From a virus: a DNA stretch of 64,000 nt. Positions within the stretch are counted from its first letter, which is position 1; the number at the start of each line of letters is the position of its first letter. The position numbers were made by a program, and so were the translations under genes. This document shows positions 1-64,000 of this stretch, in pieces. The stretch lies in IMG/VR virus record IMGVR_UViG_3300042892_001369, positions 1 to 64,000 of that record. One strand, given 5' to 3'. The notes beneath the pieces were generated by a model. That model worked only from the letters and a program-made list of their open reading frames with translations, had not been told where the DNA came from and searched no databases.

Positions 1-740
1 ACACCAGAAACTAATTGCCCTGGTGAAGGATCAAATTCTAATACTGGATCGTCTATAACAAATGTATTTGTTGATGTAATTGCTCCATTTACAATAGCTG
101 TTGACCCGTAAGGAGGAAGAAACTCACTTGAAACATCGTACATAGTTGTTTCATATTCTCCGGGAGCTTCCGTGCTTTCAGCATATAACTCAGGCGCATA
201 TACCGGGCTAAGCTTAGCCACCGATATTTGATCCTCAATTGTATAATATGTACTAGAATTTAAAGCTCTATTAATATTTATTTTTCTTGGTTGATTTCTA
301 TTGTCAGTCCAAAATAACAAATCCTCTAAAAGGTTTACGCCTATTATTGGTGAGTTCTTTGAAAAGTTTAAGAAAGCCCCCTCTACTAATTTAATATATG
401 TATTTTGTAATACATTATATACATAAATATAATTATCCGCAGTAGGTGAATAATATGGAGGAGTAAGTGGAGATGTGTAATTAGTTAAAAATAAAAATAC
501 TCTATTATTAGATGTATCAACAAAATAACCAATACAATCTAAATCAGTACTACCCGTTAAGGTATTAAAATTTACAACAAGTTCATTACCTAATATTGTT
601 TGCAATGCTCCAACGTCTGAATTTTCTGACTTACTTATTTGAAGGTTTATAGCATTTCGATATTCATTTTCAGGCAACAGCCTGTCATCAATATCTTTAT
701 TCATTCTACCTCCCGTGAAGTTATTTGTAGTTTCTGCCAT
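1..740 (-). CDS. tail stabilisation protein, N-terminal part (cut by window edge)
   Basis: Reading frame opens at ATG 738-740 and stays open to base 1, giving about 246 residues. Near the N-terminus it carries a GGRMNKDIDDRLLPENEYR block followed by NAINLQ, SDVGALQ and, later, LLFWTDNRNQPRK. I recognise this pattern from the large tail stabilisation or gateway-type protein of Bacteroidota podovirus-like phages. It sits just downstream of the ring/adaptor genes, as expected for a tail assembly protein. The rest is not in this part of the window, but the leftward partial gene at the right edge (61684-64000) looks like its C-terminal part. Family call is from memory of the motif; role is inferred. 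Confidence 0.75.
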   Translation of the reverse strand, partial: MAETTNNFTGGRMNKDIDDRLLPENEYRNAINLQISKSENSDVGALQTILGNELVVNFNTLTGSTDLDCIGYFVDTSNNRVFLFLTNYTSPLTPPYYSPTADNYIYVYNVLQNTYIKLVEGAFLNFSKNSPIIGVNLLEDLLFWTDNRNQPRKININRALNSSTYYTIEDQISVAKLSPVYAPELYAESTEAPGEYETTMYDVSSEFLPPYGSTAIVNGAITSTNTFVIDDPVLEFDPSPGQLVSG

Positions 741-746
741 TATATT

Positions 747-1982
747 TTAATGTTTTATCCATTTTGATTTGCCTCTCATAACCTGTACAATTTCATGTAG
801 TTTGATATTAGACAAACGTAATTTTGCATTTCTTAATTTAGTAAATTTTTCTTTATTAAATCTTTGTACAAGGTATTCTGGTGAATCTCTTCGAGTAGCA
901 ATAACTGCGTGTAATATATAAGCATACATTGCATCTTCTGCCATTTTAGGAACTCTTGTATCTAAGTCATAAGCCAATCCATCAGATATATAGTCCAATG
1001 TTATAATCATCTTATGTAGATTGCTTGAAAAAGATACTTTGCCTTCTCTATCGTTTATTGTAAACCAACCATTACCTTGAGCATATTGAGGATCTAATCC
1101 ATATTGTCTTCCAACAATACCAAAGTTATCCCAACCATAATCATAAATATCTAGTCCATTGTTGTAATTAACCGCATTAGCCAGGTATGTACCATTAAGC
1201 ATATCTGTATTGGCTCTTCTCCAACGTTCCTCAATGATAGGCTCTGTGTTAATGTTGTTATTAAAACTGTCTTGTATTTCGACTCCTAAATCGTCCTGTA
1301 AAGGAGCTTCTGATGGATTAGAAGTTAAGTTATTGGCTGGATAGATTGGATGCTTCACACCTTGTCTATCGATCCAGTACATACCAACATAGTTAACATA
1401 ATCCTGTGGTAATACGACGCTTAGTGAATGAGGGATCGTTAATTCCTGAGATTTGATACTTTTCAATGTATCATAACTAAATTCTTGCATTGCACGTTTA
1501 GCGTGAAATATAACATCTGTTCTTTTTACATCAGATATAATTTTCCCAGCACCAACATAAGCAACCATAAAATTGTTTATTACGTCTACTAATTTAGTAT
1601 ATTGGTATCCCCCGTAATTTTCTTCAACAGTTGTGCCATAGGCATCATCATCTCCATAATTACCACCTGTTAATATTTTTAATTGTACAACTATATATTC
1701 TCCGTCAGCGGGAACATAAGTTGTAAATGATATTACATTATTATTTACGGTATATACTTCAAAACATTCGGTATATGTACCCGGTAGCCCTGTAGGACTA
1801 GTGAATAGCTTAAAGTTATTTAATGCGTAATTCTCGCTATTAGGATCATACGAATAAAAAACTAAGCTTGTATTAAAAGTTGTTTCAAATTGAGTTGTGG
1901 AATTATCACCAATGAAGCCCTGGGCTCCTTCATAATATTGTCTATTAGTTTCGGTGATTAACCCTCCGTTTGGCATTGGCAT
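747..1982 (-). CDS. head-tail adaptor / tail tubular-like structural protein
   Basis: 411 aa. Lies between the ring protein and the stabilisation protein in a canonical head-to-tail order. The central part (about residues 150-200) has HAKRAMQEFSYDTLKSIKSQ and VVLPQDYVNYV, blocks I associate with tail tubular/adaptor proteins of aquatic podovirus-like phages; the C-terminal third is mixed helical with many Lys/Arg. No signal peptide or membrane segment. It probably forms a ring on the portal or the start of the short tail. Assignment rests on position and motif memory, not on catalytic residues. It could instead be a second ring protein. Confidence 0.65.
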   Translation of the reverse strand: MPMPNGGLITETNRQYYEGAQGFIGDNSTTQFETTFNTSLVFYSYDPNSENYALNNFKLFTSPTGLPGTYTECFEVYTVNNNVISFTTYVPADGEYIVVQLKILTGGNYGDDDAYGTTVEENYGGYQYTKLVDVINNFMVAYVGAGKIISDVKRTDVIFHAKRAMQEFSYDTLKSIKSQELTIPHSLSVVLPQDYVNYVGMYWIDRQGVKHPIYPANNLTSNPSEAPLQDDLGVEIQDSFNNNINTEPIIEERWRRANTDMLNGTYLANAVNYNNGLDIYDYGWDNFGIVGRQYGLDPQYAQGNGWFTINDREGKVSFSSNLHKMIITLDYISDGLAYDLDTRVPKMAEDAMYAYILHAVIATRRDSPEYLVQRFNKEKFTKLRNAKLRLSNIKLHEIVQVMRGKSKWIKH

Positions 1983-1988
1983 ATTTCC

Positions 1989-2735
1989 TTAGTTTTTAGA
2001 GTTAATTTCTTCTGCTTGTGATTTCTGTGCGGCTACTTGTATAATTTCTGGATCCCTAATTATAACCCCAGCATATAAAAGTATTTTGGTTATTACATTT
2101 GTTTGCTCTGAAGGATCTAAATCAAATTGAACAGAATTTGGAGGCGAATATATATATGGACCAGTAGTCCACGGCACTCCACCTATCCCTGTATATCCCC
2201 ATATAACGTTATTCGGTTTTCTAATATAAGAAACACTTATAATATTATTTCCAGTTATATCTTTTGGATAAACATATATGCGCGGTAATGTTGGTGTTGT
2301 GCCAATAGTGCCTAACGTTGCATTCTCATATAAATATACCGGAAATTGTTTTGATGGTTTTGTAAGGGGAGATAAATTAAGATACAATAGTTGATCTTTT
2401 TGAACTCGTTCAATTTCTATCTCATCTTTGTATATTACAGTACCAAGCTTATGTAGATTTGCCGGCACAACAAAATGGTCAGTACTAAATGTACAATTAC
2501 CAGCTGTTTTAAATATAGACAATAAACTATCTATATTTTTTTGTCTATCGGCGTATTCCGTATTAGCTTGTGGAACTCTTAATTGTTGGTTTAAATCATC
2601 AAAATAAGACTCAAATATTTCTAATTGCACTTGAGTTGCTACTTTATTAAACTCATCAGGAGTCATATACCCTCTCTGTTCTTTATTAAGAATGGAAAGG
2701 ACTGTTTTGTAAACTGTATCTACGTTTATTGCCAT
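1989..2735 (-). CDS. connector ring protein
   Basis: 248 aa. The N-terminus, INVDTVYKTVLSILNKEQRGY followed closely by TPDEFN, matches a conserved structural family found after the capsid gene in Bacteroidota and marine phages. Six bases separate it from the downstream adaptor gene, so they are co-transcribed. It is probably a ring of the head-tail connector. The exact ring number cannot be told from sequence alone. The leader (2736-2758) is short and A/T-rich with no Shine-Dalgarno, like other genes here. Confidence 0.6.
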   Translation of the reverse strand: MAINVDTVYKTVLSILNKEQRGYMTPDEFNKVATQVQLEIFESYFDDLNQQLRVPQANTEYADRQKNIDSLLSIFKTAGNCTFSTDHFVVPANLHKLGTVIYKDEIEIERVQKDQLLYLNLSPLTKPSKQFPVYLYENATLGTIGTTPTLPRIYVYPKDITGNNIISVSYIRKPNNVIWGYTGIGGVPWTTGPYIYSPPNSVQFDLDPSEQTNVITKILLYAGVIIRDPEIIQVAAQKSQAEEINSKN

Positions 2736-2758
2736 TTTTTTGTTTTTATTATAATATT

Positions 2759-2796
2759 TAGGCAGCTACCGCGTTTATCTACGCAATAGCCGCCTA
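2759..2796 (-). terminator. imperfect hairpin between capsid-region genes
   Basis: TAGGC at the left pairs with GCCTA at the right, with inner GCTA/TAGC-like and CGCG/CGC pairing, giving a GC-rich stem in an AT-rich gap between the 254-aa gene and the ring protein gene. There is no U-tract on the leftward transcript, so it may be a processing or attenuating hairpin and not a true terminator. Confidence 0.4.
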
Positions 2797-2813
2797 TATA
2801 TTAGTATTACGTA

Positions 2814-3578
2814 TTATTGAAGTTTTTTCTCAATAGACTGGAAGATCTCTATACCTTCATCTGTTTTGAAAAATGCTGCCATAGCCGAATACGGGTTTTC
2901 ATCAAAAGGAACGGTCATTAATTTTTTACCGTTTGTTGCCCATTTGAAATCACGTTGATCAGGTGACAACTTTATAATGTTAGCCTCGCATGCTTTAATA
3001 GCAAAATTACGTAGCTGAATATTTTCATCATTAACCAAATCTAAGAATAAACTTGGGTTTCTTTTAGCAAAGATCAACAAATCTCTTTTTATCTCCTTAG
3101 AAGCCATCTTAGATACCTTAGATCCAATTTCAACTCTTAGTATTGCTTCTGCTTGATCAACATCCATAGCTTTAGCTGCAGTCATTGCTTCTAATTCCAT
3201 TTCCAATGTATCAAGTTCGTCCACCGCGCTAAGTACTGCATCGAATTCACGATACTTTCTATTTAACATAGGATGGAAAAGTGATAAAAGTTTTTGTAAA
3301 TTTTGCTTTTCTTTTGGAACCGTTAGTATTCCATCACTAAACATAATATGGCCTAATGTAGCCTCCCCTTTTTGTTCATCAACAAATGGAGAGTTTTGAT
3401 TAGTTGCATACCTTAATTCTCTTTGTTCTCCCGTTTCTTCATCAAACCACAATAATGGAAATCTCCTTGAATGTCTTGATGAAATTGTGTATGTTAACGG
3501 AGTATGATGCCCTGTTAATAAATATGTTCTATCTTTAACCTCCCAATTTTGAGGTTCGGTTTGTTTTAATTTTGACAT
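2814..3578 (-). CDS. conserved structural-region protein, unknown function
   Basis: 254 aa, placed directly downstream of the major capsid gene and its terminator-like hairpin. Contains two tracts: an N-terminal mixed region with TYLLTGHHTPLTYTI and a helical middle (about 110-190) rich in Glu/Lys/Ala. No enzyme motif is visible. Position suggests a head completion, capsid auxiliary or connector role. I do not recognise the family with certainty. Confidence 0.5.
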   Translation of the reverse strand: MSKLKQTEPQNWEVKDRTYLLTGHHTPLTYTISSRHSRRFPLLWFDEETGEQRELRYATNQNSPFVDEQKGEATLGHIMFSDGILTVPKEKQNLQKLLSLFHPMLNRKYREFDAVLSAVDELDTLEMELEAMTAAKAMDVDQAEAILRVEIGSKVSKMASKEIKRDLLIFAKRNPSLFLDLVNDENIQLRNFAIKACEANIIKLSPDQRDFKWATNGKKLMTVPFDENPYSAMAAFFKTDEGIEIFQSIEKKLQ

Positions 3579-3632
3579 GATATAATATAATTAATTATTT
3601 TTTTTTATTTCGAAAGTAAAAAAGAGTAAAAA

Positions 3633-3659
3633 TTACCCTCGTAATTTCAACGAGGGTAA
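3633..3659 (-). terminator. intrinsic terminator after major capsid gene
   Basis: A perfect 10-bp stem TTACCCTCGT / ACGAGGGTAA with a 7-base loop. On the leftward transcript it is followed by U-rich sequence (TTTTTACTC then TTTTTT). The hairpin lies inside a wider AAGAGTAAA...TTTACTCTT inverted pair. It likely sets capsid transcript abundance or 3' end stability within the late operon. Confidence 0.75.
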
Positions 3660-3681
3660 AATTTACAATAATTTACTCTTA

Positions 3682-5148
3682 TTAAGATACAGATGTGAAT
3701 AACACGAAGTTATTAGCACCTTGTACACATAAACATCTTTCTGATAAGAAGTTTACCTCCATTGCATCTAAGTCAGAAGTGTAAGCACCACCAACAGATC
3801 CAAGTACCCAAGATTTCATTCTACGGTCATCAGCTTGTGAAGCTCTATAACGAACGTGTAAGAATGGTCTACGGATGTTTGTACCTAATACTTGATCATA
3901 AACTGTAGAAGTTCCAGCTGGAACCAATACTCCGTCAATAGCAGATTTAGTAACTGCTCCACGAGTAGAAGCATCATTCAAATATTTCCAGTCAGTTTTA
4001 TAGAAATCGTAAGATCCTCTACGGAAACCAGAGAAACCTAAGTTCAATGCCATTTCAGAAGAGTTTTCAAATAATCCATAAGCAACCCCACCTTGAGCTC
4101 CAGAAGATAATGCAGCAAGCATATCATCAAACTCTAATGAAGTTTGACGGTTTAAGAACAACATGTTTTCTTCAATAGCTCCCTGAGTATCTAAGTTTCT
4201 TAAGATTGAATCAAATTCAGCTAATCCAGCAGCAGCAGTAAAGTTGTTCAATACGTTACCTCTTTCTTCAACAGCTGCAAAAAGACCTTGTGTACCTTTT
4301 TTACCAGCGGTAGCTGCAGCAGACTGAATACCACTGTTCTGAGTAGTTAAAGCTAATTCACCTTCAACAACCGACATTTCTAAGTAATCTTCAAAACGTA
4401 ATCTTGTTTCAGATTCCGCTTTTAAATACCACATGAAACCACCAGCCCCATCTTCAGTAGCAATTTCTACCCAGCCAATCTGAGCAGTGTCAGAACCATT
4501 AACCGTATATTTGTTACGGATGATAATAGGAGAGTTGGAAAATTGTGTAAAGCTAGGCTCAATACTAGTATAGTTATCTCCGTCAAGAGAAAAAGATGAT
4601 CCCTTTTTATATTCAGAACCATAAACGAATATTTTAACTACATCACCAGCCGTAAAAGTAGGGGTTAAAGCAACGGTTGTATAGGAAGCAACATCTACAT
4701 TAGTAGTAGATTGTGTTGGCTTACTAGTTACAACTGCTTTTAATTCAACACCTGTAGTAGGGTTCATAATAACAATTGTCTGATTAATAGACAATACATT
4801 AGCTACGTAATCCTTAGGATTAGTAGGAGTAAGGTTAACAGGAATACTAATAGTATTTCCATCAACAATTTCTACATTATTATAAGCAATGTGTAATCTA
4901 TTCTGTTCTGACCAAATAACCTGATCAGAAGCCATTGGCATCTCGGCTCCTACCATACGTAAGAAACCAGATAAAGTTCTATTACCATAACGCTCTACTT
5001 CTTGTTCGTAGATCTCTGGTAAATATTGTTGAGCGAAAGATACGAAATCCAAATTGTTAGGATCCGTAAAGTTTAAATAATTTGTATCTAAAGCTTGTTG
5101 CTTCTGGGACGGTTTAATGGTCCCAAAGTTAGGCGTAACATTTGCCAT
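3682..5148 (-). CDS. major capsid protein
   Basis: 488 aa. Located immediately after the scaffold gene and before connector genes, the standard head-module place. N-terminal region has FGTIKPSQKQQALDTNYLNF and FAQQYLPEIYEQEVERYG, which resemble Bacteroidota podovirus-like and crAss-like capsid N-termini. The middle (about 95-190) is beta-rich with many Thr/Val and looks like an inserted surface domain. C-terminal part has LHVRYRASQADDRRMKSW. A strong terminator-like hairpin follows (3633-3659), consistent with a highly expressed gene. HK97-like fold is expected from the gene order; it is not proven by reading. Confidence 0.8.
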   Translation of the reverse strand: MANVTPNFGTIKPSQKQQALDTNYLNFTDPNNLDFVSFAQQYLPEIYEQEVERYGNRTLSGFLRMVGAEMPMASDQVIWSEQNRLHIAYNNVEIVDGNTISIPVNLTPTNPKDYVANVLSINQTIVIMNPTTGVELKAVVTSKPTQSTTNVDVASYTTVALTPTFTAGDVVKIFVYGSEYKKGSSFSLDGDNYTSIEPSFTQFSNSPIIIRNKYTVNGSDTAQIGWVEIATEDGAGGFMWYLKAESETRLRFEDYLEMSVVEGELALTTQNSGIQSAAATAGKKGTQGLFAAVEERGNVLNNFTAAAGLAEFDSILRNLDTQGAIEENMLFLNRQTSLEFDDMLAALSSGAQGGVAYGLFENSSEMALNLGFSGFRRGSYDFYKTDWKYLNDASTRGAVTKSAIDGVLVPAGTSTVYDQVLGTNIRRPFLHVRYRASQADDRRMKSWVLGSVGGAYTSDLDAMEVNFLSERCLCVQGANNFVLFTSVS

Positions 5149-5161
5149 AATTTTTTAAATT

Positions 5162-6352
5162 TTAATTGTTAAATTTGTTTTTGATTTTCAGTTTTGTAGA
5201 ATCAACACCATTAATTGCTTTTACTTTAAAACCATTTACAAATATTTCACCACTCGAAGTTTGTCTTGGAGCTGTATTTATATTATTTGACTTTGCTGTA
5301 ATTTCTTTAATTGCGTCGGCTTTACCCTGCTCATAAAAATGATGAGCTAAAGTATCTACGTTTTCAGCAGCATACATTGCCTTATGATAACCTTTCAAAT
5401 CTGTTACTTCACCCTTATCATTCAAGAACTTCTTGACTAAGTTAGTAATATTTGATTGTTTATCTGCCACACTCTCTGCGTTTTGAACACCATATCTAAA
5501 ATTCTTTTCACCTAATTTGAAATCAAAACCTTTGAAATCTTGGGTAAAGAAACTTTTCGTGTCGTTCTTAAACTTTGAATGTTGGCTTTCAACAACTTCC
5601 TGCTCTTGTTGGTAGCGATTAAAAAAGTCCATTGCTTTTTGTTGATCTTTGTTTATACTTGGTCGTAACTTTACTTCCTCGTAATATTTAGACTTAAGAT
5701 CTTCTAAAAAACCTTTGGCTTTTGCAACCTCTTCCTTAAACGCTAATTTCTTTTTACGAATTTCGCGTTCATCGTCCTCGTCTTCATCGTATGCAAATCG
5801 ATCATCCATAAGAAAATCAATTTCATCTTCATTTAGATGAGGTCTAGTTTTTTTATAATATTCTTTTAATAATAATTCACTATTAACATTAGAGTAATCA
5901 GCGTTAAGTCGAACATAATCTTCTACTGTTCCGCCCGTCTCTTCCATAAATGAAATTAACTTCTCTACATTTTCTGGCAATTGTTTACCTGTTGCTTCTG
6001 CTACACTAACGGCCTCCTGAGCTTCTTCGACTAATTCTTGTGCGCTCGCTGCAATCTCTTCTTCAGAAACTTCTTGCAAAGCATTTATTTGAATTACTTC
6101 TTCTTGCTGCGGGTCATTGTTTTGGGTAACGATTGTGGGTTCGGTGTTTCCTTCATCCACTCTCGGCAATTCCACTTTGGTGATTTCATTGCCCAACACG
6201 CTTTCATTTGTTGTTTGCTCTTGAACGGCATTTTCTTCTGGTTTAGTTTGTAAATCAACTTTTGCCACCACAGCAGGTTTATTTAATTTACGAGGCGTGG
6301 CTTTTGGTTTTTGCATTTTGAAGCTACCTTCTTGTTTTACTTCTTCTGACAT
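5162..6352 (-). CDS. scaffolding protein
   Basis: 396 aa between portal and major capsid genes, the usual scaffold site. The first ~130 residues are low-complexity and very Glu/Gln/Val-rich; the middle holds an acidic patch YDEDEDDERE followed by Lys-rich helices (about 195-260); the C-terminus is basic (KLKIKNKF). This charge layout, acidic body with a basic C-terminal capsid-binding tail, is typical of phage scaffolds. No protease motif seen. Confidence 0.75.
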   Translation of the reverse strand: MSEEVKQEGSFKMQKPKATPRKLNKPAVVAKVDLQTKPEENAVQEQTTNESVLGNEITKVELPRVDEGNTEPTIVTQNNDPQQEEVIQINALQEVSEEEIAASAQELVEEAQEAVSVAEATGKQLPENVEKLISFMEETGGTVEDYVRLNADYSNVNSELLLKEYYKKTRPHLNEDEIDFLMDDRFAYDEDEDDEREIRKKKLAFKEEVAKAKGFLEDLKSKYYEEVKLRPSINKDQQKAMDFFNRYQQEQEVVESQHSKFKNDTKSFFTQDFKGFDFKLGEKNFRYGVQNAESVADKQSNITNLVKKFLNDKGEVTDLKGYHKAMYAAENVDTLAHHFYEQGKADAIKEITAKSNNINTAPRQTSSGEIFVNGFKVKAINGVDSTKLKIKNKFNN

Positions 6353-6384
6353 AATATAATAATATAAAATTGGTTAATATTCTT

Positions 6385-8787
6385 TTACATAAGACCAAAA
6401 TCAAATTCACTTACTCCGTTATTTTCAAAATCTTTTGGCATAGTATTGTTTTTTCTTTGCTCAATTAATTCCGATTGTTGTGTAGCTTGTATTTTTGTTC
6501 TTTGATCTTTTCTATCTTCTGCTTGTTGCAGTTTTTGATTAGCAATATCCACTTGTAATTTTGCTAATTCGAAATCGTATTGAAATTGTTCTGCCATAAG
6601 CAGTTTTTTAATTTCTAATTCTTGTTGCATTCTTTGCATCTCAAATTGAGATTTTGATTGCAGTACTTGTATTTCTGTTTGCGCTAACGCTTCTCTTTTT
6701 TGAACTTCTGCCATTGCAGCCGCTTCTGAAGCTTGCGCTTGAGCCTCACCCTGCGCTTTAATCATTGCTTGTTGATTTGCTTGATCTTTTTCTTGCCTTT
6801 TCTTCTTTTTGAATTTTAAAGCTTGATTAGCTAAATCTATATTTGTTATTCTGTTTAAATCAATAACATCTTCGAGATCTATATTACCCGCCTGCAAAGC
6901 TATTTGTATGTTTCTTTGGAATGCTGCTTTTTCTTCTTCCTCTGGCTCTAATTCAAGGAATATACCAAAGTCGTGCAAATTAAGATTTTCAATTTCTCTT
7001 AATGTTTCAGCATTAAATAAAGATATGCTCTCTATCAATGATTGTTTTGTTAATGGGAAATTAAGTGAATCCGCAATTCTTAATGATATATTCTCACAAG
7101 TTCTTAATGTTAAATATAAACTCGCATCTTTAATATGTCTTGTGGCTGTATTTGAATTTGCTGCGGCCATTTTTTGTAATCCTACTAATGCATCTGGATC
7201 AGGAGTGCTTCCGTCTCTTGCTTCATTTAATCCGGTAACATCACGTATCATTTGTAAGTAATACTGATATGTGCCTATCAATGCTTGTATCTTAGCGTTT
7301 CCGTTTGATGTTTGTAATTCTTGAATTGGTACTTTGCCAGGATTCATTCCTCCGTCTTGGGACATAGAACGACCAACAATACTACCGGTTTGGAAATACA
7401 TATTTAAAGCTTCCGCTGGATTATAATTTGTTCCGTTACCTAAATCAACTTCGGCTAATCCATCAACATCGACAAATACTCCATCGGGAACCATTCTTGA
7501 TAATACTTGTTGTAATTTAAGATGTGTTAACTGAACCATATCAGCAAAAGTAGTTGTTCTACTTACCAATGATTCAATTCTACCTTTATACATTCTTGGT
7601 GCGCAAATGTTATAATTCATTTGTACTTTTGTTGTATCAGCAAATGGCCTAGTCATATTTTCAGCTAACTTCCATTCTAACATTTTTTCAAATCCAAGAA
7701 TCTTGGCGCCTGAATATAATACCTCTATACTTCTTGATACTCTTTTAAAGTTATCATTTTCTGGAGGATTAAAACTATCGTCTTTCTCTATGGCTTTTTC
7801 CAGCCCTTGCTCATTATATTTTATTTTAAATACTTGATTTGAATATGTTTTGTATTCAAAATATAGTACCTGAACGGTTGTATTATCATTGCTTTGTCCA
7901 GGGTAATTACGAATATAATTCATATCGCCTGGATATTTCTCAATCTCTTTTAAATCTTCATCAGATAAATATGGAAATTGTTTCTTTAATTCTTCTAGAC
8001 TAATAGCCTTAACTTCTCCAACATAATAAACATCTTCAAAGTTAGGATCTTCCGTATAAGAATATACTAAGTTAGCTGGATCAACATAATCAATAACAAT
8101 TCCATTAGCAGGATTCCATGATGTTTTAGCACATGCAATACCTATAACTGTTAAATCATAATTAAGTCTCCTAGCAATTAGATCATACTTATTTGTTGCT
8201 AATACCTGGTTTATAACCTCTTCCTCTGCAATTTCAATAGATGGTTTATAGTCAAGCTGCAAACGCATTTCTAATTCTTCGGTAGATTCCGGCAAATCTT
8301 CTGGGTTTGGAGAATTGAATAAATTTACGCCTAGCTTGCTCTGTATTTGACCAAGCAATTCGCGAGCCATCATATCTCTAATAATACCTGCAGCATAATC
8401 TGTTTTTGCTTTTGTTGAAGCAGGATCTTGAGCATAAGCTTTTATACTATAACTCTTATTCGATATACCGTTAACAACAATGTCAACAAACTTAGGTAAA
8501 ACAGGAATTGGTTTCCAATCTAAATTCAAATAAGACAAATCACCGTTAATTGATAATTCATCTTTATATTTCTGTATAGGTTGTTCACCTCTAGCGTAGA
8601 GTCTTAGTCTATGGAAGTTTTGCCAATTAGAACCAAATCTATCATTGCCGGCTCCTCCAACTCTATCTCCTCTAAACCATTCGTTTTCAATAGCTCTACC
8701 AACTAAAGCTCCGTATTCGAGTGATTCCTTTACGCTATCCGGTACTACCTGACTTGGAAAAGAACTGTTACTATTAGTATAAATCAT
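6385..8787 (-). CDS. portal protein
   Basis: 800 aa, directly downstream of the large terminase. N-terminal part carries RLRLYARGEQPIQKYKDEL and WKPIPVLPKFVDIVVNGI, followed by a long alpha/beta core, matching large podovirus-like portals of Bacteroidota phages. Residues about 640-770 form a Gln/Glu/Lys-rich coiled coil (many QxxA and EAQAQA repeats), the expected C-terminal barrel/crown region. It forms the dodecameric DNA channel and is the docking site for terminase. Four bases separate it from the terminase stop. Confidence 0.85.
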   Translation of the reverse strand: MIYTNSNSSFPSQVVPDSVKESLEYGALVGRAIENEWFRGDRVGGAGNDRFGSNWQNFHRLRLYARGEQPIQKYKDELSINGDLSYLNLDWKPIPVLPKFVDIVVNGISNKSYSIKAYAQDPASTKAKTDYAAGIIRDMMARELLGQIQSKLGVNLFNSPNPEDLPESTEELEMRLQLDYKPSIEIAEEEVINQVLATNKYDLIARRLNYDLTVIGIACAKTSWNPANGIVIDYVDPANLVYSYTEDPNFEDVYYVGEVKAISLEELKKQFPYLSDEDLKEIEKYPGDMNYIRNYPGQSNDNTTVQVLYFEYKTYSNQVFKIKYNEQGLEKAIEKDDSFNPPENDNFKRVSRSIEVLYSGAKILGFEKMLEWKLAENMTRPFADTTKVQMNYNICAPRMYKGRIESLVSRTTTFADMVQLTHLKLQQVLSRMVPDGVFVDVDGLAEVDLGNGTNYNPAEALNMYFQTGSIVGRSMSQDGGMNPGKVPIQELQTSNGNAKIQALIGTYQYYLQMIRDVTGLNEARDGSTPDPDALVGLQKMAAANSNTATRHIKDASLYLTLRTCENISLRIADSLNFPLTKQSLIESISLFNAETLREIENLNLHDFGIFLELEPEEEEKAAFQRNIQIALQAGNIDLEDVIDLNRITNIDLANQALKFKKKKRQEKDQANQQAMIKAQGEAQAQASEAAAMAEVQKREALAQTEIQVLQSKSQFEMQRMQQELEIKKLLMAEQFQYDFELAKLQVDIANQKLQQAEDRKDQRTKIQATQQSELIEQRKNNTMPKDFENNGVSEFDFGLM

Positions 8788-8790
8788 TTA

Positions 8791-11010
8791 TTATATTATT
8801 TTTGAAGTATTGCCATTATTGTCGTATTTCTTAAAATTCAAAGGCACTGCTCTTTTCTGTACCTCGTAAACAGGAGAGTACAGATGCCTATTACATGCCA
8901 TTATAGCTAAGCCCGAACTAATAGAGGCGTCATGCTTTGTTCTATCATTGATATTAAACCTTGCCCAGTCATTTAGTGTCTTTTGAAAATACATATCTCC
9001 GTGATAATCACCTTGGATCCCAACATAGTTTTCTATATATGTTTCAATTGCTGCTGCGTGAGCTTGTATAATATCTTGACCTGAGTTAGGTATACCACCA
9101 ATTTCTTTTTCTGTTGGTGATAATTTGTTCCATGTTTTATCTGGTCTATTCATTGAAAAACCTCTATATCCTCTTCGCTTAAAATAATATAACAATCGAG
9201 CTTTATTATTCTCTGCTAATATAGGCATACCATAAAACACACAAGCCATTAATACTTCTTCAAAGAATATTTCTGCCGTTTGTGGTCTGGCTACATATTC
9301 AAGAAAGAAATGGTTTGCGGGTATGTTTTCCATTGAAAATTTTGTTAACCCATGTAAAGCTCCATTAGAACCTCTTGTGTCAACTGTTCCTGATATATCA
9401 TAACTATCACAGCCAAAAGCACCACAGTGCTCATTACCAGGATATTTGATACCATCTTTTATTATTACGCGGTTTTGCAAGTATTTATCGGGAACCCAGC
9501 TAATTAAGAATCTTCCATCTTGGCTTGGGTAAAATATTACTTTTGAATCTTGTATTCCGTTTTCCCATTGAAAACTTCCACGAGTAATAACATTTGTATT
9601 TCTTAAATCATCGTTATAATCAATCTGCTCATATATCTTTGTCAAATTGAATAATGATTGTTTTGTTTCGTCTCTAAAAGCGTGTTGTTCTGTTCTTGGG
9701 AACTGACGGTAATATTCATTTAATGCATCAGAATCGCCTTTTAAACCTTCAACTTCATTTTGCCAATGCTCAATTACTCCTGTTTCAATCCAGTTACCAT
9801 CAACCCCTTTTATTGGTTTTGACGGAGTATCGAAGACAGGTAAGCCATAAGTATCAATGAATCCCTCGTACGACCATTCCATAGGTATGAACAAACTATA
9901 TAATCCTGAAGCAGTCTGTCCATTGCGGTTTCTTTTCGTAACATCTGAATTGTAATAAAGTTTCTTAAAGTTTTCTCCTCCTTTATCTAAAGCATTTGAT
10001 GTTGATCCCATCATACACTTACCGATAATTCTCGATCCTAATCGTAAACAGGTCTTAGTAACACGCCAGTTATTTAATATATTATCAGGTCGTTCCCATT
10101 TACCACTTTCATCATGTACCAGTAACTTTAACTTTTCACCATCATAGGAGTTGTCCCCTGTGTTCTTCCAGTCAATAGTTGTATCTAATCCATCTAACTC
10201 TTCTAACTTTTCATTAGTATCGAGTTTTTTACGTGTAAGCTTTGACGCAGGTATTCTATATGCTAATTCTGTTTTTGGTCTATCCATACCATCTTGGATA
10301 GGTTTAAAAAAGAATGGGTAATTTATAGATATTGGCACTACTTTGTCTGTGAACATCTTTTTAGCATCTGCCCCTGACTTAGAAAGTATACCGTATCTGG
10401 AATCGCTTGATATAGTTGCTTGATTAACTAGCTCAGCAGATGACATAAATGAAAACCCGGAACGTCTATTCTTTAAATAAGACATACCGTAACATCTATT
10501 ATCTGCTTTACAAGCTTCCCAGAATATAAAGAACAATCTATTAGATTCTCTGAAATCTGGTGCACCAATATCTATCTTGCTCCATTGCAAGTACATGTAG
10601 TGTGTCCCTGTTATATAAGTAGGTTTCCCATTATTATAAAAAGCAAAACCTTCTTCTCTATACTTAAATTCTTGATCGATGTAATCATACCAGTGCTCTT
10701 TAAAAGCTTCCGGGTATTTATTCCAATCAAAAACATTTTTTATTTTTGATATTTCTTTTGGAATTTCTAATTGTTCCCAATATTGATCTTCCTGTTTATT
10801 AGATCTTTTATATGCTCCATCTATTAAAGGTAAAGCAATTTTAAGATTCTGTATTTCGTATATTTCACCAATCTTTCCAGTCTTACTAATAACAACAACA
10901 TCATGTTCCCGGTTATATCCGTATTCCCATTTGTTGTGTCTATTCTTTTGCTTTATTATATTAGGTCTAATATGATCGGTAATTTCTCTATATAAAGTTT
11001 GTTCGTACAT
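8791..11010 (-). CDS. terL: terminase large subunit
   Basis: 739 aa. ATPase part: a deviant Walker A, KNRRSGFSF, near residue 183 and a Walker B/catalytic block LLVHDESGKW near residue 298. The nuclease part begins around residue 535 with FGCDSYD, a plausible first metal-binding Asp of an RNase H-like domain, followed by ILAENN and RRGYRGF. Packages DNA into the prohead through the adjacent portal. Starts within one base of the upstream 91-aa gene (overlapping stop/start). Confidence 0.85.
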   Translation of the reverse strand: MYEQTLYREITDHIRPNIIKQKNRHNKWEYGYNREHDVVVISKTGKIGEIYEIQNLKIALPLIDGAYKRSNKQEDQYWEQLEIPKEISKIKNVFDWNKYPEAFKEHWYDYIDQEFKYREEGFAFYNNGKPTYITGTHYMYLQWSKIDIGAPDFRESNRLFFIFWEACKADNRCYGMSYLKNRRSGFSFMSSAELVNQATISSDSRYGILSKSGADAKKMFTDKVVPISINYPFFFKPIQDGMDRPKTELAYRIPASKLTRKKLDTNEKLEELDGLDTTIDWKNTGDNSYDGEKLKLLVHDESGKWERPDNILNNWRVTKTCLRLGSRIIGKCMMGSTSNALDKGGENFKKLYYNSDVTKRNRNGQTASGLYSLFIPMEWSYEGFIDTYGLPVFDTPSKPIKGVDGNWIETGVIEHWQNEVEGLKGDSDALNEYYRQFPRTEQHAFRDETKQSLFNLTKIYEQIDYNDDLRNTNVITRGSFQWENGIQDSKVIFYPSQDGRFLISWVPDKYLQNRVIIKDGIKYPGNEHCGAFGCDSYDISGTVDTRGSNGALHGLTKFSMENIPANHFFLEYVARPQTAEIFFEEVLMACVFYGMPILAENNKARLLYYFKRRGYRGFSMNRPDKTWNKLSPTEKEIGGIPNSGQDIIQAHAAAIETYIENYVGIQGDYHGDMYFQKTLNDWARFNINDRTKHDASISSGLAIMACNRHLYSPVYEVQKRAVPLNFKKYDNNGNTSKII

Positions 11011-11285
11011 TATTTAGACCTCCCTTCTGCAAAACCCTTGAAAACTTTTGTTTCAGTAGTATTTTCTGCTTCGTCCATCATTCGCTCTTCTTCTTGAATG
11101 CGACTTAATATTTCAAAGGCATCAAAGATTGCAAGCTTTTTTGTGGCTGCTGCATTTTTTAATTTGTCAGCGGATAAATCATCTTCTCCGTTTTCGAGGA
11201 TAGCTTCTTCGGCTACTTTGATTAATTCTAGTACAGCTTTATGACCAGCGACTATTATATTCCTCTTCGTCTCCTTTATATCCAT
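11010..11285 (-). CDS. small helical protein, possible small terminase subunit
   Basis: 91 aa, highly helical, with LSADKLKNAAATKKLAIFDA in the middle and an acidic tail. It overlaps terL by one base and the upstream gene by 47 bases. Position directly before terL suggests a small terminase role, but no helix-turn-helix is obvious and small subunits diverge too much to call by eye. Confidence 0.45.
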   Translation of the reverse strand: MDIKETKRNIIVAGHKAVLELIKVAEEAILENGEDDLSADKLKNAAATKKLAIFDAFEILSRIQEEERMMDEAENTTETKVFKGFAEGRSK

Positions 11286-11841
11286 ATTTAATTACAATAT
11301 CATTAGATTTCATACAATATAATCTCTGATCATCTATGATAAATTCAAATTCCCCGTAAGGCTTGTATCCAACTAGGTCACCAGGATTGATTCCGAGCTT
11401 GTTTAAGGACTCGTTTCCATATTTTAGTATTCCAATATGCTTACGCTCTTTATCGAGCTTAAATTGGTCTATATTTTTTATTGGCTTAACAAAGCAACGG
11501 TCCCCATAAGAGCGCCATTCATTATCTCTGTTATACAAATAAATTTGGTCAGGAGCACAAAAGTATAAATCTTCTTTAAAGTATGATCTACTATTCTTTT
11601 GTCTACCTTTAATATCATAGAAGCGTCTAAATACATTATGGTGTATTACAATAATATCACCAGGTTTTATATCGGTTTCAAAAGCTAATGGAACAGAAAC
11701 AACTTCTGCTAACTTATTAACTGATTTGAAACTTTCTATTCTAGTATTTATTATTAATTGTTTACCATTAACATCAATACTATTATTATATCTAGAGCCT
11801 ACAGGTTTAATTATAAAATCAAATACAGCTGTCATATTCAT
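11239..11841 (-). CDS. tandem GroES-like (co-chaperonin fold) protein
   Basis: 200 aa. Two halves each show a GroES-type barrel pattern. First half: IIKPVGSR near the N-terminus, then DIKPGDIIVIHHNVFR and a closing DQIYLY. Second half: RCFVKPI, HIGILKYG, INPGDLVGYKPYG, then LYCMKSNDIVI. GDxV/I followed by a Tyr/Phe-rich strand and a terminal DI-V strand is the GroES C-terminal signature. It lies between small genes and the terminase, about 3.6 kb from the canonical groES/groEL pair. Role is inferred: a second co-chaperonin, or a structural use of the same fold. No clear mobile-loop GG-[IVL] motif is visible. Confidence 0.55.
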   Translation of the reverse strand: MNMTAVFDFIIKPVGSRYNNSIDVNGKQLIINTRIESFKSVNKLAEVVSVPLAFETDIKPGDIIVIHHNVFRRFYDIKGRQKNSRSYFKEDLYFCAPDQIYLYNRDNEWRSYGDRCFVKPIKNIDQFKLDKERKHIGILKYGNESLNKLGINPGDLVGYKPYGEFEFIIDDQRLYCMKSNDIVIKYGYKGDEEEYNSRWS

Positions 11842-11842
11842 T

Positions 11843-12070
11843 CTAATATTCTAAATCATATTCAACAGAGATAGCCATGTTTGAATTAAATTTCTTCCAA
11901 GGCATTACTTCTTCGTCTTTTTTAATATATATATTATACGAATTATCAGTATTATCCAATAAAATATAAGAGATGCGATGCCCTCCATAGACCTCTTGAC
12001 CTACGGAGTAATGCATTGCATCGTCTTTATAATTAGTCCCTATACTTATTTTTCTAACGACTGAGTCCAT
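11843..12070 (-). CDS. small conserved hypothetical protein
   Basis: 75 aa, predicted beta-rich, with VGQEVYGGHRISYILLDNTDN in the middle. One base separates it from the tandem GroES-like gene, so it is co-transcribed with it. No known domain or catalytic motif recognised. Confidence 0.6.
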   Translation of the reverse strand: MDSVVRKISIGTNYKDDAMHYSVGQEVYGGHRISYILLDNTDNSYNIYIKKDEEVMPWKKFNSNMAISVEYDLEY

Positions 12071-12073
12071 TAT

Positions 12074-12325
12074 TTAAGCTGTAGCTTCTTCTGGCACAAT
12101 CTCAGTATATGATCCATCAGATAGATCGATATTGATTGCTCCATATTCTTTTTCTAATTCAGCTTTGAACTCTTCTGAAGCTTGGTTAACTTCTGCAACT
12201 TGGTGTAGTAATGCGTGTTTTTGCGCTTCTAACACTCCAATGTTTGAAAACAAGAAGTTTAAATCTTTTTGTTGCTTTCTAATAGTTTCTAATTGTTCTT
12301 GTGTAATCTGTTTTACTACTTCCAT
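12074..12325 (-). CDS. small coiled-coil hypothetical protein
   Basis: 83 aa. Residues 5-65 form a helical, Gln/Glu/Lys-rich coiled coil, followed by a short acidic tail. Similar small coiled-coil proteins are common near head genes of aquatic Bacteroidota phages. The function is unknown; assembly cofactor or scaffold partner are possibilities. Confidence 0.6.
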   Translation of the reverse strand: MEVVKQITQEQLETIRKQQKDLNFLFSNIGVLEAQKHALLHQVAEVNQASEEFKAELEKEYGAINIDLSDGSYTEIVPEEATA

Positions 12326-12386
12326 GTGATTAAATTTAATTGTTAATTGTTATTATAATAATGTTAAAAATATTTTAACTTAGTTT

Positions 12387-12653
12387 TTATCTATATAATA
12401 TTATGCTAGAAACAGGTATATTAACAGCGCTTGTAACGCTAGTTACCATTATAGGCAAAAATGAGCCTTGATTTAATCCAGAAAAAGTAGTGTCAGCACT
12501 ATTACCCGCTAATCTAACAGTAATAGAGGCAGGATCCCCTTCAGTTGTAAAAGCACCAATAAAAACCGCTGACGGTTGTGATGCCTCTTCAGGAAATGCG
12601 CTTAATGTTTTTGATGTTACTGCAAAGTCTGGTTGATTTCCAAATTGTCCCAT
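12387..12653 (-). CDS. hypothetical protein, beta-rich
   Basis: 88 aa, Thr/Ser/Val-rich with SITVRLAGNSADTTFSG and SSIILYR, suggesting a small beta sandwich. May be a minor capsid decoration or virion protein because of its low charge and position in the late operon. Not recognised. Confidence 0.5.
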   Translation of the reverse strand: MGQFGNQPDFAVTSKTLSAFPEEASQPSAVFIGAFTTEGDPASITVRLAGNSADTTFSGLNQGSFLPIMVTSVTSAVNIPVSSIILYR

Positions 12654-12655
12654 AA

Positions 12656-12892
12656 TTATTTTTTAAATATTTTATTGTATAAACTTTGTTTTTTTATAGG
12701 CACTTCTAAAACAATATTCCCAGGAAAAGCATAATCTTTCCCCGGTTTCATTAGTTTTTTATTACCTAAGTTGTCAATACCTAAAACGTCAAACTCAACA
12801 TTTTCCATTGTTATGTTACCGCTAGGTATAATATTGTATGGTTTGTTTTTGTCTTTGCTATTTTTTTTATAGCCAGTTTTAGATATATTCAT
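12656..12892 (-). CDS. hypothetical small basic protein
   Basis: 78 aa, Lys/Asn-rich at the N-terminus with MENVEFDVLGIDNLGN and KPGKDYAFPGNIVLE. Tightly spaced with neighbours (2-base gaps). A recurring type in phage virion-associated small-gene runs; function unknown. Confidence 0.55.
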   Translation of the reverse strand: MNISKTGYKKNSKDKNKPYNIIPSGNITMENVEFDVLGIDNLGNKKLMKPGKDYAFPGNIVLEVPIKKQSLYNKIFKK

Positions 12893-12894
12893 AA

Positions 12895-13398
12895 TTATCT
12901 TCTTGTTATTCTTCCTCGGTCTTCCATTGATTGTAACTCTTCTGGAGTTCTAGGGGTTGTTCTGCCAGATCCTAAATTAGCAAATGATGCATTAGAATGA
13001 GATTGGGTAGCTTTAATCTTGTTAGTTCTTTCTACGCCTTTAACTAATTTTTCAACCGCGCTAGGCTTATTCATTTGTACTCTTGTTACAAAACCACCTT
13101 TGCTATCGTATTCTTCCATAAAGTCGCCAACTTTTTTAGTTGTATGAGTAGCCGTATTAGCAGAAGCAATACCGCTTTTAGGATCAACTTCAATCTGATT
13201 GCCTTTTTCAATATCTTCTTTGCCCTTATTTGTTTGGATTGCTTTATTGAATTTATCAACAGAAGTAGTTTGTTTTTTAGTATAATCAAACCCTTGCTCT
13301 TGTTTCATTGGAGAACAACTCATTAGTGTTGGCGGAATACCATTACCGGTTTTAGGCATATTGCCACGGCCAGGGGTCATTTTAAATGGACTTTTCAT
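12895..13398 (-). CDS. hypothetical basic, disordered protein
   Basis: 167 aa. Starts MKSPFKMTPGRGNMPKTGNG and continues with many Lys/Thr/Asn, a mostly disordered composition. Contains one Cys in LMSCSP. Could be a packaged DNA-associated or virion-internal protein; this is inference only. Two overlapping frames in the same interval are shadows. Confidence 0.55.
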   Translation of the reverse strand: MKSPFKMTPGRGNMPKTGNGIPPTLMSCSPMKQEQGFDYTKKQTTSVDKFNKAIQTNKGKEDIEKGNQIEVDPKSGIASANTATHTTKKVGDFMEEYDSKGGFVTRVQMNKPSAVEKLVKGVERTNKIKATQSHSNASFANLGSGRTTPRTPEELQSMEDRGRITRR

Positions 13399-13408
13399 TT
13401 TTTTTGTT

Positions 13409-13765
13409 TTAATTGTTTAGTTTTCTTTTGTATATTAAAATATTAGGAGCATCAGAAATAACGCTTTCAGCCATAGTATTCTCGTCTACAATTACAAGTT
13501 TTCCAATCGCCGCCCAGTCATTTGGTTGATAATATGTTTCCATATATAGGTTGTTTTTATTAAATTGATAACCAGTAACATCTATTAATGTATTGGTCTC
13601 TTTTAATAAAACGGTTATTTTTAAGTTATTTTTACTTACTGATTTGAATTCGACAAAATGATATTTTGTTTCCCACTTACCTTCTAAAAATGCTTTATCC
13701 ATTTTTTGCGAATAAGAAACAAAACAAACAAATAATAATGCCAATAATAATACTAATTTTTTCAT
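13409..13765 (-). CDS. exported small beta-barrel-like protein
   Basis: 118 aa with a clear signal peptide: KK, then a run of Leu/Val/Phe to residue 18 and a likely cleavage after YSQ. The mature part has GKWETKYHFVEF and VTGYQFNKNNLYMETYY, resembling small lipocalin-like proteins of Bacteroidota. Predicted to act in the host periplasm or outer envelope. Late-operon position suggests a role near lysis or superinfection control, which is inference. Confidence 0.6.
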   Translation of the reverse strand: MKKLVLLLALLFVCFVSYSQKMDKAFLEGKWETKYHFVEFKSVSKNNLKITVLLKETNTLIDVTGYQFNKNNLYMETYYQPNDWAAIGKLVIVDENTMAESVISDAPNILIYKRKLNN

Positions 13766-13806
13766 AATATATTAAATTAAAGTTATATTATTATTATTAC
13801 ACGTAT

Positions 13807-14121
13807 TTATTGCTTTTTATAAGCTTCCTTTTCCCAAGGTAATGTTTTGGCTCCTTCATTCATTTTTGAACGTGGATATTTTTTACCCTTCCAGTAAACA
13901 TTTGATTCATCGTAGCCTAAATCACCTCTCTTCATTTGATCGATGTGTATAAGCTCATGCTCAACTGTTTTATTCTTTTTTAACTCAATTGGCGATACAT
14001 CCTTATTAACTAAGATTGTGCCATTAGACTGAGCCATACCTAATACATTGTTATCCATATCCTTACTGTATATTGGTGTATTATCAATATTATAAGGGGG
14101 ACCAGTCATTTTAAATGCCAT
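13807..14121 (-). CDS. small HExxH zinc metallopeptidase-like protein
   Basis: 104 aa. Central VEHELIHIDQMKRGDLGYD contains the HExxH zinc motif, with downstream YWKGKKYPR and PWEKEAYKK, where a Glu may provide the third ligand. Compact, no signal peptide, among virion-region small genes. Likely a minimal metallopeptidase domain seen in phages; substrate unknown (prohead or lytic protein processing are candidates). Confidence 0.65.
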   Translation of the reverse strand: MAFKMTGPPYNIDNTPIYSKDMDNNVLGMAQSNGTILVNKDVSPIELKKNKTVEHELIHIDQMKRGDLGYDESNVYWKGKKYPRSKMNEGAKTLPWEKEAYKKQ

Positions 14122-14127
14122 ATTAAT

Positions 14128-14313
14128 TTAGCATTTTTTCATTTTAGCAGCTGGTTTACCTTTAGATGCACCATACTTTTGCATAGGGGCAGGCGTTGCA
14201 GCCGCTTTAGCTTCTTTTTTTGCTGCTACTTTAGCCGCGATGCCAGCCATAACTTTGCTTGCCGCACTTTTAGTTGTATTAGCCACGGTTTTTTTAACAA
14301 TTTCTTTTTTCAT
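14128..14313 (-). CDS. small Ala/Lys-rich basic protein
   Basis: 61 aa with strong Ala/Lys composition, an AAKVAAKKEAKAAATPAP tract and a KKC end, similar in style to histone H1-like tails. Probably binds nucleic acid non-specifically. Six bases from the metallopeptidase gene. Could be a packaged DNA condenser; inference. Confidence 0.55.
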   Translation of the reverse strand: MKKEIVKKTVANTTKSAASKVMAGIAAKVAAKKEAKAAATPAPMQKYGASKGKPAAKMKKC

Positions 14314-14324
14314 TTTTGTAGTTT

Positions 14325-14498
14325 TTAATTTTCGTTTTTATCTTTATTTTTATCTTCAAAGTGACTATATATTCTAATTGCAGTATAACCAATAGAAAGT
14401 ATAAGAAGAATTATTTTTAATGCTGGTTCTAAATTTGTCATTGACAGAGATAGCGCTACTGCATTTAATCCATATAGTTTAATATCAGTTGTGCCCAT
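14325..14498 (-). CDS. 57-aa single-membrane-segment protein
   Basis: Short ORF read directly from the sequence: ATG at 14496-14498, TAA at 14325. A hydrophobic stretch (IILLILSIGYTAI) is flanked by charged DKNKDKNEN at the C-terminus. One base overlaps the neighbouring 67-aa gene. May be a holin-class or membrane regulator; alone it is not diagnostic. Confidence 0.6.
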   Translation of the reverse strand: MGTTDIKLYGLNAVALSLSMTNLEPALKIILLILSIGYTAIRIYSHFEDKNKDKNEN

Positions 14499-14701
14499 TA
14501 AAGTTTACATTTCGCTCTCTGAGTAATAGGAGCAGCGTGATACATAGTGGGAGTCTTTTTAACTTCCATTCCATTTTTTCCATTGCTCGAACCTTGACCC
14601 ATTGGGAAACCAGTCATATCTAATGGACCGTCCCATAAAGCGTTAGCTCCTGTAATACCGTTATTTTCTATTCTTTTAACGGCAGGTGTTACTTTTCTCA
14701 T
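14498..14701 (-). CDS. hypothetical protein
   Basis: 67 aa, Gly/Pro/Met/Asn-rich (NGITGANALWDGPLDMTGF) and a C-terminal KCKL, likely disordered. No motif recognised. Tight overlap with the membrane protein gene supports it as real. Confidence 0.5.
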   Translation of the reverse strand: MRKVTPAVKRIENNGITGANALWDGPLDMTGFPMGQGSSNGKNGMEVKKTPTMYHAAPITQRAKCKL

Positions 14702-14732
14702 ACCTTATATTTGTTATTAATCGATTACTATT

Positions 14733-14993
14733 TTAAATTGTTGGTCCCATTACACGATCATAAGATCCGTCTGTTGGCATTCCAAATACGCCTGTCATTG
14801 TAGATTGCGTTTTTGGATTAAAGTTTACAGGTGCGCCAGATGGCTTTACACCTGGATTGAATGTACGTGGTTCGGAAACAATTGGAGCCGTAGGAATTGT
14901 AGTACCCGTTAAACTCATATTTGTAGTAGTTGCCGCGCTTGGTAACATACCAGGATCAGCCGGCATTCCTTTCATTTGATTGTTGTATATCAT
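14733..14993 (-). CDS. hypothetical Pro/Thr-rich protein
   Basis: 86 aa, low complexity: PSAATTTNMSLTGTTIPTAP and FNPGVKPSGAPVNFNP. Appears extended and disordered. It overlaps by four bases the start of the winged-helix-like gene. Function unknown. Confidence 0.5.
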   Translation of the reverse strand: MIYNNQMKGMPADPGMLPSAATTTNMSLTGTTIPTAPIVSEPRTFNPGVKPSGAPVNFNPKTQSTMTGVFGMPTDGSYDRVMGPTI

Positions 14994-15436
14994 CTTGTTT
15001 TATCTTTGTTTAAATTATTTATTGCTGAACGTAATACAATATCTGTATATGTATTATTCTTCATTATTTTATTACTTCTTGCTGTAGTTGGAATATCTTC
15101 TTCTCCTAGCATAATCCGGTACATTCTATGTATTAGTTGTTTGCACTTGAATGAAACTTTATATATGTTATACTTCTGGGTTGTACGGTTTCTATTTCTC
15201 CATACCACTATCCATCCTTCTTTTAACAAATTGTTCCAGCGCTTATTGTCCCAACTATATGCGTATGTACCTATCTTATAATCTTGCTTGGTAAAAAAGT
15301 CCATGCAATCAAAATATATTAATAATTCTAAATCAGCGTCAGTAAGATCATAATTTCTACAAGCCCATCTGCGTATTAACCTATAATGTTTTAATAAGCC
15401 AAGACTTTTTATATCACTAGCTTCTATTCTTCTCAT
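14990..15436 (-). CDS. winged-helix-like protein
   Basis: 148 aa with LTDADLELLIYFD, then KRWNNLLKEGWIVVWRNRNR and a beta wing (YNIYKVSFKCKQL). This order of helices plus a wing resembles MarR-like winged-helix DNA-binding proteins. Overlaps groES by four bases and is co-transcribed with the chaperonin genes, so it might regulate late genes or act in packaging. Family assignment is by pattern only. Confidence 0.5.
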   Translation of the reverse strand: MRRIEASDIKSLGLLKHYRLIRRWACRNYDLTDADLELLIYFDCMDFFTKQDYKIGTYAYSWDNKRWNNLLKEGWIVVWRNRNRTTQKYNIYKVSFKCKQLIHRMYRIMLGEEDIPTTARSNKIMKNNTYTDIVLRSAINNLNKDKTR

Positions 15437-15693
15437 AGAACTATTACAACGTCTTGTAATCTTATAACTTGATATTCATGCCCGTCAAATTCAATTCCAT
15501 GACCTGCAGCTTTATCATAGTAAATAACATCAGCTTCTTTTAAACATTTAATATCTTCACTAACAGAAACTACAATAGCTTCTTTATATCTAATGTTTTC
15601 TTTATCTTTTTCTTTTAATAATAAACCATTTTCCGTTTTTGATAATCCCTCTTTCCTTGGGAGGATCACTATATTATTACCTATTGCCTTCAT
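15433..15693 (-). CDS. groES: GroES-type co-chaperonin
   Basis: 86 aa. AIGNNIVILPRKEG at the start, GLLLKEKDK in the place of the mobile loop, VVSVSED, then DVIYYDKAAGHGIEFDGHEYQVIRLQDVVIVL: a complete GroES barrel with the terminal QDVV strand. It caps GroEL and follows it directly, overlapping by 17 bases, as an operon. The mobile-loop consensus GGIVL is degenerate, suggesting it is tuned to the phage GroEL next door. Late expression points to folding of virion proteins. Confidence 0.85.
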   Translation of the reverse strand: MKAIGNNIVILPRKEGLSKTENGLLLKEKDKENIRYKEAIVVSVSEDIKCLKEADVIYYDKAAGHGIEFDGHEYQVIRLQDVVIVL

Positions 15694-17239
15694 TGATTCT
15701 TAAATTATTAATTATACAATCAGTTGACAATATGGTAATAGCTACAGAAGCTGCATTCATTAATGCACTTTTTGTAACAGATAATGGATCAATAATACCC
15801 GCTTCAATCATATTAACTTCTTCTCCAGTTACAGCATTCAATCCAGAGCCATCTGGACGACTTGCAGTTGAACTTGGTATATCAATACCCGCGTTAGTTA
15901 ATATTGTCTTAAACGGAGCCGTAATAGCTTTTAACAACGCTTCTTCAGCTTTATTCTTGAATACAATTATTCTTGATGCATCTAAAAGAGCAATTCCTCC
16001 TCCCGGAACAATTCCTTCTTTAATAGCTGCTTTAGTTGCGCAAATTGCATCTTCAACTCTATCTGCTTTTTCTTTTAATTCAATATCAGATCCAGCACCC
16101 ACTTTTACTACTGCTACTTTTGCAGATAATCTAGCTAATCTTCTTTCTATTCTAATTACTTCAGCCGGTGGTAAGCTTGCTTCTAATTGTGATTTTAATT
16201 CATCAATTAAAACTTGAACTTCTTCTTTTGTTTCACCAACATGCAATATAGTCTCTGTATCACTAGTTATTGCTTTTAAACAATGACCTAAACAATCTGT
16301 ATCAATAAGATCCATATCATCTCCTAAGTCCTCATTTATAATAGTAGCACCTGTTAACAATGCTAAATCCGATAATGTATCTTTTTTATTAATACCGTAC
16401 GTCGGGGCATTAATCACATTTACTTTAATATTACCTTTTACTTTATTCATTGCAAGAGCGGCTAATACTGTCGGCTCTATGTCTGCAATAATAAGTAATG
16501 GCTTGTTTGCTTTTATAACGTATTCTAAAACCGATTGTATTTGTCTTATAGATTCAACTGGTGATTCAATAAGCAATACTAATGGATTTTCTAATTCAGC
16601 AACTCTTTTGTTAGGATTAGTAATAAAATGTGAATTTACTAAACCTTTATCATATTGGACACCATCAATAATTTCTATTTCCGTTTCTGCATTTGCCGAT
16701 GATTCCATCATAACAATTCCGGTTTCACCCACCTCTCTAAATGCATCTGCAATAATCTTTCCAAGTACTGGATCATTATTAGTTGAAATCGTAGCAATGT
16801 GATCTATCATATCTCCATTTACAGGAACTTTAATAGATTCTAAATATTCTACTACTTTGTCAACTGTTTGTTCAATACCGTTCTTTAAGTCTCTTGCATT
16901 AACTGTATCTTGGACTGCGTAAGCTTCTTGTAAAATAGCATGAGCTAATACTGTTGCAGTTGTTGTTCCGTCTCCGGCTTCTTTAACTGTTTTTCTAGCT
17001 GCTTCTTTTAAAAGTCTCGCACCCATATTTTCAACTGGATCAAGTAGTGTAATGCTGTCTGCTACTGTAACACCGTCTTTTGTAATAATCGGCCTACCTT
17101 TTCCGTCTTCTAGCATTACACATTTTCCACCCGCTCCAAGTGTTGAACTAACTGCTTTTGTAAGTTTCTCGATACCTGCAAAAACATTGTCCCTCGCCTC
17201 TTTGCCGAAGCTGAGGTTTTTAACTATTTCATCGCTCAT
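15677..17239 (-). CDS. groEL: GroEL-type chaperonin
   Basis: 520 aa versus about 548 in E. coli. Conserved ATP site AGDGTTTATVLA near the N-terminus, LGAGGKCVMLED, the apical domain in the middle, and VKVGAGSD and RVEDAICATKAAIKEGIVPGGG (hinge/ATPase aspartate in VEDA). The C-terminal Gly-Gly-Met repeats are missing; it ends INEGNR. It assembles a folding chamber with GroES, presumably for capsid or tail proteins. Start ATG is followed by DEIVKNL. Codon and base usage look like neighbours, so any capture is old. Confidence 0.95.
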   Translation of the reverse strand: MSDEIVKNLSFGKEARDNVFAGIEKLTKAVSSTLGAGGKCVMLEDGKGRPIITKDGVTVADSITLLDPVENMGARLLKEAARKTVKEAGDGTTTATVLAHAILQEAYAVQDTVNARDLKNGIEQTVDKVVEYLESIKVPVNGDMIDHIATISTNNDPVLGKIIADAFREVGETGIVMMESSANAETEIEIIDGVQYDKGLVNSHFITNPNKRVAELENPLVLLIESPVESIRQIQSVLEYVIKANKPLLIIADIEPTVLAALAMNKVKGNIKVNVINAPTYGINKKDTLSDLALLTGATIINEDLGDDMDLIDTDCLGHCLKAITSDTETILHVGETKEEVQVLIDELKSQLEASLPPAEVIRIERRLARLSAKVAVVKVGAGSDIELKEKADRVEDAICATKAAIKEGIVPGGGIALLDASRIIVFKNKAEEALLKAITAPFKTILTNAGIDIPSSTASRPDGSGLNAVTGEEVNMIEAGIIDPLSVTKSALMNAASVAITILSTDCIINNLRINEGNR

Positions 17240-17289
17240 AATTTAATTGAATTTAATTTAATATATATATTACCTGTTTTACGGCTTTT

Positions 17290-17433
17290 TTACCTGCCTT
17301 GTCCTCGATATTGCTTTTTATAATTTTTTGAAGACTTCAATACAGATGTTTTAGCTTTAGCATGAATACCTGGACGGCTTATATTCTTCTCATCTATTTT
17401 AATTGAGCTCTGTGTTGCTTTTTGTTTAGACAT
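17290..17433 (-). CDS. 47-aa basic conserved phage protein
   Basis: Read directly: ATG 17431-17433, stop 17290. It holds ISRPGIHAKAKTSVLKSSK followed by YKKQYRGQGR. I recognise this small basic type from aquatic phages. Lies between groEL and a spanin-like gene. Function unknown; nucleic-acid binding is possible given its charge. Confidence 0.65.
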   Translation of the reverse strand: MSKQKATQSSIKIDEKNISRPGIHAKAKTSVLKSSKNYKKQYRGQGR

Positions 17434-17437
17434 TATT

Positions 17438-17905
17438 TTAAAATAATTTATATTCAACAATAACTACATACGTAGAAAGATTATTTGGTTGTGCTAAATA
17501 CTGCGCTCCCGCTCTTATTTTATTAAAACTTAGCAAGACGGTTGCAGATAAGCAGGGTTGCATTGTATTATTTCCAATAGTTCTTAACCCTAAGTATCCA
17601 TTTAATTTTGGCTTTTCCCACCAGCCAATAGCTTTGTCTTGAATAGTTATAATTTCATTTTTTTTAGAAAGTATACTATCTTTAATCTTTATGATTTCTG
17701 CAAGTTCATCATTCTGTTCCTGCAAGTTTTTAATCTCTTCTTCCTTAAGAATTAACTTTTGCTTACACAAATCACCTTTAACAATATCTTTAACTACCTC
17801 TCTAGCTACACTCTCATTTAATACTATCTTTTTGATTGTATCGGTTTGAGAAAAACTCTTGAAGCTTACTAAAAGCAATAGTATCAATAATTTTAATCGT
17901 ATCAT
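17438..17905 (-). CDS. signal-peptide coiled-coil protein, spanin-like
   Basis: 155 aa. N-terminal signal peptide (LKLLILLLLVSFKSFSQ) followed by a coiled coil of about residues 30-95 (KEEEIKNLQEQNDELAEI) and a beta C-terminus. Its start lies inside the upstream membrane coiled-coil gene (92-base overlap in another frame), the classic overlap of spanin pairs. It may span the periplasm in the final lysis step. No lipobox Cys is evident, so it is not a textbook o-spanin. Confidence 0.55.
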   Translation of the reverse strand: MIRLKLLILLLLVSFKSFSQTDTIKKIVLNESVAREVVKDIVKGDLCKQKLILKEEEIKNLQEQNDELAEIIKIKDSILSKKNEIITIQDKAIGWWEKPKLNGYLGLRTIGNNTMQPCLSATVLLSFNKIRAGAQYLAQPNNLSTYVVIVEYKLF

Positions 17906-18149
17906 GTTCTATTCTTGTTAATGTTCTTTGTTTTTCAATAATCGTATTTTTGCCAAGCTTTAAACTATCAAGTTTATTCCAGTGAGATTCTTCTTGCTTC
18001 TCTAATGCTTTAATTTCTTTTTCAAGTCGTTCCTTTTCTTTTTTTAATTCATTATTCTTGCCTATCCCGTAAATTAAGAATAGGCCGAATAATATGATTA
18101 GGATGGTTCCTAGCCATTGTTGTTTTATAAAATTACTTATATGGAACAT
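17814..18149 (-). CDS. i-spanin-like membrane coiled-coil protein
   Basis: 111 aa. A short N-terminal cytoplasmic part, a membrane segment (LGTILIILFGLFLIYGI), then a charged coiled coil (KEKERLEKEIKALEKQEE). This is the inner-membrane spanin layout. Overlaps the endolysin by 17 bases and the next spanin-like gene by 92 bases. Predicted to act with its partner in outer membrane disruption. Confidence 0.6.
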   Translation of the reverse strand: MFHISNFIKQQWLGTILIILFGLFLIYGIGKNNELKKEKERLEKEIKALEKQEESHWNKLDSLKLGKNTIIEKQRTLTRIEHDTIKIIDTIAFSKLQEFFSNRYNQKDSIK

Positions 18150-18600
18150 AACTTGTTTTGCCGTTTGTTTTTACGGCTTTAAGAATTTGCTTTCTTTGCT
18201 TGCCCGTTGATTCATAAGAAACATGAACCCAATCTGGATTTTTATCTGTACCAAATTCCCAAATCATTTGGTCAAAGACTAAGTTATCTTTAATAAAATC
18301 AAATACCATTTTATTGGTTATGCCATTTGAACTTCCGTCCATGTCAATGTCAATAGCTTCTCCCTGGCAATGCTGCGAAGATAAGCTCCCCCCAATAGCT
18401 GCATTAAGAGCCTTGCTTCTGTATCCTGATGATATATGAATAGGAACTCCAAAGTGTTCTCTAATTGGTTGGAATATATTCTCAGCTAACTTCTTAAAGT
18501 TTTCAATATGCTCCGGAGTTGGCATATTGCTAATTCCTTTTCTCTTTGCAGTTTCGCTTCTTGTAACTTCTGCTAATGTTAAATTTTTACTCAGTTGCAT
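18133..18600 (-). CDS. endolysin, M15-family peptidase
   Basis: 155 aa from the preferred start at 18598-18600 (MQLSKNLTLAEVTRS); an upstream ATG at 18651 adds 17 Lys-rich residues inside the holin gene and is less likely. Zinc site motifs: SQHCQGEAIDID (HxxxxxxxD) and PDWVHVSY (final His), plus SSGYRSKALN. This is the VanY/M15 D-Ala-D-Ala type. Cleaves peptidoglycan cross-links. Adjacent holin and spanin genes confirm the lysis context. Confidence 0.85.
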   Translation of the reverse strand: MQLSKNLTLAEVTRSETAKRKGISNMPTPEHIENFKKLAENIFQPIREHFGVPIHISSGYRSKALNAAIGGSLSSQHCQGEAIDIDMDGSSNGITNKMVFDFIKDNLVFDQMIWEFGTDKNPDWVHVSYESTGKQRKQILKAVKTNGKTSYVPYK

Positions 18601-18838
18601 CTTTTTCTTGTTTTTTGTTATTAAATATTTTGCCTGCAGTAGCAATACCAAAGACTACCGATGTTAACATCAAAAATCCATTAAAAATAAATTCCTCAAT
18701 TACTAATTTTGATCCCCACACTCCGGTAATAATATCTACTAGAAAAGCGAGTACCATCATAAAAAAAGAAATTACACCAACAAATGATTTTTCGTTTATT
18801 GTATTATTGTCACTAATTAATTCTTTCCAAAATCCCAT
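18587..18838 (-). CDS. holin
   Basis: 83 aa with two predicted membrane segments (about residues 18-40, FVGVISFFMMVLAFLVDII, and 46-70, FIFNGFLMLTSVVFGIA) and a short charged C-terminal tail KNNKKQEKDATE-like. Directly upstream of the endolysin, overlapping it by 14 bases. Sets the time of lysis by opening the inner membrane. Confidence 0.7.
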   Translation of the reverse strand: MGFWKELISDNNTINEKSFVGVISFFMMVLAFLVDIITGVWGSKLVIEEFIFNGFLMLTSVVFGIATAGKIFNNKKQEKDATE

Positions 18839-18840
18839 AA

Positions 18841-19203
18841 TTATTTTATTGTGTCTATGACTGTTATTGAATCCTTATTTGTACCAAGCACTTTGTCAAA
18901 AAATGACCTTTTTTTAGGGTACTTATATTCTTTTATTTTTTCATTTGCAACGGCTAAGCAATCTTTAGCTGTTGCCAGCTCCTCTTTTGCTAAAACTAGT
19001 TTTTCACCTAATGAATTTTTTTCATAAATAACTTCATCAACAGATATTTTAAATCCATCAACCATTTCTAATAAACTATCCACCTTCTCGGTATCGGCAT
19101 ATTCTACAGCAATAGCATCCGCTATCTTAACCTTGGGTTCAATAGTTTTTTCGCATGAAACTAATAAAAACCATAATATGATTATTATAATATACTTTTT
19201 CAT
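18841..19203 (-). CDS. lipoprotein with coiled coil, o-spanin-like
   Basis: 120 aa. Lipoprotein signal: KKYIIIIILWFLLVSC with a lipobox LVSC, then an acidic coiled coil (KLVLAKEELATAKDCLAVA) and a short basic tail. Two bases from the holin start and one-base overlap with the membrane coiled-coil gene upstream. Together with 19203-19463 it makes a plausible second spanin pair. Confidence 0.6.
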   Translation of the reverse strand: MKKYIIIIILWFLLVSCEKTIEPKVKIADAIAVEYADTEKVDSLLEMVDGFKISVDEVIYEKNSLGEKLVLAKEELATAKDCLAVANEKIKEYKYPKKRSFFDKVLGTNKDSITVIDTIK

Positions 19204-19463
19204 TATTTAAGTCCTTTAATTTCGTTTAACATTTCTAATTTAGCGCTAGCTCTCGCTAGTGTACTATCCGATTTTTTTAATCTTTCGTCAAGCTTGTCAA
19301 CTTTTTTAGTTAGTTGTTCTACATTGACACCACACTTGTCTATTTGTGAAGTGTAGTTCATTTTGTTGTCGACATATAAATATCCAACAGCAAGTATTAC
19401 TAAGAATAATAAACCTTTAACAGGATCCTTAGAAAACTCTTTAAATGATATTGGCATTTCCAT
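19203..19463 (-). CDS. membrane coiled-coil protein, i-spanin-like
   Basis: 86 aa: amphipathic N-terminus, one membrane segment (VKGLLFLVILAVGYLYV), then a coiled coil (VEQLTKKVDKLDERLKKSDSTL) shortened here to its heptad start. Topology N-in is expected. Overlaps the lipoprotein gene by one base, which suggests a two-component unit. Confidence 0.6.
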   Translation of the reverse strand: MEMPISFKEFSKDPVKGLLFLVILAVGYLYVDNKMNYTSQIDKCGVNVEQLTKKVDKLDERLKKSDSTLARASAKLEMLNEIKGLK

Positions 19464-19465
19464 AA

Positions 19466-20437
19466 TTAATATATTTTATTTAAGTTAAATGTCTGTGTAT
19501 AAATAAAACTAGTAAGAGAAGCAGTTCCCCACTGAGCAGTTACTACCAATGTATTCGCTATCGTTGTATCAAATGTTGTAGAATTAACACTTCCAAAGTG
19601 AGTGCTTGGAGAAGCATAGCCGCTTGAAAAGATAGCTGTTGTAGCTATTGCAGCTGTTGAAGCCGCTCCAGTTGCTCTTACCGTTAAAGTAGCCTCTAAA
19701 TTCCATCTACTGTTTGAAACACTGGGCCCAACTGATGAACCTGTAAATTCTGCTAAAACAACACCATCAAGTGTTTTTATAGATATAGAAATATTATTGC
19801 TAATAACCGAATTTATAAGTCCAGCTAAACTAAGTTTAAATGAATCTCCAACCACAAGACTATCTGCTGGCAATGTTAATGTACCCGCAATAGTACCGTT
19901 TAATAAAGTAAGCGCTGAGGTGGTATTATTTACAGGAAGAGCATTTGTAGTAAGGACAGCTAAACCATAATTAGTTATGTCCGATAAATATGCAATAGTT
20001 CCAGAAGCATCTTGAAATGTAGCCGTATTTGTTGTTGCAACAGGATTAGGCGCTTTAACATTTGTTCCAAAATTTGTGTCTATACCTTTTATAAATATAC
20101 CTCCATTATAGATTTGAGCATATTTTGCCCCACCTACACTTACAAAGTTAAATGCATTTTTATCGCCTGTTATAGATACATAACCAAGACCAGCTGGAGC
20201 AAAATCATTGTATAAGTATATACTGCCAACTTTGGCGTCTTCTAAAGAAACATTGCCAGCTGTTAATACTTGATCTAGCGTATTAGAATAATTGGCTACT
20301 ACATAGCCGCCTATAGCGTCTGCTGTAAAACTAATAGTTCTTGCCGATCCATTATCTTCATTTTCAAACCTAGTAGCTATTAATAAATCAGAACTGTTTA
20401 AAGAAGTAACTCTAGGATAGCTATATATTATTGCCAT
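19466..20437 (-). CDS. tail-associated structural protein
   Basis: 323 aa. The N-terminus IIYSYPRVTSLNSSDLLIAT is paralogous to IIYSYPKNTDILSTDIVVGT of the 248-aa protein at 25650-26396, so they likely share an attachment domain. The rest is Thr/Ser/Ala/Gly beta-rich, as in tail fibre or spike accessory proteins. No enzymatic motif seen. Confidence 0.6.
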   Translation of the reverse strand: MAIIYSYPRVTSLNSSDLLIATRFENEDNGSARTISFTADAIGGYVVANYSNTLDQVLTAGNVSLEDAKVGSIYLYNDFAPAGLGYVSITGDKNAFNFVSVGGAKYAQIYNGGIFIKGIDTNFGTNVKAPNPVATTNTATFQDASGTIAYLSDITNYGLAVLTTNALPVNNTTSALTLLNGTIAGTLTLPADSLVVGDSFKLSLAGLINSVISNNISISIKTLDGVVLAEFTGSSVGPSVSNSRWNLEATLTVRATGAASTAAIATTAIFSSGYASPSTHFGSVNSTTFDTTIANTLVVTAQWGTASLTSFIYTQTFNLNKIY

Positions 20438-20451
20438 TTTATATTTTTGTT

Positions 20452-20775
20452 TTAGTTGTTAGCGAATGGTGGTGGTAATGTTACATATACAGGATTGATA
20501 ATTAATTCAATCTGTTCTGCAATATTTAATTGTAAAGCGGGTACATCCATTGTTGCTTCCATCCATCCGATAACTTCCGCTTCGGTTAAGTCTGGATAAG
20601 GTATGAATGCTTCAGGCGTAGGTGTTCCTACCGCTTGTGCTCCATAAACATTAGCTGTAATTCCGTTCTCATCTGTTCCAATGTAAACCCAATGTACTGT
20701 TGTAACAACGTCCATTAATCCATCTTCGTCTACTCTGCAATCAAATGCAGGAAAATTCCAAGTGTAAGTAATCAT
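20452..20775 (-). CDS. small tail-region protein of a common phage family
   Basis: 107 aa with ITYTWNFPAFDCRVDEDGL, DVVTTVHWVYIG and a C-terminal LPPPF. This pattern recurs in small proteins next to phage tail fibre genes. Possibly a fibre chaperone or virion component. Placed between two fibre genes. Confidence 0.6.
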   Translation of the reverse strand: MITYTWNFPAFDCRVDEDGLMDVVTTVHWVYIGTDENGITANVYGAQAVGTPTPEAFIPYPDLTEAEVIGWMEATMDVPALQLNIAEQIELIINPVYVTLPPPFANN

Positions 20776-20796
20776 AATTATTTAGTTTATTTGTTA

Positions 20797-23700
20797 TTAA
20801 TTTGTCATCATTCCTCTGACCGTTATTCTTATCCAAGCATCATTCCCTGATGTATTAGTTAAAACTAAGGTTTGGCCACTTCCTCCTAAAGAAAACACAA
20901 ATCCAGACATATTACTCCACTCTATTTGTCGTACGTCTTTAAGATTTCCACTGCCGCTACTCTTCCATCCCGTATATACAGTGCCTACCGCATAATCGCC
21001 TCCGGCATCAAGTCTAATCATATATTCTATAATTGCTCCAGCATAGTGAAGGAAGTCAAATGTTATAACGTTTGTAGCTCCTCCATTAGGGATAGGCACT
21101 GGTTTTGGTGCATATATGTGTGGTACCTGAGCTGAATCTGCATTACTGTTAAATTGAGATATGGCTAAACAATCCTGCCCTAAATTATTAGTATCAGGAC
21201 CAACGTTTAAATCAACTCCAATAGCAGTAAGACCGTTAGCGTTATTATTAGTATTAGCCCCCCATCCTAGAGCTATGTTGTAATTAGCTGTTGTTGTTGA
21301 ATCTAAAGCACCAGTTCCAATAGCGGTGTTTGTTGATATATTTCCAGGCCCTCTACCAATAGTAACATTATTAATCAAAGCGTCTCCAGCAACATCTAAT
21401 AAAGCACCTGGACTACTTGTTCCAATACCTACGCTGCCTGATGAAGTGATACGCATTCTTTCTGAACCAATAGCAAAAGCCAAATCATTTACCCCACCCA
21501 CTCTGTAAATTGCTGGATCTGTATTTAATGGCGAACCGCTACCTGCAAAATTTATTGCAGCACTCGTTACGTTAATATGACCAGCAACATCTAATTTAGC
21601 ACTTGGACTTGTTGTTCCAATACCTACGTTACCAGCCTCGTTTATAGTCAACTTAGAATCAGCAAGAGTAGCGCTTCCAGGCCCTGATTGAGGTCCATTT
21701 AATATATGTACTTTACCTTGAGCGTTATTTGAAGTTAAATCTGTTCTTTCAAATACTATAGCTGACTTTCTATAAAGTGTATTATTTTCTCTATAACCAA
21801 AATGAATACCTGAATAATTCCCTATACCTAAAGTTACTGCAAAACTTGCGTAACCATTATAAGGAGTATTTACATCTAATATTGATTGAGGATATAAGGT
21901 ACCTATGCCTACATTACCAGCATTGGTAAGATTTATTATTTTATTAGCAAATGCTCCACCAACATCATTTCCTATACTTAATGTAGAACTATTCACAGCA
22001 GATACCCCAATTTTCCAAGATTGAACCCCGGGGTGATCAATATAGTAACTACCCAATGTGCTTCCAAGTGTACCTAATACGCCAATTGTTCCATTAACAG
22101 CTAGTTTAAACGGATCAGGACTTGTCGTTCCAATTCCTACGTTGCCTTCTACTATTAAACCATTGCTTGGGGGTGTAGTAAAGTAATTTGCGCCAATTGT
22201 TGCTCCTGCTCTGATGTGTGATGTATAATCACTACCACCTTTTACAACAAATGCAAAACCTCCGCCTCCTCCATCAACTCTTAATCCCTCACTTCCTGTT
22301 GCTGTAGAAACAATATCTAATTTTGCCCCTGGACTAGTTGTTCCAATGCCTACGTTAGTGCCATTGTCATAAATTAATGAATTACCTAATGTACTTGCTG
22401 TAGTAAATTTAGAAACGTAATTTGTTGTACCTGATATTGCAGCTGTTGATCCAGAGCTCCCTGTAATGCTAGTGGCTAAAGGCTTATATGTTAAGACGCT
22501 TACGTCGGTGCAATCAGAGATGTTAGCATCGGTCCAAGTCCATCCGCTTGAATAGCTTGCTTGATAGCTACTACTATAAACACTTTCTACATAAAGTTTT
22601 GACCAATATGGTGGAGATGGAAGATAAATAACTACAAATCCATTTGTGTCTTTTGCTAAGCTAACAGTTGGACTCCAAGCCCCATTTGATATTATTGTTT
22701 CATTCCAAAAAGTTTCTAAATAATAGTGCCATCCAAGTGACAAAGATACCATTTGTTCTGCTCCATAAGCAAAACCTTTTATATTTACTGTAAAGTCAGC
22801 TGCTCCAGAAGCAAAAGGTATTGTTGTATTAATTCTTACTTGTGTTTGATTATTGACATTTATATCAAGAATCCCAAGCGATAGTTTTTTACCTCCAGCC
22901 GACACTATTCCTGTTGCAGCAATATTGCCAGACACGTCAAGTCTTGCTACAGGACTTGTTGTTCCAATTCCTACGTTGCCAGCGTTATTTATATAAACTC
23001 TACTTACTCCGCTTGAATACAAGGATATGGCATCTGTCGCTAATGAACCAAAATAAGCTATTCCGTTTGTTCCTTCTATAAACGCTCCCTCATAAGTGTT
23101 TGCATCTCTAAATCTACCTAATCCAATAACGTCTAATTTCGAAGCAGGACTTGCCGTTCCAATCCCAACGTTACCATTTGGTCTAATTCGCATTCTTTCT
23201 AACATAGAACCTCCCTCTGGAGTTGTCCAAAAAGACATCTCTCCGCCAGTAGCATCGCCTCCTCTATGAAATTTTATAGAATTATTTATAGTACCATACC
23301 ACTTGCTACTTAAATTAGTTATATTAGCAGAACTATCTCCTACAATTCCAAGAGAACACTGCTCTCCAGTTGTAGTATTATCTACCTCAAATTTTAGTGT
23401 TGGGTTTGTCGTTCCAATACCTACGTTGCCTGAAGGTGTTAAAGTTAATTTTGTTCCGCCGGCAGCTCCATTGTAAAACTCAAGATTACCAATTGTTCTA
23501 CCGTTTTCAATATTCCATTCTGCACCCCCTACCCTTGTATCAATCATTTGATAAATAGGATAAGTTGTAGCCCAATTCCCATTAACAGAAATATTACCTG
23601 CAATACTTACCGCAACTCCACTTACTTCACTTATAATACTATTACCTAAAGATGTAGAACCCGTGAATTTAGGCACGTAGTTTGTTGTACCACTTGCATT

Positions 23701-24510
23701 AGCCTTTGAATTAAATGTAGTCCAATCTGCTGAACTTAACGCCCCTCTATTAACAGCTGATGCTGTAGGCAAATTGAATGTATGTGTATTTGTAGCAGAT
23801 GATATATTAAAATCCGTACCTGCTGTTCCAGGAGCAAAATATTGCACTTGCGCGGTTAAACCGTTTAATGCGGTTAATCCCGTAGAGAATGTTGTAATCA
23901 CTTCGCTCAGATGGCCATTTTGGGTATGCATTGTAATAGTTCTACCCGAGTGAGTTACATATACTCTAACCGCTAATCTATCCGTAACCAGTAATGTAGT
24001 TGCGGGAACCGCTAAAGGTGTAAAATAAGCATCAATAGCTGTGCCGTTAGTAATACCTTCAGGTGCTGCTGAACTACTAGCTATTAAAGTAAAGACCCCT
24101 CCCGAAGAATATTTATATAATTCAAGGTAGAAAGATGGAGAACCGCCGCCTGAACTTGCACTAAAATAAATTTCAAAGTTCCAATTTCCCGCTGGTATAT
24201 TAAGTTGATTTGGGGAGGCTACATCTGTTAAGAATGAAGCTATATATCCATTTGCATTGATAGAAAAATCAGCAGCTGTACCAGTATTAGCTACTGGACT
24301 CATTTGATAATAACCACCAACACTTGACACTGTTCCTCCATTAAAGTAGAATACTTGACTAGATCCACCTCCCCCTGGTGTTTGAGGAGGAGTAATCCAT
24401 TCCGTTTTAGTTCCTGTAGAAGATAGCACTTGACCAGCAGTACCTGTAAACCCAAATGAGTCTATAAGTCCAGCTTGTGTTTCTATATCACTTAAGAATT
24501 TTTGACTCAT
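20797..24510 (-). CDS. large repeat tail fibre / receptor-binding protein
   Basis: 1237 aa, Gly/Ser/Thr/Asn-rich. The motif NVGIGT(T/S)SP followed by KLDV recurs about eight times, near residues 360, 447, 513, 722, 793, 868, 961 and 1027, each ending a beta-rich module. A short N-terminal part (FLSDIETQAGLIDSFGFTGTAGQ) likely anchors it. The C-terminal ~140 residues look like a distinct globular tip. Repeats of this kind mark trimeric fibres and provide recombination points for host-range change. Surface adsorption role is inferred from composition and place. Confidence 0.75.
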   Translation of the reverse strand: MSQKFLSDIETQAGLIDSFGFTGTAGQVLSSTGTKTEWITPPQTPGGGGSSQVFYFNGGTVSSVGGYYQMSPVANTGTAADFSINANGYIASFLTDVASPNQLNIPAGNWNFEIYFSASSGGGSPSFYLELYKYSSGGVFTLIASSSAAPEGITNGTAIDAYFTPLAVPATTLLVTDRLAVRVYVTHSGRTITMHTQNGHLSEVITTFSTGLTALNGLTAQVQYFAPGTAGTDFNISSATNTHTFNLPTASAVNRGALSSADWTTFNSKANASGTTNYVPKFTGSTSLGNSIISEVSGVAVSIAGNISVNGNWATTYPIYQMIDTRVGGAEWNIENGRTIGNLEFYNGAAGGTKLTLTPSGNVGIGTTNPTLKFEVDNTTTGEQCSLGIVGDSSANITNLSSKWYGTINNSIKFHRGGDATGGEMSFWTTPEGGSMLERMRIRPNGNVGIGTASPASKLDVIGLGRFRDANTYEGAFIEGTNGIAYFGSLATDAISLYSSGVSRVYINNAGNVGIGTTSPVARLDVSGNIAATGIVSAGGKKLSLGILDINVNNQTQVRINTTIPFASGAADFTVNIKGFAYGAEQMVSLSLGWHYYLETFWNETIISNGAWSPTVSLAKDTNGFVVIYLPSPPYWSKLYVESVYSSSYQASYSSGWTWTDANISDCTDVSVLTYKPLATSITGSSGSTAAISGTTNYVSKFTTASTLGNSLIYDNGTNVGIGTTSPGAKLDIVSTATGSEGLRVDGGGGGFAFVVKGGSDYTSHIRAGATIGANYFTTPPSNGLIVEGNVGIGTTSPDPFKLAVNGTIGVLGTLGSTLGSYYIDHPGVQSWKIGVSAVNSSTLSIGNDVGGAFANKIINLTNAGNVGIGTLYPQSILDVNTPYNGYASFAVTLGIGNYSGIHFGYRENNTLYRKSAIVFERTDLTSNNAQGKVHILNGPQSGPGSATLADSKLTINEAGNVGIGTTSPSAKLDVAGHINVTSAAINFAGSGSPLNTDPAIYRVGGVNDLAFAIGSERMRITSSGSVGIGTSSPGALLDVAGDALINNVTIGRGPGNISTNTAIGTGALDSTTTANYNIALGWGANTNNNANGLTAIGVDLNVGPDTNNLGQDCLAISQFNSNADSAQVPHIYAPKPVPIPNGGATNVITFDFLHYAGAIIEYMIRLDAGGDYAVGTVYTGWKSSGSGNLKDVRQIEWSNMSGFVFSLGGSGQTLVLTNTSGNDAWIRITVRGMMTN

Positions 24511-24527
24511 ATTAAATTTGTATTAAA

Positions 24528-25646
24528 TTACCCAACCTTAGTAACTAATACTCTAATCGGGTTGGTTGGTGCTGTTGCAAATGTTACCGTTACTGTATTT
24601 ACAGTTGGTCTAGATACATCAGAGAATATAGTTTCAAATGTTACTGTATCATATAATTGTACATTTACATCCTTTGTGTTTAAACTGTGAGTTACTGTTG
24701 AAGTAACCGATATTGTAGTTGCATAAGAAGTTGCTGCTGGCGTAGCTAAACTTACAGCCCCTGCGGTTACAACAAAATCAGCAGAACTGAATGACGCAAT
24801 ACCAGGTACGGTATAAGTAGCTAGATCGATGTTATTTTGTAATGTTGTCCAATCCGCTAAAGTAGTCGGATTATTAACATTAGCAATAAGCAAATCACCC
24901 ACTCTTACTTGTTCCGTAAAGAATGTACCATCCACGGTTACTGCAAATGTCCAACCTGTTTTAATACCAGTTATTGTAGGTACTACATCTAAGTTTGGCG
25001 TATTTGTAGCCGCGTCATATCCTCCTTGGAAAACTAATGCCGCAGTAGTTGAAGCATCAATATAATTTTTAACTAATGTCAACGCATCCATTGGAATTGA
25101 TCCAAATGATGTTTTCTTAACATTACCATCAGCATCGTCATTAAACAATATTGCGTCATCTGCAGAAGCCGTTGCTGTAGTACCAATAACAATAAAGTTA
25201 TCTACACCAGCATAATCAAGTGATATAGTTCCAGTAGTCGTAATTGTACCACCTGTTAATCCGCTACCAGTCGCAACAGAAGTTACAGCTGTAGTCAAAT
25301 ACCCTTGCCCTACAACGAAATCATAAATCTGATCACCGGTTGCTAATGATGTTGAACCATTCGTAACCGCAGCGGTATTAATAGCTAACGACGGAATTGG
25401 CCCAGTACCGTTGGTAATGGTTAATTGGTTTGATGTAGTTGTTTGAATTTCAGTAATGTCTCCATCCTGCCCGACATCTACCCAGCCCCCACTTCCATAG
25501 AGTCTTAATTTATTAGATACTGAATTATAATATATCTGTCCTGCAACAGGTGTATATAATGTTGGATCAGAAGTTGCTGGTTGAATAACCGCATATTGTA
25601 GTTGGTTCGTAGTTAAATTTATACTACTTAAGTATTGTATTGCCAT
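24528..25646 (-). CDS. tail fibre-like structural protein
   Basis: 372 aa. N-terminus IQYLSSINLTTNQLQYAVIQ and IYYNSVSNKLRLYGSGGWVDV, the latter a common fibre-tip/attachment motif. C-terminus has HSLNTKDVNVQLYD followed by IRVLVTKVG. It lies next to the repeat fibre gene and probably is a fibre or fibre-base component. The beta-rich composition supports this. Confidence 0.65.
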   Translation of the reverse strand: MAIQYLSSINLTTNQLQYAVIQPATSDPTLYTPVAGQIYYNSVSNKLRLYGSGGWVDVGQDGDITEIQTTTSNQLTITNGTGPIPSLAINTAAVTNGSTSLATGDQIYDFVVGQGYLTTAVTSVATGSGLTGGTITTTGTISLDYAGVDNFIVIGTTATASADDAILFNDDADGNVKKTSFGSIPMDALTLVKNYIDASTTAALVFQGGYDAATNTPNLDVVPTITGIKTGWTFAVTVDGTFFTEQVRVGDLLIANVNNPTTLADWTTLQNNIDLATYTVPGIASFSSADFVVTAGAVSLATPAATSYATTISVTSTVTHSLNTKDVNVQLYDTVTFETIFSDVSRPTVNTVTVTFATAPTNPIRVLVTKVG

Positions 25647-25649
25647 AGT

Positions 25650-26396
25650 TTAGTTCATATATGCTTGTCCTGAGAAAGCACCGTTAAAAGTTATAGTTAA
25701 GTTATTAGTTGAAATATATTGTACGTCACCGAATACCTGTACATTGTCATCACTGACAACAGATACCGACGGAAATTTAGCCAAGTTGTGTGTTACATTC
25801 CAAACTGAAGAAGCAACTGCCTGTGTATAAACAAATGTCTTATCTCCAACATTAGGGACAATGTCTGGATTAACGAATCCCGGATATACCGCAACACCGT
25901 AAAACTTATCCTCTAAGATATTACCATTTGCATTTACCGCTTCTATAGTTATATCTAAGAAATTTACATTGCCAACCACTGGTGATATACTAATACATTT
26001 ATATATACCGAAGTTATTCAAGTTATCCACTTGAGCAATTATGATAGCTTCATTTGCCAATGTAGCAAGATACTCTGCAACACTGTTTCCTGATGTAGCA
26101 AATTTACTTATGCGTATAACCGTTATATTATTAAACGGTGTATTTGCTCCTCCTCCTGAAACAAAGCTTATAGATCCAGCTTTTCTACCAGGAGCAATAT
26201 TGTTTTGGAAAAAGAAATTATTTTGACCAGCAATAGCAATAGCGCTAGTATCATTAAAAAAAGTAGCTATAGCCCCAATCTCGAAATTTTTAGTTATATT
26301 CTTCCTCCTCCCGTTAACGATCTTAGTGGAAGTACCAACTACTATATCTGTGGATAGTATATCCGTATTTTTTGGATAACTATAAATTATAGCCAT
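25650..26396 (-). CDS. tail-associated protein, paralogue of the 323-aa protein
   Basis: 248 aa. N-terminus IIYSYPKNTDILSTDIVVGT parallels the N-terminus of the 19466-20437 product; C-terminus WNVTHNLAKFPSVSVVSDDN resembles phage fibre ends. Probably shares a virion anchoring site with it. Confidence 0.6.
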   Translation of the reverse strand: MAIIYSYPKNTDILSTDIVVGTSTKIVNGRRKNITKNFEIGAIATFFNDTSAIAIAGQNNFFFQNNIAPGRKAGSISFVSGGGANTPFNNITVIRISKFATSGNSVAEYLATLANEAIIIAQVDNLNNFGIYKCISISPVVGNVNFLDITIEAVNANGNILEDKFYGVAVYPGFVNPDIVPNVGDKTFVYTQAVASSVWNVTHNLAKFPSVSVVSDDNVQVFGDVQYISTNNLTITFNGAFSGQAYMN

Positions 26397-26412
26397 ATTA
26401 TTACTTTATTAA

Positions 26413-26751
26413 TTAACAATTCCATTTGTCCAACGCTAGTTTCTTCCTCGTTGGTTCTCCATTCGGTTTCTTCATTGGTCCTGGCATACCAGACATCCTA
26501 GCGCAAAAAGATTTACGCCTCTTTGCATCTTTACTACCCGGCTTTAATTCCGATGGTTTTTTAGTAACCGCCGTTTGTAGTTTACTGCCTGGATTCTCTT
26601 TTCTATAACTTGCAACTCCTTTTGCATTCAACCCACCTTTTGGATCTTTACCTTCTTTACGTGTCCAAGCCGCAGTTTTTTTCTGCATAACCGGTGATTT
26701 CTTTACAGCAGATGTACCACAAGCACACCTACCTTTACATTTACACGACAT
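26413..26751 (-). CDS. basic Cys-containing conserved phage protein
   Basis: 112 aa. N-terminus CKCKGRCACG is a dense Cys cluster, possible zinc binding; then TAAWTRKEGKDPKGGLNAKG, SYRKENPGSKL and KRRKSFCARMSGM. This basic family is widespread in phages; function unknown to me. Nucleic-acid or virion association is plausible from the charge. Confidence 0.65.
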   Translation of the reverse strand: MSCKCKGRCACGTSAVKKSPVMQKKTAAWTRKEGKDPKGGLNAKGVASYRKENPGSKLQTAVTKKPSELKPGSKDAKRRKSFCARMSGMPGPMKKPNGEPTRKKLALDKWNC

Positions 26752-26765
26752 ACTATATATTTTAT

Positions 26766-27020
26766 TTATGAAACATTACTACTACTAGATCTTCTAGCTC
26801 CCATACCAACTTTCTTCTTAGCCGATACAACTTTTGTTTTTTCCGCTTGCGTCATTTGACCCCAAGGCTTTGGGGAATCCTTATTAACTCTTACAGATGG
26901 TCTACAAGCTTTCACTCCTTTTCTATCCGCAGATCCACATACATTACCTTTCTCATCGGTCCACTTCTCTTTGAACCATCTTTTTAAGGATACACCTTTC
27001 TCGGTTTTTCGTATAGCCAT
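26766..27020 (-). CDS. small basic conserved phage protein
   Basis: 84 aa. KRWFKEKWTDEKGNVCG, KGVKACRPSVRVNKDSPKP and WGQMTQAEKTK; very basic with two Cys. Overlaps the next upstream gene by one base. The same cluster of three or four basic proteins is often seen near fibre genes in aquatic phages. Function unknown. Confidence 0.6.
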   Translation of the reverse strand: MAIRKTEKGVSLKRWFKEKWTDEKGNVCGSADRKGVKACRPSVRVNKDSPKPWGQMTQAEKTKVVSAKKKVGMGARRSSSSNVS

Positions 27021-27310
27021 TACTTTTTGCCTTTATTTTTTCTACACTTAGCGATAGCACCACTAGCATAAGCCGAAGGAAATACATCATACGTTGCCTT
27101 TACTTTTTTATAACAGGAATCTTTAACAGTTTGTTTCATCGGCGATTCAATAACTCCTCTACCAATCAACACATCTTTCTGGGTAACTTTACCATCACCA
27201 CTCAAATCCTTTAACTTCTTTATAGGACTGCTACCAGATCCAGATCCAATAGTATACCCATTGTTTGTTTTAACACCTAATCCCTGAGGACCAATACCTT
27301 TTGCATTCAT
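27020..27310 (-). CDS. small protein with EF-hand/dockerin-like loop and PSAYAS-CRK domain
   Basis: 96 aa with the preferred start at ATG 27308-27310 (NAKGIGPQGLG); an upstream start at 27496 would run antiparallel inside the neighbour and adds an unnatural Arg/Met tract. Contains DLSGDGKVTQKDVLIGRG, a calcium-binding dockerin-like loop, and SCYKKVKATYDVFPSAYAS followed by CRKNKGKK, a recurrent phage/virus small domain. Role unknown. Confidence 0.6.
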   Translation of the reverse strand: MNAKGIGPQGLGVKTNNGYTIGSGSGSSPIKKLKDLSGDGKVTQKDVLIGRGVIESPMKQTVKDSCYKKVKATYDVFPSAYASGAIAKCRKNKGKK

Positions 27311-27311
27311 G

Positions 27312-27584
27312 CTATTTAGTTTTATATTTTTTACCACTCTCTTTCTTTGTTCCCTCACCCTCATTACCTCTGTTCTGTTTAACAGATTCAAATCTCCCAT
27401 CCTCATGATCATAATCCATACCATTCTTTCCAGGATGCTTGCGATGCATTCTCTGCGCATGTGCCTTCTTATCCTTTCTATCATCCGTCTTAGCATACGC
27501 CAAATCTCTCTCCGCTTTAGCCTTAGCCGCTTTAGGAGATAACTTCTGCTTTAATAACGGCGATTGTGATCTTAATTGAAACAT
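27312..27584 (-). CDS. small basic hypothetical protein, first gene of the late operon
   Basis: 90 aa from ATG 27582-27584 (FQLRSQSPLLKQ); an upstream ATG at 27629 is possible but its residues look random. Lys/Ala/Arg-rich with KLSPKAAKAKAERDLAYA and a tail KKESGKKYKTK. It is the first gene of the leftward block, so its upstream region should hold the late promoter. Confidence 0.6.
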   Translation of the reverse strand: MFQLRSQSPLLKQKLSPKAAKAKAERDLAYAKTDDRKDKKAHAQRMHRKHPGKNGMDYDHEDGRFESVKQNRGNEGEGTKKESGKKYKTK

Positions 27585-27597
27585 AGTTTGTACTTTA

Positions 27598-27615
27598 ATA
27601 TAGTATATACTATTA
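27598..27615 (-). promoter_or_regulatory. AT palindrome in the late-operon leader
   Basis: TAGTATATACTA and flanking TAATATAGT-like bases sit about 15-30 bases upstream of the first late gene. Together with the inverted repeat at 27650-27693 this is the most likely place of the leftward late promoter. No clear Bacteroidota TAnnTTTG box was found, so it is a guess by position. Confidence 0.35.
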
Positions 27616-27649
27616 CGCATCGATCTCAATTCTTACAACATAAAGAAGT

Positions 27650-27693
27650 GTGACATTAGCCTACTATTTATATACTTAATAAGCTTACGTCAC
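27650..27693 (-). repeat. 44-bp inverted repeat, copy 1 (candidate operator)
   Basis: On the minus strand: GTGACGTAAGC, then an AT-rich centre (TTATTAAGTATATAAAT), then GGCTAATGTCAC. It closely matches the copy at 36950-36993 and also the copy at 30579-30623. It lies upstream of the first late gene and reads in the same direction as that gene. Could be an operator for the late operon or, read as RNA, a terminator hairpin. Confidence 0.6.
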
Positions 27694-27741
27694 CTTTTTG
27701 GAAATACTACATTAGATATTTGGAACTAAGGGGTTATATAC

Positions 27742-28033
27742 TATTTTTAACGTAAACTTTTACAAAGGAAAACGATTTTGTTTTTCGCCCCCCGGGTGCC
27801 TGTTTTTGGTTTTGTTCCAAATGTTTTGCCTTTTCCGGTTTCGGAATCGTATGTGTTAGGCTTACTGGTATGCGTATCTGGTGCTGTGTTGGGCCGTGTG
27901 TTGAGCGATGGCGTGCATTCGTTACGTTACGTATCGATGCGTAGTGATCGTATCGTGTGGATCGTGCACGTGGTCCGTGTCGTATCGTATACGTTTGTTC
28001 TCGTTCATACGGCATAGCGCGTTAGCGCGGAGC
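27742..28033. other. compositional outlier block between divergent operons
   Basis: This stretch is G/T-rich on the plus strand and far richer in CpG than its surroundings (many CGTA, ATCG, TCGT words). It can be read open in two frames (minus 27734-28015; plus 27778-28017), but both proteins look unnatural, very Arg/His-rich or Val/Ser-rich. It lies exactly between the divergent early and late transcription units, a common place for a replication origin or control region. I see no confirmed gene here. Confidence 0.5.
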
Positions 28034-28085
28034 GTATAGCATTTACAAGGTTGATACGGGTTGATCTTGATAATATAGGTGTAAC
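28034..28085 (+). promoter_or_regulatory. early promoter P1
   Basis: GTATAGCA, TTTACAA, then TACG and, exactly 12 bases after the T of TACG, TTGATAATAT followed by GTGTAAC. The 65-aa gene follows at 28104 behind an A-rich leader. Member of the 15-copy family described under findings. Confidence 0.75.
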
Positions 28086-28103
28086 AAATTAAATATAAAT
28101 ATT

Positions 28104-28301
28104 ATGGAACTTAGAAATTTAATTACAGAACAGTATGATTTATTATTAACAGATAATAATTATAATATTCCTGAGGATATTGAAATGGAAATTGAGGATC
28201 AAACAGGATTATACAGGGATTTCTGTACAGATACAGAACAGTATCTAGATACCCAGATGGAATGGATTAAATTTATTCTGGACTATCCTATGGAATTCTA
28301 A
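28104..28301 (+). CDS. acidic hypothetical protein
   Basis: 65 aa, strongly acidic (EDIEMEIEDQTGLYRDF, DTEQYLDTQ). First gene of the rightward early block, driven by its own promoter copy and followed by a terminator. Small acidic early phage proteins often act as host-takeover or DNA-mimic inhibitors; nothing more specific can be said. Confidence 0.6.
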   Translation: MELRNLITEQYDLLLTDNNYNIPEDIEMEIEDQTGLYRDFCTDTEQYLDTQMEWIKFILDYPMEF

Positions 28302-28322
28302 CCTCCAGTTATAATCTGATCT

Positions 28323-28341
28323 AACCCCTCAGGGGGTTTTT
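28323..28341 (+). terminator. intrinsic terminator after the first early gene
   Basis: AACCCC, loop TCAG, GGGGTT, then TTTA. A classic short GC stem and U-tract that isolates the first promoter-gene cassette. Confidence 0.75.
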
Positions 28342-28399
28342 ACTCTGCATCCTGCGGAATGGACAGGCGGAGCCGTGGCTACAAGCGAGCGGAGCGAGT

Positions 28400-28451
28400 G
28401 TATAGCACTTACAGACTTAGTACGAAGAGTATTTGATAATATAAATGTAAC
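28400..28451 (+). promoter_or_regulatory. early promoter P2
   Basis: TGTATAGCACTTACA, TACGAAG and, 12 bases from TACG, TTGATAATATAAATGTAAC. Leads to the 60-aa gene at 28466. Preceded by GC-rich GAGCGGAGCGAG repeats. Confidence 0.8.
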
Positions 28452-28465
28452 TAAAATAAATAACT

Positions 28466-28648
28466 ATGATATTAAAAATTAATAAAAATTTCAGATCAAT
28501 TATTACTAATCAATTAATTAATTCAAATAAATTAAACTTTGAATTTAAAATTCTAAACTCAAATTTATTAATCAATTCAAAAGATCTTGAAGAAGTTGAT
28601 AAAATATTAAATAAAAACTTTCACAAATATAAAGTTCTTACAAAGTAG
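28466..28648 (+). CDS. hypothetical small protein
   Basis: 60 aa, Asn/Lys/Leu/Ile-rich (SIITNQLINSNKLNFEFKI). Single gene between promoters P2 and P3. No recognisable motif. Confidence 0.5.
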   Translation: MILKINKNFRSIITNQLINSNKLNFEFKILNSNLLINSKDLEEVDKILNKNFHKYKVLTK

Positions 28649-28680
28649 ATACGAAGAGTAATTGATAATATAAGTGTAAC
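28637..28680 (+). promoter_or_regulatory. early promoter P3
   Basis: CTTACAA, TACGAAG, then TTGATAATATAAGTGTAAC at the fixed 12-base spacing. Overlaps the 3' end of the preceding gene and leads to the 51-aa gene at 28695. Confidence 0.8.
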
Positions 28681-28694
28681 TAAAAATAAATAAT

Positions 28695-28850
28695 ATGAAT
28701 AGAATAGATCAATTAATATTAAATAAATATCCGGATCAATTAGATCAAATCAAAGATAAAATAGAACTATTAAAACTAGACTATGATCAAGATCAATTTC
28801 TTGAAGAAGATATAATAGAATCTATATTAATAGAACTAGATATAATATAA
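28695..28850 (+). CDS. 51-aa acidic hypothetical protein
   Basis: Read directly: ATG at 28695, TAA ending 28850. Helical and acidic (YDQDQFLEEDIIESILIELD). Sits between promoters P3 and P4, which supports it as a gene in spite of its size. Function unknown. Confidence 0.6.
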   Translation: MNRIDQLILNKYPDQLDQIKDKIELLKLDYDQDQFLEEDIIESILIELDII

Positions 28851-28894
28851 TCTACAAACCTAATACGACTAGTAATTGATAATAATAATGTAAC
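28851..28894 (+). promoter_or_regulatory. early promoter P4
   Basis: CTACAAACC, TAATACGACTAG, then TTGATAATAATAATGTAAC at the 12-base spacing. Leads to the gene at 28909. This copy has the TAATACGAC word that starts the T7 promoter; the remainder differs. Confidence 0.8.
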
Positions 28895-28908
28895 TAAAAA
28901 TAAATAAT

Positions 28909-29145
28909 ATGAAATTCTTAGAAAAACAAATCAAAACAAAAAAAGACATTAAAGACTATATTGATAATTTAGTAATTAATAATATGATGTATCATTTTGA
29001 AGACGACTCAAGAGACATACCGGCTTTTGAATTAAGACTAACTCAAGAACAACTTGATCTATTAGATATAAGATCAACCGAAATGTTAAATGTTAATTAT
29101 AACTACACATTTGACTATGCTTGTAAAGTACTAGAAATTGATTAG
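28909..29145 (+). CDS. hypothetical early protein
   Basis: 78 aa, helical, with DNLVINNMMYHFEDDSRDI and ELRLTQEQLDLLDIRST. Single gene between P4 and P5. No family recognised. Confidence 0.55.
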   Translation: MKFLEKQIKTKKDIKDYIDNLVINNMMYHFEDDSRDIPAFELRLTQEQLDLLDIRSTEMLNVNYNYTFDYACKVLEID

Positions 29146-29148
29146 TAT

Positions 29149-29200
29149 GCTATACATCTCTACAGACCTAATACGAAATGAATTTGATAATATAAATGAA
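29149..29200 (+). promoter_or_regulatory. early promoter P5
   Basis: GCTATACAT, CTACAG, TAATACGAAATG and TTTGATAATATAAATGAA at the 12-base spacing. The upstream word is TGCTATACA, the reverse complement of the TGTATAGCA seen at P2, P7 and P8. Leads to the 121-aa gene. Confidence 0.75.
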
Positions 29201-29229
29201 TATAAATAATAACTTAAATAAATAAAATT

Positions 29230-29595
29230 ATGAAAACTAAAGTAACAAAAATCGAAGAAGTAGTTGTAACAACTAAAACAAACAAAGAATTATTAGTTGA
29301 AGCAATCGCAAGTTTATCACAAGAACAATTGGCTCTAATCTATCCGCCAATACAAAGAGCTAACTTTGTAGTAAGAAAGTCGTGGCTAGGTCGCAATCAA
29401 GTAATCACTTTTGTAAACAACAAAAATCAAAAAGTTACTTACAATCATGACGAAGTATTGAATGTAATGCTACCTAAGCTATCTATCATGCCATGTTGGA
29501 TTAAGCGTGAGTATTGGTCACAATCAACTGATATGCCGGCTAATGTTAGACATCTAGCGACTATCGAACAACTGGAAGTTGCAGCGGCTGAATAG
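29230..29595 (+). CDS. hypothetical early protein
   Basis: 121 aa with LVEAIASLSQEQLALIYPPIQ, SWLGRNQVITFVNNKNQKV and a C-terminal ATIEQLEVAA. Probably nucleic-acid or protein-binding; no family recognised. Own promoter P5. Confidence 0.55.
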   Translation: MKTKVTKIEEVVVTTKTNKELLVEAIASLSQEQLALIYPPIQRANFVVRKSWLGRNQVITFVNNKNQKVTYNHDEVLNVMLPKLSIMPCWIKREYWSQSTDMPANVRHLATIEQLEVAAAE

Positions 29596-29652
29596 CCGTT
29601 GTAGCCCACGGGGGTAACCTCAACACGCTGTAATCATTGAGCCTCTGCGAAT

Positions 29653-29704
29653 GCTATACATTTACAGTGTAAATACGAGATCAAAATGATAATATAAATG
29701 TAAC
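29653..29704 (+). promoter_or_regulatory. early promoter P6
   Basis: TGCTATACATTTACAG, TACGAGATC and ATGATAATATAAATGTAAC; first T of the TTG is A, otherwise consensus, spacing 12. Leads to the small gene at 29720. Confidence 0.75.
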
Positions 29705-29719
29705 TAAAATAAATATACT

Positions 29720-29881
29720 ATGAGAAATTTAATCAATGCAATCGAATTACAACAAGAAAAATTACAAGCTTTAAAAATAGTACTTGCTAATATAAACACG
29801 GATGATCCAAACCAATCTACATCCGACTTCTTGAAAGAATTAAATATGAAAATTGTAAACCTAATAATAACCGACTTCTAA
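29720..29881 (+). CDS. 53-aa hypothetical protein
   Basis: Read directly from ATG 29720 to TAA 29881. Helical, with NLINAIELQQEKLQALKI. First gene of a small operon (29720-30428) behind promoter P6; the next gene starts two bases after its stop. Confidence 0.6.
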   Translation: MRNLINAIELQQEKLQALKIVLANINTDDPNQSTSDFLKELNMKIVNLIITDF

Positions 29882-29882
29882 T

Positions 29883-30059
29883 ATGAGAACTGAAAGAATA
29901 CAATTTGAATGCGCTTACGGTTACGGCTATATTGATATAACCAATCGAGGTGATGAAAGAAACACAACATACGAGATAATCATTGAAGATACTTACAGCG
30001 ATGCAACCGAGGATGATGTTATAAATGAAATAAAGATAATTATAAATGAATTGATATGA
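29883..30059 (+). CDS. 58-aa hypothetical protein
   Basis: Read directly: ATG 29883, TGA 30057-30059. Starts TERIQFECAYGYGYIDIT and ends in an acidic helix. Overlaps the next ATG (30056) in ATGA fashion, so translation is probably coupled. Function unknown. Confidence 0.6.
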   Translation: MRTERIQFECAYGYGYIDITNRGDERNTTYEIIIEDTYSDATEDDVINEIKIIINELI

Positions 30060-30202
30060 TAAAAACTAAAACCCAACGCCGAGCCGAGTACGTGCAAGCG
30101 TGCTACAAAAGCGGATCACTCGAATCATACATCGAGCAAAGACTAAACAAACTAAATAATAACCCAGTAAAAGTAACTAAAAATGAAAACACTAGAAAGT
30201 AA
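30056..30202 (+). CDS. 48-aa basic hypothetical protein
   Basis: Read directly: ATG 30056-30058, TAA ending 30202. Sequence is basic and helical (KTKTQRRAEYVQACYKSGS). Overlaps both neighbours by a few bases, supporting translational coupling. Function unknown. Confidence 0.55.
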   Translation: MIKTKTQRRAEYVQACYKSGSLESYIEQRLNKLNNNPVKVTKNENTRK

Positions 30203-30428
30203 CATCATCGCATTGGCAGTATTAAGCTTCTTTGGGGGCGTAACGTTAACAATAGTAATGGGAAACGTATACAACCGTGAAGAATTGCTCAGACAAGAAG
30301 AAAATGAGTTTAAAAACCAAGGTCACACGTTCATTTGGAATGATGATTGGGAATCTATTCCAGCTGAGGGTTATGTAAAGATCGATATGGTTGAGGGTAA
30401 TACAATTTATCTAGCGCCTAGCGAATAA
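30183..30428 (+). CDS. membrane-anchored small protein
   Basis: 81 aa: one membrane segment (IIALAVLSFFGGVTLTIVMG) near the N-terminus then an acidic soluble domain (VKIDMVEGNTIYLAPSE). Last gene of the P6 unit. May act at the host inner membrane, for example in superinfection exclusion; inference. Confidence 0.55.
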   Translation: MKTLESNIIALAVLSFFGGVTLTIVMGNVYNREELLRQEENEFKNQGHTFIWNDDWESIPAEGYVKIDMVEGNTIYLAPSE

Positions 30429-30430
30429 AA

Positions 30431-30443
30431 CACCCGCAGGGTG
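30431..30443 (+). terminator. small hairpin after the P6 operon
   Basis: CACCC GCA GGGTG perfect stem directly after the stop codon, without a U-tract and abutting promoter P7. Weak terminator or RNA-processing signal. Confidence 0.4.
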
Positions 30444-30488
30444 TATAGCATACAGCCCTAACACGGTTGTTTTTTGATAATAATTATG
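30443..30488 (+). promoter_or_regulatory. early promoter P7 (drives no evident gene)
   Basis: GTATAGCATACAG, CACGGTTG and TTTGATAATAATTATG at the 12-base spacing. What follows is not an ORF but a structured sequence, so this copy probably makes a non-coding RNA. Confidence 0.7.
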
Positions 30489-30625
30489 GGTCTGGCTCTG
30501 AAATAAGGTCGAAAGAGTAGACTCCGTCCTACACGATAGTTTCTGGGCTCACCGAACCGTATAAGATCAAAAAAAAAGGTGACGTTAGCCTATTATATTA
30601 TATACTTAAGACCCTAATGTCACAC
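30488..30625 (+). ncRNA. candidate structured small RNA
   Basis: Starts at the expected first base of promoter P7 with GGGTCT, GG, CTCT, a 14-base loop (30500-30513), AGAG, T, AGACTC: a 6+4-bp stem with one wobble. Then TACACGATAG-type small hairpin and GGGCTCACCGAACC. It ends at the inverted repeat 30579-30623 with TTTT, which could serve as its terminator. No matching ncRNA family is recognised by me. There is no start codon with a credible ORF. Confidence 0.45.
30579..30623 (+). repeat. 44-bp inverted repeat, copy 2
   Basis: GTGACGTTAGC, AT-rich centre, CCTAATGTCAC; same architecture as copies at 27650-27693 and 36950-36993, followed by ACTTTTCC. Either an operator or the terminator of the RNA from P7. 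Confidence 0.6.
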
Positions 30626-30667
30626 TTTTCCAAATACTCGGGTCGCCACGGCCCCCCAACACACCGT

Positions 30668-30716
30668 GTATAGCACTTACAAGCATAATACGAGCTCAAT
30701 TTGATAATATATTTGA
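30668..30716 (+). promoter_or_regulatory. early promoter P8
   Basis: GTATAGCACTTACAAG, TAATACGAGCTC, TTTGATAATATATTTGAA, spacing 12. The next 120 bases hold only an 8-codon ATG frame and end in GGGGGTTATATATACATT and a T-run, so its product may be a short RNA. Confidence 0.75.
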
Positions 30717-30854
30717 ATAAAATGACCGATTCTAGTCAATCAAAGTAATAAATGTACCATATTTTGGTGTAAATGTGTTGTTTTGAGTAACAAACGTAGA
30801 GATAGGGGGTTATATATACATTACTTTTTTTTCTTATAAATAAAGTGCAACCTT

Positions 30855-30898
30855 CTTACGGTCTTGATACGAATTGGATTTGATAATATAAGTGTAAG
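30855..30898 (+). promoter_or_regulatory. early promoter P9
   Basis: CTTACGG, TACGAATTGG, TTTGATAATATAAGTGTAAG at the fixed spacing. Leads to the short genes at 30923 and 31048. The gap 30429-30922 holds P7, the candidate RNA, repeat copy 2, P8 and P9, and otherwise no gene that I can support. Confidence 0.8.
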
Positions 30899-30922
30899 TA
30901 TAACAAACTAATATAAACGATT

Positions 30923-31021
30923 ATGACGAATTATTCTAGAGCCTTTAGGGTGGTATTATTAAAATTGAAATTTGAGCTCTTAGAGGGTGCTAAAAACGCT
31001 GCTTGGGCGATGAGAAACTAG
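30923..31021 (+). CDS. 32-aa hypothetical microprotein
   Basis: Read directly: ATG 30923-30925, TAG ending 31021. Basic helix (FRVVLLKLKFELLEGAKNAA). Very short, but directly behind promoter P9 and spaced like other leaders. Could be a leader peptide or real microprotein. Confidence 0.4.
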   Translation: MTNYSRAFRVVLLKLKFELLEGAKNAAWAMRN

Positions 31022-31047
31022 TATTTAACAATTAAAAAGTAATTAAT

Positions 31048-31170
31048 ATGGAAGAATATAGCGATTGTTGTGGTGCAAGTAGACACCATATATTTGATGA
31101 GTTGTGTGGAGATTGTTTAGAACATTGCGAATTTACGGATTGGGATGGAGAAGACGATATACAATCTTAA
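31048..31170 (+). CDS. 40-aa zinc-ribbon-like protein
   Basis: Read directly: ATG 31048-31050, TAA ending 31170. CCGASRHHIFDELCGDC followed by EHCEF: paired Cys of a small zinc ribbon. Similar mini zinc-ribbon proteins are common in phage early arrays. Partner unknown. Confidence 0.65.
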   Translation: MEEYSDCCGASRHHIFDELCGDCLEHCEFTDWDGEDDIQS

Positions 31171-31201
31171 TACGAATTGAGTTTGATAATAAATGTGTAA
31201 C
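31159..31201 (+). promoter_or_regulatory. early promoter P10
   Basis: TATACAATC, TAATACGAATTG, TTTGATAATAAATGTGTAAC, spacing 12. Overlaps the 3' end of the zinc-ribbon gene and leads to a long run of overlapping genes from 31217. Confidence 0.8.
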
Positions 31202-31216
31202 TAAAAAAGATATAAT

Positions 31217-31441
31217 ATGAATTTAGATTTTAAAAAATTGAGTGTGAGTGACCAAGTTAAAGCGGTTGAAAATGTGATTAGGCTTGATAGTATTAACTAC
31301 TTATGCTACTTAATCGGTAACGGTGAAAAATCACACGATGTGTATGGGTGGTTTGTATTAGGTGATAGCTTAGAAGGTGACCAATATTGGTATGATGTAA
31401 GAAACGAAATAACTAAAAGCGAAACAAATGAAAAAGTTTAA
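31217..31441 (+). CDS. hypothetical early protein
   Basis: 74 aa (KKLSVSDQVKAVENVIRLD, YGWFVLGDSLEGDQYWYD). First gene of the P10 operon; overlaps the next by 14 bases. No family recognised. Confidence 0.55.
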   Translation: MNLDFKKLSVSDQVKAVENVIRLDSINYLCYLIGNGEKSHDVYGWFVLGDSLEGDQYWYDVRNEITKSETNEKV

Positions 31442-31619
31442 TGGATTTGAAGCTCACTTATTAGAGGAGGGTTTAAAAAGATATGTCGAGGCTATCGTCG
31501 ATGACATTATTACGGCGGAACACAAAGGTAAACGTCCTATCATGACGGCGGATTATGTTCGTATGATTGAACGTGAGACATTAGAAAAATTAAAAAGTTT
31601 AACTCTAAAACAAAAGTAA
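31428..31619 (+). CDS. hypothetical early protein
   Basis: 63 aa, helical, mixed charge (LLEEGLKRYVEAIVDDIITA; ending LKQK). Overlap with previous gene and one-base spacing to the next indicate coupled translation. Unknown. Confidence 0.55.
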   Translation: MKKFNGFEAHLLEEGLKRYVEAIVDDIITAEHKGKRPIMTADYVRMIERETLEKLKSLTLKQK

Positions 31620-31620
31620 T

Positions 31621-31887
31621 ATGAATAAAATAATAAGTTGTGAGAGTGTGTATTGGTGTGAAGGTGATGACCGTTATGTACGTGTGTTCCAATTAGGCGA
31701 TGAAATTACCGGTATCAACTTCATGCAAGGTGATGATTATGAATTATTCAACGATGACTACCAAGGTATCGATGAAGACTTAACAAACTTTTTCCACGCT
31801 ACAAAAAATCATTTGAGTGGCGACACTAGAATTGAGCGTATTAACCAAGCGATTTGGGCGTGGTTTGACTATAAAAATAACTACTAA
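31621..31887 (+). CDS. acidic hypothetical early protein
   Basis: 88 aa, acidic (YWCEGDDRYVRVFQLGDEI; ELFNDDYQGIDEDL). Single base from the previous stop. Acidic small early proteins may mimic DNA; no further evidence. Confidence 0.5.
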   Translation: MNKIISCESVYWCEGDDRYVRVFQLGDEITGINFMQGDDYELFNDDYQGIDEDLTNFFHATKNHLSGDTRIERINQAIWAWFDYKNNY

Positions 31888-31897
31888 AACGAGTAAT

Positions 31898-32071
31898 ATG
31901 AAAGAGTATAATATTGAAGTGTGCGAAACACTTATAAGAATAGTAACCGTTGAAGCAACGAGTGAAGAACAAGCATTAGAGTTTGTACGGTATGATTATA
32001 ACAATGCGGAATTAGTATTGGATAGCGATGACTTTTTTGATGTGGATTTTGAAATTGTAAATAGAGATTAA
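31898..32071 (+). CDS. DpnD/PcfM-like small protein
   Basis: 57 aa from the preferred ATG 31898-31900 (KEYNIEVCETL); the longer frame from 31817 overlaps the upstream gene and adds unlikely residues. VTVEATSEEQALEFVRYDY, VLDSDDFFDVDFEI is the DpnD/PcfM pattern of a small beta-alpha fold. Function of that family is not well defined; often in mobile elements. Confidence 0.6.
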   Translation: MKEYNIEVCETLIRIVTVEATSEEQALEFVRYDYNNAELVLDSDDFFDVDFEIVNRD

Positions 32072-32072
32072 T

Positions 32073-32276
32073 ATGAATATAGAAATAACAAAGATTGAAG
32101 CAAATGTAATTCAAGTGGCGCTTGACCACCTATACGAGATGCATAGAGAAATAGTAACCGAAGCATTATGTGATAATGATTCCGAAACCGTACGATTTTC
32201 GTCTCACGTGTTAAGTAATATCACAGAGATACAAGAAGAAATAAAATATAAATTAACTTTAGAAACGGATAAATAA
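32073..32276 (+). CDS. hypothetical early protein
   Basis: 67 aa, helical (ALDHLYEMHREIVTEALCDN). One base from the previous gene; one-base overlap with the next ATG (TAATG). Unknown. Confidence 0.5.
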   Translation: MNIEITKIEANVIQVALDHLYEMHREIVTEALCDNDSETVRFSSHVLSNITEIQEEIKYKLTLETDK

Positions 32277-32560
32277 TGAAACAAATAGTAAACACAGTAA
32301 GTACAATAGATTTTAGAGATATAACTAACAATTCGTTTGTTGGTATTGCTTTTGGTCATGACCATAAAGCTATGGTTATTCGAGTAGAACGAGATAAGTT
32401 CATGAGTTTAAGTAACCACAGTTATTGCAATCTACTTGATTGTTGGGATTCAACTACAATGCAAAGTTATATCTCTAAAGCCTTGAGTCAAGGTGATTAT
32501 GTTAAAGCATACGCTTTTAATGATATAAAAGAATTATTAACTTGGTTAACACTTGAATAA
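32276..32560 (+). CDS. hypothetical early protein
   Basis: 94 aa (NNSFVGIAFGHDHKAMVIRV; SYCNLLDCWDSTTMQ). Mixed alpha/beta, no known motif. Coupled with neighbours. Confidence 0.5.
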   Translation: MKQIVNTVSTIDFRDITNNSFVGIAFGHDHKAMVIRVERDKFMSLSNHSYCNLLDCWDSTTMQSYISKALSQGDYVKAYAFNDIKELLTWLTLE

Positions 32561-32561
32561 T

Positions 32562-32900
32562 ATGGCAAATAAAATAACAATGGATTCGGTACATGCTTTT
32601 GTAATAGGGAGGCCGTTTTGTAGACAGAATATGGAGGTAACCGCTAATGACAACGGCGTATACTTAAAACTACACGGTAATGTAATAGCGAGACGTGACC
32701 GTGAAAATGGTGCGGTGTTTATTAGTAATTGTGGTTGGTCTACTAACACAACTAAGATGCGGTTGAATTACTTGCTATACATGTATAACTCGCCCTTCAA
32801 AATCACCCAAAAGAATTGGGTATGGTATCTTGGTGATAAGCAATGGGAAGGCGGTAAGACCTATATATATGATGAGGCTTACAAAGTTAATACGAATTAA
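32562..32900 (+). CDS. hypothetical early protein
   Basis: 112 aa from ATG 32562-32564. VHAFVIGRPFCRQNMEVTA, VIARRDRENGAVFISNCGW and ITQKNWVWYLGDKQWEGG: a compact beta-rich protein. Its 3' end carries promoter P11. Function unknown; nucleic-acid binding possible. Confidence 0.55.
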   Translation: MANKITMDSVHAFVIGRPFCRQNMEVTANDNGVYLKLHGNVIARRDRENGAVFISNCGWSTNTTKMRLNYLLYMYNSPFKITQKNWVWYLGDKQWEGGKTYIYDEAYKVNTN

Positions 32901-32921
32901 GATTGATAATATAAATGTAAC
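32878..32921 (+). promoter_or_regulatory. early promoter P11
   Basis: CTTACAAAG, TAATACGAATTAAGA, TTGATAATATAAATGTAAC, spacing 12; close to the consensus of the whole family. Overlaps the end of the previous gene and leads to 32939. Confidence 0.85.
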
Positions 32922-32938
32922 AAATAAAAATTATAATT

Positions 32939-33241
32939 ATGAATACAACAGGTAAACTAGACAAATTGATCGAAAGTAAAGTAGATCAAAAGATTAGAGA
33001 ATTTTCAACTAAAATAACTAGTCAAATAAAAGACTTTCTTGTAGAAAATGGTGACTATAACGGCGACAGCTTATATCAAGCAAACGGGTTTGACCAAGAA
33101 TATCGCCCTATAGATTATAAGTCAATGAAAATGTACACTATGAATAGTAATCTTAGAGGTGGTTTAGAATTAACCATAAAACAAAATATGATTGATAGAG
33201 CAACAAAAGAATTATTAGAAAAAGTAGAATTATTATCTTAA
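32939..33241 (+). CDS. hypothetical early protein
   Basis: 100 aa, helical N-terminus (KLIESKVDQKIREFSTKI), then QANGFDQEYRPID. No family recognised. First of the P11 unit. Confidence 0.5.
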   Translation: MNTTGKLDKLIESKVDQKIREFSTKITSQIKDFLVENGDYNGDSLYQANGFDQEYRPIDYKSMKMYTMNSNLRGGLELTIKQNMIDRATKELLEKVELLS

Positions 33242-33254
33242 AACAAATATAATT

Positions 33255-33503
33255 ATGGTAAAGTTAAACGAAACAAAAAGCAAAGAAAAGTTATTAATGC
33301 GCGACTTAAAAGACGGTCAGATAGCAATAATTGTTGATGATAATTACCACGGGTATAAAGGTAGAATAGTACAAAGATACGGTATCGAGGCTTTAACTCT
33401 AGGCATGAGCTCAGGAAATGGGTGGACAGATATTCAAAACAATACTTTAGAAGTAAGATTATTAGAAGACGGAGAAACATTAACAATATTTGATAACGAA
33501 TAA
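33255..33503 (+). CDS. SH3-like/KOW-like small protein
   Basis: 82 aa. QIAIIVDDNYHGYKGRIVQRY followed by ALTLG looks like a KOW or SH3-type barrel (YxGxIVxR). Possible RNA or protein binding. A reversed frame over the same bases is a shadow. Confidence 0.5.
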   Translation: MVKLNETKSKEKLLMRDLKDGQIAIIVDDNYHGYKGRIVQRYGIEALTLGMSSGNGWTDIQNNTLEVRLLEDGETLTIFDNE

Positions 33504-33514
33504 AAATTATAACT

Positions 33515-33724
33515 ATGGCAAGAATTAAATATCGAGGTGAAGGAATAGAAGTTGAATATAATCTTTATGGTGATTATTACGCAGCTACTAATGATAGTCA
33601 AGAAGAATACCCGGATGTAATTATTGATGCAGTATATTATAATGAAGTTAATATACTACCATTATTAAGCTACGAAGATCAAGAAGAAATAAGTGAAACT
33701 TTAATTGACTATTTATATGGATAA
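33515..33724 (+). CDS. acidic hypothetical early protein
   Basis: 69 aa; YRGEGIEVEYNLYGDYYAAT and a Glu-rich tail (EDQEEISETLIDYLYG). Overlaps the next gene by 8 bases. Unknown. Confidence 0.5.
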   Translation: MARIKYRGEGIEVEYNLYGDYYAATNDSQEEYPDVIIDAVYYNEVNILPLLSYEDQEEISETLIDYLYG

Positions 33725-33872
33725 TGCAGAAAAATTTAATGAATGGATGAAGAGTAAAGTGCAAAGTTATTATTACTCAAACAACTTAGAAATGTTAAAC
33801 GCTTTTAATACAATGACAGATAAAGATGGAAGAAACTATAGCCCACCGCGTACACTTAAAAGCATTAGCTAA
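33717..33872 (+). CDS. 51-aa hypothetical protein
   Basis: Read directly: ATG 33717-33719, TAA ending 33872. EKFNEWMKSKVQSYYYSNN and NTMTDKDGRNYSPPRTLK. Overlaps both neighbours, in line with the operon style here. Confidence 0.5.
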   Translation: MDNAEKFNEWMKSKVQSYYYSNNLEMLNAFNTMTDKDGRNYSPPRTLKSIS

Positions 33873-34041
33873 AGTAACAACTCTTATGTTCGATATTAGA
33901 GAATGTAAAGAAGATTTAAAATGGGATAATGGCGATGGCCCATTAACCACAGAACAATTACAAAGTTGCTTGCGTCACACTGAGCGTGAGTACGATATAT
34001 GGAATTATATACTTAAAATAACAGCAAATGAAAAAAATTAA
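33826..34041 (+). CDS. hypothetical helical protein
   Basis: 71 aa, KALAKVTTLMFDIRECKEDLK and TEREYDIWNYILKIT. Overlaps 47 bases with the previous gene and 14 with the next. Unknown. Confidence 0.5.
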   Translation: MEETIAHRVHLKALAKVTTLMFDIRECKEDLKWDNGDGPLTTEQLQSCLRHTEREYDIWNYILKITANEKN

Positions 34042-34207
34042 ATTTTTAAAGAACAACTTAATCCGCCTAAATGGCGTGCTATACACACCTTATCTTGTTG
34101 GCGATCTGCCACAACGATTCGGATTTATTTATAACGAAGACAAAGAGCAAGACGGTATTACCTCTTGGTTTAACTTCAAAGGATTTACTTATGTAGTTAA
34201 GGAATAA
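34028..34207 (+). CDS. 59-aa basic hypothetical protein
   Basis: Read directly: ATG 34028-34030, TAA 34205-34207. Basic N-terminus (KKIKFLKNNLIRLNG), later WFNFKGFTYVVKE. Ends exactly at promoter P12. Unknown. Confidence 0.55.
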   Translation: MKKIKFLKNNLIRLNGVLYTPYLVGDLPQRFGFIYNEDKEQDGITSWFNFKGFTYVVKE

Positions 34208-34251
34208 CTTACAAACATAACACGATTAACAATTGATAATATTAATGTAAC
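34208..34251 (+). promoter_or_regulatory. early promoter P12
   Basis: CTTACAAAC, AACACGATTAAC, TTGATAATATTAATGTAAC at spacing 12. Leads to 34269. Confidence 0.8.
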
Positions 34252-34268
34252 CAATAAAAATAAAAATT

Positions 34269-34625
34269 ATGACACAAGATCAAAAAACTCTATTTGAAGT
34301 ATCAATTTCAAAAGTAAACAACTCTGCTAGCAGTATCTTTTCTAAAGATGACGTGATTGGCTTATTAACAACATTAGAATCATGCATCGCCGATTCACCT
34401 AAAGAAACAGGTGTTAATTATGACTGTGATGCAATTGTGCGAGCATTCAACGACATATTTGATGAATATGATTTCGATGAATTTGTATCTTTTGAACCTG
34501 AGCTATGTGGATCATACGGCAGTAGCTATTCACTTGAAATAAACCACAGCTTTGATGACAGTGAACTTAGAAGATGTATTATTAACGACCTAGAAAAATA
34601 TTTTTCACCTAACGAACCAGAATAA
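34269..34625 (+). CDS. hypothetical early protein
   Basis: 118 aa, Ser/Asp/Glu-rich (STSKDDVIGLLTTLE-like N-terminus; DEYDFDEFVSFEPELCG). Possibly a conserved early phage protein; no motif I can name. Confidence 0.5.
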   Translation: MTQDQKTLFEVSISKVNNSASSIFSKDDVIGLLTTLESCIADSPKETGVNYDCDAIVRAFNDIFDEYDFDEFVSFEPELCGSYGSSYSLEINHSFDDSELRRCIINDLEKYFSPNEPE

Positions 34626-34626
34626 T

Positions 34627-34878
34627 ATGAATGCAAAACAAATTAAAGATTATATAGAAAATACTTTAGGTCAAACACCTAGACATGACTGTAGTGCATT
34701 AGCAAAAGCTATAACAAAAGCAAGTAAACAATTTGATCAAAATGAATTTGATATGCTGTATCTATTATTAGAAAACTCACCGATCGATAGTTACACCCAC
34801 AGTTATGGCTTTCATACCGCATACGGCAGAGAACTTATAAATACCATGCAAGATTATTATTATAAATATAACCAATAA
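34627..34878 (+). CDS. hypothetical early protein
   Basis: 83 aa (KQIKDYIENTLGQTPRHDC, YSFHTAYGRELINT-like region). Two-base gap to the previous gene. Unknown. Confidence 0.5.
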   Translation: MNAKQIKDYIENTLGQTPRHDCSALAKAITKASKQFDQNEFDMLYLLLENSPIDSYTHSYGFHTAYGRELINTMQDYYYKYNQ

Positions 34879-34889
34879 AAAATAAATAT

Positions 34890-35165
34890 ATGAACACAAT
34901 TAAAACAGTAGAAGATTTCAAACAATTCGTTGGTGACAACGGCAAATTATTTAGTGTAACATTCACAAAGCTTGACGGATCTGAAAGAAAAATGGTTGCA
35001 CGATTAGATGTAAAAAAATATCTTAAAGGCGGTAACACACGTTACAATCCAGCATCTCGTAACAATATTATAGTATTCTCAATGAAAGACGACGCCTACC
35101 GTACGATCAGCATTGATAGACTATTACGAGTTAAAGCATTTAATACTACCATACAAGTTGGGTAG
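34890..35165 (+). CDS. SH3-like conserved phage protein
   Basis: 91 aa. TFTKLDGSERKMVARLDVKKY, LKGGNTRYNP, IIVFSMKDDAYRTISIDRL: a small beta-barrel family I have seen repeatedly in phage early regions. It is thought to be a nucleic-acid or protein-binding fold; function not known. Confidence 0.6.
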   Translation: MNTIKTVEDFKQFVGDNGKLFSVTFTKLDGSERKMVARLDVKKYLKGGNTRYNPASRNNIIVFSMKDDAYRTISIDRLLRVKAFNTTIQVG

Positions 35166-35206
35166 TTACAAAGATAATACGAATACTAACTGATAATATA
35201 ATAAAC
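35166..35206 (+). promoter_or_regulatory. early promoter P13 (weakest copy)
   Basis: TTACAAAG, TAATACGAATAC, CTGATAATATAATAAAC. The TTG is CTG and the distal TGTAAC is degenerate, but spacing 12 is kept. Leads to 35215. Confidence 0.65.
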
Positions 35207-35214
35207 TAAACAAT

Positions 35215-35646
35215 ATGAACTTACAAACATTTTTATCCGAAGTATTAAAAAATAATGGTGGTAGTTATAATATAACAACTGGTGAATCAAATCCAACTGA
35301 CGGTTATATGGTATCATTACCAAATTGTGAAGAGATCTTTAATGCTGATGACTTATGCGCTACTGTGTTAAGCGAATATATAATCGATAACGCCGATGAA
35401 TTATCTTCAGAACATAGTTTTGTAGGTTTATGGATTGATAATGGTATGGTCTATCTTGATGTGTCAGTAAAGTATGATGATCTTGAAACCGCTTGTTATG
35501 TTGGTATTATTAACGATCAAAAAGCAATCTACGATAATGCAAATGCGGTTGCTATACACCTGCCAACTCCGCAACGATCTGGCACAATGACGCAACAACG
35601 AACATATAATTATATGGCTGCACAAAAAGCAGCTGGATTAATATAA
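35215..35646 (+). CDS. conserved early phage protein
   Basis: 143 aa. NITTGESNPTDGYMVSLPN, YLDVSVKYDDLETACYVG, IINDQKAIYDN, and a C-terminal TMTQQRTYNYMAAQKAAG. Family resembles conserved proteins of aquatic phages; function unknown. The last gene before the structured RNA region. Confidence 0.55.
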   Translation: MNLQTFLSEVLKNNGGSYNITTGESNPTDGYMVSLPNCEEIFNADDLCATVLSEYIIDNADELSSEHSFVGLWIDNGMVYLDVSVKYDDLETACYVGIINDQKAIYDNANAVAIHLPTPQRSGTMTQQRTYNYMAAQKAAGLI

Positions 35647-35657
35647 TCGATAATAAT

Positions 35658-35746
35658 GTTGATTTCTGGGACTACGTAAATTTATGCCGCTAAGCTCGGT
35701 TGTAGTCGAATTGCAAATAAAGAATATATCCGGTTTGCAAATCAAC
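35658..35746 (+). ncRNA. three-helix RNA domain upstream of the tRNA-like element
   Basis: GTTGATTT (35658-35665) pairs perfectly with AAATCAAC (35739-35746). Inside lie two hairpins: GACTAC / GTAGTC and TTGCAAA / TTTGCAA. A three-way junction results. Upstream, ATAATCGATAATAATG resembles the distal half of the promoter family, so transcription may begin here. The next element is the tRNA-like domain at 35751-35822. Confidence 0.5.
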
Positions 35747-35750
35747 AAAA

Positions 35751-35822
35751 GAACTAAGTCTGGTAGCCATTGAGTTGGTAACGACCGACGGGTTTTGGGG
35801 TTCGATTCCCCTTTTAGTTCCA
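35751..35822 (+). ncRNA. tRNA-like structure (degenerate tRNA)
   Basis: GAACTAA (35751-35757) pairs perfectly with TTAGTTC (35814-35820), followed by CA. A strict T-arm GGGG TTCGATT CCCC occupies 35797-35811. In between, GTTGG TAACGA CCGAC (35774-35789) makes a 5-bp stem with a 6-base loop, and a TGG-TAG-CCA mini-hairpin replaces the D arm. The total is about 72 nt, slightly short for a tRNA, with a 6-base anticodon-type loop. So it is tRNA-like, not a normal tRNA. tmRNA was considered because the 5' domain looks TGATTTCTGG-like, but the ends do not pair. Confidence 0.5.
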
Positions 35823-35831
35823 AATTAATAA

Positions 35832-35875
35832 CATACAAAACAAACACGAATATTAATTGATAATAATAATGTAAC
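35832..35875 (+). promoter_or_regulatory. early promoter P14
   Basis: CATACAAAAC, AACACGAATATTAA, TTGATAATAATAATGTAAC, spacing 12. Leads to the gene at 35891. Confidence 0.8.
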
Positions 35876-35890
35876 TAAAACAAATTAACT

Positions 35891-36334
35891 ATGAATATAT
35901 TTTATTTAGACCGCGATCCTTATAAAGCCGCGGCAAAGCACTACAACAAGCACGTAGTAAAAATGGTATTGGAAGCTGCTCAATTACTTTGTACAGCGCA
36001 TCATCTTGAAGGTAATCCAGACGACGTGCCTTATAAAAAGACACACATGAATCATCCGTCAGCAGTATGGGTACGATCATCAAAAGCAAACTATATGTGG
36101 TGCTACGAATATATGTTAGCTCTTGGTAAAGAATATACAAGACGATACGGCAAGTCTCATTTGACTATTGAGAAGTGTAGAGATATTCTATATAACATAC
36201 CAAATAAAATCAAATCTGAAGACTTCTGTGATCCTCCACAATGTATGCCGGACGAATACAAAATGGCCGATGCAGTACAAGGTTATCAAAAATATTATGA
36301 ATTTGGCAAAGCACATTTAAAAGATAAAGTATGA
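35891..36334 (+). CDS. conserved phage protein, DxxPxxAAxxHxxKHVVKM family
   Basis: 147 aa. FYLDRDPYKAAAKHYNKHVVK continues into LEAAQLLCTAHH, NHPSAVWVRSSKANYMW, and YTRRYGKSHLT. This His-rich family is common in phages and is sometimes annotated as a pyrimidine-dimer glycosylase-like protein; I cannot confirm an activity. First of a coupled set (36331 overlaps ATGA). Confidence 0.6.
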   Translation: MNIFYLDRDPYKAAAKHYNKHVVKMVLEAAQLLCTAHHLEGNPDDVPYKKTHMNHPSAVWVRSSKANYMWCYEYMLALGKEYTRRYGKSHLTIEKCRDILYNIPNKIKSEDFCDPPQCMPDEYKMADAVQGYQKYYEFGKAHLKDKV

Positions 36335-36516
36335 CAAAACAAGAAATAATTTCAGAACTAGACATTATATCTGCTGTTGCAGAAGTTAATGAAAATACAT
36401 TGATCTACAATAAAGTAAAAAGAATTAAAGATTGTTTAATAGATGAGTGGAATCTTAGCGATTTTTATATGGATTTGATGATTAAAGAACTATATTATTA
36501 TGAAACTACAACTTAA
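36331..36516 (+). CDS. hypothetical helical protein
   Basis: 61 aa, ELDIISAVAEVNENTLIYN and a helical rest. Overlaps the previous gene by ATGA and the next by 17 bases. Unknown. Confidence 0.5.
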   Translation: MTKQEIISELDIISAVAEVNENTLIYNKVKRIKDCLIDEWNLSDFYMDLMIKELYYYETTT

Positions 36517-36676
36517 CAATTACGGAAAAATAATGACATACGAAACAGCGTATGATGATGTTAACTTAGAAGAATACTTTGAAGCGTTCGAAGGCTTATT
36601 AGTACAAGCGACATTTAACCAAAAAAATATTAGAGAGTTCATTGTAGAACTTGCAGAATCATATAAAGAAGAATAA
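36500..36676 (+). CDS. 58-aa acidic hypothetical protein
   Basis: Read directly: ATG 36500-36502, TAA ending 36676. Acidic (DDVNLEEYFEAFEGLL). Coupled to its neighbours. Unknown. Confidence 0.55.
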   Translation: MKLQLNNYGKIMTYETAYDDVNLEEYFEAFEGLLVQATFNQKNIREFIVELAESYKEE

Positions 36677-36678
36677 TT

Positions 36679-36939
36679 ATGACAGACGAACAAATTGAAA
36701 AATTAGCAGAATTAGTTTTCCAAAAACTATTAGACAAACAAAAAGAATGGGATCAACAATTTAATAAAGACATTTACACAGAGTTAGATTTACCTGATTC
36801 AGTGCACATTGCCACGCAATTAGCCATATCAGAGATGCTACTAAAACAGTATGTTGAAGACGAAGATTATTACCTAGCGGGGGAAATACAAAAAACAATA
36901 AAAATATTAACTGACAAGTTAAATACAATGAATGATTAG
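36679..36939 (+). CDS. helical acidic hypothetical protein
   Basis: 86 aa, QIEKLAELVFQKLLDKQKE and QYVEDEDYYLAGEIQKTI. A short coiled coil followed by an acidic helix. Unknown. Confidence 0.5.
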   Translation: MTDEQIEKLAELVFQKLLDKQKEWDQQFNKDIYTELDLPDSVHIATQLAISEMLLKQYVEDEDYYLAGEIQKTIKILTDKLNTMND

Positions 36940-36968
36940 TTGACAAATAGTGACGTCAGCTTATTAAG
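36939..36968 (+). promoter_or_regulatory. candidate promoter of the HTH gene
   Basis: TTGACA (36939-36944 region) is followed by about 17 bases and TATTAA-like sequence. One half-site of the inverted repeat (GTGACGTCAGC) lies between these boxes, which would suit repression by blocking. The -35 form is unusual for Bacteroidota, so this is tentative. Confidence 0.4.
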
Positions 36969-36993
36969 ATAATTAAATAACAGGCTAATGTCA
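36950..36993 (+). repeat. 44-bp inverted repeat, copy 3, overlapping the HTH gene start
   Basis: GTGACGTCAGC, AT-rich centre, GGCTAATGTCA. The right arm includes the ATG of the HTH gene (36988-36990). Same sequence type as copies at 27650-27693 and 30579-30623. Suggests autoregulation of the HTH protein. Confidence 0.65.
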
Positions 36994-37608
36994 TACGATA
37001 GAAATTTAGACTACTTAAATAAAAAGAGAGTGATATATAGACGTGGACCATTAAATGATAAGCCAACCGAGGAGTTTAGTTGGGGTAGTTATTATGAAGA
37101 AGGTACAAAAGAATGTTATGAGTTATTTCGCAGTAATGCAAAGATAACTACATATAAGTCATTGCGATGGCATCTATATGTTCTTTGGTATCTAAATGAT
37201 AATCTTGATCAAAACGCATTTGAAAGTATTGTTAGGTATGTATGTGATAAAAAGAATGGCTTTATAACTTTTACAGTTAGTGAGCAATTACTACAAAGCA
37301 TGATGTACGATGTATCTCTTAAAGACCTTGAAGAACCCCCATATAATAAAACAAGAAAGATAATCTTTAAAGACAACAGTGGGCTTACATTAAATGAGAA
37401 GCTAAGCATAGTTGGTAAAATGATTGGTAAAACTAAAAAGGTAAATGAGTCTGATATATATGACGTTATGCTATACATGCATGACATCGGCCAAAAAATA
37501 ACGATCAAAAAAATTGCGGAGCATTTTGGTTGTGCAATACGAACTATCCATCGCAATATGAGCAATGAATTAAAAAAAGAAAAAGAAATCCTTAATCAAG
37601 AATTATGA
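36988..37608 (+). CDS. HTH protein, candidate regulator
   Basis: 206 aa. Middle part PPYNKTRKIIFKDNSGLTLNE and KMIGKTKKVNESDIY; C-terminal helix-turn-helix QKITIKKIAEHFGCAIRTIHRN (trimmed), followed by a Lys/Glu-rich tail. The family is known from aquatic phages in this position. The start ATG is within repeat copy 3, making this the natural binder of that repeat; this is inference. Alternative: replication initiation factor. Confidence 0.6.
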   Translation: MSYDRNLDYLNKKRVIYRRGPLNDKPTEEFSWGSYYEEGTKECYELFRSNAKITTYKSLRWHLYVLWYLNDNLDQNAFESIVRYVCDKKNGFITFTVSEQLLQSMMYDVSLKDLEEPPYNKTRKIIFKDNSGLTLNEKLSIVGKMIGKTKKVNESDIYDVMLYMHDIGQKITIKKIAEHFGCAIRTIHRNMSNELKKEKEILNQEL

Positions 37609-37823
37609 CACCAAAAGAAAAAGCGGAAGAGTTAGTAAATAAATATTTAAGAACATATCCAATATACGATAATCCAACTGTAGTAATATCTTATACTAAT
37701 ACTGAAGCTAAAAGCTGTGCATTAATAGCAGTTGATGAGATATTGAAAATAACTTGGGTTGACAAATTTTTAATTACAGAAGATTATTGGCAAGAAGTTA
37801 AACAAGAAATAGAGAAATTATGA
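37605..37823 (+). CDS. hypothetical small protein
   Basis: 72 aa; KEKAEELVNKYLRTYPIYDN, ALIAVDEILKITWV. Four-base overlap (ATGA) with the HTH gene and with the following gene. Such helical proteins are frequent in phage replication-region operons. Unknown. Confidence 0.55.
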   Translation: MTPKEKAEELVNKYLRTYPIYDNPTVVISYTNTEAKSCALIAVDEILKITWVDKFLITEDYWQEVKQEIEKL

Positions 37824-37912
37824 AGTATTTTTTAATATGGTTAGGTTATGAATTTATAAGACCAAAAATTATTTGGCTATGGTATTATTTAATTAATAAA
37901 GGAACGGAATGA
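37820..37912 (+). CDS. 30-aa membrane microprotein
   Basis: Read directly: ATG 37820-37822, TGA ending 37912. YFLIWLGYEFIRPKIIWLWY is hydrophobic and aromatic. Overlaps both neighbours by four bases, so it is translationally coupled. Possible membrane peptide. Confidence 0.5.
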   Translation: MKYFLIWLGYEFIRPKIIWLWYYLINKGTE

Positions 37913-38109
37913 CACAATTTATTAAATTTACGCTAATGTGGATTAGCCAGAACTTAGCAATACCTTTTTGGGTTGTGGGACATGTGCATTTAACTATAAA
38001 TATATATGAAGATATACATGAAATAATAGCATCATTTGGCATGAATATAATAGTTGCAATAGGTTTTTGGATAGAATGGAAAAACAATATAAAACAAAAT
38101 AGAACATGA
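37909..38109 (+). CDS. small two-segment membrane protein
   Basis: 66 aa. Hydrophobic stretches FTLMWISQNLAIPFWVVGHV (first) and IIASFGMNIIVAIGFWI (second), with a basic tail. Follows the membrane microprotein in an overlapping chain. Could be part of a membrane-associated early function. Confidence 0.55.
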   Translation: MTQFIKFTLMWISQNLAIPFWVVGHVHLTINIYEDIHEIIASFGMNIIVAIGFWIEWKNNIKQNRT

Positions 38110-38432
38110 AACTAAAAGAATTACGAAGCTTACCATTTAGAAAATGGGACGAGGTAAAGTCATACAAAAGTATTTTAGTAATACCAAGTGGTAAAAAACA
38201 TGAGAGTGGATGGGCTTTAATGTATGTTATTGGTTTAAATGAAGAACAAAAGCCAATAGAAATTGCAGCATGTTGCGACGATATTTGTTGGAAGATTCCG
38301 GAATCAATAGAGTATGATTTTAGAAACGATATGTTTTATCCAAGCGGTGCAATACATTTTTGGAGTAGAAAATATTCTTTTGAAGTTGGAACATCATTAT
38401 CGAGTACTGATATATCATTAATTAAAAAATAA
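38106..38432 (+). CDS. hypothetical protein
   Basis: 108 aa, beta-rich: SILVIPSGKKHESGWALMYV, IEIAACCDDICWKIP, AIHFWSRKYSFEVG. The second stretch holds a Cys pair (CCDDIC). Overlaps the membrane protein by four bases. Unknown; co-transcribed with the sigma factor. Confidence 0.5.
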   Translation: MKLKELRSLPFRKWDEVKSYKSILVIPSGKKHESGWALMYVIGLNEEQKPIEIAACCDDICWKIPESIEYDFRNDMFYPSGAIHFWSRKYSFEVGTSLSSTDISLIKK

Positions 38433-38438
38433 ATAAAT

Positions 38439-39200
38439 ATGAAAAGTTACAACATACCAAATTACCTTAGGTATAAAGAAGACATAGCTCGTGTTAATAA
38501 AAATAATAATGAAGCAGAATTTAAATCGTACTCAAGAGATCAACTTATAAGTAAATTCCTACCATTAGTAGAAAATATAGCCAAAAAGTTCTCAACAACG
38601 ACGCAAGCCTGTGGAGTATTAGATATTACGGATCTTATTCAGCATGGATCAATTGGTTTAATATTAGCCGTTGATAAAATAGAATGGGACACAATAGACT
38701 TGTCTGCTGATAAAGAAAAAACAATTAAGTCGTTTCTATCAAAAAGAATTAAAGGCTCAATTAGACGAGCTATAGACATCAACAGAGGTGCTATTAAAAT
38801 TCCAGAGCATAAGCTAAATGAAATTAGAAAAGACAATGGTCAAGATCATAAAATGGTTGCCATGTTTTTCAATTCCATATTCCTTAGTATCGATGAACAA
38901 ATGAATGATGATGACGAAAATATGTTGTACCAAATCCCTGATAGAACAGAGCCGTACAATATTAATATGATGAATAAGTATTTAACAGGATTGTTGAAGA
39001 AACATTTAACAGAAACGGAATACGATGTACTACGATTAAGTTATGGACTTGATTGTGATAAACATCCTGCAAATGCAATAGCAGACTATTTAGGCATCGA
39101 AGGAGCAAGTGCTTATGTTAGAATTTCTGAGATAAAAAAGCAAGCAATCGCTAAGCTAGTTGCTAACGTTGATTCCTCGCAAGTCCTTGATTACCTATAA
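38439..39200 (+). CDS. phage-encoded sigma-70-like factor
   Basis: 253 aa. Region 2: LVENIAKKFSTTTQACGVL and DITDLIQHGSIGLILAVDKI (trimmed), then FLSKRIKGSIRRAIDINRG. Region 4: YDVLRLSYGLDCDKHPANAI, YVRISEIKKQAIAKL. The family redirects host RNA polymerase. It lies just upstream of the replication genes, and the window holds a dedicated promoter family (15 copies), so it may recognise those or the late promoter. Early versus late assignment is inference. Confidence 0.85.
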   Translation: MKSYNIPNYLRYKEDIARVNKNNNEAEFKSYSRDQLISKFLPLVENIAKKFSTTTQACGVLDITDLIQHGSIGLILAVDKIEWDTIDLSADKEKTIKSFLSKRIKGSIRRAIDINRGAIKIPEHKLNEIRKDNGQDHKMVAMFFNSIFLSIDEQMNDDDENMLYQIPDRTEPYNINMMNKYLTGLLKKHLTETEYDVLRLSYGLDCDKHPANAIADYLGIEGASAYVRISEIKKQAIAKLVANVDSSQVLDYL

Positions 39201-39212
39201 GTTATATTAAAA

Positions 39213-39245
39213 TTTGTAACAAAAATTAACTAAATATGTTACAAA
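39213..39245 (+). promoter_or_regulatory. TTTGTAAC palindrome upstream of recombination genes
   Basis: TTTGTAAC (39213-39220) and GTTACAAA (39238-39245) form a perfect 8-bp inverted repeat with a 17-base spacer. Likely an operator in front of the ERF operon. Confidence 0.45.
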
Positions 39246-39272
39246 ATACGTAATTATATTAATATAGAACAA
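39246..39272 (+). promoter_or_regulatory. degenerate member of the early promoter family
   Basis: TACG, then at the 12-base offset TTAATATAGAAC instead of TTGATAATATAA. Keeps spacing but has several mismatches. May be the promoter of the ERF/exonuclease/SSB genes. Confidence 0.35.
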
Positions 39273-39350
39273 GAGTAAATTTTAATGTTTTTTACTCTCG
39301 AAAATAAAACAAGAGTAAACTTTAATGTTTTTTACTCTCGAAAATAAAAC
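39271..39350 (+). repeat. two-unit 40-bp tandem repeat
   Basis: Units 39271-39310 and 39311-39350 are identical except for one T/C. Each holds AAGAGTAAA and TTTTTTACTCTCG, which can pair as a hairpin. The AAGAGTAAA...TTTACTCTT pattern also surrounds the terminator at 3633-3659. Lies in the leader of the ERF operon. Confidence 0.8.
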
Positions 39351-39366
39351 CAATTAAATTAAATAT

Positions 39367-39939
39367 ATGACAAAAAAAGAAGACCCAACAATGTCTTTGC
39401 ATGAAAAATTATCTAGGATCCAAGTAGAATTTAAAGCTAACAAAAGTAAATTCAATTCCTTTGGAAAATATAATTTTAGATCGGCAGAAGATATATTAGA
39501 AGCATTAAAACCTTTCAATGAAAAGTATGCTGTCTATTTTGTGATTAAGGAGCATGTAACTTATAATGGTTCATTGCCAATTATGTTATCGAGTGCTACA
39601 ATTTATGATGTTAATGGAACAGATTCTATTGAAGCGACTGCTGTAGTCGGTGTTGACTTAGTTCAAAAAGGTATGCAAACACCTCAAGCGTTTGGATCAG
39701 CGTCGTCTTATGGAAAGAAGTATGCATTAGGTAATCTATTATTGATTGATGATACTCAAGATGCAGATGCAACTAATACGCACGGCAAAGCTGCTGCGCC
39801 AGTATCTAAAAGTAAACTTGATGTAGGAGATGCGGCATTTGAAAAAGCAAAAGCATTTATTGCTAATGGTGGATCATTAGATGCAATCAAAACAAAGTAT
39901 GACTTAACAGATGCTGCACTAAAAGAATTAACACCATAA
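39367..39939 (+). CDS. erf: ERF-family single-strand annealing protein
   Basis: 190 aa. KYNFRSAEDILEALKPFNEK, then QAFGSASSYGKKYALGNLLLI (trimmed here) with following DDTQDADA: the ERF signature. A shorter start at Met9 (SLHEKL) is possible. Anneals single strands and works with the exonuclease immediately downstream and the SSB that follows. C-terminal ~40 residues are a loose linker and a small helical end. Confidence 0.9.
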   Translation: MTKKEDPTMSLHEKLSRIQVEFKANKSKFNSFGKYNFRSAEDILEALKPFNEKYAVYFVIKEHVTYNGSLPIMLSSATIYDVNGTDSIEATAVVGVDLVQKGMQTPQAFGSASSYGKKYALGNLLLIDDTQDADATNTHGKAAAPVSKSKLDVGDAAFEKAKAFIANGGSLDAIKTKYDLTDAALKELTP

Positions 39940-39943
39940 CTAT

Positions 39944-40684
39944 ATGACAGACGAACAAATTAAAACTGTATTAAAACGATTAGAAAATGATGAAGACTAT
40001 TACGGCGATTTCGGAAAACAATTTTTATCTAACTCCGACATAAGAGCATTATTAAAAGATCCATTAACATTTAAGCAACCGATAATCGGTAATCCAAACT
40101 TAATTAAAGGATCATACTTTCACACATTAATATTAGAGCCAGATAAACTGGAAAAGATTAAAATCATTGATGCAACAACTCGTAACACTTCGAGGTATAA
40201 AGAATTATCAAATGGTGAAATGTGTTTACTGCAGCACGAAGCAGACTCAATAGAGTTATTAAGAGATGCTGTCTTAGAAAACTCAGTAACACGAGACTTA
40301 ATCAGAGATATCGATGTTGAATATGAAGTTCCCGGATTAATAAAATTAGAAGATGAATGGTTCAAATTAAAAGCAGATATTAAGAACAATACACAAGGTT
40401 TGATAGTAGATTTAAAAACAACGTCTGACATAGATAAATTCAGATATTCTGCAAAAGAATACAATTATGACAGTCAAGCCTACATATATTCTAAATATTT
40501 CAATATGGATATGGTATTTATTGCTGTAGACAAAACATCAAGTAAGATAGGAGTATATGATTGCTCACCACAATTCTTAGAAAGTGGTAAGTATAAAGTT
40601 GAGAAAGCAGTAGAGACATATCGACTATTCTTCAAAGATGAAAATTTTAACTTAAAAGATTATTGTATAACAGAAACACTTTAA
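39944..40684 (+). CDS. RecE-like PD-(D/E)XK exonuclease
   Basis: 246 aa. KGSYFHTLILEPDK near residue 55 and the catalytic core FKLKADIKNN with LIVDLKTTSDIDKF (D...DLK), then YDSQAYIYSKY, the typical RecE/lambda-exonuclease-like family pattern. Produces single-stranded tails for ERF annealing. Five bases from ERF, and SSB lies two genes downstream: a complete recombination set. Confidence 0.85.
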   Translation: MTDEQIKTVLKRLENDEDYYGDFGKQFLSNSDIRALLKDPLTFKQPIIGNPNLIKGSYFHTLILEPDKLEKIKIIDATTRNTSRYKELSNGEMCLLQHEADSIELLRDAVLENSVTRDLIRDIDVEYEVPGLIKLEDEWFKLKADIKNNTQGLIVDLKTTSDIDKFRYSAKEYNYDSQAYIYSKYFNMDMVFIAVDKTSSKIGVYDCSPQFLESGKYKVEKAVETYRLFFKDENFNLKDYCITETL

Positions 40685-40694
40685 AAAAAAAATT

Positions 40695-40853
40695 ATGAAA
40701 AAAGTAACATTAGCATTAGCAGTATTAGGATTTATTTTTGTATCTTGCAAACAAGAAAGCAATTTAACTAAAGACGAAGTCGCAGTAGATACAACAACTG
40801 TTGATAGCACCGCAGTAGACACGACAACCGTAGATTCAGTAACTAATAAATAA
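40695..40853 (+). CDS. 52-aa lipoprotein with TVDST repeats
   Basis: Read directly: ATG 40695-40697, TAA ending 40853. Signal: KKVTLALAVLGFIFVSC with a lipobox FVSC; mature part repeats AVDTTTVDS. Between the exonuclease and SSB genes. A surface or inner-membrane lipoprotein in an early operon could mediate superinfection exclusion; this is inference. Confidence 0.65.
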   Translation: MKKVTLALAVLGFIFVSCKQESNLTKDEVAVDTTTVDSTAVDTTTVDSVTNK

Positions 40854-40859
40854 TTATAT

Positions 40860-41177
40860 ATGGCGAGTATTATTAAAGCGAGTATCAACTTAAACGAGAT
40901 ACCAAAGCACAAGATCATTGATGGTAAGAAAGGGAAGTACTTACCTATTACCATTACTATCAATGATGAAGTTGATCAGTTTGGAAATCAAGGACCAGTA
41001 ATGGTCGAACAATCAAAAGAAGAAAGGGAATCAAAAGCTACAAAAGTTTATCTTGGCAATGTAAAAGTTGTATGGACAAATGGAACTAATGTAGCAGCAG
41101 CTCCTCAAAACGGACAAGCACCGCCGCAAAAACAAGCGCAGTCTTTTGCGCCACAAGCGGACGATCTCCCCTTCTAA
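40860..41177 (+). CDS. ssb: single-stranded DNA-binding protein
   Basis: 105 aa. Ends with the acidic DDLPF tip that SSB proteins use to recruit partners, preceded by a Gln/Pro/Ala-rich linker. The N-terminal ~70 residues (KYLPITITINDEVDQFG, LGNVKVVW) fit an OB-fold. Position after ERF and exonuclease and before the primase-helicase supports the role. Confidence 0.75.
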   Translation: MASIIKASINLNEIPKHKIIDGKKGKYLPITITINDEVDQFGNQGPVMVEQSKEERESKATKVYLGNVKVVWTNGTNVAAAPQNGQAPPQKQAQSFAPQADDLPF

Positions 41178-41201
41178 ATTTATAAGTTTAAATAGTTAGT
41201 T

Positions 41202-41223
41202 AAGCCCCACAAGTTGGGGTTTA
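41202..41223 (+). terminator. intrinsic terminator after ssb
   Basis: AAGCCCCA, ACAAGT-type loop, TGGGGTT followed by TAATT. A short stem that closes the recombination operon before promoter P15. Confidence 0.7.
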
Positions 41224-41241
41224 ATTATCTATAATAATGAG

Positions 41242-41287
41242 CTTTTACAATACAAACACGATAACACATTGATAATATATATGTAAC
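41242..41287 (+). promoter_or_regulatory. early promoter P15
   Basis: CTTTTACAATAC, AACACGATAACACA, TTGATAATATATATGTAAC, spacing 12. The last copy, about 60 bases before the primase-helicase gene. Confidence 0.8.
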
Positions 41288-41349
41288 AGACTATATTCAT
41301 TTAGATATAAAATAATCAATTATTAACAAATCATATTCAATTAGATATA

Positions 41350-43065
41350 ATGCAAACAATAGAGATAAATGGTTTTTTGATTGACCAATTCAATCAATAC
41401 AAGCTTGAAGAAGGTAAGTCTCAAGGAGTTTGTCCTTTATGTTCAGCTGATAGAAAAGGTGAACACAAAAAATTAAAGTGTGCTTCTTACGATTGGGAAA
41501 AAGGTATTGGTACTTGTCATAATTGTAACAAGTCATTCCAACTACATACTTACCAAAGAAAAGGAGCAAGCGAAAAGGTTTATATGAAGCCGCCAGTAAA
41601 AGAGCATGTCGAGGAAATGCAACTAAGCGAGCAGGTAATTAAATGGTTTGATTCACGAGGTATATCTAAAAATACTCTTTATGAATTAGGTGTAACTGAA
41701 GGTCCTGAGTTTATGCCTCAAACAGCTAAGGTAGAAAATGCAATACATTTTAATTATTTCATTGGTGATCAGCTAATCAATATAAAGTATAGAGACGGTC
41801 GCAAAAACTTTAAACTATATAAAGGAGCTGAAAAAATATTTTACAATATAAACAGCATTGTAGGATATGAATATTGTGTTATTGTTGAGGGTGAAATGGA
41901 CGTGCTAGCGTTACATGAAGCAGGAATAACAAATGCTATTTCAGTACCTAATGGCGCAACATTACATACAAATAATTTAGAATACCTAGACAATTGTATT
42001 GATTATTTCGACGACAAGAATAGAATAATTATTGCAGTAGACTCAGACGAAGCTGGGCAAGCATTACAATCTGAATTAATCAGAAGACTAGGATCTGAAA
42101 CTTGTTATATTGCAACATTTGAAGATTGTAAAGATGCAAATGAATACTTATTAAAATATGGCAAAGAAGCTTTAGCACAAAGAATTGGGAAAGCAAAGCC
42201 AGTGCCTTTAGAAAATGTTACAACATTTAAAGACATAGAAGATGAGATTACGGATTTTGTTAGGAATGGTTTCAAACCTGGTTTTCAAGTTGGGCTATCT
42301 AATTTCGATGATATATTCAGCACTTATACTGGTCAGTTTATTACTGTTACTGGTGTGCCTAGTTCGGGCAAGTCTGATTTTGTTGATCAAATGGTTGTAG
42401 GCTATAATAAAAACTACGGTTGGAAAACAGCTTATGCTTCTCCTGAGAACTCACCAACATATTTGCATGCTCATAAGTTAATGCGTAAAGTTTGGGAGGG
42501 TATGCCAACAGAAGCAGATATTTATTCTGAAAGATGGAATCAAGTTGCGGATCATGTTAACGATAACTTTTTCTTTATCGATATGGAAAAATATACATTA
42601 GATGCAGTTCTTAAAAAAGCTGGTGAGCTTGTAAAAAGAAAAGGTATTAAGTGTCTTGTTATAGACCCATTCAATAAGGTTAGAGACAATGATGCGTCTG
42701 GTGATGTTAATGTATATACATTAGAATACCTAAGTAAGATTGAAATCTTTGCTAAAAAATATGATGTATTAGTAATGGTTGTTGCGCATCCTACTAAAAT
42801 GTATAAAGGTTCTGATGGTAAAATTGAAGAGCCAACTATGTACAACATTAAAGGCGGAGGCGAATGGTACGACGCATCTTATCATGGCTTATTAGTCCAT
42901 AGAGATTATGAAAACAAAACTGTTAAAGTAAAAGTACTTAAGGTTAAGTTTCAGAATCTTGGTGAGAACGGAGCTGAATGTTATTTTGCTTGGGAACCAA
43001 AGTCAGGTTGCTTTATTCCTCACATACCAATAGACACGTCTAATGATAAGCTTCCCTGGGAATAA
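41350..43065 (+). CDS. bifunctional primase-helicase (T7 gp4-like)
   Basis: 571 aa. Zinc ribbon: CPLC (C28, C31) and CHNC (C56, C59). TOPRIM: IVEGEMDVLALHEAG with acidic DSDEAG near 231. DnaB-like helicase: Walker A GVPSSGKS at about 335-342 and Walker B with CLVIDPFN further on, then AHPTKMYKG (helicase motif). Primes and unwinds at the replication fork. No phage DNA polymerase is seen, so it probably loads the host enzyme. Confidence 0.9.
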   Translation: MQTIEINGFLIDQFNQYKLEEGKSQGVCPLCSADRKGEHKKLKCASYDWEKGIGTCHNCNKSFQLHTYQRKGASEKVYMKPPVKEHVEEMQLSEQVIKWFDSRGISKNTLYELGVTEGPEFMPQTAKVENAIHFNYFIGDQLINIKYRDGRKNFKLYKGAEKIFYNINSIVGYEYCVIVEGEMDVLALHEAGITNAISVPNGATLHTNNLEYLDNCIDYFDDKNRIIIAVDSDEAGQALQSELIRRLGSETCYIATFEDCKDANEYLLKYGKEALAQRIGKAKPVPLENVTTFKDIEDEITDFVRNGFKPGFQVGLSNFDDIFSTYTGQFITVTGVPSSGKSDFVDQMVVGYNKNYGWKTAYASPENSPTYLHAHKLMRKVWEGMPTEADIYSERWNQVADHVNDNFFFIDMEKYTLDAVLKKAGELVKRKGIKCLVIDPFNKVRDNDASGDVNVYTLEYLSKIEIFAKKYDVLVMVVAHPTKMYKGSDGKIEEPTMYNIKGGGEWYDASYHGLLVHRDYENKTVKVKVLKVKFQNLGENGAECYFAWEPKSGCFIPHIPIDTSNDKLPWE

Positions 43066-43412
43066 TGAGTAGCGGTAACAAGAAAGGTAAAGCAATAGAT
43101 ATGGGTAATTATGTAGCTAAAGAAAGAGAACAAGCGGCTTATGTTTGGTGCATACATAATAATATATTTATTGCACCTAAAGCAAAGAGTACAACTGAAT
43201 GGTATATTTGTATTACTTCTAATGGCAAAACAACACAAAGTCCTTTAGCTTATGAAAGGATCGATATATGGAAAGAGATATATAAGTTCTATACTTATTA
43301 CTATGATAAATATAGTGGCGTTAAAGTTATTAAAGAAGTACAGCCAAGAAAGTTTATAAAAGAGGAACCAGTAAAGCAAAAAGAAAAACCAACAATAAAT
43401 ACTTTATTTTAA
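43065..43412 (+). CDS. hypothetical protein linked to the primase-helicase
   Basis: 115 aa. KGKAIDMGNYVAKEREQAAY, TEWYICITSNGKTTQSPLAY and a basic Pro/Lys tail. Its start overlaps the helicase stop (TAATG), indicating translational coupling. No family recognised; possibly a replication accessory. Confidence 0.55.
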   Translation: MSSGNKKGKAIDMGNYVAKEREQAAYVWCIHNNIFIAPKAKSTTEWYICITSNGKTTQSPLAYERIDIWKEIYKFYTYYYDKYSGVKVIKEVQPRKFIKEEPVKQKEKPTINTLF

Positions 43413-43413
43413 T

Positions 43414-44181
43414 ATGACAAAATACGAAGCGCAATATAAAGAATTGTTATGGAAATGTATGACGAACGGAGTATATCGTAAAGATAGAACAAACGTAGGT
43501 TGTTTATCAATATTCAATGCTGGCTTAAGAATTAATCTCAATGAAGGTTTCCCTTTGTTAACTGGTAGAAAAATGTTTCAAAAAACTTTTGATACAGAGT
43601 TTGATTGGTTTATGAATGGTGAAACTAATATTCAAAGATTCAAAGATGCTGGTGTAAAGATATGGGATTCTTGGGCAGATGAGAATGGAGATCTAGGACC
43701 AGTATATGGTTACCAAATGCGTAACTTTAATGGTGCTGGCGGTGATCAACTTCAAGCCTTGATAACAAGTTTAAAAAATAATCCTGATAGCAGAAGACAT
43801 ATAATATCACTATGGAATCCATTACAGTTACATCAAATGGCATTGCCTCCGTGTTATTTATATTTCCAATTCTTTGTAGAACAAGACAGACTTAATATGT
43901 TTGTAGTACAGAGATCAGGTGATATTTTTTTAGGAATCCCTTATGATGTAGCTTTGTTTTCAAAAATACTTTTGTATATTGCGGAGCAAACTAATTTGAA
44001 AGCAAGCTATATTGATATACAGATCGTAGACGCTCATGTTTATAACAATCAACATGATGCTATACACAAATATCTTGATCAAGAAACTTTTCAAGCACCT
44101 GACTATATTTACAAAAACGGAGCATTATCCCTAATAAATTACAAACACGGACCAGTAATAACGGCAAAAGTAGCCATTTAA
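43414..44181 (+). CDS. thyA: thymidylate synthase
   Basis: 255 aa (E. coli 264). Catalytic Cys147 in LPPCYLYFQF, SRRHI for the phosphate at about 127-131, QRSGDIFLGIPYDVA and the final HVYNNQHDAI. Makes dTMP with methylene-tetrahydrofolate. Together with the RNR and MazG proteins it directs nucleotides to phage DNA. Confidence 0.95.
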   Translation: MTKYEAQYKELLWKCMTNGVYRKDRTNVGCLSIFNAGLRINLNEGFPLLTGRKMFQKTFDTEFDWFMNGETNIQRFKDAGVKIWDSWADENGDLGPVYGYQMRNFNGAGGDQLQALITSLKNNPDSRRHIISLWNPLQLHQMALPPCYLYFQFFVEQDRLNMFVVQRSGDIFLGIPYDVALFSKILLYIAEQTNLKASYIDIQIVDAHVYNNQHDAIHKYLDQETFQAPDYIYKNGALSLINYKHGPVITAKVAI

Positions 44182-44189
44182 TCTTAATT

Positions 44190-45080
44190 ATGTATTATAT
44201 ATATCACATTTTTGGTAAAAAGATCGGCGTTACACGTAATCTTAATAAGAGAGTTGAAGTTGCTCAGGGCTATATGCCAGAAGAATATGAAGTGATCGAA
44301 ATGCATGACGACATACATCACGTTTCAAATCGCGAAAGAGAACTACAACGGCTTTATGGTTATAAAGTTGATCGAGATTCCTACAAACAAGTAATAGACA
44401 GTAAAAATAAACTAACTAAATCAAATAAAATGAAATTAAACATCACAGAACAAACGATTACGTTTCCATGTCCTCCAAATAAATTAAAAGGACAGCTTTT
44501 GGACTCATTAGGACTTACATTTGAAACACAATATGGCAAATACATATTGAATACTGAACTAGTAGATTGGATTGTCCAGAACGCTTCTGTGTCAATGTTT
44601 AATATTAATAGAAGTTTTGTATACAATAAAGCTTTACATAATACCTTCCAATCTCCAGAAGCATTTGTTGAACAAAAATTGGCACCCGCCGAACAAACAC
44701 TTGCTGATATGCGCAGACAATTAAATGAAATGCTTAATGAAGTGCTTAATAATAAACAACCACAAGAGGAAATTGATCCTACCGCTAATGTATATGATTT
44801 AATTAGAGATTGGGCCAGCAAGAAAGGTATTTATACATCAGGTGATTCTAAAACGCAATATGTTAAGCTAATGGAAGAATCAGGAGAATTAGCAAGAGCA
44901 ATTCTTAAACGAGATAAACCAGAAATTAAAGATGCAATTGGTGATATGATTGTAGTATTAACTAATCTTGCATACTTAGAAGGTTTTGATATTGAGGATT
45001 GTGTTACATCAGCTTACGATGTAATTAAGAATCGAACAGGTAAAATGGAAAACGGAACTTTTGTAAAATCTACATTATAA
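44190..45080 (+). CDS. GIY-YIG-like / MazG fusion protein
   Basis: 296 aa. N-terminal ~70 residues YYIYHIFGKKIGVTRNLNKRV resemble a GIY-YIG strand pair (YIY...KIGVT) but without an obvious full catalytic set. The C-terminal part (about 215-290) has MEESGELARAILKRDKP, KDAIGDMIVVLTNLAYLEG and KNRTGKME: MazG-type nucleotide pyrophosphohydrolase. An internal Met at about 75 (KLNITEQ) could give a shorter product. Cleans nucleotide pools or dampens ppGpp; inference. Confidence 0.75.
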   Translation: MYYIYHIFGKKIGVTRNLNKRVEVAQGYMPEEYEVIEMHDDIHHVSNRERELQRLYGYKVDRDSYKQVIDSKNKLTKSNKMKLNITEQTITFPCPPNKLKGQLLDSLGLTFETQYGKYILNTELVDWIVQNASVSMFNINRSFVYNKALHNTFQSPEAFVEQKLAPAEQTLADMRRQLNEMLNEVLNNKQPQEEIDPTANVYDLIRDWASKKGIYTSGDSKTQYVKLMEESGELARAILKRDKPEIKDAIGDMIVVLTNLAYLEGFDIEDCVTSAYDVIKNRTGKMENGTFVKSTL

Positions 45081-45081
45081 T

Positions 45082-45549
45082 ATGCAAAAACAAGAAATTG
45101 AATTTAGAGACCCAGTCGTACAACAAGTAGTAAATAAATTTGTATCAAGATCTGATGTTGGCTTTGCTAAATATGGCAAGACTATGATTGATGACAAATC
45201 TGATATTAAAGTCTGGCTTAATCATGTTCAAGAAGAATTAATGGATGCTACATTATATATTCAAAGATTGAAAATTGAAATCAATGATCTAATTGAAGAA
45301 CGTGTAACAAGAAATGAAATACAAGCTTTATTAGATTGCATTAATGTTGTAAATCCAGAATATGTTTCACCAAAAGTTAAACCATTTAATGGCATATACG
45401 AAACTATTGCAAAGCATGAAAAGAAAAAGGCAAAGAAAAAACACAAAGCCTACCGTGTAAATCGTGGTGATACTTATTCTTTTACTATGGATGATGATTT
45501 TGAATGGCAGGTAAGTTGTACTAATTGTTGTATGAATGAGAAAAGCTAG
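45082..45549 (+). CDS. MazG-like nucleotide hydrolase-type protein
   Basis: 155 aa. VNKFVSRSDVGFAKYGKTM and WLNHVQEELMDATLYIQRL match a family of small phage all-alpha NTP hydrolase-like proteins. The C-terminus is basic (KHEKKKAKKKHK). Follows the fusion protein with one-base spacing. Confidence 0.65.
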   Translation: MQKQEIEFRDPVVQQVVNKFVSRSDVGFAKYGKTMIDDKSDIKVWLNHVQEELMDATLYIQRLKIEINDLIEERVTRNEIQALLDCINVVNPEYVSPKVKPFNGIYETIAKHEKKKAKKKHKAYRVNRGDTYSFTMDDDFEWQVSCTNCCMNEKS

Positions 45550-45997
45550 AAAGAAAGGACCAGTAGTTGCAAAAAAAGTAATATATGATGGTATTACCTT
45601 TGCTTCAGGTCTTGAAAAGTATATGTACAAAGCTTTAAAAGATGCGGGTATAGATTTTAAATATGAGGGGGTAACGTTTGAATTGTTGCCCTCTTTCATA
45701 TTTGAAAATGTTTCAATAGAAAGACAATCAAATGGCAAGGGAGATTTTATTAATAGGGGTCTAAAAAAGATATTAAACCTTAAATATACTCCAGACTTTG
45801 TTGGTGATAATTTTATAATTGAAACTAAAGGTAGAGCTAATGAATCTTTTCCATTACGTTGGAAACTATTTAAGAAGTGGATGATGGATAACAACGATTA
45901 CCGAACATTATATAAGCCTCAGAATCAAGCTGAGTGTCTTAAAACAATTGAATTAATATTAGCTAATACAAAACAAAAAAAGAATGAACAAATTTAG
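45536..45997 (+). CDS. T7 gp3-like Holliday-junction endonuclease
   Basis: 153 aa. ITFASGLEKYMYKALKDAG, then NLKYTPDFVGDNFIIETKGRA, the PD-(x)-ETKG core of T7 endonuclease I-like enzymes (DUF1064-type). Resolves branched DNA before packaging. Overlaps the previous gene by 14 bases and the next by 14. Confidence 0.8.
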   Translation: MRKARKKGPVVAKKVIYDGITFASGLEKYMYKALKDAGIDFKYEGVTFELLPSFIFENVSIERQSNGKGDFINRGLKKILNLKYTPDFVGDNFIIETKGRANESFPLRWKLFKKWMMDNNDYRTLYKPQNQAECLKTIELILANTKQKKNEQI

Positions 45998-46133
45998 TGA
46001 AAAAAGTTGGTCAATATCCATTGGCCTGTATACAGGAATCTTATTAGGATTCAGAGCATATGAGGAAGAATATTATACAACCTATGTATTGTATTTGCCA
46101 TTTGTTGATGTTGCATTAGAAATTGATAATTAA
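45984..46133 (+). CDS. 49-aa small conserved phage protein
   Basis: Read directly: ATG 45984-45986, TAA ending 46133. SWSISIGLYTGILLGFRAYEE and LYLPFVDVALEID. I recognise this small protein from marine phages next to nucleotide-metabolism genes; function unknown. Confidence 0.65.
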   Translation: MNKFSEKSWSISIGLYTGILLGFRAYEEEYYTTYVLYLPFVDVALEIDN

Positions 46134-46142
46134 AAAATAAAT

Positions 46143-48011
46143 ATGAGCCTTAGTTTAGACAAACAAATATTAAGTGATATTACTGTATACACAAAGTATG
46201 CAAAGTACGTTCAATCAAAAGAACGTAGAGAAACGTGGGAAGAATTAGTAACAAGGAATATGGATATGCACAAAGCCAAATTTCCACAAATGAAAGAAGC
46301 AATTGAACAAGTATACAAAAATTTCGTATTCACTAAAAAAGTGTTACCTTCAATGCGCAGCCTACAGTTTGGTGGGAAAGCTATTGAACTTAATAATGCT
46401 CGCATTTATAATTGCGCTTTTTTACCTGTCGATAATATTCGTAGTTTTTCTGAAACTATGTTTTTACTTCTTGGAGGCACTGGCGTTGGATATTCGGTAC
46501 AAAATCACAACATTGATAAACTACCTGAAATAAGAAAGCCTAATTACGATCGCAAAAAACGTTATGTTGTTCAGGATAGTATTATTGGTTGGGCTGATGC
46601 AATCAAAACATTATTCAAATCGTATACAGGAGAGTTAACTTCACATATTGAATTTGATCTTTCAGATATACGCCAGAAAGGAGCATTACTTGTAACAGCA
46701 GGAGGTAAAGCACCAGGGCCGGAACCATTAAGATTAGCATTAGTTAAGATTGAAGCTATTCTTCGCGAAAAAGAAGACAGATCAAAACTAACAGATATTG
46801 AATGCCATGATATTCAATGTCATATTGCCGATGCAGTTTTAGCCGGAGGTATTCGTAGAGCAGCAATGATTTCATTATTCGACCTTGACAGTACTGCAAT
46901 GCTAAATTGTAAAGCTGGAAATTGGTGGGAAGAAAATCCGCAAAGAGGTAGAGCTAATAACTCTGTTGTTTTAGTACGCCATAAAATTGATAAGAAAACA
47001 TTTGATAAAGTATGGGAACGTATTGAAGCATCTGGATCAGGAGAGCCTGGAATTTATCTTACCAATGACAAAGATTGGGGTACAAATCCCTGCTGTGAGA
47101 TTGCATTGAGACCATATCAATTCTGTAATTTAACAGAGATCAATATGGCTAATATTGAAGATCAAGAAGATTTTAATGCAAGAGCATCTGCTGCATCATT
47201 CTTAGGAACATTGCAAGCATCATACTCAGATTTTCATTATCTTCGCGATATATGGAGAAAGAATACAGAAAAAGATGCTTTACTTGGAGTCTCAATGACA
47301 GGTATTGCATCTAAGTCAAACCTAGAATTAAATTATGAAGAAGCAGCAAATACCGTTAAAGAAACAAACAAAGAAACAGCTAAAGCGCTTGGAATTAATA
47401 TCGCAGCAAGAACGACGGCCGTTAAGCCAGCTGGTACAACTAGCTTGGTACTTGGTACTTCTAGCGGGATACATGCTTGGCATAATGACTATTATATACG
47501 TCGTATGCGCTTAGGCAAAAATGAAGCAATTTATTCTTATCTTGCAATTAATCATCCAGAATTACTCGAAGATGAATACTTTAATCCAACATTACAATCA
47601 GTTATTTCAGTCCCTCAGAAGGCTCCAGACGGCGCTATAACACGGCATGAATCAACATTAGATCTATTGGAAAGAGTAAAACTTATATCTAGAGATTGGG
47701 TTAAGACCGGCCATGATAAAGGTAACAATACACACAATGTATCTTGTACTGTTTCTGTTAGAGATGATGAATGGAAAATAATTGGTGAATGGATGTGGGC
47801 AAACAAAGAGTACTATAATGGACTATCTGTTTTACCATATCACGGTGGTACATATAAGCAAACTCCGTTTGAAGATTGTACAAAAGAAGTGTACGATGAA
47901 ATGATGTCTACATTAAAGAACGTAGATTTATCTAAAGTAGTTGAGATACACGATAATACTAACTTTGCTGATTCAGCAGCTTGTGGAGGAGGAAATTGTG
48001 AGATTGTATAG
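46143..48011 (+). CDS. nrdJ: class II (B12-dependent) ribonucleotide reductase
   Basis: 622 aa. RIYNCAFLPV (redox C91), LLGGTGVGYSVQ, ADAVLAGGIRRAAMISLFD, GEPGIYLTND, NPCCEIALRP (thiyl Cys) and FCNLTEINMAN (redox Cys), ARTTAVKPAGTTSLVLG, and a C-terminal CGGGNC pair (C614/C619). Monomeric RTPR-type. Uses adenosylcobalamin to make dNTPs. Shorter than Lactobacillus RTPR (739). Supplies DNA precursors during infection and depends on host cobalamin. Confidence 0.9.
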   Translation: MSLSLDKQILSDITVYTKYAKYVQSKERRETWEELVTRNMDMHKAKFPQMKEAIEQVYKNFVFTKKVLPSMRSLQFGGKAIELNNARIYNCAFLPVDNIRSFSETMFLLLGGTGVGYSVQNHNIDKLPEIRKPNYDRKKRYVVQDSIIGWADAIKTLFKSYTGELTSHIEFDLSDIRQKGALLVTAGGKAPGPEPLRLALVKIEAILREKEDRSKLTDIECHDIQCHIADAVLAGGIRRAAMISLFDLDSTAMLNCKAGNWWEENPQRGRANNSVVLVRHKIDKKTFDKVWERIEASGSGEPGIYLTNDKDWGTNPCCEIALRPYQFCNLTEINMANIEDQEDFNARASAASFLGTLQASYSDFHYLRDIWRKNTEKDALLGVSMTGIASKSNLELNYEEAANTVKETNKETAKALGINIAARTTAVKPAGTTSLVLGTSSGIHAWHNDYYIRRMRLGKNEAIYSYLAINHPELLEDEYFNPTLQSVISVPQKAPDGAITRHESTLDLLERVKLISRDWVKTGHDKGNNTHNVSCTVSVRDDEWKIIGEWMWANKEYYNGLSVLPYHGGTYKQTPFEDCTKEVYDEMMSTLKNVDLSKVVEIHDNTNFADSAACGGGNCEIV

Positions 48012-48059
48012 TTACCTAGGAACAAGATGTTGGATTTACACTTTATACATAAATAAAAT

Positions 48060-48278
48060 ATGAAAGAACAAACATTAGTTGAAATGAAAAATAAAGTTGA
48101 TGCAATCACAAGAGTGCTTCAGCAATTGATCTACGAGCAAGATAACTTGCGGACTTTAACAGTTGGAATTATGGAAACAATTAAGGCTATGCCTGATTAT
48201 GAAGAAGCATTGCAAGCTGTCAAAGATAAAGTAAAGGAGCAAGAAGAAAAAGAAAACGCTCCAAAGTTAGAAGTTTAG
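48060..48278 (+). CDS. helical small conserved protein, last early gene
   Basis: 72 aa, coiled-coil (VEMKNKVDAITRVLQQLIYEQ, VKEQEEKENAPK). Last rightward gene, followed by the convergent terminator. Recurrent in aquatic phages; function unknown. Confidence 0.55.
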   Translation: MKEQTLVEMKNKVDAITRVLQQLIYEQDNLRTLTVGIMETIKAMPDYEEALQAVKDKVKEQEEKENAPKLEV

Positions 48279-48295
48279 TTTAGTTTATTAATCAG

Positions 48296-48332
48296 AAAAG
48301 GGGACCGCGAATTATCACGAGTCCCCTTTTTT
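48296..48332. terminator. bidirectional terminator between convergent blocks
   Basis: AAAAGGGGAC, CGCGAATTATCACGA loop, GTCCCCTTTT, then TT. A perfect 10-bp stem with A-run and U-run on either side stops both the early rightward and the late leftward transcription. Confidence 0.9.
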
Positions 48333-48379
48333 CGGTTATAGGAATATTTAGGTATGGTGCCTAGTTATCTTTATTCCTT

Positions 48380-51300
48380 TTAATCACCGCCCATCTTTTT
48401 CTTTCTACGCTCTCTTTTCTTTCTATACTTTTCTTGCCTTACTTGGTCTAAATAGTTATTATATTCATCATCAGATAATTTACTTATAGAGTCTTTTAGC
48501 GCGGTCTTTTTAGCTTCCCTTGTTTCCTTAGACTTTATTTTGCCTTCTTCTTTACGCTGAGCTTTTGCTTCCTCAATAATCTTTAAATCACCAGGAGTTT
48601 TTTCTATTCCAACTGTCCAAGGAGTAAACCCTAATGCAACAGCTGCTCTTTGCCATGCCGCATTTTGATTGTTTAATGCTTGAGAAACATTTTCAATTTT
48701 ATTTACCAAACGATCCATTGGTACATTTAATAATACCTCAGCCCCTTTACCAGTTACAGAATACATAGGGCCAAGATGAACTCTTCCGTCTTGCATTATT
48801 CCCCAACCTCTTTCTTCTATTAAATCTTTGTCAAATTCTGTTTGCTTTAACCCGGCATATAATTTTCTTAATTTAGATCCAATTGGAGGAGATATATTAG
48901 CAGCTTCAATCGCAACGCCCGCATAATCTTTTTGTTTTTTATTCTGTTGTTCCATGTATTTTACAGCCACATTTTTAAGAGTAGATACAATACCTCCATA
49001 GAACCCAGTACCCCTAAGGATTGAATCAAGTACTCCATTAGCTAAATCAACAGTCTTTTCTTCTCTATTCTTTTTTCTTTTTGCTTCTTCTTCATCTTCG
49101 TCAAACAATACTGAAAATAAACCTTGCTGTAATATTGAAAATGCCGTATTTTGAAGTATTAAATAATAACTGATTTTAGCAATATTAGTTTTAGCATCCC
49201 CCCTACCGTTTTTCAAATCCAAAAAAGCTTTTTTAACTAATCTTGATTGCTGCATTGCTGTATTCTGAAAAGTCAATAGTAATCTTCCAGCTCCACTTGC
49301 TTGTTGTTTAGATATATCCTTTGGATCACCAGATTGTTGTGTCTCATCTGAGATCTTAGAAAATTCTTCCCATGCTAATGCTTCAGCTTCAGCTTTAGAC
49401 ATACCTTCTGAAATATGAGTTTTAATTCTATTTCTATAATACGGAGCACCACCTGATGATATTGCAAAACTATCTGCTAATTGAGTTGGAGTATAACCTA
49501 TTTTCAATAGATATGAGATAACAGCTGCTGGTTTGTTTTTACTGCCAGCAGCCGCATTTGCAATTTCAGAAGCAACAACATCCTCGCGTAATCCGCCACG
49601 TCTTTCTTTCATTTTATCAGAGTTCCATATAGTAGAAAAATCACTCCAATATTGTTTCTGATTAGCAAAAGCTTTGGCGACCGCAACAGGGTTATTGTCT
49701 CTTAAATTTAAGAAGTTAGCCGTACTAAGTAATTGTAAAGCGGCGGATCTTGTGTTAAGGAACATAATAACTCCCGTTGATCCTGTGACCCAATTAGTCC
49801 ACATGCTTGTCTCTCTGTCTTTCCCGTAGCTACGGTTTTTACCATTAGTCATTCTATATATTGAGTCCTCTAATGCTTCTCTTACATCAGTTCCATATAC
49901 AGCCTGGATTTTATTCATATTAGGGCCGACTAATTTACCGGATTCCCATTTTCCGAAGATAGTCTCAACATTTTCAATAAACTCTCCTAAGAATTTTTTT
50001 CTTCCACCTGATTGAGTTATATTAAATAGATCAGAAACTATTGTATCAGTGTCCCAATGTTCAGATGGTTCAACCCAGCCCTTCTCTTGTCGACTCATTG
50101 CCTTTAATCCTTCTTTAAATGCCAGCAATTGGGGGTCGTTATTAACCATATCAACAAGTTTTCTATTGTCTCTTTTAGTTAATCCCGGTATTTCGATTCC
50201 CGCATCATTCCATAATGCAACCCGTATCGCTTGATCATAAGTAAAATCTTTATCAGGATTAAGGGTTTCTAATTTCTTTTTAACATCCGGGAATGCTTTT
50301 GTCAATGTTTTGTACGATTTTTTAATTGACTGTCTTGCCCCGTCCATTAAATTAACACCATTAATATATGGTTTTAATAAAGTCTCGTCAAAGAATTTTT
50401 GTTGTTCTTCACCTCGTCTACCTTTGCCCATAAATTTATATAGTAATAATTCAAAGTCTGCTGCAGATGGCGGAACATATAAATCAAATTTATTTTTACC
50501 AGCCCCGCGTCTTTTTGCAACAATATCAGAATATACTTTGTAACTTTCTACTCCTTTATTTTCCTCAATAATTTTATTAAACTCCTCAGACAATCCCTTG
50601 CTGCGTTTAATTTTAGCTTGTTGCACTTTTGATTTAACATCCAATACGCTAAGAGCTTCTTTAACTGCTTTAACATTTTGAATAGCATCATCTGAAAAAT
50701 AAAAATCATTATATCCCTCGGCTGCTTTACTAATAATCCAGTCAGCCTTAGCCTTAGCGGTGCTATTTCCTAATCCTACAATATTATCTAATTTAATATC
50801 TAATCCTTGTGCTTTTAAAAATTCTTGTATAGCAATATTTGAATCGGCTGGTCTAGCGGTCAAGACGTAAACATCTTTAGTTCCAAACTTACCAGCGAGT
50901 TTCATAGCTTTATCAAACATCGGCCCCCTTTGCCCCTCATTTACTTTTGAAAATTCAGAGAAATCGAATACTGCTCCTCTGTCTAAGTAATCTTGACCAG
51001 ATTTTGCAAATTCTTCTGCGTTTAGTTTTCCACGCTCCCCATCTGGCATTGTATATAATACATTTGATTTTGTTCTAGCTAATGTGTCGTCAAAGTCTAA
51101 TACACTTATGCCTTTGTTTTCTTTGCTACGCATAAGTGATCTTTCAATGGCGGTACTATTATTTATCTGTAGTCTTCTTTCTTTTGCTCCCTGGGCATTG
51201 TTCATAGCTGCATCTAATATTTCTTTAGATCCATATAAACTTTCTATGTTATGCATCCTATTGCGATAAGGTATTAAAGCTTCTAAAAATTCTGGAGCAA

Positions 51301-54300
51301 AATGCCTGTCTTTACCGGTGTATTTTAGATTAGAGTCTGTCAATGCCTGATCCGCCGATAACGGAATTAAATTCACCCTCATTTTATTAACAAACCCTTC
51401 TAATTCCGTTCTGGTCATATTAGGATCTTTCAAAAACCTTTTTAGCTCGGCTTTTAAATCATTTATGGTTGTATTGTGCTCTAATCTGCTTTCACTTGAT
51501 TTTAAACCATCAATCCAAAACCCTGCTTTTGACATTTTTCTAATTGCGCCAAGCATGTCCACCGCTAATAAGTCAATATGATTTTCTCCTTTTTCAACCA
51601 TACCTTTTTTCTTATAATACTCTATAGTATCAATAACATACTTTTGCTGTTTAGCCGCTTCTGCATCAATAGTTTTAATTACCTCTTTACCTTTATCCAC
51701 TGTATTGGCTTTTCTAAGCTCGGATTTTATTTCTGATATAGGTTTATTATGTGTAAAAACGTCACCATCTATAGTAATATAAGTTCTAAGCTTACCACTT
51801 ACGGTTTTTTCTTTAAGACCAAAAACACCTTCTCCGTAAAGTTCTCCCAAACGCTCTTCCCCGAATACTTTTCTTAGAGCTGGATCCAAAACATAAGTAA
51901 GATAATCTCTATTGGTTGTAAAGAAATTCCCTTCGCTAGTTTTAAAAGACTTTAATTCTGCTTTTAAGAATTCATTTACCGATGAGGCAATAGTTTTATT
52001 GTCAGCATTCTTTAATTTTGACAGAGTGCGTTCTAATGCTTCTGTAGAAGCTATTGACCCAGCTTTTTGTACTACCGACCCCAATTTTTTACCGCGAGCT
52101 TCTTCCATAGAACGCTCATAAGCCATATACTCTTGTATAATAGGATTAGAAGTAGCTTTTTCTTTATCTATTGTTGCAGTATTTGATATGTAATCTTTTA
52201 CAATTGATTGCTCGTTGAGCGCCAAATTATCATAAAATTTAAAGAATTCATCTTTAGCTTTTGAAATATCTGCTGTCTCATTTTTGTTTTTTGATCTCTT
52301 AACATTACCTCTCTCTATTTGTCTAATAATATCAACAGCCATTGCATCACCAATAGTAACACCCTGTCTTTCTTGATTAGTAACTAACGCTTCAAACAAT
52401 GGCCCCTCTTCTGCAAAGTCTTTTGCAATAATATCAAATGATATTTCCTCTGCTGTAGCTTTTGCTAACGATTCTTTTCGGCCACGAATAGGATTGCCTG
52501 TTGAGCCTAAAAATTGACCTAGATAATCAGCATCAGAAACTAAGTTAACTGCGTTAGGTAGCCTTCTAACAAGCTCTGCGCCAGATGTACGTCCCGCATT
52601 ATCCGTAGACACAGCTTCACGATCTATTTTTTGGTCAACCCACTCAGGGTAATTAACCCACTTACCGTTTATTCTTTTTTGTATTGCTTGTGGTATACCT
52701 CCAACGCCATTAGCCCCCATTAGCCATGTAGTAGTCATGTTCTCTAATGTTGCTTTTTTATTTTTTAATAGCCAACTTCTAAATTGATTATCTTTTTTTC
52801 CACCCATTGCGGTTTTTAAATCAATATCCGCTTGTTTACCCATTGCATCTTTGATTTCTGCAATTATTGGCGTAACCGTTCTATTAAGCGTAATTGGTGT
52901 GTCTAATCTAGACTTTGTAGTTCTAAGTGTAGTTAAAACTTTATTGGTAATTGATTGTACAACTGGTTCTTCGACAATTTTTTGATCCAACAAACTTTTA
53001 TACTTAGGAGCTTCAGCTTCTACTCTTTCAAAAGATTGCTCAGCTGTTTCAGTAGCCATTAACCCTTTCTGATCTTCAATATCTTTTGAAAATTCTTTAC
53101 CCAAAACCCTTCTTGATGCTGTAATTGCTCTAACAGGTAAATATTTATTAATATATGCGGCCAATGGAATTCCCATTGCAGGATCATATTTTTGAATTAA
53201 AGATAAAATTCCACCATCTCCGGTCTCTATTTCATCTGTTAATAATTCTTCTTCAAACCCCGGAGCGTCTTTTCTTTTATTAACGAGTGCTTTTGTAATT
53301 GGCTTGAATAAATTTATAATATCCATTGCAGCTTCAACTCCCTTAGCATTGTAAGCGGCCTGCACTCTATCGGAAGCAATCTTGCCTTTATTATCCGTAA
53401 TTACTTTCCTAGCCTCTTCTTCATAGCTTACATTTAATTTCTCCGGTTTAGCTTTTACTTCAGCAACCGGATTTTCCAAGGCATCTATTTTGTCCTCAAG
53501 AACTTTAAGTTTCTCTTTATAAACTTTATCGGTTACGCCTCCATAACTCCAAGTCTCAGTTAAATCTTCAATTTGATTTTCTAAGTCTTCTATTTTTTCT
53601 TTTGATCTAATAATATTTGTTCTAGAAATCTCAGTCGCTCCTTTTGTTCTTTCAGCAAAAGAAATAGCTTTTTCACTAGCTTCTCCTTTTTTACCAGACT
53701 CTGCTAATGATTTTAATATTCCTGTAATTTCTTCTACACTAGCTTCTTCCGGAATAGGCTCTCCGGTTTTTCCTGCCACTTTTTTTAATGTTTTATCAAA
53801 GAATGATTTAAAGCTATTAATGCTTTCTTTGTTATAACTTAATTCACCTGTTCTATTTGCCTCAGAAAAAGCAGCTAAGTATTCTTCATAATATTTATTT
53901 TTAAGAACCGGAACTTTTTCTATTTTCCCATTCTTATCTAATTTTTCTTCAAACGCGTATGGTTTTACGGCATCAGTTACTACCTTTAGCTCTTTGGAGG
54001 ATAACGTAGCTAGCCAATTATCTATAAAATCAACGCCTTCGTCAGTTAATGTACCATCATCATTTTTCATCCACTCTCCAAATACTAAATGGGTGGATTC
54101 ATGTCCTCCTGTTCCTGTCTTACTATATTCTTTTGCTAAAGATTTATTGATATGTAAATTACCATTTAAATCGTAAAATCCAAAACTGATTTCTCCTGAT
54201 TTCAGCTTATTACTTTCACCAAATGATACGGCTGTTTTTTCAAATCTTTCAGTAGCGTTTTCTCCTTCATAAACTATTACTTCTTTGCCTAATGCTTTTG

Positions 54301-57190
54301 CATTTTCTTCTGCTGATTTTATATCAAGATCTAGATCTTTTACTAATCTAGTGTCGCTTTCCCCAATAAGCTTTCTTGCCTCAGATTCTAGGGCCTCTGA
54401 CTTTTTAGTTAACTCTGTTAGTTTTGTTTCATAGACTACTTTTAATGCCGGGTTATCTTTAGCTAATGCTTCATTTGTTTTTATTTCCCCTTGAATCTTA
54501 GCTTGGTTAAACATATTTTCAAGCAAAGGTTTTCTTTCCGGTGTATTTCTAAATATTTTCATTTGATCAAGAGCAGTGCCAATTTTTTGGGCGGTTCCTT
54601 GATAGCTATTCATAATATCGTATATCGGAGAATTTTTCTTTAATCCTAGTTGGTTAGCAATTAATTCAATTGGATTGCTTGCCAAAAGCTCTAAAGAAGT
54701 GCTATCTAGATTTTCACCATATTTGATTCTATTTGCTGCTACCCATAAATCTGTAGCGTCATAATCAACAACACCCGCGGCTATATCGCCCTTTGCAATT
54801 TGAATGTCAACATTTCCTCTTAATACATTAGCTGCTTTTCTTATAGCCGCTTCTTCCGTAGCCATAGCTTCAAAATTATCTGAATCTTCGTATTTTTTTT
54901 CAAGTTTTTCAATAGCTTCTTTTTCAGCTTTGTCAATTTCAATATTTCTATTCTCAGCTTCTTTGCCTTTTGAAACTTTTAACTTACCATCTATACCTAA
55001 TATTTTACCCGCATTAGGGCTCTCAACATCAAACACCGGTAGTTTGTTTATATCAGATTTTAAATTTTCAAATGTTTGTCTAGGAGCAAATCCCCCTAAT
55101 AACACAAGTGACCCAAATGTGCCGGCTACATGCTGATAATCGGATAATTGAGCCCATTGTTGTGCTTGATCAATTTTGCCCTTTGCGACTAATTGATCCT
55201 TTATTAATGTAGCTCTTTCAGCTATATTCATTACAACAGTTCCCGACGTAGCACCAGTTAAAACATTTGCTGCTTGACTAGCTGTTTTTGATTTAGAACC
55301 AAACATAAGTATTGGTGACAAAAAAGGTATTTTATTTGCTACCATCTTTTTTATCAACTTACCAGCTAAAACATTACCAACGCCTAAACTTGCCGCAAAC
55401 GTAGCATCTACAGGTGGAGCTCCCGTTGTATTTGCTAAAACTTCATCAGCACCGGCCATTAAAGCAACTTCTCTAGCCCCTCCTACAAATAACGCAGTAG
55501 CATTTCTCATTGCTCTACTATTGCCAAATACTTTACTAGACCAAGCTGTAAATATATTGCCTGCTTGTGTTAATTGTGGCCCTGATAATTTTTTTGTTAG
55601 GAATAACGATCCTACAAGCGGAATTAAATGAGCTGTGCCTTTTAAAGACAAATCTCCTATATCTTCCTTTAATATTTTTTCTAATTGATTAGGATTTTCA
55701 TATTTAAACCCAGCACTAATTAATGATTCATTAAAAGCCTTTGCGGCCTCCTTTGTGTTTTGTAATCCAGTTGCCGAGTATATACCTGTATTTCCAAAAG
55801 CTTTATATGTTTCATCAATAAAATCAACAATTTTGTAATTTCTTTCTGCTGCAATTGGATCAGCATTTAATTCAATTGCTTTTGTTAAAGTTACATATTC
55901 TTGTAATTTTTGGTTAAAAGCTTTTGCAATTGGATTGTTTCCTGGTAATTCGTTTAAATTTGATGGAAGTTTTCCTGTTTCATAAACTTGCCCTAAGTTT
56001 TTTATATCTTGGAAATAGCCTTCATTATCTTCAGGGTCTTCAGATGTAATATCTTGAATATAAGATCCAATTTTTTCAATATTACTTTCACCTTCCCATA
56101 TTTTATCTTTAAGCTGTAGGGCTTTATTTGACAATGCTAAAAGCTGATAATACGAATCCTCCTGAGCAGCCTGCAAATCATCTATTCCTCTGGTTTCAGC
56201 AATAGCAGCTGCATTAGCATCTTGGTTTTCTTTCCAAGCCAACGCTTTTTTAGCAGTTAGCAATTCGCCGGTATTTTCGTCGTATAATTTAGTTTTTATA
56301 CCTAAAGCCTCTCTTCCCGCTTTTATTTCGCTCTCAAGTCTATTAATTTCAGAGGTATTTTTTTCAGTTTTTGCTCTTATTAATAAACTGGTTTTTCTAA
56401 CAAGCTCTCGTTCTCCATAGTCAAGGAATTCTCTGCCATTTGACGAAGCTTTATCTCTTGTATTAACTTTTTTGCTAAGATCTAATGCTCGTTCGGCTTC
56501 TCCATTTTCAATAACCCACGCTTGTTGCATTCTTGGCAAGTTATTAATTATAAACTGCCCGTCTTTTATATTAGTATATTCTTTGTCTTGTAGCTCGTTA
56601 TTTACTACCGGCGCAATTTGGCCTGTTATTCCATCAGCACTAGTAATTGTACTAATAGCTTGATATACCTCTGGCTTTTCAAGTTCACTTTCTGAAACCC
56701 AAATAAGATCGCCTAATTTATTTTTATATGTATTAGATTTATTTTCTACTTGTTGTTCATCAACTCTAACTTTTGAATCATTTAAGCTAGCTATAATACT
56801 AGCGTCTTCTAATCTTTTTTGCCCAGCTTTGATAGATTCTTTTTCTCTTTGCTCGTTTAAATATTCTGGGCTATATATAGAAAACTTTTCCTCTTGAGCA
56901 GGATATACTAATTCAACGTTGGCTTTTTCAATATCTACTGGGGATATTTTTTCTGTTTTTTTTGGCTTACGTCTATCTTTTTTAAAATCGTATGAAAAAT
57001 TATCAATTTGTTCGCTTTTTGACGGCTCACTCCAAGGATATTTTTTTGTAGAAACTTTTGTTTCTTCTGTTTTTTTCTTTAAACCTTTACTCTCTATAAT
57101 GGCACTAGCCGAGGTTTTTTGCTCGGCTGCCATTTTATTTATTTGATCTTCTGTATAGATTTGCCCAGAGGCATCAACGTATTCAAACAT
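48380..57190 (-). CDS. giant multidomain virion (polyvalent) protein
   Basis: 2936 aa, the largest gene. Segments seen: N-terminal YVDASGQIYTEDQINKMAAEQ; a hydrophobic tract near 510-610; an HESTHLVFGE zinc peptidase site at about 1030; a sigma-region-2-like stretch around 1260-1390 (LSLIQKYDPAMGIPLAAYIN, then VRAITASRRVLGKEF); a HAD hydrolase at about 2020-2185 (LDFDDTLARTKS, VYVLTARP, YFSDDAIQNVKAV); and a C-terminal part (2490-2740) rich in hydrophobic helices with EDETQQSG-type motifs, known from large polyvalent phage proteins. Likely packaged and ejected with the DNA. The last late gene, ending at the convergent terminator. Confidence 0.75.
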   Translation of the reverse strand: MFEYVDASGQIYTEDQINKMAAEQKTSASAIIESKGLKKKTEETKVSTKKYPWSEPSKSEQIDNFSYDFKKDRRKPKKTEKISPVDIEKANVELVYPAQEEKFSIYSPEYLNEQREKESIKAGQKRLEDASIIASLNDSKVRVDEQQVENKSNTYKNKLGDLIWVSESELEKPEVYQAISTITSADGITGQIAPVVNNELQDKEYTNIKDGQFIINNLPRMQQAWVIENGEAERALDLSKKVNTRDKASSNGREFLDYGERELVRKTSLLIRAKTEKNTSEINRLESEIKAGREALGIKTKLYDENTGELLTAKKALAWKENQDANAAAIAETRGIDDLQAAQEDSYYQLLALSNKALQLKDKIWEGESNIEKIGSYIQDITSEDPEDNEGYFQDIKNLGQVYETGKLPSNLNELPGNNPIAKAFNQKLQEYVTLTKAIELNADPIAAERNYKIVDFIDETYKAFGNTGIYSATGLQNTKEAAKAFNESLISAGFKYENPNQLEKILKEDIGDLSLKGTAHLIPLVGSLFLTKKLSGPQLTQAGNIFTAWSSKVFGNSRAMRNATALFVGGAREVALMAGADEVLANTTGAPPVDATFAASLGVGNVLAGKLIKKMVANKIPFLSPILMFGSKSKTASQAANVLTGATSGTVVMNIAERATLIKDQLVAKGKIDQAQQWAQLSDYQHVAGTFGSLVLLGGFAPRQTFENLKSDINKLPVFDVESPNAGKILGIDGKLKVSKGKEAENRNIEIDKAEKEAIEKLEKKYEDSDNFEAMATEEAAIRKAANVLRGNVDIQIAKGDIAAGVVDYDATDLWVAANRIKYGENLDSTSLELLASNPIELIANQLGLKKNSPIYDIMNSYQGTAQKIGTALDQMKIFRNTPERKPLLENMFNQAKIQGEIKTNEALAKDNPALKVVYETKLTELTKKSEALESEARKLIGESDTRLVKDLDLDIKSAEENAKALGKEVIVYEGENATERFEKTAVSFGESNKLKSGEISFGFYDLNGNLHINKSLAKEYSKTGTGGHESTHLVFGEWMKNDDGTLTDEGVDFIDNWLATLSSKELKVVTDAVKPYAFEEKLDKNGKIEKVPVLKNKYYEEYLAAFSEANRTGELSYNKESINSFKSFFDKTLKKVAGKTGEPIPEEASVEEITGILKSLAESGKKGEASEKAISFAERTKGATEISRTNIIRSKEKIEDLENQIEDLTETWSYGGVTDKVYKEKLKVLEDKIDALENPVAEVKAKPEKLNVSYEEEARKVITDNKGKIASDRVQAAYNAKGVEAAMDIINLFKPITKALVNKRKDAPGFEEELLTDEIETGDGGILSLIQKYDPAMGIPLAAYINKYLPVRAITASRRVLGKEFSKDIEDQKGLMATETAEQSFERVEAEAPKYKSLLDQKIVEEPVVQSITNKVLTTLRTTKSRLDTPITLNRTVTPIIAEIKDAMGKQADIDLKTAMGGKKDNQFRSWLLKNKKATLENMTTTWLMGANGVGGIPQAIQKRINGKWVNYPEWVDQKIDREAVSTDNAGRTSGAELVRRLPNAVNLVSDADYLGQFLGSTGNPIRGRKESLAKATAEEISFDIIAKDFAEEGPLFEALVTNQERQGVTIGDAMAVDIIRQIERGNVKRSKNKNETADISKAKDEFFKFYDNLALNEQSIVKDYISNTATIDKEKATSNPIIQEYMAYERSMEEARGKKLGSVVQKAGSIASTEALERTLSKLKNADNKTIASSVNEFLKAELKSFKTSEGNFFTTNRDYLTYVLDPALRKVFGEERLGELYGEGVFGLKEKTVSGKLRTYITIDGDVFTHNKPISEIKSELRKANTVDKGKEVIKTIDAEAAKQQKYVIDTIEYYKKKGMVEKGENHIDLLAVDMLGAIRKMSKAGFWIDGLKSSESRLEHNTTINDLKAELKRFLKDPNMTRTELEGFVNKMRVNLIPLSADQALTDSNLKYTGKDRHFAPEFLEALIPYRNRMHNIESLYGSKEILDAAMNNAQGAKERRLQINNSTAIERSLMRSKENKGISVLDFDDTLARTKSNVLYTMPDGERGKLNAEEFAKSGQDYLDRGAVFDFSEFSKVNEGQRGPMFDKAMKLAGKFGTKDVYVLTARPADSNIAIQEFLKAQGLDIKLDNIVGLGNSTAKAKADWIISKAAEGYNDFYFSDDAIQNVKAVKEALSVLDVKSKVQQAKIKRSKGLSEEFNKIIEENKGVESYKVYSDIVAKRRGAGKNKFDLYVPPSAADFELLLYKFMGKGRRGEEQQKFFDETLLKPYINGVNLMDGARQSIKKSYKTLTKAFPDVKKKLETLNPDKDFTYDQAIRVALWNDAGIEIPGLTKRDNRKLVDMVNNDPQLLAFKEGLKAMSRQEKGWVEPSEHWDTDTIVSDLFNITQSGGRKKFLGEFIENVETIFGKWESGKLVGPNMNKIQAVYGTDVREALEDSIYRMTNGKNRSYGKDRETSMWTNWVTGSTGVIMFLNTRSAALQLLSTANFLNLRDNNPVAVAKAFANQKQYWSDFSTIWNSDKMKERRGGLREDVVASEIANAAAGSKNKPAAVISYLLKIGYTPTQLADSFAISSGGAPYYRNRIKTHISEGMSKAEAEALAWEEFSKISDETQQSGDPKDISKQQASGAGRLLLTFQNTAMQQSRLVKKAFLDLKNGRGDAKTNIAKISYYLILQNTAFSILQQGLFSVLFDEDEEEAKRKKNREEKTVDLANGVLDSILRGTGFYGGIVSTLKNVAVKYMEQQNKKQKDYAGVAIEAANISPPIGSKLRKLYAGLKQTEFDKDLIEERGWGIMQDGRVHLGPMYSVTGKGAEVLLNVPMDRLVNKIENVSQALNNQNAAWQRAAVALGFTPWTVGIEKTPGDLKIIEEAKAQRKEEGKIKSKETREAKKTALKDSISKLSDDEYNNYLDQVRQEKYRKKRERRKKKMGGD

Positions 57191-57202
57191 AAGTATTTAT
57201 TT

Positions 57203-58636
57203 TTATTTAGCAGGTATTGATCCAGTTCTTACATAAGCTTCGGCTGCTTCAGCATTTGGAATATTTTCACCAGCAAGAGCACCTCCAATTACATTCCACT
57301 TTTTGCCATCGAATACTGCTTTACGGTCTTTAAATCGTATCTCTGTTTTGTTGCCTGCATTTGCTTTCTTTATACCTTGTTTTAATGCCTTTTCTTCCTC
57401 TGCAGCTTTTTCATCAGATGCAGATGTTTTTGTTGTCTTACCTTCTTTTTTCTTTGGTACTTTTAAAATAAGTGTGGATGGATCTTCCTTTTGAATAATT
57501 TGTTGGCTTGGGACTTTTGCTTCAACCCAATATTTTATATATTCTTCTTCAGCTTTGTCTCTTTCCTTTTCCGTCAAAACCCGATTATCAGGCATTAGTT
57601 CTTTAGTTTCTTCTGTAGATCTTTCCCAAAATGGCACAATTATATTGTTATAATATGACGCTAAAGTAGAGTCATCAAACGCCGCTAACTGTCCAAATAG
57701 CTGTTCCTTTACCTCAGGTAGTATTGCTCCTTTATTAACTTTTGCTACTAGTTTGTATTGCCCCGGCAAATCGCCATAAGGCTCTCTTTCATATTCAATT
57801 TTGCCAGTTTTTGGATCTTTTACCAAATAATCAATATTTATATTTGCCGTAGCTATCGTGCCTTTAGATGGGTCCTTTGGATCAACAAGTTTGTTTTCAA
57901 AAACATTAGAAACTTGTTTTTTTACAGCCTCAGTATTTGCCGTTGTATCAGGCAATATTTTAACCCCTATTATATTTTGAGCATTCATTTTCTTTAGCTC
58001 ATCTGCATAGAATCTGTATACCTCTTTTCCTTCTCCATCTTTTGTTATATAGGCTAACTTTTTAGTTTTAACATCCTCATAAACCGCCTCAACAGAACCA
58101 TCTATTTTTCCACTAAAAATGCGTAACCCCCTATTCAGAGCAGGATCTAACTCCTTTGCTAAGCCGCCCTCTACTCCAACGCCTTTCAACGCAGCCTCTT
58201 CAAGATCGGTAACCATTTCTCCAGCTATAACTAATCCTGCTGAAAAATCATTATCAACGGTTGAATTAATCTCAGACAATTCCATTTGAGCTTCATTCCT
58301 TTCCGCTCCTGTTATCTTATTTTGTAAGATACTTATATTTAGTTCTTTAGCTCTCTCAATTAAGGGATTAAATGTATTGGCTAAATTTATTTTTGGATTT
58401 ACACCTTTTAATTTGTTAACCCCATTCATTAACCTAATTTGACCCTTTTCAACTTCCTTTTCAACTTCTTGGTTCTTTTTGCCATTTTCTTCTAGCTCTT
58501 TACGTTTTTGTTCCTGCACACTCATGTATGTTTGTCCAAATTTTGCAACAGACCCGGCTAAAGATTCTTGTAAATTTCTAAGGTGCTGACCGCTTTGTGT
58601 GTCAACTAGTATTTGTGGATTACTGTATGCTCCCAT
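57203..58636 (-). CDS. internal virion coiled-coil protein
   Basis: 477 aa. Long coiled coil (residues about 30-130, SVQEQKRKELEENGKK and NEAQMELSEINSTV), a beta/alpha middle and a low-complexity, Lys/Glu-rich C-terminus. Located between the S74-type protein and the giant protein. Most likely an ejected internal virion or tail-core protein; inference from position. Confidence 0.6.
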   Translation of the reverse strand: MGAYSNPQILVDTQSGQHLRNLQESLAGSVAKFGQTYMSVQEQKRKELEENGKKNQEVEKEVEKGQIRLMNGVNKLKGVNPKINLANTFNPLIERAKELNISILQNKITGAERNEAQMELSEINSTVDNDFSAGLVIAGEMVTDLEEAALKGVGVEGGLAKELDPALNRGLRIFSGKIDGSVEAVYEDVKTKKLAYITKDGEGKEVYRFYADELKKMNAQNIIGVKILPDTTANTEAVKKQVSNVFENKLVDPKDPSKGTIATANINIDYLVKDPKTGKIEYEREPYGDLPGQYKLVAKVNKGAILPEVKEQLFGQLAAFDDSTLASYYNNIIVPFWERSTEETKELMPDNRVLTEKERDKAEEEYIKYWVEAKVPSQQIIQKEDPSTLILKVPKKKEGKTTKTSASDEKAAEEEKALKQGIKKANAGNKTEIRFKDRKAVFDGKKWNVIGGALAGENIPNAEAAEAYVRTGSIPAK

Positions 58637-58639
58637 ATA

Positions 58640-59671
58640 TTATATTTTTTTAAATTCAACATCTAATAAAGAATAATCTACTTTGTCATAGCCATCTTCT
58701 GTTTTAATTATAGCGTTTAACGGTATTTCATCTGACATTACCCCTTGAAAAGTACCTTCTCCTATATTTTTATCTTTGTATTCAAAAGAATAAATATTTA
58801 ATCCGCTTTTGGATATACCAATTTTTTTAATATTTGTTTTTAATCTTCTATCTGATGATGGATAAATGATTGGGGAAACAGCTGGCTGAGGATAAATAGC
58901 CGGCCCTGTAGCGGTGCTAATTACCCCTGTTGGAGAAGTTGTTTTGTTTGATCCGCTAGCAGCCATAGAGGAAGCTATTGAACCTAATCCACCGATCATT
59001 CCAGTTAATGCTCCCATCTGATCGGCTCTAGCCTGCATTTGTTGTGCTTGAGCTTGTTGTTGTTGCCCCGCTACGCGGTCCATTCGCGCAACCTCTCGGT
59101 CCTCTCTTGTTCCAAACATAAACTGTTGACCGGCAACATCAGCTTGCTGAATCCTTTGAGCTTCAGACATTTGTATGCTTTGTATTCTTTGGGCTTCGGC
59201 CATTTTAATTTGTTGCAGTTGCTGTTCTCCCTGGGCTCGTAATTTTTGATTATCAGCTTCTTGCATCTCAATACTAGCAGATATTTCTTTTTTACTTTGT
59301 AATGCCGCTTGGGCTAATGCAGTTGCTCCACCCGCTCCAGCTCCGGTTTGTTGTAATGTATCTAATGTATTTGCTAACGACATATCCGCTTGCTCTGCTT
59401 GAAACTCAGCTGCTTTTGTAGCAACTCCTAAGCTATCATAAGGATTTGATACCATGCCAGATAAATCAGAGGCCATAGAACTAATGTCTCTAACCCCAGC
59501 GTAAGGATTTATAATCGCTTGACGTGATTGCTCTAATCTATTTAATTCTTTAGCTTTTGCTTTTGCGGCTCTTGCTGCAGCTCGGCGAGCTCGATTAGCG
59601 CTGCTCATGCCTATTAACCCTGACGCTATTGATGCTCCGGCCCCAATGCAACCAACTACTACCATTGACAT
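58640..59671 (-). CDS. virion protein with C-terminal S74-like intramolecular chaperone
   Basis: 343 aa. N-terminal Gly/Ala segment GCIGAGASIASGLIGMSSA (membrane-active?), then Ala/Gln/Met-rich helix with repeated AQRIQSIQMSEAQRIQQ, and from about residue 275 SSDRRLKTNIKKIG and YSFEYKDKN followed by GVMSDEIP, the peptidase S74 / intramolecular chaperone signature. The catalytic Ser precedes DRRLK. Self-cleaving domain on a DNA-ejection-type protein, four bases upstream of the coiled-coil gene. Confidence 0.75.
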   Translation of the reverse strand: MSMVVVGCIGAGASIASGLIGMSSANRARRAAARAAKAKAKELNRLEQSRQAIINPYAGVRDISSMASDLSGMVSNPYDSLGVATKAAEFQAEQADMSLANTLDTLQQTGAGAGGATALAQAALQSKKEISASIEMQEADNQKLRAQGEQQLQQIKMAEAQRIQSIQMSEAQRIQQADVAGQQFMFGTREDREVARMDRVAGQQQQAQAQQMQARADQMGALTGMIGGLGSIASSMAASGSNKTTSPTGVISTATGPAIYPQPAVSPIIYPSSDRRLKTNIKKIGISKSGLNIYSFEYKDKNIGEGTFQGVMSDEIPLNAIIKTEDGYDKVDYSLLDVEFKKI

Positions 59672-59674
59672 ATT

Positions 59675-60148
59675 TTATTCGTTTAAAAGTTTATATTCTT
59701 TGTATTCTTCATAAGACTTGCAGGTTAACATATCTTCCAATGTTGCAATGTCCGTTATATTTTCCGGGTTTGGATATACATTGACGAAGACAGAATCTTC
59801 AACCGCGTATATAACTCTTTTGGTGCCTTCTGGTGCATAAACATAACAAGGAGCTATGTAAGCATTAACTCCCTCGTCTGTAGCCACCGTAATCTCTCCT
59901 TCTAATAAAAACCATGTATGTGATATCTTATATAATTTTCCAATCACAACCCCTGTTTTTTGCATAAACATCTCCCGAATATAAACTCCCTCAGAAAATG
60001 AATGCTTTAATGGAAACATATCAGAATTCCCCTTTGCTACCAAGTCTGTGTTCATTGCCAGCATAGAGGATTCTAATTGTTCTACTTTATTTATGAACTC
60101 AGTATTTATTAACCGATGTTCTTGATTTAATTTAATTTGATTTTCCAT
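59675..60148 (-). CDS. cupin-like virion-region protein
   Basis: 157 aa. From about residue 50: GVYIREMFMQKTGVVIGKL, WFLLEGEITVAT, and YVYAPEGTKRVIYAV, a double-stranded beta-helix (cupin) pattern. The N-terminal 40 residues form a helix. Such cupin proteins occur in the tail/ejection region of podovirus-like phages; ligand unknown, as the His triad is not obvious. Confidence 0.65.
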   Translation of the reverse strand: MENQIKLNQEHRLINTEFINKVEQLESSMLAMNTDLVAKGNSDMFPLKHSFSEGVYIREMFMQKTGVVIGKLYKISHTWFLLEGEITVATDEGVNAYIAPCYVYAPEGTKRVIYAVEDSVFVNVYPNPENITDIATLEDMLTCKSYEEYKEYKLLNE

Positions 60149-60154
60149 TTATAT

Positions 60155-61600
60155 TTAGTAACTTGATACCGAGAACACTGACCCTACACTCCATAATTCT
60201 TTTAATCCTCCCGGATTGGTTACAGAATCGGTTGACATAGTAACTGTAGCAAATCTACCTTTAATACCAGTCATTTGCTGACCATATAATATCTCCTCGT
60301 TTGCAGGGGCACTATTATTAACTAGGTTAGCATAATATTTATTTTCTTTTCTATTAAAACCATAATGGTAAGTAACGCCCCCCTCTGTATACGTACCCCC
60401 TATGTAACTTGGCACTATTGCTGTTGTATCATTCACAGAAATCCAAGTACCTGGACTAGATCCTGGGTCAAATTTTTGCGCATCTGATATAAAACTATTA
60501 ACTTGCCAGCCATTGTCTCCTTCGTAGTTAACTGTTTTAAAGTTTTTAGCAATTGAAGGGTTTTCATTAAGCACAAATGTAATAGATGACGCATAGCCAG
60601 TTGATGGTGTTGGCAATCCGTAAAATTGCCCTACAGGAACATTGTTACTATAATGTTGCCATAATTTACCATCATTTAAGGAATACACTTTATTTCGTAT
60701 GCTGAATAATTGAGATGGTTTAAATGTAAAAAACCCTGTAAATCCAGTAACTAATTCATCAAAATTTGTAGTTGCATAATATTGATTTGGGTTTGTTCTA
60801 CTTGTTTGCAAAGATAATACATATTGTTTATTATGTATATCCCACCCACCTATAATGTACCCTGGGCCAATATTTGTAGAAGGTGAACTTATAGAATTAA
60901 AAGCATCCCTAAAAAAATCAGTCATTCCGTTCTCTGAAATTTCTGTTATCCCATCCTGGGATAATCTAAGCACCGCGTTACGGAATCTATCTGTAAAGTA
61001 TTTTCTATATCCATAAACAGCAAAACTTTGGGGATCTTGACTAATACCATAGTTACCAGCATAAGCTTGAATATCGCCAATGACAGCAAATGATGATGTT
61101 ACCGTCCCTCCTCCTTCAGCAGAATATATTGCATCCTTATCAATTAACGCTCTACTAACTTTATCTTCTTGAAATATAATTAGGTTTGTATCCTCAGCAT
61201 ATAATCTTTGTATAGATCCATTAGATGGATTTAAGCTTTTTGTTATATCTTCTCCTACTGAAAATTGATTGGTATTGTTTGTTCCTGTTCTGGAATTATA
61301 TACTCCTGAATATATTAATGAACTTGATCTTATCGATGCTCCATTGTCGTCTTCAACTATGTAAGCTTTTGGTCCAAAGTCAACTGTTGTATCGTTATAT
61401 CCACCTTGTATTCTAGCTTCCTCAACAAACCACTCACGGTCATTTGGGTTTACCTCTAAATTTGGAGTAGGATAACCCCCTATTTCCTCAGGTATACCAA
61501 AAGATCCACCATATACAGGGTCAAAGTCTGCAGGGTCATCTGTTAATACTTTTTTTAATAAAAATGTATTAAAATATTTAACTTCTATTGATGCTGCCAT
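60155..61600 (-). CDS. tail structural protein
   Basis: 481 aa. EVKYFNTFLLKKVLTDDPAD, WFVEEARIQGGYNDTTVDF and LSQDGITEISENGMTDFF. Beta-rich. Follows the stabilisation protein as a typical tail hub/needle component of Bacteroidota phages. Family is familiar to me, but the exact name is not certain. Confidence 0.6.
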   Translation of the reverse strand: MAASIEVKYFNTFLLKKVLTDDPADFDPVYGGSFGIPEEIGGYPTPNLEVNPNDREWFVEEARIQGGYNDTTVDFGPKAYIVEDDNGASIRSSSLIYSGVYNSRTGTNNTNQFSVGEDITKSLNPSNGSIQRLYAEDTNLIIFQEDKVSRALIDKDAIYSAEGGGTVTSSFAVIGDIQAYAGNYGISQDPQSFAVYGYRKYFTDRFRNAVLRLSQDGITEISENGMTDFFRDAFNSISSPSTNIGPGYIIGGWDIHNKQYVLSLQTSRTNPNQYYATTNFDELVTGFTGFFTFKPSQLFSIRNKVYSLNDGKLWQHYSNNVPVGQFYGLPTPSTGYASSITFVLNENPSIAKNFKTVNYEGDNGWQVNSFISDAQKFDPGSSPGTWISVNDTTAIVPSYIGGTYTEGGVTYHYGFNRKENKYYANLVNNSAPANEEILYGQQMTGIKGRFATVTMSTDSVTNPGGLKELWSVGSVFSVSSY

Positions 61601-61633
61601 ATAATTATTATCACTTATTTATTGTATTAATTA

Positions 61634-61664
61634 CGGTAGTATAACGAAATGCATTATACTACCG
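61634..61664 (-). terminator. perfect 10-bp hairpin after the stabilisation gene
   Basis: CGGTAGTATA / TATACTACCG with an 11-base loop. Lies in the gap to the 481-aa gene. On the leftward transcript no U-tract follows (TAATTAATAC), so processing or mild attenuation is as likely as termination. Confidence 0.5.
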
Positions 61665-61683
61665 CAATGATATTGCATATTTT

Positions 61684-64000
61684 TTAATTTATATACATTC
61701 CACCTGGACCTCCTTCGGTCCCAAAGTATGTAACCGTTACATCAAATGACCATGTGCCTGGCCCTACCAATTCTATTTCATCAATTGAGTAACCTCCTAT
61801 CCCGTCATCATAATCTGCAATTAATACAGGAAATGGTTCTCCTGGACCAGTTATAATGACTTGAGCCAATACGCGATTAGCTCCCCAAGGAAATGGAAAT
61901 GCACCTGCTCTTATTATAGCGGTAATACCGTCTATGACTTGAATTGTACCCAACGATGAAAAGTTTCTGTCAATTTCATTCCCGGTTGATACATAGCCAG
62001 GTCCTCCTGCTATTACAACTGGTATAATGCCATACTCTTCAGAAAGGTTTACTGTTATCGTTATTTCATCAAATAATCCACCCGCGTCTGTTAAACGTAT
62101 GGTTATAACATAACTACCCTCGACTATATCTCCACTTGGCTGAACTAATAATCCAGTTACCGGGTCTATGTAAAAATCAGGGCTATAACTTGTTATTGTC
62201 CAAGTTAAATCAAGCAACTGGTCCCCTCCATTTATATTCGACCCATTCACCCCAACAAATTCATGAATACCAACTTGTCCTATTGGAAAGTTATATACAG
62301 TAGGATTTATAAGAGGATCGCTGTCTATAGTCGGAGCAACATTTTGTAAAGCTCCTGTTTTTTGGAATTCAGTTGATGTTGTAGGTGTTGTAACTGTTAT
62401 AAAAAACTTATACGACTCAATATCACTTGCGTCAAAACCGTAATAAAAATAATCTGTAGTTATCAAATTAAATGTATCCCCTGCTCCGACAACTATTTGA
62501 AACCTGCCTACAACTGGGTTGTTTAATTGATCAAATACTTGCAAAGACAATTGTCCTATAGAGAATGGCATAGGTATACCTAGTACGTCTGCAAAATAAA
62601 ACCCTGTTACAGCATCATCTCCTAATTCAGCAGATTCAAATAATTCAAATGACCAATCTATTAAAGAATATGGAGCATCAGAATCGGCAGCAATTGCTTC
62701 ATTAAGTTCTGTTATTATTCCAGACGTTGCGGTTTCCCAGTATAAATCTAACCTTGAATCTACAGGTTCTGTTTCCATTACAGCTAAATTTGCTAAAGCA
62801 ACAAATCCAGCTTCTTGAGGAGCCGGTAATCCAGCTGTAGTTACCCCTATTTTTGAAACAGTTGACAATCTACCTATTAATGGATTAGATATATTTTGGT
62901 AAAATTGATAATACTGGGGAGGCACTAACGTCCCTGTTCCTTGTGTAGATTCAGGAAATAAAGAATTTAAAGTCGCAATAGTATTAACAAAAGAAAATGT
63001 ATTTCCAGGATAAAATTGTTGATTTAAAAGATAAGGAACAGGTGGGTCGGATGGAGTATATAGATTATTTACTCTTGAATATAATCTAACGCTACTTCTA
63101 TACTGTTCCTGCGTCCCACTAATATCGTTTAAGTCTCTTGGAACTTTGTTTATATTATCCCCTATAATTACAAAATGTGAAGTTTTACCAAGTTCTTTTG
63201 TATCCTCAACTGGATAAGATGCCATTACTCCAGGCAGATATACATTATAATAATCTTGTTCGTTTTGTTTTACTACAATTTTATATGAGTACCATCCCAG
63301 TGGATTATAGTCGATACTTGCAGCGTCTCCATTATATACACCTGGCCAATCTAATATACCATTTCCAGATATTACTTCATTAAATAATACTTTTAATGAA
63401 TAACCGGGCCATTGGTTTATTATTTCACCATTTTGAGGTATATTACTGCCTGGTTCTTCCTCTCCAAAATATGGAACATATAAAGAGGCTGCACCATAAC
63501 TCGTAGGGCCTAAATCAGCTGGTATAACCGCATTTGAAAGTATAACTCCAGATTGACGCCCAAATTTATCAGACAATACTACACCAACTTCATAATTCCT
63601 ATTCTGTTTTACGGAATGATTTGGATATTCGATCTTACTAGTATAATTTCTTATAGGATCAAAATTGAATTTATTGGTACAAGTTACATTGTAATTAAAA
63701 AATTTTGGATAACCTTGTTTGTCTTGATAATTACTATAAACAATGCGGTTACTAATTATTTCTTGCCCCAATGCCTTTACAGGAGTTTTGTCATATACTC
63801 TAATTAAGTCTCTTTCAGGTAATGTTTTAAACGGCTTTTTAGACTGATAATTATAAACATATATATCGGAGCCACCCGTCTGCGCGGCTATTTCAGAAAC
63901 TGGTATAATATCTACTACCTGAACGGCAAGTCCATTTGACTCTTTATATAATATGTCAATCTCAGATATTTTGCATACAGACTCTAACATATCTCCGGGA
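61684..64000 (-). CDS. tail stabilisation protein, C-terminal part (cut by window edge)
   Basis: The frame is open to the right edge; an internal ATG at 63988-63990 is preceded in frame by Pro-Gly-Asp, so the gene extends outside. ISEIDILYKESNGLAVQVVD, KKPFKTLPERDLIRVYDKTPV and EYPNHSVKQNRNYEVGVVLSD are the C-terminal hallmarks of the same family as the 1-740 fragment. Residues about 560-650 look like a cadherin/Ig-type domain (YVITIRLTDAGGLFDEITIT). It probably makes up the tail barrel or gateway. Confidence 0.8.
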   Translation of the reverse strand, partial: PGDMLESVCKISEIDILYKESNGLAVQVVDIIPVSEIAAQTGGSDIYVYNYQSKKPFKTLPERDLIRVYDKTPVKALGQEIISNRIVYSNYQDKQGYPKFFNYNVTCTNKFNFDPIRNYTSKIEYPNHSVKQNRNYEVGVVLSDKFGRQSGVILSNAVIPADLGPTSYGAASLYVPYFGEEEPGSNIPQNGEIINQWPGYSLKVLFNEVISGNGILDWPGVYNGDAASIDYNPLGWYSYKIVVKQNEQDYYNVYLPGVMASYPVEDTKELGKTSHFVIIGDNINKVPRDLNDISGTQEQYRSSVRLYSRVNNLYTPSDPPVPYLLNQQFYPGNTFSFVNTIATLNSLFPESTQGTGTLVPPQYYQFYQNISNPLIGRLSTVSKIGVTTAGLPAPQEAGFVALANLAVMETEPVDSRLDLYWETATSGIITELNEAIAADSDAPYSLIDWSFELFESAELGDDAVTGFYFADVLGIPMPFSIGQLSLQVFDQLNNPVVGRFQIVVGAGDTFNLITTDYFYYGFDASDIESYKFFITVTTPTTSTEFQKTGALQNVAPTIDSDPLINPTVYNFPIGQVGIHEFVGVNGSNINGGDQLLDLTWTITSYSPDFYIDPVTGLLVQPSGDIVEGSYVITIRLTDAGGLFDEITITVNLSEEYGIIPVVIAGGPGYVSTGNEIDRNFSSLGTIQVIDGITAIIRAGAFPFPWGANRVLAQVIITGPGEPFPVLIADYDDGIGGYSIDEIELVGPGTWSFDVTVTYFGTEGGPGGMYIN

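Follow-up and report, generated by a model that had tools for sequence, protein, structure and literature searches.

The analysed window (64,000 nucleotides, nearly all of the 64,532 bases of IMG/VR record IMGVR_UViG_3300042892_001369) comes from an aquatic phage of podovirus-like lineage with a Bacteroidota host. Its minus strand encodes a GroEL and a GroES, and the features considered here are the following.

15677–17239, minus strand: GroEL, Group I chaperonin, 520 aa (Pfam PF00118, phrog_5725, ATP residues)
15433–15693, minus strand: GroES (Cpn10), 86 aa (Pfam PF00166; model matches Cpn10 and gp31 structures)
15677–15693, minus strand: overlap of the groEL end and the groES start, 17 bp (ORF coordinates)
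14990–15436, minus strand: third gene of the string, 148 aa, phrog_17028 (4-bp overlap with groES)
11239–11841, minus strand: Cpn10-like protein, 200 aa, near the terminase gene (phrog_13932, 3.9e-24)
8791–11010, minus strand: terminase large subunit (phrog_6681; 65% identity to MW202828)
3682–5148, minus strand: virion structural protein, 488 aa (phrog_13704)
18133–18651, minus strand: M15-type endolysin, upstream of groEL (Pfam PF08291, phrog_894)

Profile searches identified both members of the pair. The GroEL matched Pfam Cpn60_TCP1 at 213.6 bits (cut-off 34.3) over residues 26–511 and phrog_5725 at 454 bits, and the GroES matched Pfam Cpn10 at 39.7 bits (cut-off 21.1) over residues 2–85. 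An adjacent, full-length GroEL and GroES had been proposed in a preliminary description of this DNA, and these scores bear that out, as the ORF coordinates do for the 17-base overlap that it reported. The GroEL also passed two NCBIfam GroEL subfamily cut-offs; it scored 461 bits against the TIGR02348 equivalog, below the cut-off of 582, and the 86-aa GroES scored far under the NCBIfam equivalog cut-offs.

The two genes lie in a single minus-strand string among lysis and packaging genes, in agreement with their earlier placement in a late operon: the M15 endolysin gene precedes them, and those for terminase, portal and virion structural proteins follow downstream. Late expression of groEL and groES is likely because of the strand and the neighbouring genes. 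A promoter scan, with 29 sites versus 22.8 expected, was uninformative.

Several other genes of the window were noted. Just upstream of groEL (17290–17445, minus strand) is the gene for a very short, basic protein with KNYKKQYRGQGR at its end, which was matched in about one third of the related loci with room for it, and the 148-aa protein (14990–15436) has a winged-helix look, which is an impression only. A nucleotide-metabolism cluster with primase-helicase, thymidylate synthase, MazG-like and ribonucleotide reductase genes occupies 41350–48011 on the plus strand, and a 2936-aa protein with a weak DUF4972 match and no clear family match is encoded at 48380–57190 on the minus strand.

Careful alignment to E. 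coli GroEL, whose numbering is used here, showed that all ATP-pocket residues are retained in the phage GroEL (T30, G32, G35, K51, D52, G53, D87–T91, D398, G414–G416 and D495), so that the ATP motifs are intact as first described, and the ATP-site residues were invariant across 11 family members. The apical groove retains F204, L237 and mostly L259, and carries the substitutions Y199L, Y203H, L234Q, V263A and V264M; L234Q and the other changes in this GroES-binding groove could weaken binding of the lid. The inter-ring segments are shortened, with the E434 loop deleted and E461 not conserved, and the ring-joining residues that were compared (E434, R452, E461, S463 and V464) are not retained as a set. 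Such contacts are typical of Group I chaperonins and are not universal, as single-ring members exist, and their loss here suggests a single or weakly paired GroEL ring. The C-terminal GGM tail, a typical and non-essential feature of Group I chaperonins, was sought by alignment and is absent from the window GroEL, as noted before, and family-wide, whereas all 13 of the 13 Bacteroidota host GroELs used as a control have a glycine/methionine-rich tail and full-length loops.

The phage GroES was compared with 13 Bacteroidota host GroES proteins, E. coli GroES and T4 gp31. Its mobile loop had been described as degenerate, but the loop motif, with its glycine and hydrophobic tripeptide, is intact (KTENGLLL in the window versus KSAGGIVL in E. 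coli and KTASGIFI in the host), and T20 and G23 of the loop were invariant among 24 phage GroES sequences. The part that is reduced in this alignment is the roof hairpin, which is shortened as in gp31 and is a variable feature of the GroES/Cpn10 family. An AlphaFold model of the GroES (pLDDT 82.7, low chiefly at the loop) gave Foldseek matches to Cpn10 structures with E values down to 3.8e-6 and also to gp31 (1g31).

The 200-aa protein encoded near the terminase gene belongs to a family, phrog_13932, that is annotated 'co-chaperonin GroES'. Its own match to Pfam Cpn10 is weak and confined to the C-terminal half (16.2 bits versus a cut-off of 21.1), whereas its phi38:1 and phi40:1 homologs reach 24.1 bits, above that cut-off, and its elemovirus and Callevirus homologs are annotated cpn10 or GroES. 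The model of the protein weakly resembles GroES/gp31 structures, mainly in the N-terminal half, and is poor past residue 113. Taken with the PHROG and Pfam matches, the modelled N-terminal half indicates that the protein probably consists of two Cpn10-like halves in tandem. A conserved HHNVF motif was seen in one of the halves. Among GroEL-selected loci with more than 5.5 kb of downstream sequence, the 200-aa gene was found in 53 of 59, and it may be the gene that a flavophage paper lists as 'chaperonin cpn10' among those common to Pervagoviridae (PMC8776804).

The gene pair recurs in related viral contigs, where the preliminary description had suggested looking for it. A scan of viral contigs returned at least 595 GroEL relatives, and in the best 80 loci, which were retained for neighbour counts, GroES adjoined GroEL in 80/80 and the 148-aa third gene followed groES in 80/80. 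Of the 159 loci that were fetched, 100 have precisely the 17-bp overlap; these 159 are partly duplicates and hold 112 distinct GroEL and 89 distinct GroES sequences. Related loci carry the pair next to phage genes such as terminase. Two irregular cases were observed: in four fetched entries groEL and groES do not overlap but are separated by 361 bp (L009:7564-7924), which may reflect an insertion or faulty assembly, and record G011 (the contig of L059) has at 2087–3529 a second GroEL fragmented over three frames beside an intact one, which is either a degraded gene copy or an error of assembly or sequencing.

Both genes are under purifying selection, with dN/dS of about 0.02–0.18 for GroEL and 0–0.35 for GroES by a simple counting method; for the distant pairs dS approaches saturation. 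The 26 family representatives in a 71-sequence tree formed a single clade (support 100/99) that lies outside the clade holding all sampled bacterial GroELs (99/98). The best bacterial identities were about 40–43%, with about 41% to host GroEL. Because of this separate clade and this identity, the family represents an old phage lineage and no recent host capture; the phylogeny against host genes proposed earlier thus sets the phage family apart. The family joins the elemovirus GroEL in the tree at 87/86, a grouping that may be a long-branch artefact and was given no weight. Bacteroides phage DAC16 and Vibrio phage 2.275.O, by contrast, have GroELs that branch within the host sequences.

Complete pairs had been described as rare, but several cultured phages of Bacteroidota already have one in their annotation, and in this phage group such pairs are the rule. 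Annotated examples are those of elemovirus NC_055853 (gp43/gp44), MW202828, Cellulophaga phi40:1 and immutovirus. Whole-record searches of 17 other GroEL-bearing phage records, which were hand-picked to span the match list and are no random sample, found a Cpn10 above the Pfam cut-off in 11; these include large Vibrio phages in which the Cpn10 is present but lies away from GroEL. In the same searches no Cpn10 match was found for EL, PBS1, JM-2012 and VP4B, the phages with the most divergent GroELs. Phage GroEL–GroES pairs are therefore widespread and already annotated in relatives, and the window pair adds one more. Two side observations concern the match lists. In phage DAC16, a GroES (L165:2718-2981; Cpn10, 76.6 bits) lies directly ahead of a GroEL that looks host-derived, and the pair is annotated only as hypothetical. 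The top GroEL matches AFYI01000007.1, AGRM01000005.1 and CAKLQH020000021.1 are filed as phage and look bacterial, two of them being 501-kb Salmonella records, so that match counts from the phage collection are slightly inflated.

Podoviridae sp. ctfjg026 (MW202828), the nearest named phage judged by its terminase (65% identity), shares with the window groEL ahead of groES, an overlap of the annotated genes, and a homolog of the 200-aa Cpn10-like protein ahead of terminase; its GroEL, however, is longer (542 aa) and only 34–35% identical, and its GroES 38% identical. The Flavobacterium elemovirus (NC_055853 gp43/gp44) likewise has groEL ahead of groES with overlapping ends, a GroEL without GGM tail and with the E434 loop deleted, a roof-reduced GroES and a Cpn10-like gene beside terminase, but its GroEL and GroES are 39% and 28% identical to those of the window and its pair lies on the strand opposite its late genes. 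Cellulophaga phages phi40:1 and phi38:1 (Pervagoviridae, Callevirus) also encode a GroEL, 37–38% identical to that of the window, and two Cpn10-family genes, one of them ahead of terminase; unlike in the window, Cpn10 stands ahead of GroEL with one gene intervening, near the DNA polymerase gene. The bacterial systems of E. coli and Flavobacteriaceae share both partners, their folds, the ATP site and the mobile-loop pattern, but have the GGM tail, the inter-ring contacts and the longer GroES roof, and in E. coli the GroES gene comes first; identity to these systems is about 40%.

T4 gp31 has the same roof-reduced Cpn10 fold as the window GroES, whose model matches 1g31, and T4 provides the lid only, relying on host GroEL (PMC9598537). 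The chaperonins of EL, OBP and AR9 are phage-encoded GroELs as well, for which single-ring states are known (PMC7185714, PMC9598537) and activity without a co-chaperonin has been reported (PMC9598537). They are much more distant in sequence (EL GroEL, 27%), and the window differs from this co-chaperonin-independent type in that a Cpn10 gene adjoins its GroEL.

The explanation that we consider probable is that the genes encode a genuine Group I pair of Bacteroidota podovirus-like phages, which would act late in infection as a phage-specific chamber and lid for folding phage proteins. The phage GroEL and its own GroES, which would prefer each other as partners, would form an ATP-driven chamber and lid specific to the phage, and this chamber would fold phage proteins produced in bulk late in infection, its clients most likely being head or other virion proteins. 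The 488-aa structural protein (3682–5148) is one candidate client, guessed at from the order of the genes and by analogy. GroEL may cycle as one ring or as two loosely paired rings with the roof-reduced lid, and such a lid could, as in gp31, leave more room in the chamber for large virion proteins. The idea of a private chamber shaped by co-evolution, raised in the preliminary description, fits the lost tail and inter-ring contacts, the altered groove and the constant linkage to GroES. Peptides of the phi38:1 GroEL have been detected in infected cells and, it seems, in preparations of free virions too (PMC13288928), which indicates that GroEL is expressed by one relative at least. Weighing against this explanation are the sub-equivalog NCBIfam scores, the altered groove and the lid-free precedents of EL, OBP and AR9.

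A more elaborate form, in which a self-contained single or loose ring, rid of the double-ring lock and the GGM tail, needs its own roof-reduced GroES and a second, tandem Cpn10-like lid encoded at the terminase serves different virion clients, is considered somewhat unlikely. Alternatively, the phage GroEL might work without a lid, as do those of EL, OBP and AR9, and the phage GroES might mainly redirect host GroEL, as gp31 does. The loss of inter-ring contacts and tail, the altered groove, the action of EL and AR9 without a co-chaperonin and the gp31-like roof reduction of the GroES would all suit this alternative. Linkage of the two genes in every GroEL-selected locus (80/80) is unexpected for proteins that never meet, however, and it is the most divergent phage GroELs (EL, PBS1, JM-2012 and VP4B) that have no Cpn10 match; we therefore regard lid-free action as unlikely. 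That the pair has no specific phage clients and boosts general host folding capacity, under infection stress or when the host grows slowly, is quite unlikely: its ATP site and mobile loop look like those of ordinary chaperonins, which speaks for this reading, but the pair sits among lysis and packaging genes and its sequences depart from the host system.

It is very unlikely that the main role of the GroEL lies in the virion or in virion assembly and not in protein folding, since its ATP site and the mobile loop are retained under purifying selection, as for an active folding cycle, and since GroEL is a common contaminant of lysates; in favour of such a role, phi38:1 GroEL peptides are listed in what looks like the table for free virions (PMC13288928). 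Misassembly with a host contig, the concern raised in the preliminary description, or recent host capture can be dismissed with near certainty, as nothing was found in favour of either, the same pair recurs in 159 fetched loci and is found beside phage genes, and the distance from bacterial GroELs and the separate clade rule out capture.

In conclusion, the interest of this family lies in its stripped-down features and its second Cpn10-like gene rather than in the existence of the pair. The tail, the ring pairing and the lid roof are reduced, yet the family retains both ATP site and mobile loop, and it thus constitutes a good natural test of which GroEL features matter when chamber and lid co-evolve under phage control. 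Cultured relatives, such as the elemovirus and Callevirus, open the family to laboratory testing.

Follow-up and report, generated by a model that had tools for sequence, protein, structure and literature searches.

The analyzed DNA (positions 1–64,000 of IMG/VR record IMGVR_UViG_3300042892_001369, an uncultured virus with a Bacteroidota host; hereafter, the window) contains a confirmed family of 15 elements on the + strand (28044–41286) that share the pattern TTACAR-N4-AAYACGA-N8-TGATAATA-N3-ATG. Comparative data support the interpretation that these elements (P1–P15) are promoters and that their motif is specific to the phage and not to its host. They are probably read by the host core RNA polymerase carrying a phage sigma-70 family factor (product of 38439–39200), perhaps together with a neighboring helix-turn-helix (HTH) protein. 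The features are as follows:

28044–28084, + strand: P1, element from -37 to +4, predicted +1 at 28081, before ORF 28104–28301
28410–28450, + strand: P2, predicted +1 at 28447, before ORF 28466–28648
28639–28679, + strand: P3, predicted +1 at 28676, before ORF 28695–28850
28853–28893, + strand: P4, predicted +1 at 28890, before ORF 28909–29145
29161–29201, + strand: P5, predicted +1 at 29198, before ORF 29230–29595
29663–29703, + strand: P6, predicted +1 at 29700, before ORF 29720–29881
30451–30491, + strand: P7, predicted +1 at 30488, before a conserved non-coding RNA
30488–30532, + strand: small RNA following P7, conserved core GGGUCUGGCUCUGAAAUAAGGUCGAAAGAGUAGACUCCGUCCUAC, conservation starting at the predicted +1
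30678–30718, + strand: P8, predicted +1 at 30715, downstream stretch without ORF
30857–30897, + strand: P9, predicted +1 at 30894, before ORF 30923–31021
31160–31200, + strand: P10, predicted +1 at 31197, before ORF 31217–31441
32880–32920, + strand: P11, predicted +1 at 32917, before ORF 32939–33241
34210–34250, + strand: P12, predicted +1 at 34247, before ORF 34269–34625
35167–35207, + strand: P13, predicted +1 at 35204, before ORF 35215–35646
35834–35874, + strand: P14, predicted +1 at 35871, before ORF 35891–36334, last copy ahead of the HTH and sigma genes
36988–37608, + strand: conserved 206-aa HTH protein, candidate partner, helix-turn-helix at its C-terminus
38439–39200, + strand: sigma-70 family factor, proposed reader of P1–P15, regions 2 and 4
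41246–41286, + strand: P15, predicted +1 at 41283, before primase/helicase ORF 41350–43065
61596–61639, - strand: degenerate single copy AATAC-N10-TGATAATAATTAT, 9.3 bits, not a family member

The original prediction of at least 15 places sharing one element, on the + strand only and ahead of genes or RNA candidates, agrees with all 15 copies (13 before an ORF, P7 and P8 before non-coding stretches). A search for YACG-N8-TTGATAATAT with at most two mismatches returned 19 matches, compared to a mean of 2.2 and a maximum of 7 in 100 shuffles. The matrix built from the 15 sites scored them at 32–53 bits (20–50 when each was left out), whereas the top non-member elsewhere in the 64 kb reached 9.3 bits and first-order random sequences 11 bits at most. 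Internal spacing is fixed, as had been proposed: counted from the Y of YACG, TAC (-11), ACG (+1), and TGATAATA (+13) keep the same offsets in 15/15 copies, and A at -2/-1 ahead of YACG and ATG at +24 to +26 are conserved as well. The boxes first proposed as common to all copies are less uniform than claimed: TTACAA is exact in only seven copies (TAC in 15; consensus TTACAR), the TTG-containing box is complete as TTGATAATAT in nine (with TGATAATA in 15), and TGTAAC is present in 10 and missing from five. The start positions given earlier differ by 0–12 bases from the ends of the elements as defined in this analysis, where P1 is 28044–28084.

Relative to the predicted +1, a purine, TTACAR (-38 to -33) is a -35-like box and GATAAT (-12 to -7) is the -10 element, preceded in this phage by T at -13. 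The unusual part is AAYACGA (-28 to -22), a second upstream box within the spacer. TACAR ends 20 bp before GATAAT, in place of a standard -35 box with a 16–18 bp spacer. The claim that normal sigma-70 spacing is absent needs correction as regards the -10/+1 geometry, which is that of an ordinary sigma-70 promoter. When sites were picked by the upstream boxes alone (327, vs 29 on the opposite strand), 302 of the 327 carried an exact GATAAT, and the +1 was G or A in all 302. The hallmarks of a -10 hexamer (A at -11, T at -7, and a purine +1 seven bases on) are present. The position of the first ATG peaks 19–22 nt past the +1 (most leaders measure 19–23 nt), leaderless cases form a class of their own at +1/+3, and conservation of the small RNA behind P7 runs from the predicted +1 onward. 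This combination of purine +1, leader length, and small RNA supports, by comparison, the promoter reading of the 15 elements. Rfam and tRNA searches of the promoter region returned no matches.

Judged from its sequence and predicted fold, the product of 38439–39200 is a sigma-70 family protein. PF04542 (region 2) matches 32/35 orthologues, at 2.7e-9 in the best case, and the window's own protein scores 23.1 bits, slightly below the cut-off of 24; PF04545 (region 4) matches 23/35, and PHROG_351 matches the sigma at 3e-21. Its predicted structure has C-terminal helices (pLDDT 77–89 over most of region 4), and Foldseek matched it to SigA chains (E~4e-6) with a low TM that we attribute to loosely placed domains. 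Region 2.4 aligns with FliA (RIKGAI), and FliA 1rp3 is among the top structure matches by sequence. At least 233 relatives of the sigma were found among the patterns scanned. Homologues of the HTH protein occur in 62/65 sigma loci, and in many of them the HTH gene ends at, or slightly overlaps, the sigma start codon. The promoter of sigma28/FliA is TAAAGTTT-n11-GCCGATAA (PMC2859248), which the phage class resembles in the G before ATAA of the -10 element and in the RIKGAI of region 2.4; however, a correctly spaced TAAAGTTT box is missing, AAYACGA is extra, and no GCC precedes GATAA, so that only G(-12)ATAA matches and assignment to this class was rejected.

The motif is widespread among uncultured phages, and its predicted link to the sigma is supported by co-occurrence in both search directions. 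Of 50 motif-chosen records, 39 encode a sigma orthologue (E<=1e-107); the other 11 are 43–58 kb long and possibly fragments. Conversely, 56 of 71 sigma-chosen loci contain sites of the window's matrix, with 267 sites on the sigma-gene strand, two on the opposite strand, and none in shuffled or reversed sequence. The motif lies directly upstream of the sigma gene in four loci (L221, L242, G016, and G017). In sister phages, motif and sigma have been lost together: sigma, HTH, and motif are all missing from elemoA, from phi13:2, and from MW202828, a complete genome whose terminase is 65% identical. Against the proposed link, the window's matrix found no site in five sigma loci with 8.5–10 kb of upstream sequence; variant motifs occur in L174 and L227, but no clear variant was found in L222, L223, or L230. 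The most diverged sigma (L174, 53%) is accompanied by nine TTGCAGA..AACGA-N9-TATAATA sites of the same geometry, suggesting that sigma and motif diverge together while the layout is kept. Contigs chosen by terminase or portal (sigma in 5/24, motif in 9/24) are mostly short fragments and thus make only a weakly informative presence table. Comparison of the consensus with phage records gave solely scattered AT-rich partial matches, and full-text literature searches on the sequence, Flavobacterium/Bacteroidetes phage promoters, and crAss-like sigma or early promoters found no description of this promoter class.

The same motif in host promoters had been named as the observation that would speak against a phage-specific factor; the full motif was found in 0/295 genomes of the host's bacterial class. 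Together with the co-occurrence of sigma, this comparison supports a phage-specific factor as the reader. In Flavobacteria, the sigma-A promoter box is TAnnTTTG (PMC9723704), and the expected mismatch to it was borne out, with only P8 having TATATTTG, offset from the -10 element. The box was found in 0/32 stretches upstream of window genes, for which reason host sigma-A was rejected as reader, and in 3/196 such stretches of seven sigma-bearing phages. MW202828 (9/28, expected 0.4) and elemoA (14/26, expected 1.5) use the host box instead, and phi13:2 is near chance (4/37, expected 2.4). Compared to Flavobacteria sigma-A promoters, the phage class likely uses the same core polymerase and has A-rich leaders without Shine-Dalgarno sequences, whereas the host box is almost gone upstream of genes in sigma-bearing phages and present in MW202828 and elemoA, two of the three relatives examined that lack the sigma.

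We propose that P1–P15 serve the early/DNA-metabolism block and that, on host core polymerase, GATAAT would be contacted by sigma region 2 and the -35 box by region 4. For AAYACGA in the spacer, the reader would be sigma itself or the adjoining HTH protein; to our knowledge, -28 to -22 is not a standard sigma contact, a point against sigma as its reader. With the HTH protein as partner, the two may form a two-protein initiation machine. Since both genes lie downstream of P1–P14, the promoters would drive the block holding their own proposed readers, in a positive feedback loop. A host-type start that could launch the first round of transcription was not found in the window, which weighs against this reading. 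SPO1 (gp28, gp33/34) and T4 (gp55) are known to encode sigma factors that serve a separate promoter class. As in those systems, a phage sigma-70 family protein would turn the host core to a promoter class absent from the host; here, however, the promoter has three boxes with a fixed spacer box, a per-phage base at -13, and a conserved HTH neighbor, sites extend across early genes including the sigma's own block, and host-type promoters are almost gone. T4 middle promoters have a MotA box centered between -35 and -20 and a -10 element at a fixed distance. The window elements share this arrangement but carry two boxes and a non-host -10, and the searches made found no MotA/AsiA homologue.

The T4 comparison bears on an unlikely alternative, in which the sigma is a late factor for an opposite-strand class (GTAATAATA) and P1–P15 are early promoters used by host polymerase with another phage protein, e.g., the HTH protein as a MotA-like activator. 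Within the promoter-rich block, the sigma gene is at the far end, as would be expected of a late factor, HTH co-occurrence is as tight as that of sigma, and the TACAR and TACGA boxes, 11 bp apart, resemble an activator site. Moreover, this second, weaker late-strand motif also occurs in sigma-bearing phages (GTAATAAT in 12/106 late gaps vs 1.6 expected) and does not track the -13 base, so the sigma could serve the late class instead. Even so, GATAAT differs from the host box, the full motif is absent from host-class genomes (0/295), an activator alone would leave the -10 host-readable, and the presence of region 4 in the sigma is more in keeping with promoters that have an upstream box than with those lacking one. 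Late genes were rejected as family members: the sole degenerate site in the window (61639, - strand), which places the ATG of late ORF 60155–61600 at the predicted +1, is not conserved in relatives.

It is very improbable that P1–P15 are read by an RNA polymerase that the virion delivers or the phage encodes (crAss-like vRNAP or single-subunit T7-type). Structural genes related to crAss-like phages (crAss_MUZ_C), a 2936-aa late protein, the lack of a host-type early promoter found in the window, and TAATACGA, which we take to match the opening bases of the T7 promoter, would fit such an enzyme, but the large ORFs scanned (including the 2936-aa one; small ORFs partly covered) gave no RNA polymerase family match, the -10/+1 geometry and the TATAAT variant in L174 are sigma-70-like, and the boxes reach -38 and include a sigma-type -10, unlike the continuous -17 to +6 promoter of T7-type enzymes. 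Equally improbable are operators or RNA elements (repressor sites or conserved 5' leaders) in place of promoters, given that, despite the weak inverted repeat of the TTACA and TGTAA ends and a palindrome (GTGTCGTTAACGACAC) at the same places in sister phage MW202828, the purine-only position and start-codon spacing suit a transcription start, TGTAAC is missing from 5/15 copies, and the spacer sequence is free while its spacing is fixed.

Recognition by a trans-acting factor such as the phage sigma is favored by the per-phage fixation of the base at -13, which is uniform in 31/50 genomes (0.19 expected) and differs between phages. Within-genome identity at this position is 0.82, compared to 0.28 in shuffled data, whereas free spacer positions are near the shuffled value; the -35 box also varies by phage. 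Counting against the proposed reading, genomes with A and with G at -13 are not told apart by any residue of sigma, of HTH, or of eight further conserved proteins; mutual information over the same proteins found only clade-following columns (T clade vs rest). Identical region 2.4 stretches occur with different -13 bases, and L174 has T at -12, yet the same RIKGAIRRAIDIN stretch. As a tentative joint reading, a machine of sigma and its HTH neighbor may use a three-box promoter in which the letter at -13 (sometimes also the -35 box) acts as a private address, one per phage, with nine or more changes of letter over the sigma tree; transcription in related phages would then be insulated both from one another and from the host, whose box has almost vanished from their genomes.

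Little appears to be known about gene control in environmental Bacteroidota phages related to crAss-like phages and Pachyviridae, and the analysis yields base-level predicted start sites for 15 transcripts with a candidate reader. The -13 base offers a natural experiment in which the specificity of a sigma shifts while at least 10 promoters shift too. If orthogonal, such sigma/promoter pairs would give Bacteroidota a ready-made set of insulated parts for gene expression.

P1–P15, the genes for their proposed reader and its candidate partner, and a small RNA after P7 lie on one strand:

28044-41286, + strand: P1–P15, 15 copies of a promoter-like motif (TTACAR, AAYACGA, GATAAT, purine at +1)
36988-37608, + strand: a 206-aa protein with a C-terminal helix-turn-helix, xxRTIHRNMxxELKKEK (hereafter, the HTH protein)
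38439-39200, + strand: a diverged sigma-70 family member (hereafter, the sigma)
30488-30532, + strand: small RNA core downstream of P7, conserved across 12 aligned copies

Direct reading of the sites confirmed the fixed internal spacing of the original prediction: with the Y of YACG set to 0, TAC occupies −11 to −9, ACG 1 to 3, and TGATAATA 13 to 20 in 15/15 copies, with zero indels. A matrix built from these sites scores its members at 32–53 bits, compared to 9.3 for the next best match in the 64 kb and ≤11.1 in first-order random sequences, and a pattern search allowing two mismatches found 19 matches (shuffle mean 2.2, maximum 7; 100 shuffles). At the first promoters of the early block in many relatives, GTATAGCA or TGCTATAC often abuts the upstream side of the TTACAR box, as it does in the window (e.g., 28034-28041, 30443-30450), and is possibly a further promoter element in a subset.

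Sequence comparisons across relatives argue that P1–P15 are promoters. Taking GATAAT as the −10 element (−12 to −7) places +1 at offset 26. When sites were selected on the upstream boxes alone (offsets −12 to 4) in 65 sigma-fetched loci and the window, 302/327 had an exact GATAAT, and offset 26 in these 302 was always a purine (161 G, 141 A), with neighboring positions mixed. Loci fetched by pattern or by sigma gave 389 distinct sites, at which the first ORF start codon peaks at offsets 45–48 (125/355), corresponding to a leader of 19–22 nt; a minor leaderless class starts at offset 26 or 28. Window leaders measure 19–23 nt in 9/13 coding promoters, the exceptions being P13 (11 nt), P9 (29 nt), P5 (32 nt), and P15 (67 nt). 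Sigma-bearing loci lacking matrix matches were inspected for variant motifs. The locus with the most diverged sigma (L174, 53%) has nine sites with the P1–P15 geometry and a different sequence (TTGCAGA, then AACGA or AACGT, then a TATAAT-type −10), and L227 carries another variant. In L174, TATAAT stands exactly in the place of GATAAT, which supports calling the latter the −10 element.

In the 12 aligned copies of the small RNA (GGGCCUGRCUUUGAAAUAGNGUCGGAAGAGUAGACUCCGUCCUAC in relatives), conservation begins at the predicted +1 regardless of the bases between −10 and +1, and 31/45 positions are invariant; an Rfam search matched no family. Elements with GTGAC(G/A)TTAG ... CTAATGTCAC arms occur twice in the window (about 27650-27700 and 30577-30633), each followed 30–150 bases downstream by AGGGG(G)TTATATA, and also 3' of the small RNA in many relatives. 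A tRNA-like stretch (about 35749-35823) ending in GGTTCGATTCCCCTTTTAGTTCCA lies immediately 5' of P14 (ARAGORN: zero tRNA calls), and a GC-rich, CGTATCG-rich region with weak ORFs (27740-28040) separates the divergent late and early blocks.

The sigma matches PHROG_351 (3e-21), its predicted structure resembles sigma chains, and Pfam assigns region 2 to 32 of 35 orthologues and region 4 to 23. The motif travels with it in both search directions. Scanning IMG/VR for the motif gave many multi-copy contigs among the matches listed; 39/50 such records drawn from these matches encode a full-length orthologue. Sites were confined to one strand in all but two of the 50, and reversed-pattern controls gave zero. 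Conversely, the window's own 15-site matrix found sites in 56/71 sigma-chosen loci (267 same-strand, 2 opposite, 0 shuffled, 0 with the reversed matrix). Sites mostly precede the sigma gene by 2–9 kb, and in L221, L242, G016, and G017 they immediately precede it. The HTH protein is present in 62/65 sigma loci, and in many relatives its gene ends at, or slightly overlaps, the sigma start codon. This protein is a natural candidate for reading the AAYACGA box, for which standard sigma contacts give no explanation; a PDB search with its predicted fold (pLDDT 89) gave no significant match.

A weaker late-strand motif, GTAATAATA, is common to sigma-bearing phages (GTAATAAT in 12/106 gaps, 1.6 expected), with window examples in the gaps upstream of 17239 and 13765, and is a candidate late promoter. 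We prefer to regard it as a second promoter class with another reader, the early motif remaining the target of the sigma, because the sigma possesses region 4, GATAAT and FliA promoters share G-12, and FliA sigma has the same RIKGAI stretch, although L174 weakens the FliA argument. Alternatively, GTAATAATA could be the true target of the sigma. A conserved element, TATTAACC, also occurs in 8 late-strand gaps against 0.3 expected. Other genes include GroEL (15677-17239), a 2936-aa late protein (48380-57190, − strand) that contains a DFDDTL motif, is conserved among relatives in its C-terminal part, and looks like a large polyvalent protein, possibly injected, and 60155-61600 (− strand), whose Crassvirus muzzle C-terminal domain (Pfam 2.9e-8) ties the virion to crAss-like phages.

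Using a matrix with the −13 column flattened (377 sites, 50 sigma-chosen genomes), we found that the −13 base varies among phages and is constant inside a phage (within-genome identity 0.82 vs 0.28 shuffled, z 34), being completely uniform in 31/50 genomes (0.19 expected), with at least nine letter switches on the sigma tree. Recent promoter duplication is ruled out as the source, because free spacer positions −21 to −16 are near shuffled values (0.28–0.40 vs 0.27–0.35). Whole records picked for uniform-looking loci agree (G087, 10/10 C; G086, 9/9 C; G088, 7/7 A; G084, 7/7 G), and some genomes are mixed (e.g., L203, L213, L219). The late-strand motif keeps T at −13 even where the early letter is C. 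Position −35 is also phage-specific, though in a smaller number of phages (TATA in L226 and L213, TAGA in L206). No single residue in the sigma, the HTH protein, or eight other conserved proteins explains A versus G at −13, and clade effects confound the residue comparison for the T group.

We infer a Bacteroidota host from relatives in GenBank (phages of Flavobacterium, Cellulophaga, Tenacibaculum, and Maribacter) and from metagenome bins, half of them outside Bacteroidota. The full motif was found in 0/295 genomes sampled from the class to which a Saprospiraceae bin belongs, in keeping with the proposed phage-specific recognition, and P1–P15 are unlike both the flavobacterial sigma-A box, TAnnTTTG, and the alternative promoter classes described in F. 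psychrophilum (PMC9723704); they are thus probably non-host promoters. No window gene has a host-type box upstream, and therefore the first sigma would need a virion-delivered factor or an unrecognised start.

The complete phage MW202828 (loci L268/L269; terminase 65% and portal 50% identical) carries the palindrome GTGTCGTTAACGACAC, perhaps a repressor operator, upstream of at least 7 early genes, and a gene annotated as repressor. The sigma, the HTH protein, and the motif are all absent from MW202828 and from 50 kb each of elemoA_7-9A and phi13:2. TAnnTTTG lies upstream of genes in 9/28 stretches of MW202828 (0.4 expected) and 14/26 of elemoA (1.5 expected), is near chance in phi13:2 (4/37, 2.4 expected), and is under chance in seven sigma-bearing phages (3/196). 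The promoter code of the sigma lineage therefore differs from that of two of its three sigma-less relatives.

Follow-up and report, generated by a model that had tools for sequence, protein, structure and literature searches.

tRNA-like elements that are not used in translation have been described in several settings. The tRNA-Other of Bacillus cereus is a pseudo-tRNA that forms part of a larger regulatory RNA and is encoded by a single chromosomal gene beside a genomic island (PMC3399842). In mammals, mascRNA and the MEN beta RNA, a single family (Rfam RF01684), have a tRNA-like structure at the 3' side of another RNA, where a cut by RNase P would make the 3' end of the upstream RNA. Murine gammaherpesvirus 68 produces viral tRNA-like RNAs, which are Pol III transcripts with attached microRNAs. 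Phages carry ordinary tRNA genes (RF00005), often in arrays. GOLLD and ROOL are structured non-coding RNAs (PMC12286853); they are found in phages, often near tRNAs. Here we examined a stretch of about 165 nt in a virus of bacteria that combines a folded leader with a tRNA-like half lacking a decoding arm. Like tRNA-Other, it has a tRNA-like element as part of a longer RNA, but it belongs to a family found in phages, with a conserved three-way-junction leader and a variable arm in place of the anticodon region. The arrangement resembles that of mascRNA, whose Rfam model aligns the T-arm here (12.5 bits, far below the gathering score of 42.5), but there is no sequence or structure relation beyond the T-arm. 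It shares with the gammaherpesvirus RNAs a viral origin and a tRNA-like form, and with phage tRNA genes the acceptor, a T-arm slightly short of textbook and, for related elements, a position in arrays. However, it lacks a decoding anticodon arm and does not reach the gathering score of RF00005. GOLLD and ROOL were not matched, as Rfam found nothing in the window and nothing but tRNA in 14 related loci.

The element lies on the plus strand of the window, by which we mean the whole stretch of 64,000 nucleotides analysed here (positions 1 to 64,000 of the 64.5-kb IMG/VR record IMGVR_UViG_3300042892_001369), between a 143-aa gene (35215-35646) and a 147-aa gene (35891-36334; PHROG 624, 'DNA binding protein'). 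A sequence-only reading had described a three-way junction enclosing two hairpins, followed directly by a perfect 7-bp acceptor-type stem, a textbook T-arm, an atypical D/anticodon region and a CCA-like end, in a place where no protein gene fits. That observation is confirmed, with corrections. The enclosing stem P1 is GTTGAT (35658-35663) with ATCAAC (35741-35746); it holds hairpin P2 (35670-35707; GACTAC 35670-35675 with GTAGTC 35702-35707), which has a bulge on its 5' side, and hairpin P3 (35711-35740; TTGCAAA 35711-35717 with TTTGCAA 35734-35740). The acceptor stem is perfect over 7 bp (GAACTAA 35751-35757 with TTAGTTC 35814-35820) and is followed by C at 35821. The T-arm, GGGG-TTCGATT-CCCC (35797-35811), has the expected UUCRANN type of loop but, in place of a 5-bp stem, a stem of 4 bp plus a T-T, and is thus slightly short of textbook. 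The CCA-like end does not hold as a feature, as among 14 distinct copies the bases after the acceptor are CA in 9 and CT in 5. A 69-aa ORF on the minus strand overlaps the element; length variation of the 3' half among relatives (71, 90 and 96 nt) speaks against coding.

Taken alone, the element would be a weak case. It folds only mildly better than shuffled DNA (z -1.79, with 9 of 200 shuffles folding as well), and one tRNA-like match of this kind in the window compares with 0.27 per shuffled window, 19 of 100 shuffled windows having at least one. ARAGORN found no gene and none of the 4227 Rfam families matched the window at gathering score. The support is comparative and comes from relatives. 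Scanning IMG/VR with the downstream gene gave 12 loci and with the upstream gene 3 loci, one of them on the same contig as L009 (L numbers denote viral loci recovered in our searches). A model of the three-way junction, R1, built from six of the sequences, scored 105.4 bits on the window leader (35657-35747) and found the junction in the window, L003, L004, L005, L007, L009, L011 and L012. A pattern scan yielded 14 stretches, 7 of them in contigs already collected, and added L106, L108, L112, L115, L116, L117 and L118, while a later scan for the tRNA-like half added L290 and L292. The leader is hence present in 17 virus records including the window, with 15 distinct sequences (L108, L112 and L118 have the same leader). 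Three weak hits of the model, G016 (18.7 bits, in what looks like coding sequence), L093 (16.9 bits) and L138 (22.2 bits), were dropped as chance before counting; L138 remains in one alignment, which was not used for pair counts. Terminase relatives did not provide further leaders: of 40 whole records, 15 being the window's own and those found with the neighbouring genes and 25 coming from the terminase search, 9 matched at E <= 0.1, of which 8 were real, all 8 from the first group. A blastn search of annotated phages with the leader plus tRNA-like of L009 gave no match.

The leader is a structured RNA with compensatory changes. On a MAFFT alignment of the 15 sequences, made without the model, 91.7% of cells pair, 12 of 25 pairs have changes on both sides and 44 cells carry such changes against 13.8 in shuffles, a value reached by 0 of 500 shuffles. 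Compensatory changes were also seen with 13 of the sequences, and a set of 6 was examined in addition. The number of pair types is not above the shuffles (169 of 500 reach it), and the shuffle control overstates significance for related sequences; a slide control, which keeps relatedness, showed that moving partners by 1-3 columns drops pairing to 41.5% or less. Both-sided changes occur at 3 of 6 pairs in P1 (96.6% paired), 4 of 6 in P2 (100% paired) and 5 of 7 in P3 (76.2% paired, probably because the alignment slips in some rows). Loops are more conserved than stems, the conserved segments being CUGG, GU.AA, GGUUG, GAA and, in the P3 loop, AUAAAGAA..UAACCGG. The CUGG (or UCGG) in the junction (35666-35669) can form 4 bp with CCGG (or CUGG) beside P3 (35730-35733) in 15 of 15 sequences, but 3 of 4 pairs vary on one side only, so that a pseudoknot is possible and the evidence suggestive only. 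Directly before the RNA lies the end of a promoter-like stretch (ATCGATAATAATG, 35648-35656), which resembles the phage motif ACGAATANTAATTGATAATAATAATG. The motif ACRAATANTAANTGATAATA has 11 matches in the window against 0.98 expected, and this repeated promoter-like motif, ACGAATANTAATTGATAATA, recurs within 28422-35865 on the plus strand of a phage that also encodes a sigma-factor relative (38439-39200, PHROG 351). However, the window element carries only a partial copy, and among relatives only L011 clearly shows it; its role as a promoter is an inference.

In 16 of the 17 records a tRNA-like acceptor starts 1-5 nt downstream of the leader. This distance was measured for 13 records, of which 12 had 1-5 nt and L003 had 85 nt with another folded module between; for L112, L118, L290 and L292, coordinates give 2-3 nt. 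In 14 records the tRNA-like half is of the GAACUAA type, whereas in L004 and L011 it is of a second, tRNA-Leu-like type, AGUCAGG. In the reverse direction, a scan for the GAACUAA tRNA-like alone gave 15 stretches, 13 of them with the leader; two GAACUAA elements (L289 and L291) lack it. Within the tRNA-like domain of the window (35751-35821), the acceptor GAACUAA/UUAGUUC is invariant at 7 of 7 pairs in 10 distinct aligned copies and the T-arm shows a single G-C/G-U change; hence covariation there is uninformative and their pairing is not proven by it. A variable arm (35758-35782) replaces the D and anticodon arms and is closed by a 2-3 bp stem (35758-35759/35781-35782) with both-sided changes at 2 of 3 pairs, followed by a mini-hairpin, GACC-GACG-GGUU (35783-35794), which is 100% paired with changes on one side only. 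None of the 14 distinct copies has the 5-bp/7-nt hairpin of an anticodon arm. The acceptor and T-arm stay the same, apart from G-U changes, in copies whose leaders are down to 61% identical.

The AGUCAGG type belongs to a much larger class. A pattern scan found at least 120 viral stretches, and the loci collected contain 165 distinct elements of this type, although the acceptor, part of the D-stem and the T-arm are constant partly because the pattern itself required them. Of these, 111 have a clean D-arm end, with 33-95 nt between D-arm and T-arm and 84 sequence clusters in this interval; the other 54 were left out of the arm test. Only 2 of 111 have a canonical anticodon arm, with a 5-bp stem, a 7-nt loop and U33, against 0.6 expected after shuffling, while three ordinary tRNA-Leu genes from the same loci show one when read by eye. 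Of the 46 elements in L120-L159, ARAGORN called 18 (counted by hand) as Cys, Glu, Pro, Leu, Ser, Tyr, Gly, Ile or undetermined, which is what chance anticodons would give, and AGUCAGG elements score 32-50 bits with RF00005 in six of the 14 sources scanned. They sit beside ordinary tRNAs in several contigs, as in L196, which has 25 ARAGORN tRNAs including Leu(taa) and Leu(tag). Of 33 whole records searched with a similar pattern of another gap range, 27 matched, with 1 to 4 elements each, and 6 did not, probably because their gaps fall outside that range. The middle regions of the 111 elements fold better than shuffled ones (mean z -0.90, 12 of 111 below -2). Of seven payload families inspected, five show at least one pair changed on both sides and two none, but this evidence is weak, resting on alifold structures from 2-7 sequences each. 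Some AGUCAGG-like elements (L004:3810-3940, L010:3598-3760, L146 and L150) have an extra hairpin inserted in the D-loop (e.g., GGCTGGGGATGTCCCCGGC, GGTTGGGGACGTCCCCGAC), with apparent compensatory changes between copies. Among 163 AGUCAGG elements there was no excess of stems ending at the 5' end of the acceptor, so a folded leader is not a general feature of the larger class.

The class is mainly viral. One scan of bacterial and archaeal genomes gave 4 stretches, all in MAG contigs, and 1 of 395 Bacteroidota genomes matched, namely the MAG used as the centre of the search. The window phage is related by terminase to Flavobacterium, Cellulophaga and Tenacibaculum phages (87 records), so that a Bacteroidota host is likely, by inference. 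The window also encodes a GroEL-like protein, read by eye (15677-17239, minus strand), and the nearest annotated relative, MW202828, carries groEL plus a 10-kDa chaperonin. In the isolated large Tenacibaculum phage pT24 (L246), elements annotated tRNA-Undet and a degenerate tRNA-like stretch before them (860-1090 and 1290-1735) may belong to the same class.

A second leader, a 46-nt conserved folded module (UAGCUAAGCUGUGUAAAGC...ACUGAUAA...UAGAAGCUA), was found in 40 viral stretches. In 34 distinct places (L003:3541-3586, L006, L116, L244:3004-3049 and 30 others) it precedes AGUCAGG elements, a UCCAAAG tRNA-like in elemoviruses annotated as tRNA-Ala (10495-10570 of MT497017), tmRNA-like genes, another unnamed RNA or, in 4 of the 34, intrinsic-terminator-like hairpins; it may be a general phage RNA element, perhaps an anti-terminator. 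The elemoviruses are isolated Flavobacterium phages (host Flavobacterium sp. BAL314), in which the module lies directly before the element annotated tRNA-Ala, a leader plus tRNA-like pair analogous to that of the window. The tmRNA-like genes, in L264, L271 and L273 (e.g., GGGGCTAACAGGTTTTGACAGG in L271), are each preceded by this module and were read by eye. A longer unknown RNA beginning AGGTTAAACATTGAATACCT and containing TTACATAAAGATACTATCAGTAATGGTAGATGTGTTGTTCCCTTGAGAAAGGAAT recurs in many viral contigs (L012:3600-3930, L005, L106 and L255-L287), with no Rfam match to it in L012 or L106. Leaders and tRNA-likes are thus exchangeable parts, as is also shown by the same three-way-junction leader preceding both GAACUAA and AGUCAGG.

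Our preferred explanation, held with no more than moderate confidence, is that this is a non-coding RNA cassette of a Bacteroidota-type phage in which a conserved leader is joined to a tRNA-like module that kept only the acceptor stem and T-arm, the parts used by tRNA-processing enzymes and needed for the tRNA elbow, while the D/anticodon region was replaced by a variable arm. The analysis itself establishes the structured leader, its placement next to a tRNA-like acceptor, the absence of a decoding arm, the exchange of leader and tRNA-like type and the existence of a larger set of viral tRNA-Leu-like elements sharing the same logic. The remainder is inferred from sequence alone, including transcription, cutting, any aminoacylation and function. 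In this view, the RNA would be transcribed as part of a longer phage transcript, and host RNase P would cut before GAACUAA and RNase Z after UUAGUUCC, releasing two stable RNAs. The tRNA-like half would work first as a processing signal and RNase-resistant chassis, and the variable arm, and possibly the leader, would carry the actual function through binding of a host or phage factor, which turns over fast as expected in host-phage conflict. Four features have to be explained: strong conservation of exactly the parts that RNase P, RNase Z and the tRNA elbow use, loss of the decoding arm, a variable arm, and a separately conserved leader ending at the presumed RNase P site. A processing signal plus chassis explains all four.

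The interpretation offered by the sequence-only reading, which named an aberrant tRNA, a tmRNA relative or a new class of phage RNA with a tRNA mimic, for instance a tRNA decoy, is only partly supported. A two-domain structured RNA with a tRNA-like 3' half, best seen as an unreported class of phage RNA, is supported; a lack of compensatory changes had been set beforehand as grounds for rejection, and the 5' domain passed this test. The decoy idea is neither supported nor excluded, and we regard it as possible but unlikely. A tRNA mimic could occupy a tRNA-targeting defence nuclease, an aminoacyl-tRNA synthetase or a tRNA-modifying enzyme, and the lack of an anticodon would make it immune to anticodon nucleases. 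The missing anticodon arm beside a conserved acceptor and T-arm, the fast turnover of the middle and the viral rather than host distribution would fit such a role, and a decoy would explain the first three of the features above. However, it does not explain the conserved leader or the variable structured arms, and the acceptor and T-arm of the GAACUAA type are not a copy of a Bacteroidota tRNA 3' end (0 of 148 genomes at up to 2 mismatches), so that an origin from a Bacteroidota tRNA is not supported.

It is less likely still that the leader and tRNA-like form a cis-acting 5' untranslated control region (anti-termination, attenuation or mRNA stability) of the downstream phage DNA-binding protein or endonuclease V-like gene. 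In several relatives the RNA does lie upstream of the same gene, and the terminator-like hairpins that follow the 46-nt module in other phages fit an anti-terminator. However, a separate promoter-like motif lies between the RNA and that gene (35846-35865), another sequence or gene follows in L106, L115, L116, L117, L289 and L290, and no terminator-like site was demonstrated at the window element. A decayed phage tRNA gene next to unrelated structured DNA is very unlikely. Although ARAGORN and Rfam do not accept the element and its D/anticodon region is not tRNA-like, decay would hit the acceptor and T-arm as much as the middle, whereas the former are unchanged apart from G-U changes and the loss is the same in all 14 copies. 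A recombination cassette, in which the constant ends matter as DNA for homology or as recombinase sites, is similarly doubtful; modules do occur in many orders, but the compensatory changes in the leader and in some payloads require RNA, or single-strand, structure. The tmRNA reading is the least likely and is already largely refuted. The Rfam tmRNA model aligns the T-arm only in a permissive scan (9.4 bits, gathering 47), neither RF00023 nor RF01849 matches at gathering score, and the frame that reads ANKEYIRFANQQKN-stop in the window has an end and stop that are not conserved among 15 leaders. Furthermore, the G3-U70 pair that gives tmRNA its alanine identity is absent, as all 10 aligned copies have A3-U70. 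Neither decay nor a tmRNA explains the invariance or the leader.

While tRNA-like non-coding RNAs as such are already known, this leader family and the breadth of anticodon-less tRNA-like RNAs in phages were not found in Rfam, and literature searches (including PMC7162821 and PMC3399842) found no description of this RNA or of anticodon-less tRNA-chassis RNAs in phages, although most subscription papers and preprints lay outside their reach. A broader reading, which remains tentative, is that phages use the tRNA fold as a general chassis for non-coding RNAs: the acceptor, T-arm and sometimes D-arm would be kept for host processing and stability, the anticodon region would be replaced by many unrelated structured payloads, and conserved leader RNAs such as this three-way junction would be cut off at the same time. 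This would be a natural counterpart of the artificial tRNA scaffold, spread over viral contigs from about 4 to about 290 kb.

Phage tRNA arrays are read as translation aids or as replacements for tRNAs destroyed by defence systems. If many of their members cannot decode at all, as seen for 109 of 111 AGUCAGG elements and 14 of 14 GAACUAA elements, part of these arrays is something else: a store of fast-evolving non-coding RNAs hidden by tRNA annotation, as for the elemovirus element filed as tRNA-Ala. The leader is a new, well-defined RNA family that can be tested directly. It would also show how a phage can borrow host RNase P and RNase Z to mature non-coding RNAs.

Follow-up and report, generated by a model that had tools for sequence, protein, structure and literature searches.

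A directional repeat at three sites in an uncultured phage genome, very probably the DNA sites of an early/late switch regulator

The window analyzed here, a stretch of 64,000 nucleotides (positions 1 to 64,000 of the IMG/VR virus record IMGVR_UViG_3300042892_001369), carries three copies of a repeated element (Table 1). Copy A lies over the start of a gene for a 206-aa helix-turn-helix (HTH) protein, copy B lies ahead of the late operon, and copy C lies in the early region. A phage sigma factor is encoded beyond the HTH gene, and two tandem 40-bp units with a GAGTAAA...TTTACTC hairpin (39261-39340) occupy the space between the sigma and Erf genes, with a related sequence inverted at 3597-3683. 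The host is probably a member of the Bacteroidota, since relatives of the terminase and primase are mostly found in phages of Flavobacterium and Cellulophaga. Elsewhere in the window, the late region includes a phage GroEL (15677-17239, minus strand; PHROG E 1e-135), also present in elemo and MW202828, and positions 48380-57190 (minus strand) encode a 2936-aa protein in which the sole recognized stretch is polynucleotide-kinase-like.

Table 1. Positions in the window of the element copies and of the genes and motifs that accompany them.
Feature	Position	Strand	Remarks
First late gene, about 90 aa	27312..27584	-	ATG 65 nt downstream of copy B
GCGTAATAGTATATACTA, late-promoter-like motif	27601..27618	-	Matches the de novo motif with 1 mismatch
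Element copy B (late site)	27650..27693	-	44 bp, pointing leftward to the late operon
Second conserved block, GTAGGACGGAGTCTACTCTTTCG / GTAGGACGGAGTCTACTCTTYCG	30510..30532	-	Near-invariant in 12 divergent relatives, always beside C
Element copy C (early-region site)	30579..30623	-	45 bp, leftward, in a 788-bp gap between early genes
Early-promoter-like motif	30677..30721	+	Immediately to the right of copy C; the early region has 14 such motifs; repeat families D1-D4
Element copy A	36950..36994	+	45 bp, HTH start codon inside
206-aa HTH protein, candidate binder	36988..37608	+	C-terminal helix-turn-helix, residues 149-205
Phage sigma factor	38439..39200	+	PHROG RNA polymerase sigma factor, E 3e-21

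All three copies announced by the first-pass annotation were found where it had placed them. The late copy is oriented leftward with the first late gene downstream of it, as claimed, and the start codon of the HTH gene (ATG at 36988-36990) does fall inside copy A. The length of 44 bp assigned to all three applies to copy B but not to the other two, which are 45 bp each. As for the ends said to be shared, the 64,532-bp record contains GTGACGT-N-AGC exactly three times and a reversed control pattern not at all, but copy A terminates in GTCAT instead of GTCAC. When GTGACRTNAGC was searched with at most one mismatch, 9 matches were obtained versus 3.05 +/- 1.68 in shuffled sequence, and none of 100 shuffles reached 9. 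A sequence-only profile from relatives, built on 42 sequences that include the window's own three copies, recovered these copies at E values of 5.7e-12, 5.7e-12, and 1.1e-11.

The description of the element as an inverted repeat is correct as regards its inverted arms, but the arms extend further than had been given, and the element has a direction that a simple palindrome would lack. It consists of two half-sites in inverted orientation (approximately GTGACRTTAGSnnnYTA) set ~33 bp (three helical turns) apart around an AT-rich center, and the arm-to-arm length is near-constant, with almost all copies at 43-47 bp. Among 62 copies distal and 53 copies proximal to the HTH gene, arm positions 3-5 are invariant and position 10 is almost invariant; the YTA at positions 15-17 is also conserved, and the distal copies additionally have flanking A/T tracts.

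A scan of viral contigs yielded 80 relatives of the 206-aa protein (58-96% amino acid identity), and copy A is kept in each of the 79 for which upstream sequence was available. It lies at or just upstream of the HTH start in 76 of these; in the remaining three (L017-L019), the element is intact but separated from the HTH gene by an insertion of two ORFs, one HNH-endonuclease-like; in L017, this insertion (8908-10019) falls exactly between the two. Outside the sequences used in profile building, copy A was present in 24 of 24 held-out viral contigs and in 7 of 7 relatives from metagenome bins, one of which has the full three-site arrangement. Whole phage records carry one to four copies, mostly two to four, and a profile search of 44 whole virus records found the element in all of them at E <= 0.05. 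Coding constraint was rejected as the source of this conservation, because the element lies wholly upstream of the ATG in four relatives (L037 and L039-L041) and is retained in L017-L019 despite the insertion. Right-half-like extra matches beyond the HTH gene in a few relatives fall inside the coding region of the gene that follows and probably arose by chance. Two contigs were recovered by the DNA pattern alone, of which one encodes the HTH protein beside the element and the other is a 47.9-kb fragment without the HTH gene. In this sample, the element occurs in genomes that carry the HTH gene or in fragments of such genomes. The same set of sites recurs across about a hundred related phages.

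The 206-aa protein is the likeliest candidate for the binder of the element. When 55 homologues were scanned against Pfam, only HTH-type families were matched, apart from one stray Utp13 match; HTH_11 matched 48 of the 55 (best E 1.9e-6), the window's own protein falling below every cut-off. In the structure model (pLDDT 93), the C-terminal part is an HTH (best VIA Z 5.4) that moderately resembles metal-dependent repressors, TetR, and region 4 of sigma factors (Z about 5). Fold searches with the full protein and with the N-terminal domain alone gave no confident match in the PDB and one match to a viral predicted protein, A0A516MIB4 (E 2.2e-10 and 1.1e-7), and a tblastn search of 50,697 phage records with the 206-aa protein returned no match. 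In all 27 full loci, the recognizable transcription regulators are the HTH protein and the sigma factor only. Their genes are at most 2 kb apart in 84 of 84 loci, overlapping or adjacent in 30, and this universally linked sigma factor may also be involved. For the recognition helix and the arm bases, mutual information was no better than for other columns, phylogeny being the dominant signal.

When copies were oriented without supervision, every one of the 53 distinct HTH-proximal copies pointed into the HTH gene, and every one of the 62 distinct distal copies had the opposite direction. The distal copies fall into two types, B and C, which do not occur jointly in every genome: some genomes seemingly have B only and others C only. 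Most B-type copies precede the first leftward (late) gene by 36-82 nt. In the window, this gene shares its frame with a TTG-start ORF (27312-27629); relatives of it are present in 18 of 27 phages, and in one relative a tRNA-Met lies just downstream of copy B. When the sequence downstream of B copies was searched for motifs de novo, GCGTAAnnATAYAnnGTA emerged, with a median score of 11.7 for B versus -2.3 for C and -1.4 for A. The GTAA core of the window's example lies 33 bp downstream of copy B, against 43 bp between B and the same motif in relative L187. Across relatives, distances from B to the motif cluster at 21-27, 33-35, and 43-49 bp, roughly whole helical turns. Against a uniform null, this phasing has a P of about 0.002, a figure that comes from ~23 roughly collapsed and only partly independent sites of shared ancestry, with a best period of 11.5 bp, a spread of several bp within clusters, and one site (L203) mis-anchored at 49 instead of 23; the distance from B to the ATG shows no periodicity (P 0.27). 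Such phasing would be expected if a bound protein touches RNA polymerase on the same face of the helix. Since the phased promoter-like motif is found downstream of the late copies only, copy B seems closer to an activator site than to a plain operator for a repressor.

C-type copies are located in the early region, often directly after an early gene and usually ~40-260 bp before an early-type promoter. The early-promoter-like motif, 45 bp long (TTACAAnnnTAATACGAnnnnnnnTTGATAATATaaATGTAAC), has fourteen rightward copies ahead of early genes in the window (28043-31203, 32879, 34209, 35166, 35831, and 41245). A part of it, TAATACGA, resembles the start of a T7 promoter; a search for a T7-type RNA polymerase gave no match, yet the control was equally without a match. 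The conserved block beside copy C, GTAGGACGGAGTCTACTCTTYCG, had no match in Rfam.

These observations suggest that the three repeats are the DNA sites of a phage regulator of the early/late switch, which very probably turns early genes off and late genes on. The earlier proposal of operators for such a switch is borne out insofar as widely conserved DNA sites lie at the regulator gene, the late operon, and the early region, but it needs amendment at the late copy, which appears activator-like. We consider it probable that a single directional element is bound by one phage regulator, with activation at B, autoregulation at A, and early shutdown at C. All three copies would be occupied by a protein of the phage itself, the likeliest candidate being the 206-aa HTH protein whose start codon lies in copy A. 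At copy B, the bound protein would sit just upstream of the late promoter, in helical register, and activate or gate leftward late transcription. At copy A, it would cover the start of its own gene and of the following sigma-factor/replication cluster, resulting in autoregulation that is probably negative, and at copy C, between early promoters, it would shut down or block early transcription. We infer which protein binds, whether it activates or represses at each site, and that the motif below B serves as the late promoter. Two observations sit uneasily with the mechanism: the sigma factor equals the HTH protein in universality and linkage, and copy C keeps a single direction with no promoter motif downstream of it, which the switch model does not account for.

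The first-pass annotation had offered a hairpin terminator as its alternative, and an element acting as RNA, whether an intrinsic terminator or a protein-binding hairpin in mRNA, would fit the inverted arms, the A/T tracts that flank many C-type copies, and the frequent location of C just 3' of an early gene. We regard it as very improbable. Co-variation among relatives had been put forward as a check, and over arm positions 1-11 of the 62 distal and 53 proximal copies the arms show no compensatory changes; positions 6, 7, and 11 are often mispaired, their complementarity being no better than after arms are shuffled between copies. Pairing slightly above that of shuffles is confined to A/T positions flanking the arms. 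The loop would be ~20 nt, copy A covers a start codon and lacks a T-run, a terminator scan flagged none of the three window copies, an Rfam search of the element gave no match, and separate strong terminators adjoin copy C in three relatives (L048, L054, and L057). An intrinsic terminator is not supported, as a stem kept by compensatory changes and followed by a T-run was not found. Given arms that do not co-vary, mismatches that are kept, and a copy A without a T-run, the element is constrained as DNA and not as an RNA hairpin. Very improbable, too, is a set of replication-origin, partition-type, or site-specific recombination sites for which the HTH protein would be an initiator, centromere-binding, or accessory factor, even with the HTH gene near Erf-like and primase/helicase genes, a cumulative GC skew that turns near 28-29 kb, and a weak resolvase-type HTH match. 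The three sites are dispersed over 9 kb, with no clustered iterons, and the late copies are tied to an in-register promoter-like motif. Tyrosine integrases (PF00589) are absent from 25 records and serine recombinases (PF00239) from the phage's own genome, and a recombination (att/res) site was rejected on these grounds. A lambda-type lysogeny operator is likewise disfavored because no integrase was found in the 25 records, an argument that speaks to integration-dependent lysogeny.

The main rival, unlikely as we judge it to be, is that the element is itself a class of phage promoter, recognized by RNA polymerase carrying the phage sigma factor and requiring no binding by the HTH protein; the right half, TAGTAnnGGCTA, would then be the -10/start region, with transcription starting at or near the ATG of the HTH gene and giving a leaderless mRNA. 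The sigma factor could read the element, since it occurs as widely as the HTH protein and is equally linked, its gene being present in the same cluster in every relative with enough sequence. The strictly uniform orientation, with copies facing the HTH gene and the late operon, the TATAAT-like center, and the fixed place of the start codon in the right arm of nearly all relatives would also be consistent with a promoter. Inverted arms with three-turn spacing, however, would be unexpected in one, B copies have a separate in-phase promoter-like motif downstream, and C copies run antisense into early genes, no leftward gene being close to them.

For the switch-regulator reading, several phage systems offer comparison. 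Ogr of phage P2 and Mor and C of phage Mu are late or middle activators with dyad-type sites upstream of late promoters; these proteins and sites differ from those described here, and none of these sites is known to lie on the regulator's own start codon. A closer parallel is p4 of Bacillus phage phi29, a protein with an N-hook that binds imperfect inverted repeats (CTTTTT-15bp-AAAATG), represses promoters A2b and A2c, and activates A3 (PMC3100819). As with p4 and its sites 1-4, a small DNA-binding protein is matched with several imperfect inverted-repeat sites of two unequal arms, located both close to early promoters and ahead of a late promoter of divergent direction, the promoters here being predicted ones. 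Repression of early and activation of late genes by one protein has been demonstrated for p4 and is proposed for this phage. Unlike p4, the candidate regulator is an HTH protein, and its putative sites are longer (43-47 bp), of different sequence, and present in only two to four copies over about 9 kb, one of them on the regulator's own start codon. A Pfam scan of the 55 homologues of the 206-aa protein found no homology to p4, and the best reading is that the regulator would resemble p4 in functional class. A broader proposal, which we put forward tentatively, is that these phages have a new family of master switch, an unassigned N-terminal domain joined to an HTH and encoded with a dedicated sigma factor, for which a single directional 44-bp element serves in three settings (as a phase-locked activator of late genes, as a silencer of early promoters, and as a cover over the family's own start codon) across a widespread group of uncultured phages.

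In the literature searched, no work on gene timing in phages of this kind was found, and the subject is largely unstudied. From the conserved element, the regulatory sites of about a hundred uncultured phages can be annotated and mapped, with a likely regulator and its sigma partner named, and the switch model gives clear and cheap predictions for binding, for spacing changes of 5 bp versus 10 bp, and for the mapping of late start sites. The regulator is without a recognizable cultured relative except a distant one. This is a 288-aa protein (QMP84673.1) of the Elemovirus Flavobacterium phage elemo, a distant homologue by profile (E 3.7e-6) whose gene lies at the point of divergence and is the first on the rightward side with the structural genes. 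Unlike the phage described here, elemo lacks the element, and its protein is longer and its gene differently placed. Among the reference phages MW202828, elemoA_13-1A, and phi10:1, the element profile was blank in two and gave one marginal match (E 0.002); elemo has only the distant homologue of the HTH protein, and MW202828 and phi10:1 have none. In the related phage MW202828.1 (L092), a different regulatory repeat, the palindrome GTGTCGTTAACGACAC, occurs in eleven copies ahead of early genes (43733-49891).
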